NCBI RefSeq assembly: GCF_003073045.1 | Contig: NC_037602.1 | Location: 4,506,872-4,570,871, forward strand | Length of the DNA stretch: 64,000 nt | Source of the DNA: Pomacea canaliculata | Taxonomy: Eukaryota > Mollusca > Gastropoda > Architaenioglossa > Ampullariidae | Direction: 5' to 3' | Shown: positions 1 through 64,000 of the stretch, piece by piece | Layout: each line of letters begins with the position of its first letter | Numbering within the stretch: position 1 is the stretch's first letter | Translations under genes and position numbers: made by a program | The notes under the pieces: model-generated | Told to the model about the DNA's origin: nothing | Databases searched by the model: none | The model's input: the letters and a program-made list of their open reading frames with translations, nothing else

Positions 1-1100
1 TCTGCCATCGTTAATCTCTGTTCTGGACAGCAGACTCTTTGTTATGTTAAGGAATAGCAACAGAGCATCACGAGCGCTAATTTTGCTTGTTGTCGATCTA
101 ATATCAGCTTCTGGCTGGGTGCAATGAAGTCTAAAGCATAGAGGCGTGCACACACCTGTCAAGCAGCAAGCTGTTGTGTGAATCAAATGTGTGAAATTGA
201 TTCTTGCCTCAGAGCACTTTCTAGCGAACTCAATACACGGTGTGCAACACATGGCCTTCAACATTGACTTGATTTACCTGGTTCCGGTCCTTTCCCTACT
301 TCTGGTTCACCTAAGCCCTGTCTTGCCTGTTACTCAATATTCTCACATTAAAGGCACTTCATAACATTTACGATATTCACCAGCAGAGCAGAAATTTGTA
401 AACACCTCAAAAAAAAAGACTTTAAACTTAAGAAGCAAGTACCATTCGATTCCTACAAGCTCAGGGCAGCATAACAAAAGTAAACTTTGCTAAATTGAAA
501 TTCATTGAATGAACATTATAACGGTTTTACTCTCATGTAGCTTCTCAAATCATTGTAATAAAGATATTTTTTTCATAAACATTTATACCTATTTTCTGCA
601 AACTGTGACTGCAATTCTGCAGTAAACAATCAGATGCGACTGATAACAATCGTCTGAGTACAAACACACGTTGAGTAACATTTACTATTAACAGAACTTT
701 TCTAAACGACTAAAAGCAGAGTGTTGCAAGAGATTGACCGTTGAAAGTAGCGATAATAATTAATGTCATTAGCTCAATTTTTCTCTCGCTTTTTCAAGCA
801 TTATGAATGCTACGTTGTACAAATTGCATTTTTATACTTATCAATATTGGCTTGTGCAATTTTCACTTACGAAATAAACCCTAACAAAAGGAAAAAGCAG
901 CGAAGTTCCCTTTACCTGTAGGAATATACACCTGTGACAGATTCGTTACAGCGTTGTAATGACAATACTACGAAGGGTGACAAAGAAGAATATCTAATGT
1001 GTACCAGTTGAGTGTGTAAGAGGGTAGAAAGTCCGAACAACCAGAGAAAACACGACTCAGATGCTTTCTGTGGCACGCAGTATGGAAGCTTCTGCTTTAC
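1..1100. repeat. Segmental duplication block, copy 1
   Basis: About 120-360 matches 53915-54150, and about 385-1100 matches 54890-55605, with few substitutions and small indels. The last 300 bases also match 29560-29870. The copy at 53.9 kb carries about 700 extra bases (54160-54890) absent here. No intact coding exon is recognised. On the minus strand a short piece ends in a splice-donor-like GTAAGTG near 870; it is kept in the 29.6 kb copy and broken in the 55.4 kb copy, so these may be relics of an exon. Confidence 0.8.
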
Positions 1101-2520
1101 CAGCTACTTATCTTCGAGGATAAGGATTTAATATCATAACGGTCGCGAAACCAGCAATTAGCCACTTGATCTCGATTGGAAGCATTATAAAAAAGAGGAT
1201 GATCAGATCGGGTGTTATCATATCAGAGTTAGTCTTGGAATCGTGACTTACTGAACAGTGCGCAAGCCCATTCGGATTCTCGAGGCTGGTGGAGAAGCGT
1301 CGGTCTCTCACTAGGCGCTGATAAGCTTTAGACAGCAGCTACAGCCTGCAGGAAATGGGAACGACTGGTGGTGACCTAAATGATCTCGTGTCTAGTGTCT
1401 CGGTGCAAGTGTGACGAATCCATCAAGATACAGTGGAGGGCCCTCCTCGTCTCCAGTTACATTCGTGTGCAAAGAGAAGTGACAAGTCATACTCGAAAGA
1501 ATGTGTTGAGTGCAGCGGCGGCGTTAGGGGGTGGCAAATTGGGCGGCCGCCCAGGCCCCGCTCTCGAAGGGACCCCGCGCTTCAGCCCCGAGGTCATCTT
1601 TATGAGTTTGTCAACAAAATATATTCTGTGTTAAATGGAAAAATGTTGAGAGGGGCTCTTTAAATTAGACTTCTTCAAAGTCAAATTCACCTAACTATAT
1701 AAATCAGTGCTTCCCCCATCATATCAATAGGGATAAGGTGACCAGAACCGCTTTTGACCTCGTTTCCCGCCTGTTCATAAAATGTCCGGGTGGGACGCCC
1801 AATGTCCCGCTTTCTGGCAAGTCCATCAAATTCCCCGCATGTCTTTAAAAATCTGAATACCATACACTGCTTCTCATCCGCGCCTTTGGTTTTGTCTTTT
1901 GCCTTTTGACGGTGTCTTGTTGAACCCTATTTCTTTTTCGTCGCTCTGCGTGCTCCGCGGTGTTTGACCCGTGACAATAATGACCTGCCGGCCGATATTT
2001 TATTGCACGCGCAGCTAGTACATCGCCGGTGGTCGTCTGCTCGTCCCTCTTAAGGTTACACAGGAGTCGTCTTACTGATGTATACTTGCAGTCCAACCTG
2101 AGAATCTCCACAACACAGAAACTTACTCCAAACATAAACGAACTTGTCAAAACGTCCACTTCAAAGTAAATTAAGAAGAAAACCTGCGAAGCCTTGGTTT
2201 GCTAGTACATTAATTTTGTTTTAATGTATGATTTTGCTTACACAAAATTAATAACAAAACGTTTAGTTTTCTACTGTGCAATAAAAAGTTATCGGACTTA
2301 AATAATAACCTTCGGCCCGCCACCTTGTGTACGATGTGACATTTGTCCCCCTGGGTAATTGAGTTTGACTGAGCTATGGTATCAAGTCAGGCTCTGGAGA
2401 CTGGTAGAACCATTGCAGAAGACCCTATCATAATTTATTTCTTTATTTTCTACAATCCACCTTAGCGCACAGCAAAGATATTAGAATGCGAAAGACCACC
2501 TTTCTTTCATCTGTTTTTAA
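1100..2520. other. Stretch with no recognised gene
   Basis: Open frames here are short and unlike anything recognised. There is a GC-rich patch around 1510-1590. A minus-strand hydrophobic piece at 1108-1190 loosely resembles the third membrane segment of the neighbouring CALHM-like genes but lacks a consensus donor, so it is not called. Confidence 0.4.
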
Positions 2521-2524
2521 AATG

Positions 2525-3080
2525 AATGTTTTCACCAACGCACTTCAACTTTTCCATTTATTTACATTTTCAAATTTAGAAAATATCTCTCTTACAATTA
2601 TAATATCACACACTGTGTAATCCACATTGACGTATACATACATAGATCCATATATAACCCTTGACATGGGTATAGAATATAAATTTACCGGGTTTGTCCA
2701 AGCTAATAGTAACGGATCGTTTCAGCAAGCCGTATTAACACACTATACTGTGAGTCTCCATGAAGAGGAAATTCTTCTTTGTGTTATAGCAATAAACAGA
2801 TCCATATATATATATACAGATAAACATATATATATATAAACAGATAAATAGATCCATATGTATCTCTTGCTATGGGTATAGAACATAAATTTACCGGGTT
2901 TGTCAAAGCTAGTAGTAACGGATGATATCGTTTCAGCAAGCCGAGTTAATACACTATATTGTGAGTCTCCATGAAGAGGAAATTTTTCTTCGTCTGTTAT
3001 AACAATAAACAAAAGTACGACTGTTTCTGACAGATACTTTGGTACCACTGCGCCACTTGGGATCTTTCACATCGGAAATC
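2525..3080. repeat. Local tandem duplication, also present at 59.8 kb
   Basis: A unit of about 140 bases, starting at a CATGGGTATAGAA-like sequence and ending after the CCATGAAGAGGAAAT segment, occurs at about 2666-2800 and again at 2872-3015. A third copy lies at about 59790-59935. The flank starting near 2525 matches 59003 onward. The block lies just downstream of the last exon of gene A, as the third copy does for gene D. Confidence 0.75.
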
Positions 3081-3121
3081 ACATTTTAATGATGTTTTGT
3101 CGAGAAGAATAAAAGATCTGC

Positions 3122-6100
3122 TTATTTGAGAAGAAGAGGAGTTTTTTCGTCTGCTTGCCTTTTTGGCGCCTGAAAAAAGATAATAGTGTCATAAACAGCA
3201 ATAGTAAATGCAACAATTAGTAAAATTGCTCTTCCTGTCAAAAGAGTTTGCAGGTTAAGTGTCTATCTGTTCGTCTTACATTTTTAAGTAAACAATATGA
3301 CTGACGTTCCTTTGAAAAACGAAAGAGTATGTCGATAGGATTGGTAGTTGTATGACTGACTATTTGTAATATTTGCAATTTATTGATTCTAAGGTTTATA
3401 TCTTCTAAGGTTATTTTTCTGACGTTTATTATTTAGTGCGTGTATCGTGTAAAGTCTAAACGGTCAAAATAATAAAGGAACTCAAATGGAGTTGAGAAAA
3501 AATTCTCTGTTATTTGCTGCCAGTCCTATAACACTTTCTCCTCTTCATCCGTTAAGGTTGAATTTGTTTATTTTAATGGTAGGATACTTGCGATCTTATT
3601 TAAATTTATTTATGATGTAGTCATTAAAATTTAAGAAAATTTCTACAGGACAACACAACGTGAAGCAACAACACGGACAAAATAAATTACCTTAGCAGGC
3701 TTTGAGGAAAAACACTGTCCTAAATCTCAATGAGTGGCTTAATGAGATCTTTATTATTGTTGTAGGCACTTCCCTATCGCCACAAGTAACTCGAATCTTT
3801 TTATATAGTCTATCTGGTATCAAATGAAACTGAACACGAGTTTCCCTAATGTTTTACTGATCATATGCATAGCCTTTTTGTCATACCCAGAGAGACTAAT
3901 AATAAAGGTCTGTCGTATAGCCCCTTATCCATAACCCAAGGGCAAACTCAAAGCGCTTTACAAAAATAAATAAATGAATTTTCACAGCACAGTTTACAGA
4001 AAACTCCTTAATTGATATTCATTTGCCACATGCCAACCAAACCACTACAGCAATTTATTTTACAGAAATATAACTGTTATCGTGTAGAACCGTCTCGCAC
4101 CTGCCGTCAAAGATGTTACGGACCGTGTTCTGTACAGGTGCCGCATGTGTCGTTGTAACTCATGCCACGTGTACCAGCTCTGCACGAGTGATTACAACAG
4201 TTTCCCTGATGTACAGGCAAGAAGTCGATTGACATTCTCCTGTTACGATGCTGCATGTTGTTCCCCTCAGAGCAGGTGTCACATGAGCATACTTTACATT
4301 AGGGTAGCTTGTATCCTGCAGCACATCCTTTGTCGCAGTTGCCGGTAGCTAGAGAGATTACACGGAATATTTTCTGTACAGTTGCCGCATCTTTCTCCTG
4401 ATAAGGTATTGCATGTACTTCCTTTGGAACAACTATTACGTGATAATGTAGCCTACACCTTTCTTGCTTGTTTCTTTACAATACAGACTGATATCCGGGT
4501 ACACAACTCGTTGAGTACACCCGATGTCCTGAGTTACATGCTCTTCCCTAAGCAATACACAAAGCTTCTTGTGCAGTGGACACCGTACGACCCGATGCTG
4601 CACGTCTCATGTCAATATTGTAAACAATATAAACTGTACACTGTTCAGCCTTGTTCGCACATTCCTGTTACAGGTGACCAGTTCCCACATCTTTGAGCAG
4701 TTTACAATGTAACATGAATTGCTGCATACTCACAATTAAACTGCACACAATGCTAGAAACAGTTTTTGTACCGTTGCTGTATTTTCACTTTACGACCAGC
4801 CAACGATGGACTGGAAATGTCGATATTCAAGCTATATTCCTATAGTGCAATGGAAAATGATAGCATTCCACAACATTGACGCTCACTACTGAATTCATCA
4901 AGGTATTTCTGTCAACTTCACTGCGAGCGACAGTACTGCGACAGGACAACATCGCAGCTTGCGACAACGATTGCAGAAACAGATTCAGAATCTAAACTGA
5001 ACACAACTGATGCACGGAATGAAATAAGGCAAGATGGCGAAGACGTTACCGATGAAAGAAAATGCTCCAGAAAAATAAGACAAGTTGTGAAGACACAAAA
5101 ACCAATCAAGAAAGATAGGCGATGGTGTCACGGATCCACATATCGCCAGCACACACAAACGGACAAACGGATAAGACGAAATGTGATAAAGATCTCCCCC
5201 TCTAGTGACAGCTAGTCAAAGGGACATTACTCTCAAATCCATAAAAGTATTCTCAGACGATTAATGGTAGACGGGAGCTAAAAGCTTAATCATTATTCTA
5301 CAAATTACTTCTCGTGGCTTAAACGATAGACAATCCGGTCTTTTTCAAATTTAATTATTTTATGTTGAAGTTAGCGCACGATGTTCCTCTTGTTTTCGGA
5401 CAGTTTATCATCAAAATTAGTGTATCATGTGATTCACCTTCATACGTATAATCTTTATTTACATTAGAATGATTACAATCGACTCAAGCGAATTACTGAC
5501 ACTTTTTTTCCCGTACATATCAATTATTAATTTGTATTATTCACTATTTTTAAATTATCATAATTTGGATAGGAAAGAAGATATAGTATACGAAAAGAGA
5601 GGTGAAATGTAGAAAACATAATTTATTATGTTTTGCTAATTTTTAAAAAAGGGGGCAAATAAAAGACTATGTTTACTTCCAGATCTTTGGAAGAAACTCC
5701 ATTAATACAAATACCAGGAGAATCAACAGCATGACCAGCAGCAGCATCAATACCCGCAGCATTTCTTTCATCAAAGCCTTCTGTTGGCAAATCAATCTGC
5801 AATATTACGACGCATTTTCTCCATTACTCCAAGAAAAAAGTCTAACAATAAAAGCAAGAATAAACAAAATAATGTGTCTCTACGTATGAGTTTACATGTG
5901 ACTACGCTCAAAAAAGGGTTTTACACATTTCCATGACAATTCCAGACTATAAAATCTGTTAAAGTCATCTCGTAACCTTCCACAGCTCTCTTTAGTATCA
6001 GTTGGATGAAGTGGAGGAAATACACCGAGTCGTCCGAGTATCGAACCGCCAAATATCCTTTCTTTCGGCTTTACACGTTCCGTTGCTATTTCCCACTCAG

Positions 6101-9100
6101 TTATTATCTCCCCTCACTTATTGTTTTATAACCAAACAATGCATCTTGGACCTTACATTCTGATAACACAAATGGGCATACAACTTAAATATTTGAAATA
6201 TGTTATTATTTTTCTTTACTATCCTAGTGAGAAGAAAATTTTCATAAACCTTAAATTATTAAGAATGAGATGATTACCTCGCTGCATATTGTCTGTAGAA
6301 TTTTCATCTGCCCGATGGTTATCTTGTCCTTCAACTGTGTAAAATTTTCAGCCGTAAGACTTTTCAGTAGATGAAGGTTCATAAGATCTTCATCCACAAT
6401 GACAGCTAGGGTCTTTGGAGTCAATCCTTTGAACTTTTTTTTTAGTTCTAGAAATGACAATTTGTTGACAAGTCTTGATGAAACAAATATAAAGTACCAT
6501 AAACAGGATACTCCATATAAACTAATAATTTTATTTAACCACTGTACCATTGTGGAGTTTATAAATACCACGAAATACAGTTTTATGCTGCATTTACCAT
6601 CTATCTAAAAGTTAGATACAACCAGAGATGGTATTGTTGATCCTACATACATTTTTAATGTTAAAAGCATCTGTCATATTTTATATTTTAATCAGTAATA
6701 TTAAGAACAAATACAGCAAATTCTTTTCTCCATAGAATGTTTACCACATAACCATCAGCAAAAGTGATATCCACAAATTCCAAAACATCTTCAAAATGTA
6801 AGTAAACAGAAAAGAAAGAGAATAGAATGTGTACAACTATTTTTTATATCAAGGATAACAGAAGAACATTATAAAAACCATTATCTTTATCTCTCTTTCA
6901 ACTTGTGGTTCTTTTTGTTTCTTATAAAACTTTATATAGCTGAAAAGTATATCTTTTAGATTTGTGTAATCTGTTTCTTGTATAAACTGACAGTGGAATC
7001 TACAACAATATAAAGATATGTATGATGTGATACTAAAAGACATTTCTACGGCATAAATCATTTACATCAAAATTCTTTAGAGTTAACTTTTACATCCAGA
7101 AGCCCGTGGCTTAATAAAAGCTGTCAAAACTCGACTCATTTTCCTTTTGGTTCAAATAGCTCATTAAATACTCAAACTCACTCTCTTCTCCTTCAGTAAT
7201 CGATTTCTGAAACAAACATAGGTATAGACTAATTAGCCTCCTAATTTCTTAATGCAAAATAATGCGTGCTTAGGGATCAAGTTATCGGTTCAAAGTTTGT
7301 CTGAGCCTGAGGTAACAAGCATATGAGTACCTGATTTATCGTCGCGGTGTAAGTAGATGACTGGCATCCGCAACCGTAAGCAGGATAGACTATTTACACA
7401 CACTGAACTTTAAAACAACTAGCTATGAAAATCTTTATCATCGTCTCTCGTTACTTTTTCAGTTTCTTGTGAACACGATGGGTGTTCCACAAGAAGAAAA
7501 TATAAAAGCTCCGACGAGAAGAAAGCACTGGTTCATATGCACAATTATTTATTGTAGACCATAAACTAGGTAATGGCTTCCCTCACCTCTGCTTTGTCGT
7601 TCTGGGGAAAGCGGCTAAACAGAAATGTCCTCTGGCAAAATATATTGTAAATAATACCTGCATTAGAAAAACGTGAGCTTAAATTCCTTAGTAAAGAAAA
7701 CGATAGTTCATCTGATCTACACTAAACTTTATAGTTTATACTATTCGTTGTTCTTTCTAAGGACGTACTACACTAATAAAGGAAACTTTTGGATATGGCA
7801 TCAACAATTAATTATTAAATTCTCATTCCAGTAAATGAAAATTCCATAATTTAAAAATATTTTTAGAATATTTTCTGCAATTATGTCAGTAACAGATGGT
7901 AGAGATGTTGACGGCCATAGCGAATAATCTCATTCACTCTCATGTCATATCGCAGCATCCTCATCAACCTCAAGGTAACACTACTGCTAATACTGTAATT
8001 TTCGCCCTGATGTATCTGTTCATCGCTGTTACTTTAAGCTTTCTGTACATATATTACTCTGGTAACATCGCGAATGAAAGACAACACACCACCGTACATT
8101 ATAAGCTCATTCCTTGTCACAGAATAACGATGCAGAGAAAGAAGTTGAAGTGAGGTTACTTACAGGCAGCAAACGTGAAGAAACTAAGACAAAGAACGCC
8201 TCCTGCAACGGCTGTCAACAGGTTCCCTTTGCGTTCTTCTGCTTTCGAGGTGCAGTTTCCCTCTTGTGTTAAACATTCTGCAAACCTATATTAAGCACGT
8301 GACAAATTCCGTTTACGGTAGTGTAAATGTTAAAGAGAATGGTTACATTCATTATAAGTTTCTTCATGATTGTACAATATTTTCTATTACTATTACAGAG
8401 CAGTATGAACAACGACATAACTGTTAAATATTTATTTCATACCAGAGGCAAAATTTATTTATAAATGTTATAAACTAATTTTGTATTTTATTAATAATCC
8501 CTTTTTAACAGTTCTGTTTTATAATCATGTAATAAATTATTATAATTAAAGCAATAAACAGTTACAATTAAGTTATAACCATAAACAATTTCATTTTATT
8601 TTAATTTTACTAGTTATAATTGCGTGATACTTTATTATTCCTACTAAGTACAGTGGAACCTCGGTTAGCGAACGCCTCGGATAGCGAATTTTTCGGTTAA
8701 CGAACAAAAATTTCGCTAAAAATTTGTCTCGGATAGCGAACAAAATTTCGGATAACGAACAAAAATTTCGTTAAAAATTTGTCTCCGATAGCGAACAAAA
8801 TTTCGGATAACGAACAGCCACGTGAACCACACGTGACCGACCAGCATGTAATCATTCGCGCTCGAGACACAGTTACGATCAGTCGCTCCTTACCTGTGCG
8901 CATCCTTCTTATTTAGTGATTGTTGTGCTTTATTTTAATAAGATAATCCTCAATCATGGCTCCAAAGAAGATTAAGAGCAAGTAATAGTAGTGAGGTAAT
9001 GACAAGGAAGCGGCCAACAAATGAATTGAAAAAGGAAATGATTTCAAAGTATGAAGGTGGCATGCGTCTGTCGGATATGTGATGTCGTCTTACCGAAGAG

Positions 9101-10608
9101 TTTTACAAAAAAAGGCAGAAGAAGCAGACACTGGACAAGTTTTTTTCTTCAACCTCAAAGCTACAGAAAAGGGAAGTCTCCCAGATTTTATAATGTCACG
9201 TGTGCTCATGGAGAGGGGAATCAAAGCAGTAATTCCACCCCTTCCTCCCCACACCTGTTTCCACCCACGCCGTCAAAACGGCAAGTTTTCTGATGTTTAA
9301 ATGCTTTCGTTAATGTTTTTATGTTTATTTAACTCCATTTATATTGCATTATAACTGTTCTCATTAAAACAAATACCTATATACAGCCTGTAACTTTCAA
9401 ATAGCGAGTCAACAGGGGCTGGGAACCAATTAAATCTATTTCCTTTATTTCTTATGGAAAAAATTGTTTCGGATAACGAACATTTCGGTTAACGAACAGC
9501 TTTCCAGAACGGATTAAGTTCGTTAACCGAGGTTCCACTGTATAGTGATTCATGAATGAACTGCTGAGCTTTTATTTCTTGTTTTCCTTTTGATTTGGGT
9601 TTCTCCCAAGTTAATCTTAGTATTAGCATTTCTTCATCCGAACAATTATCGGAACAAAACCATAGAATTGACTTAATCTGAGACATTGTGCTGCTGCTGT
9701 AGTGATCACAAGAACTCATGCCTCATAAAACAAAGGGAGACTAGTGAGTATTGCTTGGCAATGCAGTTATTTCCCCTGCTTTTGCGTTCGATGTTCGCTT
9801 TGTCACAACGGGTACCCCTAGAATCGCCGTTCTTGCCTACGATTCACTACAAGAAAGAACTTATCTCAAGCCATAGAATTTTCATTAACATTAGCTTTAC
9901 TTCTCATCATTAATCTGGAAGAAATTGACTTTCGTCTCGCCTACCTTGGGTTTATGCCACTGTAGACCACCCAGGCTATTGCAAGGATCAGAGGACGACG
10001 AAAAAGGGTAAAAGACGACAATGAACAATATTTGTTGATAATCCAGCTAGCATGTGCAGCCGTCCAGTGGGTATCTGAAAACATGCAGGCACACCCACAA
10101 GAGCACGCACACACACACACCTATGTAGATATATTTTGTGTTGTACTTCCTATGTGTATCGATCTTTCCATTGTTACGTCACCATCGTCATCGTCGTCAA
10201 TATCATCAAATAGAAAAACTCTGCATCTTGAAAATTATGTTTATTGTGCAATCGCTTGAAAGTGGGAGCCAGAGCTTTTTAAAATTACCAGGGAGAAGTC
10301 CTTCGGGGCATTAATACTATATGCAATTTGAAACGATATCAAATTTTTATCTATAATTTTAAATATGTTATCTTCCAATAAACAAACTAAATCACATGGC
10401 AGAAGGTGGTAAACTTACCAAAAACAAAAATTAGGAAGGCTGGAGAAAATGCTAGTGACAAGGTGTATACAAAGCGCACGCATCCTCCCGTGCAAGGACA
10501 GCAGAATAGTTCATCGCCCCATAGGTAGCCCGCAAACCCCAGAACTACAAAGGTGAATATGGAAGCTTGTCTGCTGATCCAAGCAGCGATGTCGTTGAAC
10601 GTATTCAT
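3122..10608 (-). CDS. CALHM-like channel with C-terminal SAM-like domain (gene A)
   Basis: Predicted large-pore ion channel of the plasma membrane, calcium homeostasis modulator (CALHM) family. Eight exons join in phase: 10608-10419, 10074-9945, 8285-8164, 7657-7587, 7206-7182, 6447-6278, 5796-5677 and 3169-3122, total 876 nt, 291 aa. Visible: a first membrane segment, Cys-Pro-Cys at 37-39, a second hydrophobic segment, a Trp98-containing third segment, cysteines 111 and 118, a fourth segment at about 128-150, an acidic linker, a SAM-like helical domain at 181-236, and a Ser/Ala-rich tail. In human CALHM1 four cysteines in this arrangement form two disulfides (42-127, 44-161); here the loop between the last two is only 7 residues. 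The start is supported because genes B and C give the same 190-nt exon. The last exon ends early at TAA compared with gene D. Exons 7-8 are the least certain. The SAM assignment rests on pattern only. Confidence 0.75.
4085..4700. repeat. Degenerate repeat with recurring TGTACAG / GCCGCAT words
   Basis: Inside the last intron of gene A, the words CTGTACAGGTGCCGCAT (about 4130) and CTGTACAGTTGCCGCAT (about 4375) recur amid variants of TGTAC and TGCATGT. This looks like an old, strongly diverged tandem or palindromic array. The Cys-rich open frames on the plus strand follow from this composition and are not called as genes. Confidence 0.3.
8651..9540 (+). mobile_element. Tigger/pogo-like non-autonomous DNA transposon, copy 1
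   Basis: Begins CAGTGGAACCTCGGTTAGCG and ends with the matching inverted repeat CGAGGTTCCACTG, flanked by TA on both sides, as expected for Tc1/mariner-pogo elements. Inside, near 8956, a short frame starts MAPKKIK and breaks at stops. It is followed by a piece like the start of a Tigger DNA-binding domain (KRPTNELKKEMISKYEGG) and then a TLDKFF-type C-terminal piece, so most of the transposase has been deleted. It sits in intron 2 of gene A. GATAACGAAC and CGTTAACGAA words repeat near both ends. Confidence 0.9.
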
Positions 10609-11850
10609 CGTTTTCGGGGTTTTATTTTAACAGCACCGTGTCCACGTGATGTTGACAAACCTGAAAGAATGGGCAAAAAGGACTTTAAAAATCTTGCTTC
10701 CACAATGAAGCTCTTCTTTAGGTTGTGTAAAACATGTAAGGTAGCTACAGCTAGAAAGCGAGAGAGACAAAGTGAGAGAAGGAGAAGCAAAATGATGGAC
10801 CTAAGCCGTATTCATAACTTACAGGTTTACGTTGATACTTTCTAAGTGGGTTATGTGCATATTAACTAATTAATTAATTCGATCATTATACCACATCTTC
10901 CAGAAGTGTGGTCCTCAAGAATGCCACAAGGCAGACGGACCGCAGGCAATTCAACTAAAGTATAACGAGGGTAGCTGAATAGATCATCTTACCTTCCGCA
11001 GAGGCAAGGGTAGAGGGAGACAGCCGTCGTCTTCTTTAGTCCATGAACAGTACTGTGATCACCAGTGCTTACTAGAACGCTGTGTCAATCACGTGATTTA
11101 GAGGAAAGAGGATCCCCTTTTCTTCCAAGCTGTAGGCGTTTAACCCTCCCCCTGTCATGACGTCACTGATGTCAACTCCCCCCTCCACAAAGAGCGCGAG
11201 AAGTCATCTGTAAGAGGAAGCCTATGGAAACTGGGGAAATCACAAATTGCTTGTTTATCCTACTCAACTTATGGGGTTAGACGACAGGGGATCTACTCAG
11301 TTCTAAAAATAATTATCCTACTTTCATGGCAGTTACACCACTTCATACACAATGGACGTGGATTTATGGCTGTTTGTAAACCTTTCAGCTGACGAGGGGG
11401 AAGTGTAAAGAAACACTGGGGCGAGTCCCACATCCTTAGATACTGTCACGCGCTCTTTCCTTAGACATACAGCATCTGAACGGGGATTCCCGCGACTGTA
11501 GTCAAAGAACTGGATTATTACTGTATTAATGCCTCTTTCATTCTTTTTTGTAGGGGGCGGGAGCATTCTTTTCTTTTAGCACTTGTGTATTTTTTTTTCC
11601 TTTCCTTTTAAGCTAGTACTCCGATATAATATAGAAAGCATTTTCAAATGGTCGCACACACTATTCAACACACAGTAAATAATCTCCAAAATATCAGGCA
11701 GGTCTAATCACACACAGACCCACAATTATTTAAAGATTAAAAATCGCTTACCGATTATTATCCCTAATTTCACTCTCCCACAATCTCTCATTCTTCCACA
11801 CAATTCCTATGAAAAGGCTTAGCCCCTTGGGCTATGTTCTGTAATGTTCG
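10609..11850 (-). promoter_or_regulatory. 5' region and untranslated exon of gene A
   Basis: Upstream of the gene A ATG there is an acceptor-like TTCTTTCAG (about 10664). Further up are donor-like sites at 10822 (CCT|GTAAGT) and 10992 (GGAAG|GTAAGA), which suggest non-coding 5' exons. The whole stretch 10740-11830 is repeated at 55770-56827 and in part at 30295-30667, with both donors kept. Conservation across copies suggests a promoter/5' UTR that was duplicated with the locus. No TATA box can be assigned with confidence. Confidence 0.5.
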
Positions 11851-12227
11851 GACATCCAGCAAGAAGAGTTTTTCAACCTTCGACTCCTGGTCTAGGTCCG
11901 TTGAAACCACTATTAATATACTATATTATAAATATTATAAACGACGTTCTTGGTATCATGCAAATTTGTTACGGGAGAGTAGCTCCCCATTTTCCCCTGT
12001 AAGGCAGGAAAGATTCACATATATTTAAGCAGTCATCAGTGAAGTTATTTTGAATTGCAGGCGACATATAAGAGTGCTTGCCAGCTTTGAGAAAAATATG
12101 AGACATGACCGCAGGAAGGTTAAAAACAGCAGTTAGTTTCAGTACGGAATACGTCCAGACAAAGCGTTTCTTATTCAGTTGGTAAATGGTATTTAAAAAA
12201 AAAAAACAACGTTAAAGATGAGGAAAT

Positions 12228-12545
12228 TACACGTTGCTTCAGTTAACCTTTATTGCAAGTGCAGATAAAACAATGAGAGTAAACAAGATTTACAACACCA
12301 AGTTACAAACACATCATCATCGTCGTGTCGTCGAAATCATCAGCAGCAGCAAAATCGACAAAAAAAAAAGGATAATGCTTGTCAAAATAGAAGGAGATAG
12401 ATATTTGTAGCAATGTACTCAGGGACACAGTTTTACACGTTACTTCAGTTAGCTTTCATTGCAAGTGCAGAAAAAAACAATCAGAGTGAAGAAGTTTTTC
12501 ATCAAGTTAGAAAAACATCATCATCAAAATCAACAAAATCAACGC
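12228..12545. repeat. Tandem duplication of about 205 bp
   Basis: A segment starting CACGTTGCTTCAGTTAACC (about 12231) is repeated about 205 bases later, starting CACGTTACTTCAGTTAGC. Both copies contain a TTGCAAGTGCAGA core and a CATCATCATC run. The repeat lies downstream of the ankyrin gene on the transcribed side and may be in its 3' UTR. Confidence 0.7.
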
Positions 12546-12896
12546 ATTCAGGGAAGGAGTTTGCCATGATTTCAAAGTAATGTATAAAAATATAGTAAAA
12601 TCTTCTTTCTTTTTAAAGTTTACCTCCTCTTGGCTTCTGACATGTACTGCCGCGGGGGTGTCTAGAAGCAGACGTGCACCATCGCACGCGAGCCGCCTAG
12701 CCGCGCCAGGGGAGGCAACTGCAGTAAGTTAGTACTGCGCAGCATGGGAAGGGAGTTCTCACTCAGTTTATCATGACTTGTTGCTCTCCATCGTTGGTTT
12801 GTCTTCAACTAACAGTCTCCAAATAAAATTGCGTTGTTATTTCCATGTTTTAAGGCTGTTGCGATAAATATGATAAATAATTGTTTATAGTCAGCG

Positions 12897-15185
12897 TTAA
12901 AAACTAGATGAGTTAGAATTATTTGAGCAGAGTGAGTGTGGATTCATTTCTCTCTGTCTGTACGCAGCCATCGCACCGTCAAGTATGTCATCGTGTTGCT
13001 CCTCTGTTACAGTTCGTTGCCTCAGGATGGTTTGAATGCTATGAGGGATTCTCTTCATATCTTTGCAAGTTATGGCCCCGAGGCGGTACAGCTTGGAGAG
13101 GATGGCCACGTCATTGCGGCAGTAAAAGACTTGCACTGGAGAAAGGTCAAAGGGCGTATTCGGACACGAGAGGGCAGCTCCACATCTCACAAGAACGTCC
13201 ACGAGCTTCTCACGGACCGCCCTGTCCTCGGGACACGAGGCGTAGGTCAGCGGGGTTGCGCCCATGTTGTCCTCGACCAAGACGTTGGCCCCACAAGCGA
13301 CCAGCTGCTCAATGAAGGCATAGTGCCCAGACTCGCAGGCAACATGCAACGGGGTTCCTCCCTGCCAGTCTCTCGCGTTAAGATCCACCAGAGGTTGCTG
13401 CAGCAAAAGGGACACGCAGCTTTTAAAGCGGTGGCTAAGCTGCGGTGTGCTTAAGCAGCAGATGCAGATCAATTTCCTCGTGGCAAACTGGGAATCAAAG
13501 AGAATGTGAAGAGCCGTTGAACCTAGATTATTAAAATTGTTTGTCACCTTGGCGTTGACATCAGCACCCAAACTAAGGAAGATCTTTAAAGTTTTCTCGT
13601 TCAGATTCTGGACTGCGGTATGAAGAGGCAGGTAACCTGAACCGTCGGGTATGTTCAGAAGCGGTTTGTGCTGCTTTTCAGAGAGTAAATCAGACAGGTC
13701 AATGCTGCGCTTAACTGCCAGGTGCAAAGCAGTCCCCACGCTGATGATCTCACCGTCATACCGAGCTCCGTATGAGGGAAGCAGCAGATGGGAACATAGG
13801 TAAATGTCCAGACACAAGCAAAGCCCGCAGGAACACTCTCTAACGACCGTCACGCATTGCGCCTTGCTGTTGGCTTTGGCTGCCTCCAAGCTGAGGTCCG
13901 CGCCTGACTTCACCAGCAGTTTGGCTATAATGGCGGCAGGACGCGTGGCCCTGACGAGGGCAAAGTGCAAAGGAGTCAAGGCGAAGCGTCGGTGCTGCAA
14001 AGTAGTGAACTGCCCAGCATTGACATCAGCCCCCACATCCAGCAGAAGCTCCACGACCTGCGGGTCATCGCTCAGAGCTGCGAAGTGCAGGGCCGTGAGT
14101 CCGTCCTTGTTCTGGGCGGTGACTAACTTCTTGCGGTCATCTTCGTCCTTACACATAAGCAAAAGGAGGGAAACCATGGTTATGGCTGAGCCCGAGGCAG
14201 CGGCCAGCATAAGGGTAGTGTTGTCTTGGCTGTCCCTTGCGTGAACGTCAGCTGCCTTCTTCTCGAACATCATTCTGGCCAGATCCTTGTGGCCGAAGAG
14301 ACAGGCCAGGTGTTGTGGGTAGCAGGTGTAAGGCTCCGTGCAGCACCAAGGGATGTAATTTGTGTTGGCAACAAATGACCAAGGAATACAATTCAGCTTA
14401 ACGTGTATTTTGGAGCGTGGATCGAAGTCTTCAAGGAAAGAGTATTCTGAAAAGTTTTTAAAAAAGCAGTGAATGAGTCGTGCTAGTTGCAAAGGGTTTA
14501 TGGTAATAAGCATCACACAGCATAATAAGTAGTTCATAGTAACTAATGTGTTTAAAGCTACGAATGCATGTGCCCTAACTTTAAAAAAAATAGATTTAAC
14601 CTACTGAGACCCCAAATGTATTCCAAATATATGTTTCTGCCTAGGACATGTTTCACGGACTTTTCTATCAAAAATTGACCATTCGTTTTCGATTTTCATT
14701 CCTTTTCTTTAATCACAGTATGCCAGTATGTTATGTAAACAATTATAATGCATATCTCATTAGCCTATTCTCATTAGCAAAACCTGCTGTTCAAGCCTCC
14801 CTTACTGTCAAGCACATTTGCTTAAAGAGTTAAAGAATCGAATCCTTTTCTAAATAAATAACCGGCTGTCGATCTCTCTTTCTTCTTGTCTTTTTACACT
14901 TATAGCAGGCGGACAAGACTACAAATTTGTGAAACAGATATAAACGTATGTTTAGGTCCTTATGCATACCATCATCATCCTCCAATATGCTCCGACAGTC
15001 TCCTTCTTCGTTGTCAGTGTCGCTCCAATCGTTGCTTCTCTCACATCCGCAAGGCGATTCTGCTGCAACTCTTTGTCGCAGAGCGTCAATATGCTGACCT
15101 CGGACAGCCTCGGGGTTATTCTGAATATATTCTGCATTTGCAGTTATCCGTAAATCTTGCAAGGGGCCTTTCACAAAGTCAAGGT
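12897..15185 (-). CDS. Ankyrin-repeat protein, 5' incomplete
   Basis: Two exons join in phase: 15185-14970 (acceptor TTCCTACAG, donor G|GTATGC) and 14446-12897 (acceptor CTTTTCAG), giving 587 aa to the stop. The first exon is acidic (a DTDNEEGD stretch) and holds no repeats. The second carries about eight ankyrin repeats, seen as TALHFAA, TPLHFAL, TALHLAV, LPLHTAV, TALHILF, TPLHVAC and GADVNA-type turns. The C-terminal 80 residues are not repeats and end in an Asn/Ser-rich tail. They occupy the place of a SOCS box in ASB proteins, but I cannot see a clear BC or Cul5 box, so an ASB assignment is only possible. Ankyrin repeats bind partner proteins; the partner is unknown. The first exon starts mid-codon, so at least one exon lies upstream. 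In-frame ATG 14537 lies in the intron and is not the start. Confidence 0.85.
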
Positions 15186-18100
15186 CTGTAGGAAAAAGGT
15201 CATATTTAAGTCTTTACTCTTCCGTCGAAGATATAAATTGGGGAAAAGACACGCTTACACGTCTGATCATTATCAGTTGTAAAGAATTGGTCGTAAACAA
15301 TAAACAGGTCAAGTCTTCATTATTTAAATAAAGGAGACTTGTCAGTCTGGTATAGCGGTGTTTAGTCCCGACTAGGAGGTCAGTAGCTGCGCACGAGCAA
15401 TGCAAGCGGACAGACATTTTCCTGATTACTAAAGTATACAACTTTGTTTTGTATGTTCTACACATATCGGTATTTTACACATTACGAAACATGATTTTCT
15501 TTAGTGTAATTAGTGACAGTGTCAACAAAACAAGACTTGCATCATACAAGTTGAAGAGAAAAGGCTGCTTATTGGCATGGCAGACAATACAATATTAATA
15601 CCAGAATTCCTCTGCACATTTTTGATTACCTGACCAACAGACCTGTTTACTAATCCATATCAGTGATGTTTTTACATTGAGATTTTAACATGTTTCTTCT
15701 TAGTCTGTAATGATGTTTTATACATAGTGAGCAGACACAGACATTTTCTATACAGAGTTAATTAATATGTATTTTAACATGCAAAAAAAAGGAACTTGTT
15801 TACTACAACACCTAGGTTTTGCCTCTGTGCCTGGTGTACATGGTTTAGAGGTTACTATACTATTATTAAGATCATTGCAACTTCTGTCTCTTAAATCATC
15901 ATGTATACAAACACATCACATAAAGAATACAATAAGATAATTATGAATTCCGTAGAAAGTATAAACTTCATTTCCTGCAGTGGTAACAAAAATCTTTACC
16001 ATGACCGACTGCAAACAAATGCTACATTATTTCCCTTGTTTTGCTGGTAGAAAATATTGAGCACCAAGAAAATTATTGTTTTATTGCTCAACAAACTCAT
16101 CTGCTGACAAGATAGCTATGAGTCGCTAAATCAGAGACGGCAGCAAACCACAAGGGTTACAAGATGATGGATATCGCCGCGTTCCTAATGTATCACGTGA
16201 CTGAAAACGACCCAATGGCAGAATATTTTACAGGAACGTACTGAGACCTTTGCCTGCTTCCCATTACACAATGACATATCAAAAATATTTTACTGTGACT
16301 TATTGAGGATGTGCTATTAGTCTGGTGTGCACGACACGTGATGTTCATATTTCTACAATTCACTAACCATTCATTTTTCTATTGAAGAATTGAAGTTAAA
16401 AAAAAAACAAAACAGGTTTTACGTACCTCTATAAATGCGGAAAACAAATTTTGCCTTCATTCTTACGGGTGGTCCTGTACACAAGTGAAACTGCTCTTAT
16501 CTGAAACACACATTAGAATAAAAGCAAATGTTTTTGTCCTATTTGTTTCTGTATTGCCATAATTTATTTTGAAGCATTAACATGGTATAGATCTCACGTC
16601 AGTACTTCTTTTAAAAAAATGAAATTATATTATTTCTTTTTCTGCTGCCACCTCCACCATGAGCAGCACAACCACAAATTTTAAAATAGAAACATTTACC
16701 AGCGAATATGTTAATAAAAGGGATATAAATTGACGAAAGAAGGTTCTCCTCCAATAAAAATTAAAATGAATATTGACCACAACAGTTGAAAAGAAGGTCT
16801 CTGCTTGCACGTGCCCCCACTTGTAAGCCAATACCTCACTAAAAGTACTTGGGTTATTTAAGTAAGAGGGAAAATCTACTCTGCAATAATATGAAAAAAG
16901 ATTTGCTGTAAAAGTTGTCATGAGGATCCTAATATTTAAAGGAAGTTAGCTATAAGTAGATTTCTATCTTAAAATTACTTGCCTTTTTTCTAGATCTTTC
17001 TCTGGAGTGTATCACTGTTTTTCTTTTCCTCTGTAGGTAGTGACTGTGACACGCGTGCCTTCTGAACAGAAAAATCTCGTTGACTGTTGCGGCAAAGCGT
17101 GGTTTGACCCTTAACTAACCTGTCACGTGACTTATGCTAGCTGTTTGGTTGGTTTGTTCATTAGTGCTGTCACCTTACGCGATTACTCAATATCTGTGAA
17201 GGGAGGGGATGCCCAACGCTCCCTCCCCCCCCCCTGCCTGACCTGGAGGACTATATGAGGCGCTGATTGGTCGACGTAAGTTCATCAGCTCACCTTTAGC
17301 CGACCTGACGTAATGGCCGTCCCGCACGGGCTATCCAGCATGGCCAAGAGTTATGTAACTGTTAATCACACGCATTTGAACGCCTGAAGAAACTGCCAAT
17401 CTTCTTGCCAGCATTCTATCCCAGTTCCAAAAGAAAGATTGGGGACATCTGGATCCCATGTCATTAGTATCGGAGAGGCATATGACACATCAGCCTGGGT
17501 CCACGGGAATAATGCAAAACGGCAAAATGAAATCATCAAACACATTTTTTGAAATATCATTATGATCAAGAATTTTAGAAGTATAAGAAATGAGAATGAT
17601 AATGTAAACATATAAAATGATTTTAATTTCATACAACACATTCTTATTTGGAAAATCTCTCATTGATATATTAATGGGATAGGATTAATAATAATCATAA
17701 GAAATTATCCATCAACCCAAAGCTTACACAAGCGCTTTTACATCGCCTTATTGTTTGTAGTAACCTTGAAAGGGATTCGAAAGTGCTAACACTTAGGGTT
17801 GAATGTGGCTGGTGGACAAGATGGACTGCTTACGCAAGAAAATGCTAACCATTATATACCGCTTCCATCTGACACTGTTTATAGTATCTACATCCCTTTA
17901 TACCTTCATCTACTGCTTTACGTTCTACTCTTGTACCTCATCTTTATGTTGTTCGGTGTGTCTGTACGTTTTTCACAAGTATCTCACTTGCTTTGGTAGT
18001 CTGGGATATATGCATATTGTTTTCTTTTGTTTGTTCGTTTTTTGACTGTAATTTTTTTTCCCAAATTATATGAGATCTCCATGTTCTAAAGTCCATGTTT

Positions 18101-19260
18101 TCTAAATGCTGAGAAGGTTACCTGTGTCGTTGTATATTCAAAACCATATACTGCCTTTATTTACAGCATGACAGTTTAACTTCACAAACATAAAGGAGAA
18201 AATAAAATCTAATAAAGCTAAAACAATTAGGGGGGAGAGGAATAACAAAGTGGTTAAATATTATCAGGAATGTCTGAGTAGGTTTGTTTCTCAACTGTTT
18301 GAATTTTTTTATCTTTATCAAGATGCATCTTGAGGAAACTTGTTTACAAGTAAATCACACTGGAAAGGAAACACGCACGAGTTGACTTTTTCTGTTCATT
18401 TATTCCTCCTGGTCTTTCCGTTTACATTCTGACTCTTTTCTGTTGAAAGATGAAGTTAATTTACACCAGATGCAACGATGTCTTTAATTATAGTCACCTT
18501 GATGTGATTACTGCCTTTCACGGGTAGGGGGCTCAGGGATTACATGTTGCCTCATGTGGGTGTAGGTAACAGATCTTCTGGTGTAACATTCTGCCAGTTC
18601 TTTCTGTAAGCAAGTTAATAAATCTTTCACAGACTGAATCGATGTCTAGGTGTAAATAAAGCAAGCCAGCGCCTTCATCAGTACTGGCTGTATCATGTGT
18701 TGACATTGGGGTGAGGAGAGACAATCCTGTTTGTGGTCAATGTGAGGGGAAGTGGGAGGGACGAGGATTACCTGCCGGGCTGTTGTCAGACTTTAGAAGA
18801 GGAGTTACTTTTTGTTTCCAGGGACAAATCCATTGTGGTTCTAATTGCCGAGGTCGTTTTTCTGGTCAAGGTCGGCGGAAGGCTGTGCTGTACGTTTGGA
18901 CAAAGACAAACATTACACTTACTTCTTTATTCAAAAGTGAACCATTTATCAAATAGACTCTTGGACTAATAACTTATTTGGCCTTAAATCTTTTTTCTTA
19001 GCAGAAACTGTAAATAATAAATTTAGACAGGCTTACATAGTTATCAGTAATGATTATCGTGCTCTGTCTCAGGACACGTCAGATTTGCATCCCGAGCACA
19101 CATGCAGCCCAAACATTTAGCAGTCAGTTAGAAAGTCAGGAGACAATGCCACTCGATTTGTAAAGAAACTTCTTGATGACAAATTAACACGTATAGCGTA
19201 TGAAATTCCTTCCTTTCACACTAAAACAGTGGCAAACTTATCCACCCACATTTTTACCTG
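15186..19260. other. Gene-poor stretch
   Basis: No coding region is recognised on either strand; open frames are under about 100 codons and of low complexity. A more GC-rich patch at about 17040-17340 has CACGTGAC and ATTGG words and a C run at 17227-17235. It could be a promoter for the ankyrin gene, whose missing 5' exon should lie upstream of 15185, but nothing shows this directly. Confidence 0.4.
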
Positions 19261-19269
19261 TTGCCCTCC

Positions 19270-19700
19270 CACCTGTCGCGTGTCACGATTCGCCTTTCTT
19301 CTGTAGCGCCTGGGGACGCTCCTGTTCAGTAAGGCAGCTCACAGCAGACGACGGTTGGCGGCTATTTTTTTGTACGGTGTGCAGGGGAAAGGTCAAGGCT
19401 TCTCCCTCTGACCGTAGCCGTCTTACGTCACGCTCTTGCTACGACACGTGACGTCGGCTTGAGTGCTGTGTGCTGCCGGTGGGAGCTTTGGGGTGCACTG
19501 GTCGGGCCCTCCCTTCCTGTCCAAGGTTTTGGTGAAAAGCGTTCACGCGCTTGGCATGGGCTGGGTGTCGTGGGCGCGACGATTGGTCACAGCCTGGGCG
19601 ACAGGAAGTGACCCCAGAGAGCAGCGTCCCTCGTGGCAGTGTCTGACCTGGGATCGGAGGAGAGTAGAGCGTTGGTGTCAGAAAGGACGGCGGCGGATGG
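19270..19700 (+). repeat. GC-rich dispersed repeat, forward copy
   Basis: Matches 44600-44935 in reverse complement over about 400 bases, sharing for example GTCGCGTGTC, GTGCTGTGTGCTGCCGGTGG, GGTGTCGTGGGCGC, GATTGGTCACAG and AGAGCAGCGTCCCTCG. Composition is much richer in GC than the surroundings. No protein is recognised. It may be the 5' part of a retroelement or a duplicated promoter. Confidence 0.7.
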
Positions 19701-22700
19701 CCGGCAATGTGGGGCAGTGTAGGCGGTGCGCCGTGTTTACCCAAACCGAGCTTCGATGGAAGGTGTCGGATTCACGGATGGAGTTTCTGCCAATTCCGGT
19801 TGTGAGGGCAGCTGACCGTCGGGTCATAGCAAAGCCGTTTTGGTGTGAGCGGAGGTCTATTTCTCTGAGTTCCACTTTTTTCTAGTTTTTGAGAGCCTTT
19901 AGTTTAGTTAGAATTTGTATGGCGGTGGTCGCGTCGCGTGGCACGCACCGTTTTTTTTTTTTTTTTTTTTTATGTATGAGATTTTTGAGTAGGGCCGCTT
20001 GTTTAACGATAATTATGTATTGTATGAGAGCAAGCGGTTTCATGACCAGGTTGGTCATAGTTGTGTATGTGTATAAGGGTGTTTTTTATAAACTGAGATA
20101 TGTTTGGAGTGCGTATGATTGACCGGATGAATTGTTGTTTTTCTACAGGCTACGTTTTGTTACTTCGTACATGTATTACGTCGTCTCCGTTCACGTATGC
20201 TACATGTTCAACATAATTGTGATCTCGCTGGAGTTTTGTGCACATCATCTATATCCTTGTCGCTTTGGTGGGACTATCGCGACTGTGTCGATATCTGCCC
20301 TTCATCGGCTCGTCGGCGCGTGATGCGCGACCCCTTGCTCGTGTGCGCCCAGCATGGGGGAGCGCTAGGAGTCGACAAGCGGAGTCTCCGTGACCAAGTT
20401 ACACTTGGGAGAGACGTGGGGTCAGCTCGAGACAGCTGGTCCAGAGGAGAGGGGGTGTTCCCGCTGTTTAACGAAACACTGGGACACTGCCTGCGCTGTG
20501 TCGCAAGGCTCTTGTTTTATTTGGTCTGCGTGTGTGGTGTATTTTAATTGTAACTCTTTGCGGGAGGCAGTCCCCTGTGTTTTTTATTCATATTTATTTG
20601 ACGAGTACTCGTAGGTGTAATTTTTTTTTGATCGTGTTCTTGTGGGTGTGGGTGGTGTTATGTGTATTCGTGAGGTTTAAATATTACTGTTATTAAACTG
20701 CGTGACTTGTATCGTTTTTCCCGTCTTTGTCGTGGTTTGTGCGTGCACGGGTTTTAGACAGTAAGTTGCTCCCACCGAGTGTCTGTGCGTGTCTGCCGCG
20801 TGTGAGCGGCTTGTGGCGTGCTTCTGGCGAGGCTGGGGGTGGAAGACGCGACACCACTACAAGGTCACACCCGTGCGGTCAGTGACTAGTGGACTGTCAC
20901 GGTTCACTTTGCGTAAGTGGAATGTTTGGCGAAGGCTCTTGTTTGATATGAGTTTTAGCATCTGGACCACCTGATTGCTGTGCCGAGCGTTTCAAGTGCA
21001 CTCCTCCCCTCCCACTAAGGGAGGTCTGCTGACAGATGGCGAGTCTGTACGACGAAGATTTCTTCGTGACGACAGCAATAATCACACGAGTGTACAGGTG
21101 AAATCACTGTAAGTCCAGGTGCTGCTTTCAAACATTCAAGTAGACAGCGGGCACAAGACAAGTTTATGAAAACTGTTAAATTTAGCAAGACCTTTCTAGT
21201 CTCTTATAAATACCTGACAGTATCCGCGAGCAAGATAAAAGGCATTTAAAGTATGTTGTCATTCGTAAATATAGGCTGTCTGTGAAAGGTCCACCTGAAA
21301 TAAAATATTGTTCAATGAACTATTAAGATTAAAAATACTCAAGGTAAAACTTGGGTATTAGGATTCTGTGCAAAAGCCGACACTAAGAGGAGAGAAGCAG
21401 TTTATCTTCGTGCTATTTTTCAGGTAGGGATGCAATGTTACTTTTGTTACTCGAATGTGACATATGTACATAATGTTGCTGCTAGACAAACACCTTTCTC
21501 ACATTTGTCATGCTGCATACTATAAGCTAAGGACAATCGGCTGCACTCGCATATTTGTCCTCAACAGCGAATCTCATCTTCTCATTTTGATCTGTCTCAA
21601 ACGAGACGTACTGCAAACTCTCTTCTTGCTGGCTGTCCAGAGTCTCATTGGTAAGTTTCAGAATTTCAGAACTAAGCAAGTGTGAACATGGCACACATCT
21701 CCCTCATCTTCGTAGATGGCGTCACACGTGAAGGGGGAGGGTAGCGAGGGAGTTTATTCATGGGATGGCACACAAACGCTAAATCAATATTGGATTATAT
21801 CCCAGAGAGATCATGTAATGGACCTATAATTTAAGACCTTTAATGGGGGAAAGCGCTATATAATAAGATTATTATTAATATATTATTAAAAAGATGCCTA
21901 GCATAAAAACATCTACCATCTTACTTATGGTAGTCCCTGTTTGCGTGCGTGCGTGCGTGCGTGCGTGCGTCGTGTATTTCTCCAATTATTTTTTTCTCAC
22001 TTATTTACATGTGATTAAACTTCTTATGTACAGTACATTCCGTGTGTTGTTGTCTACTTCATCAAAGACTGCTAGTAGAGCGAGGTACGCATCGCCTGTG
22101 CTGAGCAAGTGTTGTGTGTGTTCGTGTCTGTCTGTATGTTCGTGTGTTGTGAAACGGGAGACAAACTCAGAAGTTAATAGACATGAAAAGATTTTTGTTC
22201 GCTAAACATTATGAGGATGAGCAGTATAAAATTGCTTTCAATGGAAAAAGCGAAATGGGTTTGTTACAAGTCTTTATTTTACAAGAACGATGCATAATGT
22301 ATCGAATAAAAATGATTTCATTGTAAGACATAAACTCACTGCTGTTAATGCTGCGATAGGTCCAGTATCTTTTCTACGGTTCAGCGGACATGTAAGTAAT
22401 TCTTTCAATCCTCAAGTTCATCAAGTTAGTGTATTTCAGTCTCACCGCGAGAATCCCTGATGGCAAAGATGGTTGTCTTTAAAGAAATCCGCTGGATGAT
22501 GGCCAACCCCGTCCACGCGCAAAGGGGGTGCAAGGCGGGCGGGGAGTCGGCCTAGCTACACCACTGGCATGGCTGATGGCACAAATACAACAACAACTAA
22601 GCAAACAACTGCAGCAACTAACATCTACCAACAAAATCAACAGCTACTACAAACAAAGAACATCAATAATCATCAAAACAATCAACAAAAACGGAAAACA

Positions 22701-22900
22701 GTGGCACGCCTCTGTTAAAGAAACAGCGAGATCTGTGAATTCTGTCGGCGCAGTGAAGAGGAAACACTAGTCGACTGAAGTAGACACTGTGGTTCTGTTC
22801 CCGAGCGCAGAGAAGGATTGTTTTTGACCTCTGACCCCACTCACTAATGAAGACAGAGAGAGCTGTTAGGGTAGCGGATTCCTGATCATTATTTTTTTGT
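19700..22900. other. Stretch without recognised genes
   Basis: It continues as GC-rich, G/T-skewed sequence to about 21030 and then turns AT-rich. There is a T run at 19951-19970, a (TGCG)n microsatellite at 21942-21972 and a CAA-rich low-complexity piece at 22568-22700. Nothing in it reads as a protein with recognisable motifs. Confidence 0.4.
21942..21972. repeat. (TGCG)n microsatellite
   Basis: About seven uninterrupted TGCG units. Confidence 0.95.
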
Positions 22901-22939
22901 TTGTTATAAAGATCTAAGGGAAAAATTAGGAAGCTTCGA

Positions 22940-24853
22940 GTAAGTAGTCATTTGAAAGTCACCTCTGGAACCTGGCAAAAAAAAGAGACGTGGGCTGGAA
23001 GCAGGCGGGGATCTGGCATGACTCCCATCGCCATCAGGCACCAACTGAGAAGGCAGGGTGGGAGCTGCGGACCTCCCATCGCCGTCAGCACCAACTGACT
23101 GAAAGGCAGGGCTGGGATTCGGCAGGCATCTCCCCATGCAGGTCAGACAGCAACCTGAGGAACAGGCTGGGGATCTGGGATGGCACTCCCCTCGCCAGAT
23201 CAGCACAAACGATGAAGGCGGCTGGTGATCGGATGGCACCATCCCCACGCAGGAGAGATCTGGGTCGCAAGCACCCACCTGAATGAAGGCGGCGGGGATG
23301 GCATGGCACTCCATCGCAGGTCAGAGCACACTGATGCAAAGGCAGGGCTGGGGATTCTGGCATGGACGTCCATCGCAGGTCAGAGATCAATACTAAAGGC
23401 AGGTTGGGGATTCTGGCATGGCACTCCACAGTCAGGTCAGAGCACCAACCTAACTGAAAGGCGGGCTGGGATCTGGCATTGGACTCCCATCGCAAGATCA
23501 GAGCACCACTGATGAAGGCCGGCTGGGATATCTGGAAGGCAACTCCCCCATCGCCAGGGTCAGAGCACCAACTGATGATAAGGCAGGGCTGGGATGCTGG
23601 CATGCTCCCATCCCAGGTCGAGCACAATGACTGAAAGGAGGGCTTGGGATCTGGAGGGAACTCCCATGCCAGGTCAGAGCACAACTGACTGAAAGGAGGG
23701 ATGGGATCGGCATGCACGTCGCATGCAGGATCAGACAATGACGAAAGGCAGGCTGGGGATTCTGGCATGGCCTCATCGCAGGTAGAGCACCAACCTGACT
23801 GAAAGGCAGGCTGGGATTCTGGCATGGCACTCCCCGTCGCAGTCAAGAGCACCACCGAACTGAAAGCAGGGTGGGGATTGGCATGGCCCCTCCATCGCCA
23901 GGTCAAGCACAACGACGAAGAGGGCTGGGGATTCCTGGCAGGCCCTTCCAGCGCAGGTAGAGCAACATGACTGAAGGCAGGCGGGGATTCGGATGGCCAT
24001 CATCGCAGGTAGAGCAACTGACTGAAAGGCAGGGCCGGGGATTCCTGGCATGGCCTCCATAGCAGGTTCAAGACACGGACGAAAGCGGGCTGGATTCTGC
24101 ATGGCACCTCCAATCGCAGGTCGAGCAATGAACGAAAGGCATGGTGGGGATCTGGAGAACTCCACGCAGAGTCAGAGCCCAACCGATGAAGCAGGTGGAT
24201 TCAGGATGGCACCTCCCATCGCCAGGTCCAGAGCACCAACTGACTGAAAGGCAGGGCTGGGAAGATTCTGGCATGGCACTAGTCCCCAATCGCAGGTCAA
24301 GCACGAACGCTGACTGAAAAGGCCAGGGCTGGAGAATTCTGGCATGAGCATCCCCATCGCCAAGGCATCCAGAGACCAACTTGACTGAAGGCAGGGTGGG
24401 GATCTGGCATGTGCACCTCCAGACTCCCAGTCCAGGCCAGGTCCACGACAACCAACTGACTGAAAGGCAGGGCTGGGAATTCTGGCATGGCCTCCTCCAA
24501 TCGCCAAGGTCCAGAAGTCAGCAAACCTGTGAAAGGCAGGGCCATGAAGGGATCTGGCATGGCCCCCCATCGCCAGTCAGAGCAAAACTATGAATGAGCA
24601 GGGCTGCGGGAATTCTGGCATGAGCACATCCCTCACATCGCCGAGGTCCAGAAGCACCAACCTGACTGAAAGGCATTTGGCTGGGAATTCTGGCATGGCA
24701 CCTCCTCATCGCCAGGTCCAGTAGCACCAACTGACTGAAGGCAAGGGCTGGGATCTGGCATGGCAACTCCCCATCGACAGGTCGGCAGTAGCACCAAACT
24801 GACTGAAAAGGCAGGGCTTGGGACTGCATGGCACGTCACCATCGCAGGTCCAG
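22940..24853. repeat. Satellite array of about 60-70 bp units, noisy, next to gap
   Basis: About 30 units, each with the landmarks ACTGACTGAAAGGCAGGG, CTGGGATTCTGGCATGGC, CTCCCATCGCCAGGTC and AGAGCACCA. Units differ from each other mostly by single-base insertions and deletions in homopolymer runs rather than by substitutions. The array stops at an N gap, so its true length is unknown. The long Pro/Ser/Cys-rich open frames across it are products of the repeat and are not genes. Confidence 0.95.
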
Positions 24854-24953
24854 NNNNNNNNNNNNNNNNNNNNNNNNNNNNNNNNNNNNNNNNNNNNNNN
24901 NNNNNNNNNNNNNNNNNNNNNNNNNNNNNNNNNNNNNNNNNNNNNNNNNNNNN
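24854..24953. other. Assembly gap (100 N)
   Basis: Exactly 100 unknown bases, a conventional scaffold gap size, so the real distance is unknown. Confidence 1.
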
Positions 24954-26820
24954 AATATATTTTTTTTTTTTTACCTCTTCATGTCCCGCTGTAGTCTCGA
25001 CCGCCACTACACCACGGATGTGACTAAACCGGAAGTTTGTGCCAAACAAGCGCCTCGTTCTAGCATTACTAAAGATTTAAACAATAATCGTTTGCAAGCT
25101 CGAAAATGCAACATTATGTGTAGAAAAAAAAACAGTCGCTCCTAAGTTAACACACACACACACTTAGGAACAGTACAAAATACAAGTTTTGTTGTCACGG
25201 TAATTATTAGTGAGGGTTAGGGAGAGGAAATTGGTCTGTTCGTAACACGTGCAAAGTGCTACGTCTCCAAAGGGAACGCGAGCACAAGGTTTAACCTCTG
25301 ACTGTGCAAGTTGAATTTTTTTAATCGTTCTAAATCACGTAACGCTCTCTACACGACGTACACGCTAGAAATTCGCACTTCTTGCCAATTAAAATATCAA
25401 CACACAACTAATATATATATTACTGATAGAATGAGAACCATGCCTAGTGAAGCAGCTTCCTATTAGTGTTGCTTTCTTTATATTACTAACTCCATTTTAC
25501 GTGACCTAGTCAATTGTATTCTATTCTTCTGGTAATAAATGATTGACAAATAAACCTTACGATATTTCCAGACAAGATAATCCGATGATATACTACAAGA
25601 ATTTTAAAAAATGATTGTGTAATTGACTTAGGCGCTATTGAGAATTATAGTACGGAGATACTAAGGACTCTTAGTATGAACTCTTGCTATTAGCCAAGGT
25701 AGGATATTTAGTTCTTCCCTTACATTAGGTGATCCTATCGGTCCAGTGTTTTTCGGTTGTCTTTTACTGAAGCGCCCACTCACTATACACTCTGCACTGA
25801 AACCTACACGACAAATCCAATTACCAAAACGTATAGTTTACTTATGGGTTATTTGCAGACAAATTAAAGAAATAAAAATCAAAGTGAATGAAAAAAAATA
25901 AAAACTCCATTGCCCAAGGAACATGTTTTGATGATGGCTGTCACTTACCAATTGACAAATACCAGTTTGACACATATATTTATAAATATGCGCGCGTGAT
26001 GCCGCTCAAGCAAGAGCAGATGAAATTTATATATATATATCAAAACCCAAAAAATGAAATGCAAAAGAAAATGAAACGTTAAATCCCTCTATTTGCTCCT
26101 ACATCTCCCAAATATACATGCCAATTAAAATCAGCAGGATTAGCAAAAAATTAAAAAGCCTATTGAGTCATAGTGCTAAAAAGGAGATTCTTCTATTCTT
26201 TCAAAGAACATCTTCATCTCTAGTGACAATTTTTTAATTAAAATTTAGCGCATTGAACATTTAACAGTAAATATAAAACACAAACTGATAGGCACACTGA
26301 CCGGCATACATATTTCAAGGTTATCGCATTATATCAACATTTATTTCAGATATAGTGGTAAACAGGAGCTGAAGGAAGAAATAAGACTAGCACTAATGGA
26401 ACCATAAATTTCGGATTATTTGATATTCAAGACAAGACTGCAGCAACTGCAACGCAGAAAGACAGAATTTGTTGTAAGATCATCATGGTGAACATACATA
26501 AGTGGAATAAGATTTGATGTCTACGTGTGTGGGGGATGAGAACTGTTTTACGATCGAATAATGGATGGATGCTTGTTGATCTCAATGAGAAAACTTTTAT
26601 TTTTTGTCATACTGTTGACATAGTTTTTAACATTTAAAAGCAGAATTTCAAATGAGATGCGGTCTGTGATAATTTATGCAAAATAGCGATTTTTTTTTTT
26701 TTTTTTTTTTTTTTTTGTAGATACAGTATTACTTATTTTTAATTTTTAACTTAAGTATTTTAATTTTTTTTATTTATACTATAACATTTAGCGTAAATAG
26801 ACGAGAGAAAGGGAAGTTAC
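24954..26820. other. Stretch where gene C exons 3 onward are missing
   Basis: Plain AT-rich DNA. I looked on the minus strand for the third and fourth CALHM-like exons expected after 26821 and found none with the right phase or cysteines. They may be deleted, lost in the gap, or too diverged to see. Confidence 0.4.
26690..26716. repeat. Poly-T run
   Basis: 27 consecutive T; it could be the poly-A tail of a minus-strand retrotransposed sequence. Confidence 0.9.
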
Positions 26821-27827
26821 CGTGGGTCCATGACACTATAGATTATCCAGGCTCCTGCGAGGATACAAGGGCGAGTAATACCTGACCGCCTTCTGCAGAA
26901 TTTCTCACTACAGCAGTTTTTACATGTGATAGAAAGTACCCTGCAGTTGGAATCTGAAACATTTATAAGGAGTCTCATGTGTTCTCTACAGCAGCTATCT
27001 GATTATGGACATTCCACATTAAGGGAAGATGGTACAATAAATAGTATCAGTTCGACCTCTGAAGAACTAAGACCACTCATTATTCCAAATTGCATTACGT
27101 ACAAGCAAGCAACAAAAACGAAATAATATGTGCACAAAATATAAATCGTACTAATAATAAAGAGGCACCGGAGCATTTTGTTTCGACCATTCAACAAACT
27201 GACCGGGTTGTACATACCCCCAGTGCTAAATACTTTCTGAAAGTATCACTCAATCTTAACCTATTTGGCATTAATAGTTACAGTTCAGACAAATAATAAC
27301 AATGCACTAGGAAATCACTGAAATCGTTTCTTAAATGCTACTTAACCTACAACAAACTAAAAGCAGGATGAACTAAAAAACCTGTTTATGAAAAATATAA
27401 GGAAACAACAAAATCTGATGCTGTACCTTAGTGAAGTTAAGGTAAGTATATATCACAGAGATATAACAACTTTTGTTTAAAAACAATCTTCAAGTAATAG
27501 TTTAATACATTACAAAACAATATCAACTAAAATCCTATTGGTTGAATTTGAAATGTTTTTACCAATACAAAAGTTTCGAACATCATCAAGTAATGTTTGA
27601 ATAAGGCGTTGATCGGTTTAGGGGAAAGGGAACTTACCGGCAAGAAGAAGAAAAATGGCCGGCGACAATAAAAACGCCACAGAATAGGTGATTCTCATAC
27701 TTTTGTCCACACATGGACAGGTAAAATACTTATCCTCCCATATGTAGTCTGCGACGGCAATTACAGCAAATGTAACTAATGAAAAATAAGTCTTGACCAT
27801 TCCAGAGATGTCTTTCATAAGTCCCAT
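26821..27827 (-). CDS. CALHM-like channel, partial (gene C, exons 1-2)
   Basis: Two exons join in phase: 27827-27638 (190 nt, ATG start, donor CCG|GTAAGT) and 26953-26821 (133 nt, acceptor TGTTTCAG, donor ACG|GTAACT). Together they give 107 full codons plus a split one. Features match genes A and B: a first membrane segment at about 15-30, Cys-Pro-Cys at 37-39, a second hydrophobic segment at about 47-63, and a third segment with Trp99 ending in DPR before the donor. Exon 2 is unusually rich in cysteine (about residues 67-83), unlike A and B. No later exons are found before the gap, so this is either a pseudogene or a gene cut by the assembly. An upstream in-frame ATG at 27863 exists, but 27827 gives the family exon length. 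Confidence 0.65.
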
Positions 27828-28659
27828 TTCTGTATGATTCTGGATCAGCCTGGTTCGTCTCAAAGAGTGTTATTGACGAGCCTGTAATTAAAAAAGCAGC
27901 AGTAAATTTCATGTTTATTACTCAATTCTTCGAATTGTAATATCACTGTCCTAGAAAAAATAGATTGAACGTCATGTCATCCAAGTTTCAATCTAGGTGA
28001 TCAATTTATTTCACTAAGTTTTATTAGCCCTTTCTCTACTTTCGGGTTAATTAAAGCCTTTATCCTCTTGCGTGTTGGGGGCGTTCTTTTGACTCCCTGA
28101 AAACAAGAGTACTATCAACCTTTTGTTGTCTGGAGGATGTACCTGTAAATAGAAAATCAATTAACACATATCTTGTATTCAGCATATTATGCATTGTATT
28201 ATTAAAATAAAGATAGAAAAAATGAAGGAAAATGATTTTTAAAAAACTCAGGAGCAAATGCATTGATGTTGCAATACCGTATTTACCGATACTTTTCTGC
28301 AATATCCAATTTACTGAAGTGATGAGGTCTTCTTGCGATGATCATCACCACAGTGTGCCTTCAGCCGTTAATAGGCCAAGAATTAAAAGTTTAGATTAAA
28401 ATTGAACACTTGTACCCAGTCAGAGAACAATTACAAATTAAAGAGTTTATGGGGTGCGAAATAAAATAGTGGCAAGAAACATTCTATATGAGTGAACTAA
28501 TTGTATAAAGCGATAATTTTCATAGCAACATCGTGATTTTTGCTGACTTTCCTATTGTAACTAACCCAAACGAGGGCTGACTAAAATCTGTGAGATTCTT
28601 GTTACTAACTTAAAGGGATTCTAAAGGCAAAATTAGAACCACTGCATTAAAGGAAAGGC

Positions 28660-29870
28660 TTATTCTTACCTGTCACAACGATGAACCAAATCGGAAGAGC
28701 GACGCTGCTTTTTCTACCCACAAGCTTTGGGATATATATTCGTTTTCGTGTCCAATTTCTGAGAAATGGTCAGATGACGTGTCGCTCGTGCCTGCATTGA
28801 AAAGAAGCAGCTGTGCGCTTTACCGAGTCGATGAAAAAAACATACATGGATCTCTTTACAGTGCGAATTCAACCAGAGTTTTTAGAAATGCAGGTAACAC
28901 TAACCAGAGGTGCAACGTGGACCAGAACTAAAAGGGGCATGAGGTAAATCCTTTAATGCTTACGCATTTTAGACAGGATAGGATCCCTAATATTTATAGA
29001 ATGTGATGCTGGTAAACAAGTTGGCCCACCAAGGCATCCAGATGTATAGCGTAGCACATGCAGTCCCCACCCAAACATCAAAGACAGAGGGAGTACTTTA
29101 TAGTCAAATATAACCCCAATCTTCTAACTATTACTTTGCATCTCCATCTAAATAAGGTTGTCAAGACAAAACGCATAAGGGCTTACATTCGACTTCACCA
29201 AGTGAAGACTTTTGAAATGCCAACTTCATCTTTGCTGTGGCTCTAACACCCAATAAGATCCTTGCCAAACATCGCCTATGGTTATTATAAATTCTGGCAT
29301 ACTACATCTGTTACAAGAGACGTAAGTAAAAAAAGGCAATCAAAATGGTGTTGTTTGATCAAAACAATACAAAACCTGTTGAAAGTCAGGAAGCAAAACA
29401 AAGAATACTAGGAAATACTAACAGCACCGTGACATTGACAAAGCCTAAAGAATGACCCAAAGAAACTATGTCAAGTTGGAAAATCACTTAAGAGTAAAGT
29501 CTCCACCATTCAGGACGAATTGGGAAATTACGGACTATCCTGACACAAGTAATGTATTATACCAAATGTTTACAGCATAATGACGGTTTAACAAGTTTAA
29601 GCATTTTGATTGCTACGTTCTACAACCTGCATTTTCATACTTATCAATATTGGCTTGTGCAATTTTCACTTACAAAATAAATCCAAACAAAAGAAAAAAG
29701 CAGTGGAGAAGTTCCCTGTACGTGTAGGAATGTGACAGATTCGTTACAGCGTTGTAATGACAATACTACAATGCGTGACATAGAAGAACTGATATCTAAT
29801 GCGTGCCAGTTGAGTGTGTAAGAGGAGGGAAAGAAAACACGACTCAGATGCTTTCTGTGGCACACAGCGT
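28660..29870. repeat. Segmental duplication block, copy 2
   Basis: 28660-29590 matches 52810-53765 almost base for base. 29560-29870 matches 55300-55605 and about 800-1090. It carries the CALHM-like exon relic at 28670-28791. Confidence 0.85.
28670..28791 (-). pseudogene. CALHM-like exon 3 relic, stop-containing
   Basis: The segment has acceptor AATGCAG and donor ACAG|GTAAGA and is 122 nt long with one split base at each end, exactly the length and phase of exon 3 of gene A. The matching frame reads an ERHVI stretch, then TGA as the seventh codon, then PFLRNWTRK and a hydrophobic segment ending WFIVVT. The copy at 52829-52950 is open in this frame. The cysteines of exon 3 are absent in both, so the family link rests on length, phase and hydrophobic pattern only. 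Confidence 0.4.
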
Positions 29871-30119
29871 GGAAGCTTCTGCTTTACCACCGACTACAAT
29901 TGACGTCAGCACTCGTGTCGCTTCACTGACTCCCTCCGCTCTAGAGAAAAACAGGGCCGCAGCGAGGTAGGATAGGTGGGCAGCGTTCAGCAACGCAAAC
30001 AGTCGAGGAAAGCTTTTTTCCGATTTTCCAAATTGACATGTCACCTTGTTTGATGAATGCGATCCAGGCCCAAGGATATAAGTTTTTGCGGCTATAGCGA
30101 GGCAGTTTCTTCAGTATAA

Positions 30120-30667
30120 TATCAATAGTGTCAGGGCCGGATAGTTTTTTTATAGGGTCCGGGATAAGAGGGGTACATAGTTTAGGTTAGAGGTTCAGTC
30201 AGGGCCTTTTCCTGATATACCAGTGGAGACTACCGTCTCTGAGAGCAGAAAACATTTTAATGAAGCAAACATCAGTATCATTATGATGACAGTTAGCTAC
30301 AGCGACAGCGAGAGAGACAAAGTGAGAGAAGGAGAAGCAAAATGATGGGCCTGAGCCGTATTCATAACTTACAGGTTTACTTTGATACTTTCTAAGTGGG
30401 TTATGGGCATATGAACTAATTATTTATTCGATCATTATACCACATCTTCCAGAAGTGTGGTCCTCAATAATGCCGCAACAAGGCAGACTGACCCCAAGCA
30501 ATTCAACTAAAGTATAACGAGGGTAGCTGAATAGATCATCTTACCTTCCGCAGGTGCAAGGGTAGAGGGAGACAGCCGTCGTCTTCTTTAGTCCATGAAC
30601 AGAACTGTGATCACTAGTGCTTAACAGAACGCTGTATCCATCGCGTGATTTCTTCCAAGATGTAGGC
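30120..30667 (-). repeat. Copy of gene A / 55.7 kb 5' region, cut by hAT
   Basis: 30295-30667 matches 10743-11150 and 55771-56175, including the donor GTAAGA at 30544. It is broken off at the hAT terminus at 30668. 30120-30290 also matches 55605-55770. It is probably the 5' region of a lost or decayed gene. Confidence 0.7.
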
Positions 30668-31962
30668 CAGCGGTTCTCAACCTTTTACTTGTGACGCCCC
30701 CCTGACGAACACCGGTACTTCCGCGCGCCCCACTTAGCCAGCAAGGTCGGTGGAGGAGATGGGGGGGGGGAGCCTTAGCTAACCTCGAACGCCGCGTCGA
30801 GGGAATCAGTACAATTTAGAAACGGAAGAACAAAGTTGGTGTCTGCAAGAAGTATAATTGTTAATGAAATTTTACTAAAGCAACTTCTGTGGTGCTAATA
30901 AATATTATTTTATTGGACACTCGCTTTGATTAATGAGAAGTTGAGCCTGCTTGCTGTTGCATAGAGAAGCGACCTGTGTGCGATGTTCGTACCCACTGCT
31001 ATTCGCAGCTCAGCCCTCTGCGTCACACGATTTTCTGTATTTCGACTTCAGTGCTGCCAATGCTGAAAATCCTTGCTCACAATATACGAAGTTGAAAATG
31101 GCAGAAGAAACTTTCATTGCTTTCTCAGAAAGGAGAGGATATGCACCGTTGACGCTAATCCAGAATGTTGGCACTGGTGTTGTTTGGAAGACTATTTTCA
31201 GGGATTGGTCACTCGAAAGGTCGACGAGCTGCTCTTCTTCTTCCGTGGACAACCCGCTTGTGCTAGGATCAGCCAGAAATGGATTACGAATCCAATCGTA
31301 TTTAGTCACATCAATTTCAGCGAAGTAATGCTGAAACCTTTCTTGCAGTCCGTTTAGATGGGCAATAATTACATTCTTCATCTGATCAAGATTCAAGTTG
31401 TCAGCCTTGCACTTACACAAGCACGGAAACATATCAAAACTATTTTCCTGGCGTATCTTTTGCGTCCACAACAAAATTTTTCGGACGACAGCATTCATCT
31501 TGTCAGTTGTTTGTAATATGGTGGTGTCTTTCCCTTGCATAGAAGTATTCACAACGTTCAGCTTCTGAAATATGTCCGATAAATATGCCATTAGCAGCAG
31601 CCATCGGTCGTTCTTAAGCAGGTCAGCCTTGTTGAAAGAGTTCTCCTTCAGAAACGCCCACAATTCTTCCCTCAATTCAAAGACACTCGCGAGAGCTTTT
31701 CCACTCGACAACCACTTGATTCGCAGTACTAGAGCAAGGCGTCCTAGTCGGCTCCCATGTTTTGACATATCAGAGAAAACAGGCGAGATCTGGCAGAACT
31801 GTTATTCACAAAGTTCTCCACTTTGATGACATCCGTTGGCACTGTGTTCAAGTCAACACTCAAATCTTTGGAAGCTAGAACTTCACGGTGGATCATGCAG
31901 TGAGTCCAAACTACGTCTGGAGCAACCTTTTTAATAAGAGATTGCAACCCTGAGAACCGCTG
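30668..31962 (-). mobile_element. hAT transposon, deletion derivative, copy 1
   Basis: The left end is CAGCGGTTCTCAACC and the right end is its inverted match GGTTGCAA / GAGAACCGCTG. The transposase relic lies at 31010-31947. The right terminal repeat runs straight into coding sequence for the middle of the transposase, so the 5' half of the gene is deleted. No clear 8-bp target duplication is seen (left ATGTAGGC, right TTAGCCTA). Confidence 0.85.
31010..31947 (-). pseudogene. hAT (ZBED/SCAND3-like) transposase fragment, copy 1
   Basis: The minus strand reads the C-terminal half of a ZBED5/SCAND3-type hAT transposase: HCMIHRE, then RIKWLSSGKALASVFELREE, then a hydrophobic-acidic repeat region and the CEQGFSALAALKSKYR dimerisation-type motif. 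A one-base frameshift near 31745 separates the first 67 codons from the rest. The last part is shifted again compared with the copy at 57 kb. The N-terminal BED finger and first catalytic region are missing, so it cannot be active. The ORF begins within 20 bases of the terminal repeat. Confidence 0.85.
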
Positions 31963-32460
31963 TTAGCCTATTTATTAGCCTTTCAAACTATAATTAATAG
32001 TATATTATTTAATATTATATGTATAAATTAATATGATGTGTTAGCATGTCCATATGTAAAGCGCTTTGAGTCTGGCTGATGCTAGAAAAAGGCGCTATAC
32101 AAATGTGTTATTTATTTATCAAAACCATGTTTAATGCCAATGGCAATGCCACGCTGTGTCATAGGCCGGTCTATGTTATTTTGTCGGGAGGGGAGAGTGG
32201 GTATGGTCGATTTTTGAGAGGGGAGCGAGGGCTGGCGTCGAGTGAATGATCGTTAGGGTTTAGCGTTGGGGTTAGGTTTAGGGTTGGGGTTAGAGTTAGT
32301 GTTAATTTTAAGGTTAGGGCTAGGGTTGGGGTTAGAGTTAGTGTTAATTTTAAGGTTAGGGCTAGGGTTGGGGTTAGAGTTAGTGTTAATTTTAAGGTTA
32401 GGGTTAGGGTGAGGATGAGGATTAGCGTTGGGGTTAGGTTTAGGCTTAGGTTTACAGGGA
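31963..32460. repeat. hAT-linked tail with telomere-like TTAGGG-type repeat
   Basis: The tail shared with 58110-58520 holds an AAAGCGCTTTGAG...GGCGCTATACAAAT motif, common at the 3' end of animal retroposons, then a TTAGGG-like array at 32255-32455. The array contains three 42-bp units with a GTTAGAGTTAGTGTTAATTT core; the 58.4 kb copy has one. Confidence 0.85.
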
Positions 32461-33699
32461 AAACAATCAACTAAGTGAGTGAAGGAATTAAGTATTATAT
32501 AATAATTTGTAGTAAACATAAAGGAAGGTGGACATGTAAAGTGGTGGTTAAGAAAAAAAATATATATGTATATATTTACAAGGTTTCCTGGAGTTCGGAG
32601 GTATTTCTAGAGGCCTCATCTAGTTGTCTTGAAAGTATTTAGATAGATGGCATCGAAAGCAGTTCAGGGAGTTCAACCGCGAGAGGGAAACTGTTCCATA
32701 GCACGCTTCCTGAGTATTTATTGGAATGACCTTTGCTTGTTTAGTGCGTTGGAGGGCAAGATTTATTAATACAGAGGTTATACAGATAGGTCAGGGTTTC
32801 CGTAATGACCGGTGCTGAGAGCTTTAGAATTTTGTTGTTGATGCTGTCTGGTCCTCTGGCGTTAGTATCTTTGAGTTTGGTAAGTGCTTGATATACTTCC
32901 AATATACTCAAGGGGGAATGGAAAGAGCTGTATCACCTTTCTCTCCCTTCCTCACCTTCTCTCCGGGACGGTATAAGACCGTGGCCCTGACAGCCGGCTT
33001 TTTTCTTTCCGTCGATCGACCTGTCACAAGCTGTTTGGATGAGTGGACGTCTTTTTCTTTGGGTTCCACACTCTTCTAGTCTGTAGGGGCCCTGATAGGC
33101 GGCTGGAAGTGCGCGTGAGGGCGAGTGAAAGTATTTTTATATGTTAATAACTATGCTGTTCAGATTTTGAGTAACCGCCTCCTTATACTCAGACTCGCCT
33201 ACTAGCTCACACAAACATTCCAGGCCAAAGTCGGCCGCCGTAAGCGCGCAGCAGTTGAACGTCTAACTTCTAGCATTTCACTCGCTCACTTGCTCCAGCT
33301 GCTGCCCCACCTGATACTCGTGCCCGGGTGCGGCCAAGCCTTTCTGCGGAGCAGCGAAGGTGCGAACCCGCGAGTAGGGGCCCACGTGACCAACGGTCCA
33401 TAGCCCCTCTAAACAGGCAACTACAGTTGAAGACGCTTGGCAAGTCCAGGACTGCCTGTTGTCTCCTGCAGGTAAAATTCCCTAAAAGCTGGGCGATCAT
33501 TTGGACGCGTGGCTGGTGGAGTACCGAAGGAGTCGTCGTTCCAGTATCACTATCACGACTGTCTTACTAGTCACAAGCACGACTGTATCACTAACACAAC
33601 GCTCACTGTCACAAAAGACGTGCTTACATACTACACGCACAGATAGGTAGAAGGTTCCAGAAGGAACTATACATATATATAGTTTTTTTTCAACATCTT

Positions 33700-34921
33700 T
33701 TTCAGCGCTCTATGGATTCACTCTCCATCCCAGCCGCTTGGAAATTGTCTACCATTGTCCCAGTTCCGAAGAAAGTTTCAGCTCGGCATCTCAATGACTT
33801 TAGACCAGTGGCCTTAACATCGTTGGTCATGAAAGTATTTGAGACAATCATCCAAACACCTGGAGAATCCTCAAGCCCATGCTCGATTGTTGTTTGCAGA
33901 TTTCTCGTCGGCTTTCAACACTATTCAGCCACATATCCTAGCTCGAAGACTCCTAGACGAGTTTTCCCTTGACTATCAGCTGGTGTCATGGATCATTCAA
34001 TTTTTGGTTGACAGGCAGCAACGAGTTCTTGTCAATGACACTTTTTCCGACCTAATCACCACGTTCACCAGCTCACCTCAGGGCTGTGTTCTATCCCCGC
34101 TTCTGTTTATTCTGTATACCAACAGTTGTCGCAGTCGCCATGAGGGTCACTATCTTGTCAAATTCTCTGATGACACTGCACTGCTGTCTCTCCTTAGCGG
34201 GACAGTGCATACCCACTGTGTTGCTTTGGAGAAATTCATTGTCTGGTGCGATGACAACTTTCTAGAGCTTAATGTGAGTAAGACGAAAGAGATTGTCTTT
34301 GATTCCCGTCGGAATTCTTCACCATGTTCTGTGTGTGTCATCCATGACAAGGAGGTGGAAATTGTTTCTGCTTTTAAATACCTGGGCACCATCTTCGATA
34401 GACGACTTTGCTAGGATGTCAACACTCAGCCTGTTGTGAAGAAGGCTCAACAACGCCTCTTCCTTCTCCGGAAGCTGAAGTCTTTCTCTGTCTCCCACCA
34501 ATTTCTTCAGCTTTTTTACAAATCGCACATAGAAAGCATACTGTCCTTCTCGTTTATTTGTTTCTACAACAGTTTATCGGTGAAGGGCAAGAGCAGCCTA
34601 CTTCGTGTGGTATCCACCTGCTCCAAAGTCACTGGGTCAACTCAGAGTTCTCTTCAGACTCTGTACAATAGGCGGGCTCTTCTGAAGGTGTCTGCCATCC
34701 TTCGTGATGACATGCATGCTCCCGTCGGGCCGCCGATGTGTGCCTGCATGCAGGACAAACAGACTGCGGCTGTCTTTTGTTGTTTCAGCAATGCGACTTT
34801 TGAATGGGTTATGAATGAGACATGAATAGTTTTGTGCATGCAATTGTGTATGAATTTTAATTTTAATCGAGCTGCACCAGAATTGCACTCTGGGACAAAT
34901 AAAGTCTTATCTTATCTTATC
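33700..34921 (+). mobile_element. Rex1/CR1-like LINE, 5'-truncated
   Basis: Reverse transcriptase in three frames: 33712-33868, 33860-34414 and 34436-34825. It shows motifs LLFADFSSAFNTI, SSPQGCVLSPLLF and KFSDDTALL. The catalytic box reads S-D-D where F/Y-A-D-D is usual, so it may be dead even apart from the frameshifts. The 3' end is GGGACAAATAAAGTCTTATC followed by a short TCTTA repeat (34901-34921), typical for Rex1-type LINEs. ORF1 and endonuclease are absent. Confidence 0.85.
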
Positions 34922-34924
34922 TAT

Positions 34925-36190
34925 CATGGCCTCTATGAGCCTGTCCAGTTTACTGTGATTTCCCTTTGTACATCCTTCCTATCTCAAGGCAACAAAATAA
35001 TTTCTTTAATTACAAAATAGTGCTATTTTTGGAACAGGTTCTTTAGCTTTACTGAAATATTCATGTCAACATTGTACCACTTTTATTTTGTGATGATTAA
35101 CGTCATTTGAAAATAGATTAAATCAATATAATTATTCCGATGTAATGATCACAGATCAAATGAAAGATTACCAGGTATAAGCATTTTCGATTAAAGTATA
35201 ACAGGCTTTTTAAGCTTACGTCGTTGTCACATAAGCAAAAAAGACGGGAGAAAAAAGTTTTTGGATAGGATTCAAAGAGAGAGAACCATTCCAATTATTA
35301 AATTTTATTCACTCAAAAAAGTAGGGAAAACGATTTAAATGAAATAGAAAATTATGAATTATGAGACTAAACTAAGCATAATTACACTCATCAACGTAAA
35401 AATAGTAAATAATCTATCTGTATAAAGTCTACATATCTACTTGAAGACTAACATCATTTATGTATGCGTATTTTAATTGATTAAAATGTATCGTTATAGA
35501 GCGTGTATTTTGAATACACAAAGCATATCTAGTAAAAGACAAAGACAAACAAAATAATCTATTCTTTCTATTAACAAAGAAATAAAATCTTCGTTAAACA
35601 CAAATACCCTCTCCCCGTCCCCAACACAAACACAATGTATACAAGATCTACAAAGATTTACATTTATATGTAACCGTAAACCCCATCATATTAATTTCAA
35701 AAGTATTAATACAAATTCTAGACAAGGTAGAGAATATTCTCACAGATTAATACACAGCAAGTTAGATTAAAATCAGAGTTAATAGAAGTAAAATGTATTA
35801 TGATAACAAAATACATAGCTTTCTTTATGAATATTTGCAGTCAGATTACCTTTATAGTTTGTGGCCTTGTCCATGTGGTCACGATAAGTTATAACGATTC
35901 TTGAATTGCCGTACACACTGCAATTGTCAATGCTTTGCTTGGGAGCATCAGCGTCAGAAATGATATTAAAAGAGTTCCAGTGCTTTTATAAAAGATCGCT
36001 GCTTTCTTAGCCTTAGTATTTAAATAATAGAAGAGGATATTTCTTTCGTTTTTTAAATTTCTGAAATGACAATCATGATTACCATCAATTTTATCTTTTT
36101 TCATAAACACTCGCAATGGTACAGCTGATTAAACGATAAAGGGAAAACTTTGCAACAGTTTCTAGTGATAAGGGAGAAAAGCATTATGGT
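34925..36190. other. AT-rich stretch with no gene seen
   Basis: No motif-bearing open frame and no strong repeat. The minus-strand frame at 35889-36116 has no recognisable features. Confidence 0.4.
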
Positions 36191-36201
36191 CGTCTGTTAA
36201 C

Positions 36202-36563
36202 CAGTGTTGTCCATAAGAATGGGAATCCCATGGGAATCCCATGGGAAACGTCCCATGTGATGGGATGGGATGGGACAGCACACATTTGTATTTCCCATGG
36301 TACTCGATACTTGATATTGTAAAATAAATTTACGCTGAAATTTGCATTGTCAGACTTTTTAAGCACAGGAAAAATACTTTTTATTCCAGTTTCATTATGC
36401 CATGACTTTGTTAACATGTGTGCAATGCGCAGTGTTGTCCATAGGAATGGGAATCCCATGGGAATCCCATGGGAAACGTCCCATGGGATGGGATGGGATG
36501 GGACATGCATAAAGTGCCATAGGATGGGATGGGATAGAAAAATATGTCCCATGGACAACCCTG
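36202..36563. mobile_element. hAT-type MITE with CCCATGGG palindromes
   Basis: It starts CAGTGTTGTCCAT and ends ATGGACAACCCTG (imperfect inverted repeats). It is flanked by CTGTTAAC (36194-36201) and CTGTTATC (36564-36571), a 7/8 match to an 8-bp target duplication typical of hAT. A second terminus-like start lies inside at 36431, so the element seems to be a partial duplication or nested pair. The interior is rich in GGGAATCCCATGGG and GGGATGGGAT words. Confidence 0.75.
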
Positions 36564-37430
36564 CTGTTATCTCTTTACACAATAAACTTTGAAACTCGCT
36601 AAGGGTATTTTCACAAACCCTTTTTTTCTACAATATATTCATATGGAAAGGGAACAGGACACGAAACAGGTGGTCGAATGAGTTGTGTGGGAGTACTTAG
36701 GTGCGATCGTCTCATGACGGCCGCTATTTCTTTGAGGTCACCGTGTCATGTCACAAGTACAAAATTGTGAAGATGCGGGACGAGGCTAAGAATAATTTGT
36801 GTTGCTGTTTTGTATTTTATTACGAGTAGTCTGATCTTTTACTGGGTCTGGAACTCCGACAGTTTTCCTCGCTGCTATGAAGTCTTGAACAAATTATTCA
36901 CATTTCAATGATACTGTTTTTAGACGCAGGCTTAAGGGTGGTCATCTGCATCCCTCTTTAGCACAAAGGTTCCATTTCATTGTTCGCCTCCCTTTACGGC
37001 AACCGAAAAGAAGTTAATAATGTTAACGAAAACAGCAAAATCAGCACAACAACATCAGCAATTAATTAAATTGCTCTTCATCGTAAAAGATTTTGCAGGT
37101 TAAATAAAATTAAGCATTTAATTTGCGAAAATTATTCCTCTTCATTTACTGTCATTCCTATAACACTTGCTCCTCTTCATACTTTAAGGATAGTTTTACA
37201 GAGACTGTGTATCTAGGGTTTAAATCCTGCCTTTTATAAACTACGCACCCTTGCTGAGCGGATCAGTCTAATCCAATGTGAACAAAAACAAATATCTACC
37301 CATGCGAATTTTAGTCTGTGTAAGTAAACACATTTTCAATATAATGAATGAAAATGCAAAAGTAAATAAACAGAATATATCTGTTATTAATAAACTCAAA
37401 GCATATTGGCATTTTTCTGCTTTAAAAATG

Positions 37431-38261
37431 CAGTGGAACCTCGGTTAACGAATGCCTCGGATAGCGAATATTTCGGTTAACGAACAAAAATTTCGTTAAA
37501 AATTTGTCTCGGATAGCGAACAAAATTTCGGATAACGAACAGCCACGCGAACCACACGTGACCGACCAGCATGTCATCATTCGCGCTCGAGACACAGTTA
37601 CGATCAGTCGTTCCTTATCTATGCGCATCCTTCTTATTTAGTGATTTTTGTGCTTTATTTAATAAGATAATCCTCAATAATGGCTCCAAAGAAGATTAAG
37701 AGCAATTAATAGTAGTGAGGTAATGACAAGGAAGCGGCCAACAAATGAATTGAAAAAGGAAATGATTTCAAAGTATGAAGGTGGCATGCGTCTGTCGGAT
37801 ATGTGATGTCGTATTATTGAAGAGTTTTACAAAAAAGAATGCAGAAGGAACAGACATTGGACAAGTTTTGTCATTTAACCTCAAAGCTACAGAAAAGGGA
37901 AGTCACCCCCGATTTTATAATGTCACGTGTGCTCATGGAGGGGGGAATCAAAGCAGTAATTCCACCCATTCCTCCCCACACCTGCTTCCAACCACGCCGT
38001 CAAAACGGCAAGTTTTCTGATGTTTCAATGCTTTCGTTAATGTTTTTATATTTAACTTCATTTAAACTGCATTATAACTGTTCTCATTAAAACAACTTAC
38101 ATAGCCTGTAACTTACAAATATTAGCGAGTCAACAGGGGCTGGGAACCAATTAAATCTATTTCCTTTATTTCTTATGGAAAAAATTGTTTCGGATAACGA
38201 ACATTTCGGATAACGAACAGCTTTCCAGTACGGATTAAGTTTGTTAACCGAGGTTCCACTG
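37431..38261 (+). mobile_element. Tigger/pogo-like non-autonomous element, copy 2
   Basis: Terminal repeats as in the copy at 8651. The internal relic again starts MAPKKIK, then stops, then has the Tigger N-terminal and TLDKF pieces, with its own frameshifts. The sequence follows copy 1 closely apart from a deletion of about 60 bases near the left end. Confidence 0.9.
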
Positions 38262-38483
38262 TATATGAAATTATTAAATTCTTTTTGGAGGCGAGGTGCT
38301 TGTGACAAATTTGCACGTATGCCCCTTCACGACGATAAACCTCTTCTTCACTTCTGCATTTTCACTTCTCAGTGCAGTTCTTGCTGGAAGTTATAAATTT
38401 GACCTTCTTCATTTGCGCACAACTGCTTTAATTTAAGAAAACTTAATAGGTAGGTGCCTAAAACGATAATAAAGATTCTAATA

Positions 38484-39315
38484 CAGTGGAACCTCGGTTA
38501 ACGAACTTAATCCGTTCTGGAAAGCTGTTCGTTATCCGAAATGTTCGTTATCCGAAACTATTGTTTCCATAAGAAATAAAGGAAATAGATTTAATTGGTT
38601 CCCAGCCCCTGTTGACTCGCTAATATTTGAAAGTTACAGGCTATATATATATATAGGTATTTGTAATGAGAACAGTTATAATGCAATATAAATGGAGTTA
38701 AATAAACATAAAAACATTAACTAAAGCATTTAAACATCAGAAAACTTGCCGTTTTGACGACGTGGTTGGAGGCAGGTGTGGGGAGGAAGGGGTGGAATTA
38801 CTGCTTGGATTCCCCCTCCATGAGCACACGTGACATTATAAAATCGGGGGCGACTTCCCTTTTCTGTAGCTTTGAGGTTAAAGAAAAAAACTTGTCCAGT
38901 GTCTGCTGCTTCTGCCTTTTTTGTAAAACTCTTCAATAATACGACATCACATATCCGACAGACGCATGCCACCTTCATACTTTGAAATCATTTCCTTTTT
39001 CAATTCAATTGTTGGCCGCTTCCTTGTCATTACCTCACTGCTATTAATTGCTCTTAATCTTCTTTGGAGACATGATTGAGGATTGTCTTATTAAAATAAA
39101 GCACAACAATCACTAAATAAGAAGGATGCGCACCGATAAGGATCGTAGCTGTGTCTCGAGCGCGAATGATGACATGCTGGTCGGTCACGTGTGGTTCACG
39201 TGGCTGTTCGTTATCCGAAATTTTGTTCGCTATCCGAGACAAATTTTTGACGAAATTTTTGTTCGTTATCCCAAAAATTCGCTATCCGAGGCGTTCGCTA
39301 ACCGAGATTCCACTG
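38484..39315 (-). mobile_element. Tigger/pogo-like non-autonomous element, copy 3 (inverted)
   Basis: Same family in the opposite orientation, flanked by TA on both sides. It lies 222 bases from copy 2, so the two form a long inverted repeat (arms about 830 bases). The relic frame on the minus strand again carries MKVACVCRICDVV-type out-of-frame text and the transposase pieces. Confidence 0.9.
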
Positions 39316-39746
39316 TAGTCTCTCTGTCTGAGCACACTTTTCACTATAGCTTCGTTTATCATACGCATAGTCTTGTTGCCTTAGCCATATAGACTATATA
39401 ATAGGGTAAACGGTTAATAGTACAAGGAAATAAAAAGCTGAACTTGAAAACTTAAATACTACTCTGCAAGTTTTTGTGTTAAATCGAGTATAGTTAATAT
39501 CTGTTTTTTTTCTAAAATAATAAAACTTGCTACTTGTTAAATATAAGAAACGTTAATGTCAGCTATCTTAAATTATTGAAAAACATTGAACTAAATAAAT
39601 TTTGTGACATTATTTTCCTATTTTAAGTTATCATAATGAATAAGAATAAGAATACATTAGACTAAAATAAAGGTTAACTATAGCAATTCTCTCTTTACAT
39701 TTATGGTTTTTCTGTACAATTTCAAACAATGGAAAATCATGTTTAC

Positions 39747-42700
39747 TTACGGAATGTAAACCACGTGACTAGCACAAGAATCGGCATCAGAACTAGCAGA
39801 GCTACCAGCAGACTGAGAAGCAGCGGTAGCAGTATCTTCAGCATTTACTAGACCAAAACCTTGTGGTGGCAAAATCATCTGTAAAATTACGAGACATTTT
39901 TTCTATTACTCCAAGAAAAGAAACCATGTCTTTGCACTCCTTCGATGATATATCAGCCAAATTTAGGCTCGTATGGTATTACAGACTGAAAACAGTAACT
40001 CTTTTTGAGGTTAATTTCTTCTGAATTCGATGATTGAAAATCATTAAAAATTATATTTTTGTGAGTATTGTTTTCTTTCAATGAACATAATGTGAATACC
40101 TCAGAAGACATTTGACTAAAACAAAGGTAAACTTTGTAGAAATTCTCTTTACATTTATTATTTTTTCTGTAAATGTTTCAAGCAATGGGAAACTCAAATA
40201 ATGTGTGTACTTGTATATTCTGAGGAGAATTTTCATTCCTATGAGAATCAGCAGCATGATCAGCAGAACTACTAGCAGACCGATCAACAGCAGAAGAAGT
40301 AGCCTGAACATTCATTTCACCAGAACCTTGTGTTGTCAAATTTATCTGCAAAATTGCGACTCATTTTCTCCATTACTCCAAGGAAAAAAAAACCCAGACT
40401 GAACAAAAGAGTGCAACAAGGAACGAAATAATGTAATCAAAATCTAAAAGGACTAAAATATTTTTAGGAAAGAAAACGTTTACTTTTCTCAAACTATTCT
40501 ACTATTGACAATAAAAGGGTTTTAACAGAATTACAATTTAGTATATCTGAATCTTGATTGTTTTTATTGTAGTTATTTTGTCTGTGGGGAATAAAGTCTT
40601 TTTTTTTAGGTCCGTGCACTCCTTCCATGATGTATCGGCCAAATATACCTCCTACGTTATTATACTGAAGACATTAAAAACCTTTTGGAGGAGGCGTCGC
40701 TGTAGTCATTATGCTGTAATTGCCATTCTTATCCTAAACCCTTAAAACTGTATAATAACTGTGTAATAGGTTTAACACTGCTAATGATAAAATTTATAGA
40801 AAGATTAGCCATGAAAGATCAATTCATCGCAAAAAAAATAAAAGAAACTGTCTGCTTAAAAAGTCTTGAACAGCTAAAAGGTGTAAAGAAAAGACATGAA
40901 AGGTATATGACACATGAAAAGAAACAAAAAATAAAAGCTGACTCAGTGACAAAAAGATAGTGTCCCCCATTCTGCATACTACGAAATTTCATAAATACTA
41001 CATTATTACATGTGATCTCGCGTTAAGGGCTATGCTAGCATTTTCTAGAGTAATAGTTTGAGTGGCCGTATTTTTACATAAATTTCAAGGGCCTGTTATA
41101 TCACTGATATTTTTTTCTTTCTGTTATTGACACTAGAGGCAAAACAATTCTTATCCGTTAAATGAGTTCACGCTCTACTTACGTTTCCGCACTTTTCTTT
41201 CAGAGTCTTCCACTGACCCATGTTTATCTTGTTCTGAAACTTTATGAAGTCAGCGTCTTTAAGTTCCTTGAGGACTTTAGCATTCATGAGACCTTCGTCC
41301 ACAATTAACGACAAGATCTCCCAGTCCAACCCCTGCAGGTTCCTCTTTAATGCTGAAAATGGGCACGAATTGACAGCATTTATGAGAACAAGCATAAACA
41401 TGTAGCAGCGAAGACAACCAAAGTGACATAATTTGGCGATACCAAATAGTTTTGTCATTGAAACATGTGTACACCGTTACTTGAAATGTAAATGTGGCAA
41501 TTGATAAGTACTCAATATGAGCAAACATCGTAAATGCAAAATTAGTTCAAGACGTGAATTCCTATGGATGACGCTAAATAGGGTTCCTATCTTCCTTTTG
41601 ATACCTTACTAGTGAAGTTTTCGTGGGTAAACTTTATTCCAGTTCACTTGATAATTCTTGCTCTGAGCGAGGTAAGTATATGACCAAAATAAAAAGGCTG
41701 CAGTAAAATGGAATTTTGCTCTCCATTTATATCGTGGTCTTTGCATCTACTTAAATTTTATGTTAAGGAGCCACAGCAAAACATCACAGGACGAACTAAC
41801 GACAGAGACAAAAGTCAGTTTGTTTTAAATATAGATAAATGGGAAACAGAGGAAAGAGGCAATGTTTAGTGCAATAATAGTGAGTGACGCTGTCTTTATT
41901 ATATAAAATAATATATATAATGAAAAACAGACACACTTATATCATGCAAGAATTGAACTACGATTTAAATTGAATTTAATAATTATAAATTCTAATTTTC
42001 TGTTGAACTGTATTTTCTTTAAATGTTTTTTTATTTAGAGGAAAATCTAGTCCATTAAAACATGCTAGCTTTTAGTCTAGATTAAAGTAAATAATTAAAA
42101 CGTTACTTTCTATGAAAGTAGCGTACCATTGGTTTGATGATTTTTGTCAGAAGACAATGATGGCAAGGTAATGTACGGTCTTTAGGGAGTTTCCATGCCA
42201 TGGAAATTTTGACTGCAAAGGTGGTATGTATAGTTATTTCAAATCCAGGTGCCATCACAAATTGTATCCATTTTCTTTAGATTGCATTTTCTTTTTCGCT
42301 TGAGACAAATCGATGTGAAGATATGCTTCCTACATTCATAGATTTTCTTGCATTTACACACTTCCCACATCATCGATAAACTCTTTGTAAATCATTGTAA
42401 CAGGTATCTGTGTTTCTCATTTGTTTTTGTCTAGGAACATATTATCTTTTAACACTAATTATGTATTAGTTATTTTATATTTATCTGATTAAGGATATCA
42501 TAAACATTGCTTATTATTTACGAGTTTTACCAAAAATCAAAATACCAACACACATAAACCAGAGGCAGCCATTAGGGTTGGCGACTACAGCAGCCGCATC
42601 AGGGATTAGTGGGGCGGGAGGGAAGCGATAGGAGGCTTTTTTAATTTCATTTCTTTTTTTATCATTACTGGTCTGCACAGAGAGTGTAATCTATCTTGGT

Positions 42701-42819
42701 CGTGGTGCTGAGCATTACAAATACCCATTAGTATTATAATTATAATTATATTATTATTACTTTACATGGATCCGCATACTGCTAAGACCGCCTCTGAACA
42801 ACTACTCACACATTCTCAC

Positions 42820-42892
<73 letters not shown>

Positions 42893-45800
42893 GCAATTAG
42901 AACTTTAAAAATGTGTGGGTGGCAAAAGAATCACCAACAAATTTCACGCTTGACAAGCGAACCATTTCGTTTATTTACATACTTACTTTCTTCTTCTGGA
43001 TCTGACGTCTTTGAAAACCGTCCACAGCAGCCAGCACCTATAGCTCGAAGAAGTTAATGACACTTCGCCATAATCCACTTAAATCCATTTAATTATTAAG
43101 AGATCATGTGCCATAACTGCACACTGTACTAAAGAGAATTGTTGTCTGTGGAGGGAAAATTAACTACTACAATTATTTTACAATAAAAAAATTGTAACTT
43201 CTTAGCATGTCTATGTACATTTAATTGCAAATATACGTCAAATCCTGACATAAAGGTTATCAGTATACATCTGTGTTTAACCTTTCATACATGCTAGTAC
43301 ACAAATATATTATTTCAAAAAAAACATTAACTTCAGAAACTATTTGTAGTTCATTTAATAGATGACTGTATTCTATTATTTTATTATATTTCCATGTCTA
43401 AGGATAATATAGAAATGGCTAATTACTATTAAAGAAAAAAAACCGAACACATCTACACAAACATATGCACCTATACAGAGAGATTTGAAAAATGAAAAAT
43501 TATGTAGGTGATAAAAGATCCACCACCATTTTCTACGTTTTTTCAAGCCAAGCATTTTGTCACACCTAGTCACATAATTAACACAGTATTAACCGCACAA
43601 CGAGAGCCTGGACGGGAAGATCCCTCTTCGGAAAGGCTTATGACGCGTGCTGGTGATTTCGGTTGCGGCCCTATGCTCCACTGGGGGAGAATAGGAACAA
43701 GAAGAAGAAAAAAGTCACATAGTGTCATACTTACTTTTCTCTTTTGAGCCTTCTGTCCCAGGAGCCTGCAGTAAACAAAAGAATCACGATTTATAAAATG
43801 CAACTTTTTAAAAAATTTTTCACTTCAATTCAGAACTGGGACATAAAATGTTAATGCTTAAAGAGATAAAAAAAAAAAAAAGAAAACCCACAAAGGGCCC
43901 CAAAACAGTTGTGCTGTAAGCACAGAGTCACGGAAAAATACACAATTGTAAGCACGCTCACGCATATGTATCTACATGAATTCCCGCATGTGGAGATAAA
44001 AATACATTAAATGTATTGTTTTGTTCTGAAAAAGCTCTGAAAATGTACTTTCCCAGCAGTTTTGTGTCCACGTTTTGTGGTTTGAAGGAAGATCATTATG
44101 GCCTCGATGTAGATTGCCTTGTTATCAATAATGACAATGGACAGTACATTTTATAGCGCTTTTTCTCAGCATCAGCCAGACTCAATGCGCTTAAAATGTA
44201 AACACAGACATAAGAACAATAATGGTGTCAAAACAAAGAGTTCAGTGTTTTTTCAATATGTATTAGTAAACAGATAGAGTAAAATTTGGACTTACCATTT
44301 CTATGTCGCTTTTCTGATTGCGCTTAGAATTCTTTGAAAACTTTTTCCAGAAGCCGACACCTATAGAAGAAGCTTGAAGAAGTTAACGACACTTCTCCAT
44401 AATTCACTTAGTTTCATTTAATCATTAAAGAGATCATGTGCAATAAATTCACACTATACTAGAAATAATTATATCACGTCTATGCCATAACCAAGAAGCC
44501 CACACGGCTTGAGTTTACCGGCGCCTTGACTCCACTCACGGCCTCCAGCCGTCCTTTCAAACAGAATCTCCCCACTCTCCTCGGCGCCATAGACGTTGTA
44601 GCTTTAACGTCTCTGTCGGCGCCTAGGTCAGAACTGCCTCGAGGGACGCTGCTCTCAGAGGGTCACCACCCGTTGGCCAGGGACTGTGACCAATCGCCAG
44701 CGCCCACGACACCCAAGCCACGTCAAAGCGCGTGAACGTTTTGTGCGCCAAAACCGTGGACAGGGAAGGGAGGGGCCGGCGCAGTGCACCCCCAAAGGCT
44801 CCCACCGGCAGCACACAGCACTCACGCCGACGTCACCGCTACAGTTAGCGGGAGAAGACCTTGACCTTTTCCCCGCGAACTGAACAAAACTAGCCGTCGA
44901 AATCGAGACACGCGACATTCAGATACTCTTTGTAACTCATCGTAATACATGTAGTTGTCTGTATTTGTCATTTATTTTGATCTCGGAACCTACTATCTTT
45001 TTTTAAATATTTGTAATATGTTAGTTATTTATTAATAATTCCCTGGTTAAGGATAATGTAGAAATGGCCTATTATTTACGAAAACATTTAAATATACACA
45101 CACACACTCACACGTACACAAATATATACACACATATATATATAGAGAGAGAAATCAGAAATCTAAAATTATGTGGGTTACCAGAGTTACAAAGAATTAC
45201 AAATTCCACTTTTGACAAGCCAACCATTTTGTCACACCAAGTCACATATTATACTTACTTTTTGTTTTTGAGTCTTCTGTACTAAGATTCTGCAATAAAT
45301 AGAATATTGTATCATCTGAGAACTGGGACATTAAAATATCGCGCTTTCCTGTCTCTAACATTTTCATTTTCGCGCGACATAATAGACAAAGTTTCTGTAA
45401 ACTGCAAGAGAAATAATTCGACCATGGCTGATGTGTATAAGCGAACTTAAATTTCTTGGCCGACTTAACCGCAAATTTTACTCAGCTGAGTTCGTGGCTG
45501 GCGGTGTGTATGAGCGGACTCAGCTGCTTGCTTAGTTACGAAGCAGTCATAAAGTTGAGTAAGAAATTTTGTACTTAGCAGACTTGAGTTGTCTTGTGCA
45601 CACCGAGTTACTGTACTTAAAGGTAAGTCAGCCAACTTAGGCTTAAGTTCATGTTTAAGTTCGCTTATGCGCACCAGCTCATCCACAAATATGCATGTGC
45701 ACATGTCCGAATAGAAAATGTGTACCGATTTCATGACCAAATCTAAGAACCAAAATTTTAACAATCTGTAATCAAATAATTTCTAAAATATTTTATCGAA

Positions 45801-48800
45801 CACTTTTTTAAAGACCTCAAGTAATATTAAGCCAGGTATTCCTTTAAAAATAGTGTTTCGTGTTTCGCATGAAGATCACAGAGTCTCGGTGGAAGCGATT
45901 ATAGACTGGTTTGTTGTTAATATGTCAGGGTAACCTGCAGGTACAGTAATGTGCACTTACCTCTGATATGCCGATCTGCTGATTGTGCTTAGTCAAGATT
46001 GTCTTTTTCCAGCAGATATGGTACACAACCCCTGTAACAAGAAGACATTAACGGTACTTTTCCATAATCCACTTAATTCCATGAAATAATTAAGATATCA
46101 GGTGTGTTTGTCAGAGACGAGAGTAAAAATGCATAGTGTGTAGTTGTGAATTTGACAGCATGTAATGATTTGTTTATGATACTCTCACCCCAAAGCGTTT
46201 TCTAGATTTTTTTGTTTATGGTATCGATATTAATTTCCTTTTGTATACATCGCTTGAAACAACTATGCATCTTAACAGTAATTCTGAATGCTATTCCTAT
46301 TAACAATAGATATACTTCAATATATCTCTAAATTTCTTCACAAGCAATTTCTTATTGCCAGCTCAGTAGATAAGCAACTATCACCAAACCCACAGAAATC
46401 AGCACCACACGAGTTTTAGATACTCAACTTTGATAACCCGTTGTATGTAATAAATAAAGCATGTTATATGCTTTCTTTGAATACCAAATGTTTCCGCTCG
46501 ACCACTTAGCAGCAATGATAGCATTTAGGGTAAACCTGCCTGTCTGTCTCACCACACAGAAATCTGGTTGATGCTTTCACTGAAGCACCTTTGAACCTTT
46601 GAACCTTTGCAGGCAAAGAGATAGAACTTCTCTGTTGTAACTACCCCTTTTAGTCCCCATATCTAGAACGCATACACTAACACAGGTGTGATATACAAAT
46701 CAAAGAGATCTTTGAAATCTATAAATGCAACAATATCCTACTTTGGGCAAGCTATTTCTCGATTGAAGTATATTAATTTAACAATATTTTTACATTTGAG
46801 TATTTCCTAAGAAGTTGTGTGTGAATTTCCCGCCCTGAACATGATGAACTGTAATGCAGACACATCTCTGGAAAGCTCACAGGGGCGCTATTTTCAATAA
46901 TCAAAGATGTGCTATGGATGCAGATAAAGAATAAAATATAATCAACCCTGGGTCACTGGGTCACCAGTTTTATCCCAGATCATTTTTACTAAATGAGACT
47001 CAAAGAAAGAGAGGAAAACAACCCCAAAATAGCTTTTAAGTACAAAGCAGTGAATTGAAACTGCATGAAAGCTATAAAAGTAGCTAAGTAGAACTCGATT
47101 AGAGCCAATGTCGGATCATAAATGATGGAATAGGAAGAGGTCACAGCGGAAAAGGGCCTAAAGCTACTAAAGACCCCTACAAAGATAGGTCAATGCAAAA
47201 CTTTAGAAATCGACAGAAACGACCGCCTTCTCACAGAAACCACTGCTGTACAAAGCTGATTGGCTGAATATTGTAATTAACTATGCAAAATCCCGGTGAA
47301 GACAGAATCCAATGTCTTTTAAAGCAAACAGTCCTGCAACCCTACCAGTCTTACCCGAAGAGATTGATATCCCAGGTGGGTTAATAGAAGAATATTTACA
47401 ACACTGGCGAGATCTTTTCCACATCTTCATTGACTTTAACAGGTATTTGACAGAGTCTGGCACAAAGCTATTTGGAAAGTGAAGCAAAGATTTGATATCA
47501 AAGAAGTCCTTGTTCAAAACAGATGCGCTTTACAAGCGATAAACAGGCTCAGTATTGCTCAGCAACCAGTGTGATACGTCATTCAGCTAACAGTGGATGT
47601 CTGCAAAGGGTGCCCCCTATCCCCTCTACGGTTCAACATCTCTTCGGAAAACATAAAAATATTTCATGACCCTTTATATCGAGGAGATCTCTATAGGCGA
47701 TATACACTAACGTCCACGAAACAGCAGAAATCTGCATGAAGAGAGAGTACTGTTTTGAGTACTTGAAAGCCACGGTTGTCAAGGTATCATTATTGTAACA
47801 GTGACAGAAGCAATGACCACTAAGGACAGACTCTAGTGTGGCAGCATTGTCAGGTTTGCAACAAGTACAGACTGCAAAATTCCCTTGTACTTTGCATCCT
47901 GCTTTATGGATGTAGACTTTGATTCCGCTTAATGATATGGGAAGGAAAATCCTGATCTTTGAGACCAAGTGCTCCAGAAGACTGGTTCAAATCCCCTATG
48001 TGCAACGCAAAACCAATGACTCTTGAACATAGTCGCCACAGTCACGGACAAGCTGGACGCGGGGCAAGCTGGACTATGTGATCTGCAACTACTCTCTGAG
48101 ACCGCCTTTAGGAGTACCGGGATGGGGTCGATGTCATAGGGAGTTGAGGAAGAATTGGTGGAGTGGACTGGTTTCAAGCAGGATCTGCGTATTACAAGAC
48201 AGGTGGAAGCTAGTCTTGTTAGCCACTGAGTCTATTTAGTTCATATCAACGACTAGTACCGGCAGACCAGCAATACCGTCCGTCATATCATAAATCAGTG
48301 TACCTGTACACATATTAAAAATCAATTATTATCAATAAATTGTTCTTGATCATCATTTAACCTGGAGAAATGAATCAGGACAGACTTGAATATGGATAAC
48401 AATGATAACAAATAAGAAAAATATCTTAAAGGGGGTTACTTACTGCCAACCATCAGAAAAAGACTAATGCCAAGAACGACTCCTGCTATCGCTGTCTTTA
48501 TCAAACTTCCATATTCGGTGATATTTTTTTCCGTGTTGCATGTACCGTCATCTGCAATGCAGCCTGAAAACCTACAAATAATATATGGCACATGCTATTA
48601 CAGTCATATTAAATAGTAACATAAAGACCAAAAAAAGAACATATGGTTTTTCAAAACTGCTAGTAGGTCAGAATAAACTACGAATTCACCAAATCTGAGG
48701 AAATCTTTTGTTTACTCGCAAGATATCAGTTTACAAACATCTAAATAGTTACCTGTTCACATAATGAGGTAAGACACTACTTTTTTAATCTCAAGTATCA

Positions 48801-50848
48801 CTTCGACAAGATAAATTTATCATACATCTTTATGATAACTTATAAAGCATTGCACTGTTTTTTCACTTGCAACTGGAACTTAGAGATTTTAGTAAAATTC
48901 AAGCAAGCTCCTTTGATTAAGTCTGTTTCGACATATATAACAGTTTCTTCTCACCTTAATAACTTTCCACATCCATTACATTGATATATCCTAGCCACAC
49001 TAGCAATGTTGTATATTTAAAATGTTGAATAGTGTACTTAATAATCTTTCACATAAAAATATTTTAGATGTCAACGTAAAAAGTTCTTTTGGTGCACTCT
49101 TTTTTCCTTTTTTATTAAATTTTTATTTCGACTTGATTCTAATAGCAAAGTGATCAAATTTTGCATATTGCAGGTATATAGAAATCCGTTTTTTAGTTCC
49201 TTTTAAAATATAAATAAGTAAAGAGATTGAACTCCACTTACTTTTGGTCTAGAAAGAAATAGGCTATCCACCCTCCTGCAAGCAGTATGGGACGAATCAC
49301 AGGTTTACAGGAGGAACACCAACCATTAATCACGCGTAATACATACACAGTCTTCCAGGATATATCTGGAAACAAGCATAATTGTAGATTACCAAGCATA
49401 TATACATACATGTACATGCACGTACGATTTGTGTGTATATAAACAGGGCTTCTACTTACGAAAAAAAAATTGCGTACAGTACGCATTAAAAGTTCGGAGG
49501 ACCCCTTCAATTTTCGTCAATGGGGTCCCCTTCAAATTTGGGCGAAGAACAGGGACCCCTTAAAAATCTGAAGAAGGGGTCCCTGGGACCCCAAAAAATT
49601 TAGCTTATGCAGAAACCCTGATATATATACAAACATATCCTTTTGCATGTATGCATGTGATGTATGTTTTAGAAAGCACTGAAAGTATGCTGAATATGTA
49701 GGTAGGAAAAAACATAACTTAAACTGTGATTGTAAGATCGGTAACAGTATTGTGGTAAAGTGACAGAGGCAGCACAAGTAGGAGGTTGTTGTAAGCTGCT
49801 TTCTAAGATGATGAACATTAGGGGTTAGACCGGTAACCCTTTACTGATCTCTTAAATTATTGTATCCATTGATTGGTACCAGAGTACAGATTGGCGGCGG
49901 TGGTGGTGGCTATTTATATGCAAATACTCCTCCTAATTGCTCGCCTCTTTTACAATAAAACAAAAATCTCAAACACCTCTTTCCCTCCAATCAGATCATA
50001 CAACAAATGTGCATAGCAAAAACAAAAAATGTTTTCCTATCCATCTCTCTTTGTTGCTAACCATTTCATACGTCGGTGATACTTTTCCTCTTTTTCCTCG
50101 AGGCTTCTTTGTTTACAATGCTCATTATGACATAGGGATCCTTTCTTCTTCTTTTGTCTGCCTAGGATCTGCTATGCCGTTGAATGTAGCACCCATCTAA
50201 TCTTTCCTATGAGAGTATCTTCCTTATTTAAGGCAACCAGTTTACTCCCTCTTCTTACCTTTACGGTTTTGCAATCTTTGGGGGGGTGCAGTTTTTCAAG
50301 AATAATTCATTGATTTTAGCTGGACCACATTTGCGTTTATTGTCGGTAGGTATCCCAGTATTGCGGAGTACAGTGTGTTGATTTAGGTATTACAGAGTGA
50401 TTCAGTTACTTGGATTAGGTCCTATTCTGTTTTGATTCTACAAATGATACGGGTCAGTCGTAGGCACAGTGGTTGAAAGTGTATGTTCCTATGACAATGA
50501 GATTAGGGTATCATGGGTTATTCTTTTTCAATGTAAGACCTGTTTACCTACGTTGATTAAGTTAGAGCTGCTAGAGAGAAAGTCAATATGATGTGATTTT
50601 CATACTTAAAATTAAAACGACATATATACTTCCACCATTTAAACAGCAGTGAACTTACCAAAGCAAAGTAGAAGAGCAGCTGGAGAAAATGCTAACGAAA
50701 ATGTGAACACATATCGTCGCCAAATCTCCCCACATGGACAGAAAAACAGATCATCGCTTACGAAGTGGTTTCCAATCCCAAGAACCACCAGGCTAATCAG
50801 GGAAATGTGTCCCTTGAGCCAGGTAGTGATCTCCCCAAACTGTTTCAT
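39747..50848 (-). CDS. CALHM-like channel with amplified linker exons and SAM-like domain (gene B)
   Basis: Predicted membrane channel of the CALHM family. Eleven exons join in phase: 50848-50659, 49365-49242, 48571-48444, 46031-45961, 45289-45259, 44360-44296, 43765-43735, 43037-42987, 41352-41183, 40345-40211 and 39878-39747; total 1128 nt, 375 aa. Visible: Cys-Pro-Cys at 37-39, a Trp96-containing third segment, cysteines 109 and 116, a fourth segment at about 127-150, a basic post-membrane helix, then two more shortened copies of that helix exon (183-203, 215-230) separated by short acidic linkers, a SAM-like domain (232-287), and two Ser/Ala/Asp-rich tail exons. Exons 1-4 total 513 nt as in gene A. 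The last exon either ends at TAA 39747 or splices on at CC|GTAAGT (39750). An acceptor TTTTTTCAG upstream of the ATG suggests a 5' UTR exon. Introns hold a LINE relic, a GC-rich repeat and a microsatellite. Confidence 0.75.
42819..42892. repeat. (CAGA)n microsatellite
   Basis: About 18 perfect CAGA units in the intron between exons 8 and 9 of gene B. Confidence 0.97.
44520..44935 (-). repeat. GC-rich dispersed repeat, reverse copy
   Basis: Reverse complement of 19270-19700, inserted in intron 5 of gene B just upstream of exon 6. It has the same GTGCTGTGTGCTGCCGG and CCAATCG words. It is shorter than the 19 kb copy and has its own indels. Confidence 0.7.
47080..48230 (+). mobile_element. Decayed LINE reverse transcriptase remnant
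   Basis: The plus strand, in broken frames, reads DVCKGCP next to LSPLRFNIS (about 47597-47641), the polymerase motif of LINE reverse transcriptases, with further disrupted sequence after it. Many frameshifts and stops. It lies in intron 3 of gene B, antisense to the gene. Confidence 0.5.
49480..49620. repeat. Short palindromic repeat with GGGGTCCC boxes
   Basis: In the gap between exons 1 and 2 of gene B, boxes GGACCCCTTC, GGGGTCCCCTTC, GGGACCCCTT, GGGGTCCCTGGGACCCC alternate in both orientations and could fold into hairpins. It may be a small MITE or a part of one. Confidence 0.5.
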
Positions 50849-51199
50849 GATCTCTGTCTTTAGTGACTGTGTCTCGTGGCTACACTGGCAAACCTGAAAA
50901 AACAAGCAAATTGGACCACATTTTCTTTCTCTCATGGCGTATAATAATGCTTGTTAAAAAAAATTTTTTTTAATTTTATTCAAACTTTGTAATGATATGC
51001 ATTCCTGTTTTCTGAAAAAGTTCATAGAAACATGTTCGCAAATATGTTTATTTTCCGTTGTCCTTTTTCATTTGATATGATCTTGAGCTGACAGTTATAT
51101 TTGTGTAGGTGCATGTATTCGGTAAAACCTTGCTCTCTCTCACACACACACAAAGTCTCTGACTGTTACACTTATAACTGATTTAAGGTATGGTAATTG

Positions 51200-52330
51200 T
51201 AACTTGTTGTATGAATTGTTTAGTGCATTTCACATAAATATCAGCACTCCTACTAAGACAGAAATCATCAACGCTGTCAAAATCGTGAAAGGTGGCAGAG
51301 CATCAGGTCCAGATGGCATATTCCCAGAACCAAAGGCAGACCTAGAAAAAACAGCAACAATGTTAAAGCCCTTTCTACACAAGATCTGGGAACAAGAGCT
51401 CGTACCGACAAACTGGGAACTAGGGTACCTAGTCAAGTTACCGAAGAAAGCCAAAGAGACCTCTCCCAGTGCTGGGTTGAATATTATCACCAACAATCTT
51501 CCTGATGGCCCTAGATTGGATTATGCCAACCGGTATCCAGTGGACCTTTACCAAGCAGCTAGAGGATCTGGACTTTGCAGATGACATTAGTCTCCTACCT
51601 CATCAGCAACAACATGCACAAACCTAGCTGCGTAAGCTAACAGAGGAAACAAAGAAGATTAGCTTAACGGTCAACAGAAAGAAGACCGAAGTGATGAGAA
51701 TCAACAACAAGCAGGAACTCCCAATCCACCTTCAAGGAGAGAACATCCTGGAAACAGACCGCTTCACGTGTTTGGGGAGCGTTGTCAGCAAGGACGATGG
51801 AGCTGACGATGATATCAAAACTCACATCAACAAGGCCAGGCATACTTTCAACACACTACATCCTATCTGGAACTCCCGAGCATTATCCTTCTGCAGTCAG
51901 ACCCGTATCTTCAACACCAATGTGAAGGTAGTCCTACTCTAGGATTCCGAAATCTGAAGAGTGACAAATACCATCAACAACAAGCTCTAGACCTTTACCA
52001 ACCGATGAACACGCCTTATTCTGTGAATAAGAAAGCCTAAAGAGATCTCCAACAGCAGCATGTGGAAAAGAACCAACCAGAATGCCACTAGCTAAGACAA
52101 AAAAAGTGCAAACGGGGCTGGATAGGACACACCCTGTGCAAACCAGCTGACACCATTACCAAGCAGGCACTTGAATGGAACCTTCAGGGGAAGAGGAGAG
52201 TTGGTAGACCAAAGCAGACTTGGAAAAGAACTGTAGAGAGCGAGGACAAGGACGTGGGAACCACCTGGGCCCAACTAAGGGGTGCTGCCCTTTCCGCTGG
52301 CGATGTGTTGCTGCGTCCCTATGCTCCTCG
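51200..52330 (+). mobile_element. LINE ORF2 fragment
   Basis: The reading frames show TEIINAVKIVKGGRASGPDG, the classic N-terminal reverse transcriptase motif, then LDFADDISLL, FTCLGSVVS and a GRPKQTWKRT-type C-terminal stretch. Frameshifts and an internal deletion join the fingers region directly to the ADD box. It lies upstream of gene B on the opposite strand. Confidence 0.85.
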
Positions 52331-52809
52331 AGGTGTAACCAGGACTAAACTAACCTTCGTGTTCTGTGGACACACTATTTCGACTACATGAAGCATGCAT
52401 TTCAAGGTGTTGTATGTTGACTGTCGCTAATTTTCTGGATGACGGGAGTACAGTGTGCAGCCAAGCACGCACAACGGCCTGCACATAGCAAACCAGCAAC
52501 AGGCTGCATTTGCGGCCGACGTTTCTGTACAGTTTTTTCTCAACTCATTCAACACATAATTTTCACATGCAGCACAAATTTCTCCAACGTTAACTAGTAG
52601 ATTTTGAATTGTATATATATATAATATATCATGCTTTTCCTTAAATATGTGTATATGTATCTCAGCCCCTTTCATGCTTTGTTGCTCAATGTTCTCACGG
52701 CAGAAAGTGCAGCCTAATTTGTAAGATATACAGCAACTGAACAGAAATTAGTAAATCCTGCCATAATAGTTTCTCGACTAAACAAAAAGCAGAACAAATA
52801 AAACATTAA

Positions 52810-55605
52810 AGGAAAGGCTTATTCTTACCTGTCACAACGATGAACCAGAGTGGAAGGGCGATGCTGCATCCTCTGCCCGCTAGCTTTGGGATATATATTT
52901 GTTTTCGTGTCCAATTTCTGAGAAATGGTGGGATCACCTGTCGCTCGTACCTGCATTAAAAAGAAGCAGCTGTGCGCTTTACCGAGTCGATGAAAAAACA
53001 TACATGGATCTCTTGACAGTGCGAATTCAACCAGAGTTTTAAAAATGCACACAAGTAACCTAGAAAAATCCAACTCTGGACTAGACACTAAAAGGGAGCA
53101 TGAGGTAAATCCTTTAATGTTTACGCATTTTAGACAGGATAGGATCCCTAATATTTATAGTAAGTGATGCTGGTAAACAAGTTTGACCACCAAGGCATCC
53201 AGATGTATAGCTTAGCACACGCACTTCCCACCCAAATGAAAAACATTATAGACAGAGGTAGTAATTTATAGTATAGTCAAATATAACCCCAATCTGCTAA
53301 CGATGACTTTGCATATCCTTCTAAATAAGGTTGTCAAGCCAAAACACACAAGGGCTTACATTCGACTTCACCAACTGAAGACTTTTGAAATGCCAACTTC
53401 ATCTTTGCTGTGGCTCTAACACCCAATAAGATCCTTGCCAAACATCGCCTATGGTTATTATAAACTCTGGCATACTATATCTGTTACAAGAGATGTAAGT
53501 AAAAAAAGGCAATCAAAATGGTGTTGTTTGATGAAAACAATACAAAACCTGTTGAAAATCAGGAAGCAAAACAAAGAATACTAGGAAATACTAACAGCAC
53601 CGTGACATTGACAAAGCCAAAAGAATTACCCAAAGAAACTATGTCAAGCAGGGAATTCACTTAAGAGTAAAGTCTCCATCATTCAGGACGAATTGGGAAA
53701 TTACGGACTATCCTGACACAAGTAATGTATTATACCAAATGTTTACAGCATAATGACGGTTTAACAAGTTTGTGGCAGAAATAAACCCAGGGGAAGCCGG
53801 GGACACTGGGCACACCCTACTAAACGCTACTACGTCACCCAACTGAGGTCGTCCCCCTATTGCTGTGACGTGCAACGGTGCAATAAGGGTGGATGTGCTG
53901 AGGACATGGAACAAAGCATAGAGGCGTGCACACAGCTGACAAGCAGCAAGCTGTTGTGTGAATCAACTGTGTAAAATTGATTCTTGCTTCAAAGCACTTT
54001 CTGGCGAACTCAATACACGGTGTGCAACACATGGCCTTCAACACTGACTTGATTTACCTGGTTCCGGTCCACTACCTACTTATGGTTCACCTAAGCCCTG
54101 TCTTGCCTGTTGCTCAATATTCTCACGTTAAAAGGAACTTCGTAACATTTACGATATTCACCATGTAACGTTTTACGAAAGAGTGTGTTGAATGTGTCTG
54201 CGAGCGCGTGTAAACATCTGCATGTGAACCACGCTCGCCACACTCTTTCACCTTTTTCAACAAAAAGGTCCGGCCAACGATTAACACATTTAATGTTTAT
54301 GAAATTAACTAACGATGAGATGAGGATGAAACAAAATAAAATAACGCTACCCCCTCCAGCGTCAACCTCCTCCTAACGTTTCTCAGACGGTTGGCGCTGG
54401 CGAGATCACTGGACCAGCAGGTTAATCCACTGAATTTCTTCACGCAGTTCGTGAAGTTAACTGTGAAGTTAACTGTGAAGTCCACTGAATTTCTTCACGC
54501 AGTTCGTGAAGTTAAGGAGATTGAAGCCGTATCGGCGAAGATATTATATTCCGCTTGGATTGATTACTGTACCACACTGGGTAATACTCCACACGATAAT
54601 ACTCCACTGGACACACGTCGGCTATCCGTTGCTGGCAGTTAACCATACACTGTACACTCCCCGCGGAGCTCTGTACACTCCAACTGCTTGGTCTCCTCTC
54701 CCCCGAGAACCGTTCCTATCCCTCGTTAACCCGTCCTCTGTTCATTTACGTCATTCACTATATGACGCAAAAGAATCGTCACCCAGAGCTACGTCAGCGC
54801 TCGCGCGACTGCTCTTCCCTGACCACAGGGAAAGTTAAAAATAAAAATGAATCTAACTAGATTCGTCTCAATCGCGAATCGTTACACACCAACAGGGCAG
54901 AAATTTGTAAACACCGCCAAAAAAAAGACTTTAAACTTAAGAAGCAAGTACCATTCGATACCTACAAGCTCAGGGCAGCATAACAAAAGTAAACTTCGCT
55001 AAATTGAAATTCATTGAAGTAAACATTATAATGGTTTTACTCTCTGGTAGCTTCTCGAATCATTGAAATATAGACCTTTTTTTCATAAACATTTATACCT
55101 ACTTTCTGCAAATTGTGTGACTGCAATTCTGCAGTAAACAATCAGATGCGACTGATAACAATCGTCTGAGTACAAACACAAGTTGAGTAGCATATACTAC
55201 TAACAGGGCTTTTCTACGCGACTATAACCAGAGTGTCGCAAGAGATTGACCGTTAAAAGTAGCGATAATAATTAATGTCATTAGTTCAATTTTTCTCTCG
55301 CTTAAGCATTTTGATTGCTACGTTCTACAACCTGCATTTTTATACTTATCGATATTGGCTTGTGCAATTTTCATTAACGAAATAAATCCAAACAAAAGAA
55401 AAAAGCAGTGGAGAAGTTCCCTGTACGTGTAGGAATATACACAGGTGACAGATTCGTTACAGCGTTGTAATGACAATACTACGATGCGTGACATAGAAGA
55501 ATTGATATCTAATGAGTGCCAGTGAAGTGTGTAAAAGGGGGGAAAGTCATAACAACCACAGAAAACATGATTCAGATGCTTTCCGTGGCACACGGCGTGG
55601 AAGCT
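52810..55605. repeat. Segmental duplication block, copy 3
   Basis: 52810-53765 matches 28660-29590. 53880-54150 and 54890-55605 match 120-1100. 54160-54890 is extra sequence with a small tandem repeat (ACTGTGAAGTTA, 54460-54480) between two copies of a TTTCTTCACGCAGTTCGTGAAG word. Confidence 0.85.
52829..52950 (-). pseudogene. CALHM-like exon 3 relic (open copy)
   Basis: Copy of 28670-28791 with acceptor AATGCAG and donor ACAG|GTAAGA, 122 nt, same phase as exon 3 of gene A. The frame is open: an ERQVIPPFLRNWTRK stretch, then a hydrophobic run ending LPLWFIVVT. No partner exons 1, 2 or 4 could be placed with confidence in 51-56 kb. The expected cysteines are missing. It may be a relic of a more divergent CALHM paralogue. 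Confidence 0.4.
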
Positions 55606-56827
55606 TTCAGGACCGGGTAGTTTTTTTATAGGGTCCTTGATTAGAGGGGTACATAGTTTAGGTTAGAGGTTTAGTCAGGGCCTTTTCCTGATATACTAGT
55701 AGAGACTACCATCTCTGAGAGCAGAATACATTTTAATAAAGCAAACATCATTATCATTATGATGACAGGTAGCTACAGCGAAAGCGAGAGAGACAAAGTG
55801 AGAGAAGGAGAAACAAAATGATGGACCTAAGCCGTATTCATAACTTACAGGCTTACTTTGATACTTTCTAAGTGGGTTATGTGCATATTAACTAATTAAT
55901 TAATTCGATCATTATACCACATCTTCCAGAAATGTGGTCCTCATGAATGCCACAAGGCAGACTGACCGCAGGCAATTCAACTAAAGTATAACGAGGGTAG
56001 CTGAATAGATCATCTTACCTTCCGCAGAGGGAGACAAGAGAGAGGTAGAGGGAGACAGCCGTCGTCTTCTTTAGTCCACGAACAGTACTGTGATTACTAG
56101 TGCTTACCAGAACGCTGTGTCCATCACGTGATTTAGAGGAACGAAGATAACCTTTTCTTCGAAGCTGTAGGCGTTTAACCCCCCCCCCTGTCATGACGTC
56201 ACTGATGTCAACTCCCCCCTCCACAAAGAGCGCGGGAAGTCATCTGTAAGCGGAAGCCTATGGAGATGGCAAATCATAAATTACTTGTTCATCCTACTCA
56301 GGTTATGGGGTTAGAGTTACACCCTAGACCACAGGGGATCTAATCAGTTCTAAAAATAATTATCCTACTTTCATCATGGCAATTAGACCAGTTCATACAC
56401 AAGGGATGTGGATTTAGGGCTGTTTGTAAACCTTTCAGTGTAAAGAAAGACTGGGGCAAGTCCCACATCCTTAGATACTGTCACGCGCTCTTTCATTCGA
56501 CATACAACAAACATCTGAATTTGGATTTCCGCTACTGTAGTAAAAGAACTCAACTGGATTATTACTGTATTAGTGCCTCTTTCATTCTTTTTTGTAGGGG
56601 GCGGGAGCATTCTTTTTTTTTTTTTTAGCACTTTTGTATTTTTTTTAAATATTTTTTTTAAAGCCAGTACTACGATATAATATAGAAAGCAAAATATCAG
56701 GCAGGTCTAATCACACACAGACCCACAATTATTTAAAGATTAAATATCACTTACCGATTATTATCCCTAATTTCACGCTCCCGCGATCTCTCGCTCTTTC
56801 ACACAGTTCCTATGAAAAGGCCTAGCC
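55606..56827 (-). repeat. Copy of gene A 5' region
   Basis: 55770-56827 matches 10740-11820, including the donor GTAAGA at 56018. It ends at the hAT terminus at 56828, where the 11.8 kb copy continues without an insertion (GGCTTAGCC then CCTTGGG), so 11.8 kb shows the left side of the empty site. No CALHM exon 1 follows directly on the minus strand. Confidence 0.75.
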
Positions 56828-58109
56828 CAGAGGTTCTCAACCTTTTACTTGTGACGCCCCCCATGACGAACACCGGTACGTCCGCGACCCCCCTTAGCCA
56901 GCTAGGTCGGTGAAAGAGGGGGGGGGGAGCCTTAGCTAACCTCGAACGCCGCGTCGAGGAAATCAACAACGGAAGAACAAAGTTCGTATCTGCAAGAAGT
57001 ATAACTGTTAATGAAATTTTACTAAAGCAACTTCTGCGGTGCTAATAAATACTATTTTATTGGACACTCGCTTTGATTAATGAGAAGGTTGAGCTGTTTG
57101 CTGTTGCATAGAGAAGCGAACCTGTGTGCGATGTTCGTACCCACTGCTATTCGCAGCTCAGCCTCTGCGTCCACACGATTTCTGTATGTAGACTTCAGTG
57201 CCGCCAATGCTGAAAATCCTTGCTCACACATATACGAAGTTGAAAATGGCAGCAGAACTTTCATTGCTTTCTCAGAAAGGAGAGGATATTCACCGTTGAC
57301 GCTAATCCAGAATGTTGGCACTGGTGTTGTTTGGAAGACCATTTTCAGGGATTGGTCACTCGAAAGGTCGATGAGCTGCTCTTCTTCTTCCGTGGACAAC
57401 CCGCTTGTGCTAGGATCAGCCAGAAATGGATTACGAATCCAATCGTATTTAGTCACATCAATTTCAGCGAAGTAATGCTGAAACCTTTCTTGCAGTTCGT
57501 TTAGATGGGCAATAATTACCTTCTTCACATGATCAAGATTCAAGTTGTCAGCCTTGCACTTACACAAGCACGGAAACATATCAAAACTATTTTCCTGGCG
57601 TATCTTTTGCGTCCACAACCAAATTTTTCGGACGACAGCATTCATCTTGTCAGTTGTTTGTAATATGGTGGTGTATTTCCCTTGCATAGAAGTATTCACA
57701 GCGTTCAGCTTCTGAAATATGTCCGATAAATATGCCATTAGCAGCAGCCATCGGTCGTTCTTAAGCAGGTCAGCCTTGTTGAAAGAGTTCTCCTTCAGAA
57801 ACGCCCACAATTCTTCCCTCAATTCAAAGACACTCGCGAGAGCTTTTCCACTCGACAACCACTTGATTCGCAGTACTAGAGCAAGGCGTCATAGTCGGCT
57901 CCCATGTTTTGACATATCAGAGAAAACAGGCGAGATCTGGCAGAACTGTTCTTTACAAAGTTTTCCATTTTGATGACATCCGTTGGCACTGTGTTCAAGT
58001 CAACACTCAAATCTTTGGAAGCTAGAACTTCACGGTGGATCATGCAGTGAGTCCAAACTACGTCTGGAGCAACCTTTTTAATAAGAGATTGCAACCCTGA
58101 GAACCGCTG
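56828..58109 (-). mobile_element. hAT transposon, deletion derivative, copy 2
   Basis: Same structure as 30668-31962: left end CAGAGGTTCTCAACC, right end GAGAACCGCTG, with the shared tail following at 58110-58520. A further hAT-type terminus, GAGAACCACTG, lies at 58989-58999, so the mobile unit may extend there. The left insertion point differs from copy 1. Confidence 0.85.
57052..58094 (-). pseudogene. hAT (ZBED/SCAND3-like) transposase fragment, copy 2
   Basis: Better preserved than copy 1. Over 250 codons are open from the RIKWLSSGK region (upstream of 57858) through the CEQGFSALAALKS motif to AELRIAVGTNIAHRFASLC at the C-terminus. The first 72 codons are in another frame (break near 57885), the same place as in copy 1, so the break predates their separation. 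The N-terminal half is absent. Confidence 0.85.
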
Positions 58110-58394
58110 TTAGCCTATTTATTAGCCTTTCAAACTATAATTAATATTATATTATTTAATTATTATATGTATAAATTAATATGATGTGTTAGCATGTCCA
58201 TATGTAAAGCGCTTTGAGTCTGGCTGATGCTAGAAAAAGGCGCTATACAAATGTGTTATTTATTTATCAAAACCATGTTTAATGCCAATGGCAATGCCAC
58301 GCTGTGTCATAGGCTGGTCTATGTTATTTTGTCGGGAGGGGAGAGTGGGTTTGGTCGATTTTTGAGAGGGGAGCGCGGGCTGGCGTCGCTTGAA

Positions 58395-58520
58395 TGATCG
58401 TTAGGGTTTAGCGTTGAGGTTAGGTTTAGGGTTGGGATTAGAGTTAGTGTTAATTTTAAGGTTAGGGTTAGGGTGAGGATGAGGATTAGCGTTGGGGTTA
58501 GGTTTAGGCTTAGGTTTCGG
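58395..58520. repeat. Telomere-like TTAGGG-type repeat, short copy
   Basis: Same tail as 32255-32460 but with a single 42-bp unit instead of three. Confidence 0.85.
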
Positions 58521-58964
58521 TAAAGAGTTAGCAACGAGAGGTAGTCGAGAGGACACGGCAGTATGGCGAAAATTTGTAGAGTAGTTGTAGCGTTGAAAGA
58601 AAAGTTAATATTAATAATAATGTGAACTTGTATCGCGTAGCATCATCTGTGCAGACCAATAATGATAAAGAAAAGATAAGTGAACAGTGAGGTACATATA
58701 GGGCTCCGTGGGCATAAGTCAGGTGGTCCACGGCTGGCAGTCGTCATATGTCAGCAAAGTGATGTTTAAAGTGATGCATTCCTCATTAACATTTTAATTA
58801 AAAAGAACGAAGTACGTAGTTTTATGTCAATTTATTACTATACTACAAAAGGACATTTAGTTTTGAATTGTAATGAAACAAATGCGGCAATTTAAATTTG
58901 AAATACACAGTACAGACTAATTTTTATGACTTGGTGGTCAGTTATATTTTTTTACTTAAGTAAA

Positions 58965-58999
58965 GTGGTCCGCGGTCCGAAATACTTTGAGAACCACTG
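58965..58999. mobile_element. hAT-type terminal repeat
   Basis: The minus strand reads CAGTGGTTCTCAAAGTATTT, a typical terminus of Charlie-like hAT elements. No matching opposite end is identified other than the CAGAGGTTCTCAACC at 56828. Confidence 0.6.
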
Positions 59000-60480
59000 G
59001 TTTACACCAACGCACTTTATTAATTATTTATTAATTTATTTACATTTTAAAATTTCAAAAATATCTCTTTTACAATTATAATATTACACACAGTTTAATA
59101 GACACACATTAGACAACACAAATTAAAGCTATTAAAGACAGATGGAAGATATTACACCACTGTAATACATGCATATCGTGCAAAGCAGATTATATAGTTA
59201 GTTTATTCTTTGCTACTCCTCGAGGAACAAAGTGCCGCAACAATACCTCGCCAGCGGACACGGTTTAGGGCAGCCCCCTTCAGTTGGTCCCTGTGGTTAA
59301 TGAGATTAATAATCTGGTGAAAAATACTGTGCAATATACTCATAAGCAAACAGTATGCAGGTATGTAACAAACAAATGTAAGAGATGTGTACACAATGTG
59401 CAAATCAGGATAAGGACGCCACGACCTTTGACCTCACAGGCGGTTTGTGTTGCGGGGTACAGCGAGAAGAACGCCACTTCTGGTGATCACGCAAGCGTGT
59501 CAACCTTATTATATACGCGGCACATCACCCCCTAGCGGCACAGAAGACAACCAGTAAAAGATGCTGCTGTTACCAAGAAAGGAAATGGCTGAAAGTATCA
59601 CCACCCAATTTATGCGCCGAAAAATGGCAAAATAGCAAGACACACACACTCTCTCTCTCTTTACAAACAAAAGAAATAGAACAATACATTAGAATATTCT
59701 TTCCTTAGACAATAAAAAGTGAAAACGCGTAAGTATGCAAATACAAACCACATTAACATATATATATATATCCATATTATCCCTTGCCATGGGTATAGAA
59801 CATAAATTTACCGGGATTGTCAAAGCTAGTAGTAACGGATGATATCGCTTCAGCAAGCCATGTTAACACACTATACTGTGAGTCTCCATGAAGAGGAAAT
59901 TCTTCTTCGTGTTATAACAATAAACAAAAGTACGACTGTTTCTGACAGACACATCAGTACCACCGCTCCACTTGGGATCCTTCACATCGGAAATCACATT
60001 TTAATGATGTTTTGTCGAGAAGATCTGCTTCTTTGGGAAGAAGAGGAGTTTTTTCATCCACCTGCCTTTCTGGCGCCTGAAAAAAGATAATAATGGCAAC
60101 AACAGCAATAGTAAATGCAAGTAATCGTAAAATTGCTCTTGCTATTAAAAGAGTTTGCATGTTAAGTGTCTATCAAGTTTCGTTCTCCTTTTTTTTTTAT
60201 TAAAAAATATGCTTAACGTTGAATTGACAAACGAATTTGTATGTCGATAGAATTGGTAGCGAGTAGTTGTATGACTATTTGTAAGACTTTGAATTTATTA
60301 ATTCTAAAGTATATGTCTAAGGTATATGTTATTCCTCTGATGTTTTATCATTTAATGCGTGTATCGTGTAAAAAGTCTAAATGGTCAAATAAATAAAGTG
60401 TCTCTGTACGGCACCAAAAGAAACTGAACACACATTTTCCTAATGTTACGCTAAAAGACCGGTGAAAATCTCTGCATTTG
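59000..60480. repeat. Duplicate of the gene A 3' region
   Basis: 59003 onward and 59790-60400 match 2525-2620 and 2870-3450. The region includes the last exon of gene D. Confidence 0.75.
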
Positions 60481-63400
60481 TTTTTTTTTTTCTCCAGTGA
60501 AATTTTTAATACTGAGAGAATCAAAGAATATGTTTACTTTCAGATTTTGGGAAGAATCATCATGACCAGCAGAACAGTTAGCAGACTGACCACTAGCAGT
60601 ATTTCTTTCATCAGAACTTTGCTTTGGAGAATTCATCTGCAATATTTTAACAGATTTTCTCAATTTCTCAATTGTTTTCTTTAATTTTAGTTACAGTCTG
60701 TGAGGAATAAAGTGGTTTTCTGGATATGTACACTTCTTTGATAATATATCGGACAAACCAAGCCTCTTATGTTATTACAAACTGCTTAATGGAAGCGTCG
60801 CTGTTGTGATTTAGTTGTGATCAATTTTCTTATTCAAAACCCTTAAAAACTTGAGAACTGTGTAAAGGGATGAACACTGCTTATGACAAATTTCATAGAC
60901 AGATTAGACATGAAATGTCAATTCATCGCAGATGAAATAAAAAGAGCAATATCTGCCAAAGAGGTCAAGGCAAGTTTGAAAGACAGAAAAGACACGTAAC
61001 ACATCTGAAACAACCTAAACATAAAAGTGGTGGCAGTGACAAACTGCCTCTCTGCATTCGACCCTGCCCACCGCCATCTTAATAGTAAAAACTTGACAAC
61101 AAATGTCGCAGATATTAGCAATAAGACTTGAATTAGTTGATTGTATGCTTAGAGTGATCAAATATTCTAACATAATGATTGTATTTCTTTGCAATTGGCT
61201 TGTAGTTTCTGTGGATAGAAGTTTGTAGTTTGTTTTTGTTTGCTTTTCCTTTCTCTCTTCATAGTCCACCTTTGGTTACAGAGAACTAGGATGTCGTTAA
61301 ACTCAGGGTTTACTTGACGCCCTAACACTTTCTGAGCTGTTAACAGTATCACCTCTTTCATGTTTCCAGTAAGAGTATCAATATCACAGTCCACCGGATT
61401 CAGTGCGACGAATAAAGGTGAGATCATCAGTTTTTGGTAATGTCATTAGTCTTTGATATGATATGCCTTTTTGCTGTCGGACTGTGTCATATCCTCCGCC
61501 AGGGTCCGGCATTGTTTAGTCTAGTCATTCTAGATCAACTTCCTTTCTTCATTTTCTACCCATCCTGTTATTATATGGTTATTACTTCTTTGTGTTTGGA
61601 ATTTTCTTCGGCTGTTTTCTTTCCTTCTTTAAAGTCCTTCTTTGGTCATGTAAATCTTGGATACCCTTTGTGTTCAGCTTATTTCTTCTTCCTTTGACGC
61701 CTGAGCACTTCCTGTGCTATTTCAATACTGGTGGGAGAGTTAATAATTTCATTGGTAGAATTAGTTGTACAAAGTATGTGAAACAGTGTAGCGACGAAAA
61801 TGTCAGTAGTGATGAGAGAATTAGTTTATAGGCAGCTGTCTCTACGTAAGAGTTTGCATGTTACTATGCTCAAAAAAAGGTTTTACCATGTTTCACACAT
61901 TTCCATGACAATTCCAGACTATAAAATCAGTTAAAGTCACCTCGTAACCTTCCACAGCTCTCTTCAGTATCAGTTGGATGAAGTGAAGGAAATACACCGA
62001 GTCGTCCGAGTATCGAACCGCCAAATATCCTTTCTTTCGGCTTTACACGTTCCGTTGCTATTTCCCGCTAGGTTATTATCTCCCCTCACTTATTGTTTTA
62101 TAACCAAAAAATGCATCTTGGACCTTACATTCTGACGACACAAATGGGCATACAACTGAAATATTTGTAATATTTTATTATTTTCCTTTACTATCCTAGT
62201 GAGAAGAAAATTTTCATAAACCTTAAATTATTAAGAATGAGATGATTACCTCTCTGCATATTCTCCGTAAAATTTTCATCTGCCCAATGGTTATCTTGTC
62301 CTTCAAATTTATGAAATCTTCATCCGTAAGGCTTTTCAGTAGATGAAGGTTCATAAGATCTTCATCCACAATGACAGCTAGGGTCTTTGGAGTCAATCCT
62401 TTGAGCTTTTTTTTTAGTTCTAGAAATGACAATTTGTTGACAAGTCTTGATGAAACAAATGTAAAGTACCATAAACAGGATACTCCATATAAACTAATAA
62501 TTTTATTTAACCACTGTACCATAGTGGAATTTTTGAAAACCACGAAATACAGTTTTATACTGCATTTTCCATCTATCTAAAAGTTAGATACAACCACAGA
62601 TGGTTTTGTCCTACGTTCATTTTTTATGTTAAAAGCATCTGTCATATTTTATATTTTGATCAGCAACATCAATAACAAATTCAGCAAATTCTTTTCTCCA
62701 TAGAATGTTTAGCACATAACCATCAGCAAAAGTGATATCCACAAATTCCAAAACATCTTCAAAATGTAGATAAACAGAAAAGAAAAAGAATAGAATGTGT
62801 ACAACTATTTTTTATAAAAAGAATAACAGAAGAACATTATAAAAACCATTATCTTTATCTCTCTTTCAACTTGTGGTTGTTTTTGTTTCTTATAAAACTT
62901 TATATAGCTGAAACGTGTTTCTTTTAGATTTTTGTTATTTCTGTTTCTTGTATAAACTAACAGTGGAATCTACAATTAACAATATAAAGATATGTATGAT
63001 GTGATACTAAAAGACATTTCCAGAAATCATTTACATCAAAATTCTTTAGAGTTAACTTTTACACCCAGAAGCCCGTGGCTTAGTAAAAGTTCTTAAAACT
63101 CGACTCATTTTCCTTTTCGTTCAAATAGCTCATTAAATACTCAAACCCACTCTCTTCTTCTTCTTTTTCTTCAGTAATCGATTTCTGAAACAAACATAGG
63201 TATAGACTTATTAGGCTCCTAATTTCTTAATACAAAATAATGCGTGCTTAGGGATCAAGTTATCGGTTCAAAGTGTGTCTGAGACTGAGGTAACAAGCAT
63301 ATGAGTATCTGATTTATCGGCGGGTGTAAGTAAATGACTGGCATCCACAACCGTTAGCACGATTTACACACACTGAACTTTAAAACAACTAGCTATGAAG

Positions 63401-63627
63401 ATCTTTATCATCGTCTCTCGTTACTTTGTCCGTTTCTTGTGAACACGATGAGTGTTCCACAAGACGAAAATATAAAAGTTCCGACGAGAAGAAAGCACTG
63501 GTTCATATCCACAATTATTTATTGTAGACCATAAACTAGGTAACGGCTTCCCTTACCTCTGCTTTGTCGTTCTGGGGAAAGCGGCTAAACAGATATGTCC
63601 TCTGGCAAAATATATTGTAAATAATAC
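59954..63627 (-). CDS. CALHM-like channel, 3' half of a gene A duplicate (gene D)
   Basis: Five exons join in phase: 63627-63557, 63185-63152, 62419-62250, 60636-60538 and 60076-59954, giving 164 aa to a TGA. They match exons 4-8 of gene A: post-membrane segment, acidic linker (three codons longer), SAM-like domain with a TDEDF helix start, Ser/Asn-rich tail and a C-terminal exon. The last exon is 40 codons against 15 in gene A and carries DEKTPLLPKE, which looks like an acidic dileucine sorting signal. Exons 1-3 should lie beyond 64000; the sequence to 64000 matches gene A intron 3. The intron at 60637-62249 has grown by about 1.1 kb, in part from a LINE fragment. Donor of exon 5 is GTGGGT, weaker than GTGAGT in gene A. 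Confidence 0.7.
61245..61430 (-). mobile_element. LINE ORF2 linker fragment
   Basis: The minus-strand frame reads AQKVLGRQ, then a gap, then DILVLCNQR, matching the region between endonuclease and reverse transcriptase of LINEs such as the one at 51.2 kb. It lies in a gene D intron and is absent from gene A. Confidence 0.6.
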
Positions 63628-64000
63628 CTGCATTAGAAAAACGTGAGCTTAAATTCCTCAGAAAACGATAGTTCATCTGATCTACACTAAACCTTATTCG
63701 TTGTTCTTACTAGGGACGTACTACACTAATGAAGGAAACTTTTGGATATGGTGTCAACAATTCATTATTAAATTCTCATTCCAGTAAATGAAAATAACAT
63801 ACTTTAAAAATATTTTCTGGAATATTTTCTGCAATTACGTCAGTAAGAGATGGTAGATGTTGACGGCCATAGCGTATAGTCTCATTCATTCTCATGTCTT
63901 ATCGCAGCATCCTCATCAACCTCAAGGTAACACTAGTGCTAATACTGTACTTTTTGCCCTGATGTATCTTTTGCTGTTCATCGCTGTTACTTTAAACTTT
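61838..64000. repeat. Duplicate of 5876-8040
   Basis: Near-identical over about 2.1 kb, introns included, with scattered substitutions and small indels. It shows that genes A and D separated recently. Confidence 0.9.

Follow-up and report, generated by a model that had tools for sequence, protein, structure and literature searches.

An array of CALHM-like channel genes with a predicted SAM-like tail domain in Pomacea canaliculata

Introduction

Can a channel pore of the CALHM type dispense with its usual cytosolic tail and carry a SAM-like domain in its place? The question is raised by a stretch of 64,000 nucleotides from the apple snail Pomacea canaliculata (hereafter the window; C13:4506872-4570871 of the 440-Mb assembly), in which an earlier note had recognized four minus-strand units with a CALHM layout between position 3122 (the last base of the stop codon of unit A) and position 63627 (the first base of exon 4 of unit D). 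In our best explanation, to which we assign a probability of roughly 0.7, the locus holds divergent CALHM-type channel genes arrayed in tandem, with a SAM-like domain in the tail: it is carried by the gene structure, by pore homology established through intermediates and by the in-frame conservation of one exon, together with a fold that is predicted. A search of the open-licence part of PubMed Central found no published description of CALHM-like channels with a SAM-like tail.

Organization of the array

Within the window, tblastn located three copies of exon 1 (A, B and C; 190 nt each) and three SAM-like exons (A, C and D; 170 nt each), all on the minus strand, and the exons encoding TM3 and TM4 were located via open-frame comparison between the units (Table 1). 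The full CALHM layout that had been claimed for four units (CPC, a TM3 Trp and C-x6-C before TM4) is present in the window in A and C, the other two being partial there: B stops after exon 2 and D starts at exon 4, leaving A, B and C as the units with an exon 1. Exons 1-3 of D lie beyond the right edge of the window, and its in-window part matches LOC112554649, the protein of which carries CPC. Seven exons of A (1-6 and 8) were spliced before the annotation was seen; LOC112554650 consists of exactly those plus one (exon 7), and the eight exons reproduce it letter for letter. Unit C matches LOC112554648 over 12 exons, among them four small ones (two similar pairs, 31+65 and 31+51 nt; 45289-42987, minus strand) at the place where A and D have exon 5. 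All introns checked in A, C and D start with GT and end with AG, and the 170-nt exon is entered in phase 1 and left in phase 0. The in-phase join of the pore exons to this exon, as proposed earlier, is supported by junctions that are identical in the three NCBI gene models of A, C and D, down to an exon 5 that measures 25 nt in A and 34 nt in D; a 25-nt exon would be hard to predict without RNA support. A candidate membrane helix after the SAM-like exon of A (open frame 3262-3125) was rejected, as the stretch precedes the last acceptor and coding resumes at 3169. For B, no exon 3 (and so no cysteine pair before TM4), later exon or SAM-like exon was found in the window and its flanking DNA, and enumeration of candidate splice exons for the missing part gave none that was credible.

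Table 1. Exons of units A to D in the window (window numbering).
Exon	Content	Positions	Strand	Evidence
A 1	TM1, CPC, TM2; 190 nt	10419..10608	-	tblastn, splicing, LOC112554650
A 2	TM3 with Trp	9945..10074	-	open-frame comparison, splicing, LOC112554650
A 3	C-x6-C, NCT sequon, TM4	8164..8285	-	open-frame comparison, splicing, LOC112554650
A 4	end of TM4, linker; 71 nt	7587..7657	-	splicing, LOC112554650
A 5	25-nt microexon, sets phase for SAM-like exon	7182..7206	-	splicing; also in LOC112554650
A 6	SAM-like domain; 170 nt	6278..6447	-	tblastn, splicing, fold model, LOC112554650
A 7	linker	5677..5796	-	placed from LOC112554650
A 8	tail APKRQADEKTPLLLK, dileucine motif EKTPLL, stop	3122..3169	-	splicing, LOC112554650
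B 1	TM1, CPC, TM2; 190 nt	27638..27827	-	Pfam Ca_hom_mod above cut-off
B 2	TM3 with Trp	26821..26953	-	open-frame comparison, splicing
C 1	TM1, CPC, TM2; 190 nt	50659..50848	-	tblastn, splicing, LOC112554648
C 2	TM3 with Trp	49242..49365	-	open-frame comparison, splicing, LOC112554648
C 3	C-x6-C, NIT sequon, TM4	48444..48571	-	open-frame comparison, splicing, LOC112554648
C 4	71 nt	45961..46031	-	top of 2 candidates before LOC112554648 was seen, then confirmed
C 5	31 nt	45259..45289	-	splice candidate; LOC112554648
C 6	65 nt	44296..44360	-	splice candidate; LOC112554648
C 7	31 nt, exon-5-like	43735..43765	-	splice candidate; LOC112554648
C 8	51 nt, exon-6-like	42987..43037	-	LOC112554648
C 9	SAM-like domain; 170 nt	41183..41352	-	tblastn, splicing, LOC112554648
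C 10	linker	40211..40345	-	LOC112554648
C 11	linker	39751..39878	-	LOC112554648
C 12	last residues, stop	36958..36991	-	LOC112554648
D 4	71 nt	63557..63627	-	splicing, LOC112554649
D 5	34 nt	63151..63184	-	splicing, LOC112554649
D 6	SAM-like domain; 170 nt	62250..62419	-	splicing, fold model, LOC112554649
D 7	linker	60538..60636	-	placed from LOC112554649
D 8	tail with EKTPLL, stop	59954..60076	-	splicing, LOC112554649

The flanking DNA (C13:4427100-4619800, 192,701 bases) yielded two further SAM-bearing genes (F and G) and the first exons of D, so that the wider array runs in descending coordinates as D, C, B, A, F and G (all on the minus strand), with a SAM-like exon downstream of exon 1 in five genes (A, C, D, F and G) and B as the one that lacks it. 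One block is present twice, as D-C (~84.9 to 35 kb, window numbering) and as A-F (~18.5 to -16.5 kb), and the two copies match collinearly at 82-97% identity (matches >300 bp only). G is older (72-80% identity to A or D over gene parts). The first intron of G seemingly has a GC donor instead of GT (C13:4481593), with the 190-nt exon 1 kept.

The duplicated block includes a stretch with an ankyrin-repeat gene, seen inside the array as an open frame at 12897-14600 (minus strand; Pfam Ank_2 2.9e-35) and as matching copies to the right of the window (~79.5-81.8 kb and 67.7-72.7 kb, window numbering). A minisatellite of 57-69 bp units occupies 23.3-24.85 kb, adjoined by 100 N, and a longer sister array lies at C13:4593-4600 kb, on the far side of the other block copy. 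Two minus-strand open frames (31010-31801 and 57052-57888) share 90% identity over 243 residues, the latter matching the hAT transposase dimerisation region (E 1.1e-4); a reverse-transcriptase fragment (33833-34411; RVT_1 3e-17) and a DUF6451 match (51628-51939; 1.4e-12), both on the plus strand, are probably retroelement remains. At 32253-32444 lie degenerate repeats (42 and 84 bp) that resemble GGTTAGGG, with similar translated frames at 58319-58642.

The NCBI proteins matching the spliced models (LOC112554650, LOC112554649 and LOC112554648) are all Pomacea canaliculata entries named 'uncharacterized'. Protein searches returned these three plus three short open frames from short contigs and named no relative outside Pomacea; such searches depend on shared exact words (and one scored 8000 candidates only), so that absence elsewhere is not implied. 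Among viral contigs, none of 59 pattern-matching stretches encoded a relative.

A CALHM-like pore

The CALHM-like pore that the earlier note had proposed was recovered in profile searches, by way of intermediates. With a profile of A, C, G, B and a more distant gene, E, all 12 PDB matches were CALHM proteins (CALHM4 at 7.9e-9, followed by CALHM5, 6 and 2, then weakly 1 and chimeras), the alignment covering CALHM4 residues 4-137. A profile of A, D, C and B matched two CALHM4 sequences (6.5e-5 and 7.2e-5) and CALHM5 at 2.3, together with six unrelated rows at 0.51-1.3, and one restricted to the SAM-bearing five (A, C, D, F and G) gave no PDB match; the CALHM link therefore runs through the intermediates B, E and G. 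B and E exceed the Pfam Ca_hom_mod cut-off and A, C and D, taken singly, have no match to that family; when the genome was searched with it, four candidates were scored and at least E and B matched, whereas A, C and D gave no match. Gene E (C13:4.08 Mb, 0.43 Mb from the array and on the opposite strand; Ca_hom_mod 35.4 bits) resembles the array genes in its CPC and in its first five exon phases (0-1-2-1-0). A SAM-like exon was not found by tblastn in the 19.8 kb downstream of E, and a 188-nt candidate exon (position 12027 of the stretch joining E with downstream DNA) was not SAM-like by eye.

CPC follows TM1 in all seven genes (A-G), and two cysteines lie between TM3 and TM4 in A, C, D, F, G and E, B having no such exon. 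In all five SAM-bearing genes CPC stands at 37-39, C-x6-C and a glycosylation sequon precede TM4, and the hydrophobic segments number four (three in B, with its two exons, and three above threshold in E). The TM3 Trp, corresponding to W114 of CALHM1 (the importance of which has been reported; PMC13183375), is invariant both among the SAM-bearing five and in the A/C/G/B/E profile. Four membrane segments, CPC, the TM3 Trp and cysteines before TM4 are thus shared with the CALHM/CLHM large-pore channels (CALHM4, 5, 6, 2 and 1; C. elegans CLHM-1), of which CALHM4 and 6 are described as having two disulfides (PMC7242029). The snail proteins have a shorter TM2-TM3 linker than CALHM4, which is longer by 18 residues there in the alignment. 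In A, C, D, F and G the TM3 and TM4 windows lie 26 to 33 residues apart, compared with a loop given as residues 137-181 in CLHM-1 (PMC7380676). Moreover, the snail genes have 8 (A) or 12 (C) coding exons, and their proteins offer no space for a long C-terminal helix domain in the cytosol; the SAM-like domain stands in its place. As this helix domain, a usual though perhaps not a defining CALHM feature, is missing, we call the proteins CALHM-like, a variant.

The 170-nt exon and its predicted fold

The 170-nt exon encodes 56 residues, a length kept in all five genes, and in A about 30 residues separate it from TM4. The claim that its product is a SAM domain holds at the level of fold resemblance, whereas sequence profiles were non-significant: no Pfam SAM match was found for the exon product, and PDB profile searches with it gave weak matches to the ASK3 SAM domain (6v0m; E 0.68, second of four, and E 0.84, first of two). 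The model of the 56-residue domain (pLDDT 78.5, fair) resembles several SAM domains among other folds, ASK3 SAM ranking second in a fold list that does not exclude families absent from it. We therefore term the product SAM-like, with a SAM fold as a prediction from the model. In comparison with the SAM domains of ASK3/MAP3K15, tankyrase, ANKS3, Eph receptors and Caskin1, the snail domain has no significant sequence match, sits on a channel and would have its first helix mostly outside the exon; the full-length prediction (pLDDT 37.2) gives a weak hint of a helix before it. In all five copies the domain has an acidic middle and a basic end (a split that shuffles reach in 1 to 17% of cases), a pattern known from head-to-tail SAM pairs.

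Alternatively, a CALHM-like pore may carry some other small helical bundle that lacks SAM function, be it a helix-hairpin-helix type, the remnant of a death fold or a CALHM tail that was rebuilt. We consider this reading unlikely in view of the ranks of ASK3 SAM in both the profile searches and the fold comparison. As regards its death-fold version, the exon of G matches weakly the start of the pyrin profile (E 0.034, in G only); pyrin is a six-helix death fold of ~90 residues, and in the exon just ten residues follow the matched part, so that pyrin or another death fold is disfavoured on length.

Splicing and selection

In-frame conservation of the SAM-like exon is clear between A and C (BLOSUM sum of 107 in the coding frame versus 1 and 40 in the others, with stops in the other frames only), at a distance where synonymous sites are saturated between the two types. 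In young copies the exon is not clearly better conserved than the introns (A/D: 92.4% versus 94.5% identity in intron 5; A/G: 69.4% versus 74.3% in intron 5 and 55.8% at the start of intron 6; C/F: 96.5% versus 93.1% and 89.0% in introns), and constraint shows clearly only across the deeper split, between A or D on one side and C or F on the other. Exon 1 is under stronger constraint than the SAM-like exon in the young pairs A/D and C/F, and the fast change of the tail suggests relaxed or diversifying selection, either one.

It is quite unlikely, in our estimate, that the 170-nt exon is optional and that a main isoform, in which exon 5 reads on to a stop (23 further residues in A), has no SAM-like domain. 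In A and D the frame stays open along the read-through, and exon 5 differs between them by 9 nt in length (in frame) and has weak donors by splice score (2.7 and 0.1, respectively); on the other hand, the models LOC112554650 and LOC112554649 splice through, and the read-through stretch differs between A and D at 4 of 23 residues. That the array is decaying, with most units functionless duplicated relics, is very unlikely, for although B has no exons beyond two and the dN/dS of the SAM-like exon is 0.59 for A/D, ~0.6 for A/G and >1 (on six changes) for C/F, open frames are kept in every exon of A and C and in the five in-window exons of D, exon 1 shows constraint in the young pairs (A/D: dN 0.01, dS 0.06; C/F: dN 0.03, dS 0.12), and the SAM-like exon shows frame-specific conservation in the deep comparison and 56 codons throughout.

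Proposed role and implications

Taken together, we favour a subunit in which a CALHM-like pore part (four membrane segments, the CPC loop, the cysteine pair and the TM3 Trp) would be followed not by the usual long cytosolic helix domain but by a linker, a 56-residue SAM-like helical domain from a single exon, and a tail, which in A and D includes a dileucine motif. The subunits may assemble as a ring-shaped pore; the SAM-like domains would then lie in the cytosol, if the tail follows the CALHM plan (as in CLHM-1; PMC7380676), and could stand in for the lost helices, either by packing against one another, inside a ring and from ring to ring, or by docking a partner that bears a SAM. Neighbouring subunits of CLHM-1 are described as touching through their tails, which even join two rings tail to tail (PMC7380676); by analogy, where the CALHM tail is missing, a small bundle repeated round the ring would be well placed for such inter-subunit contacts. 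It seems reasonable to infer a self-assembling domain on an oligomeric pore. For the role of the domain we give SAM-to-SAM contacts nearly an even chance and hold docking of a SAM-bearing partner to be on the unlikely side, the remaining probability falling to a passive or other role. The EKTPLL in the tails of A and D, which we take to be a sorting-type motif ([DE]xxxL[LI]), suggests by its sequence endosomal or lysosomal traffic; no motif of this type was found in the tail of C after the SAM-like exon.

Whether the membrane or the cytosolic part sets the number of CALHM subunits per ring has been called debated (PMC7380676), and a CALHM-like pore that lacks the usual tail and has another possible assembly module makes the question testable by comparing ring sizes. 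We tentatively propose that a CALHM lineage has lost its helical C-terminal domain and uses a self-associating SAM instead, that an exchangeable soluble module may thus drive pore assembly or clustering, and that the array is expanding and diverging quickly. CALHM6 has been described as a single-domain protein (PMC10768655), and the snail genes suggest that other domains can be combined with the CALHM pore: a natural part-swap, which could help to test what holds CALHM-type channels together.
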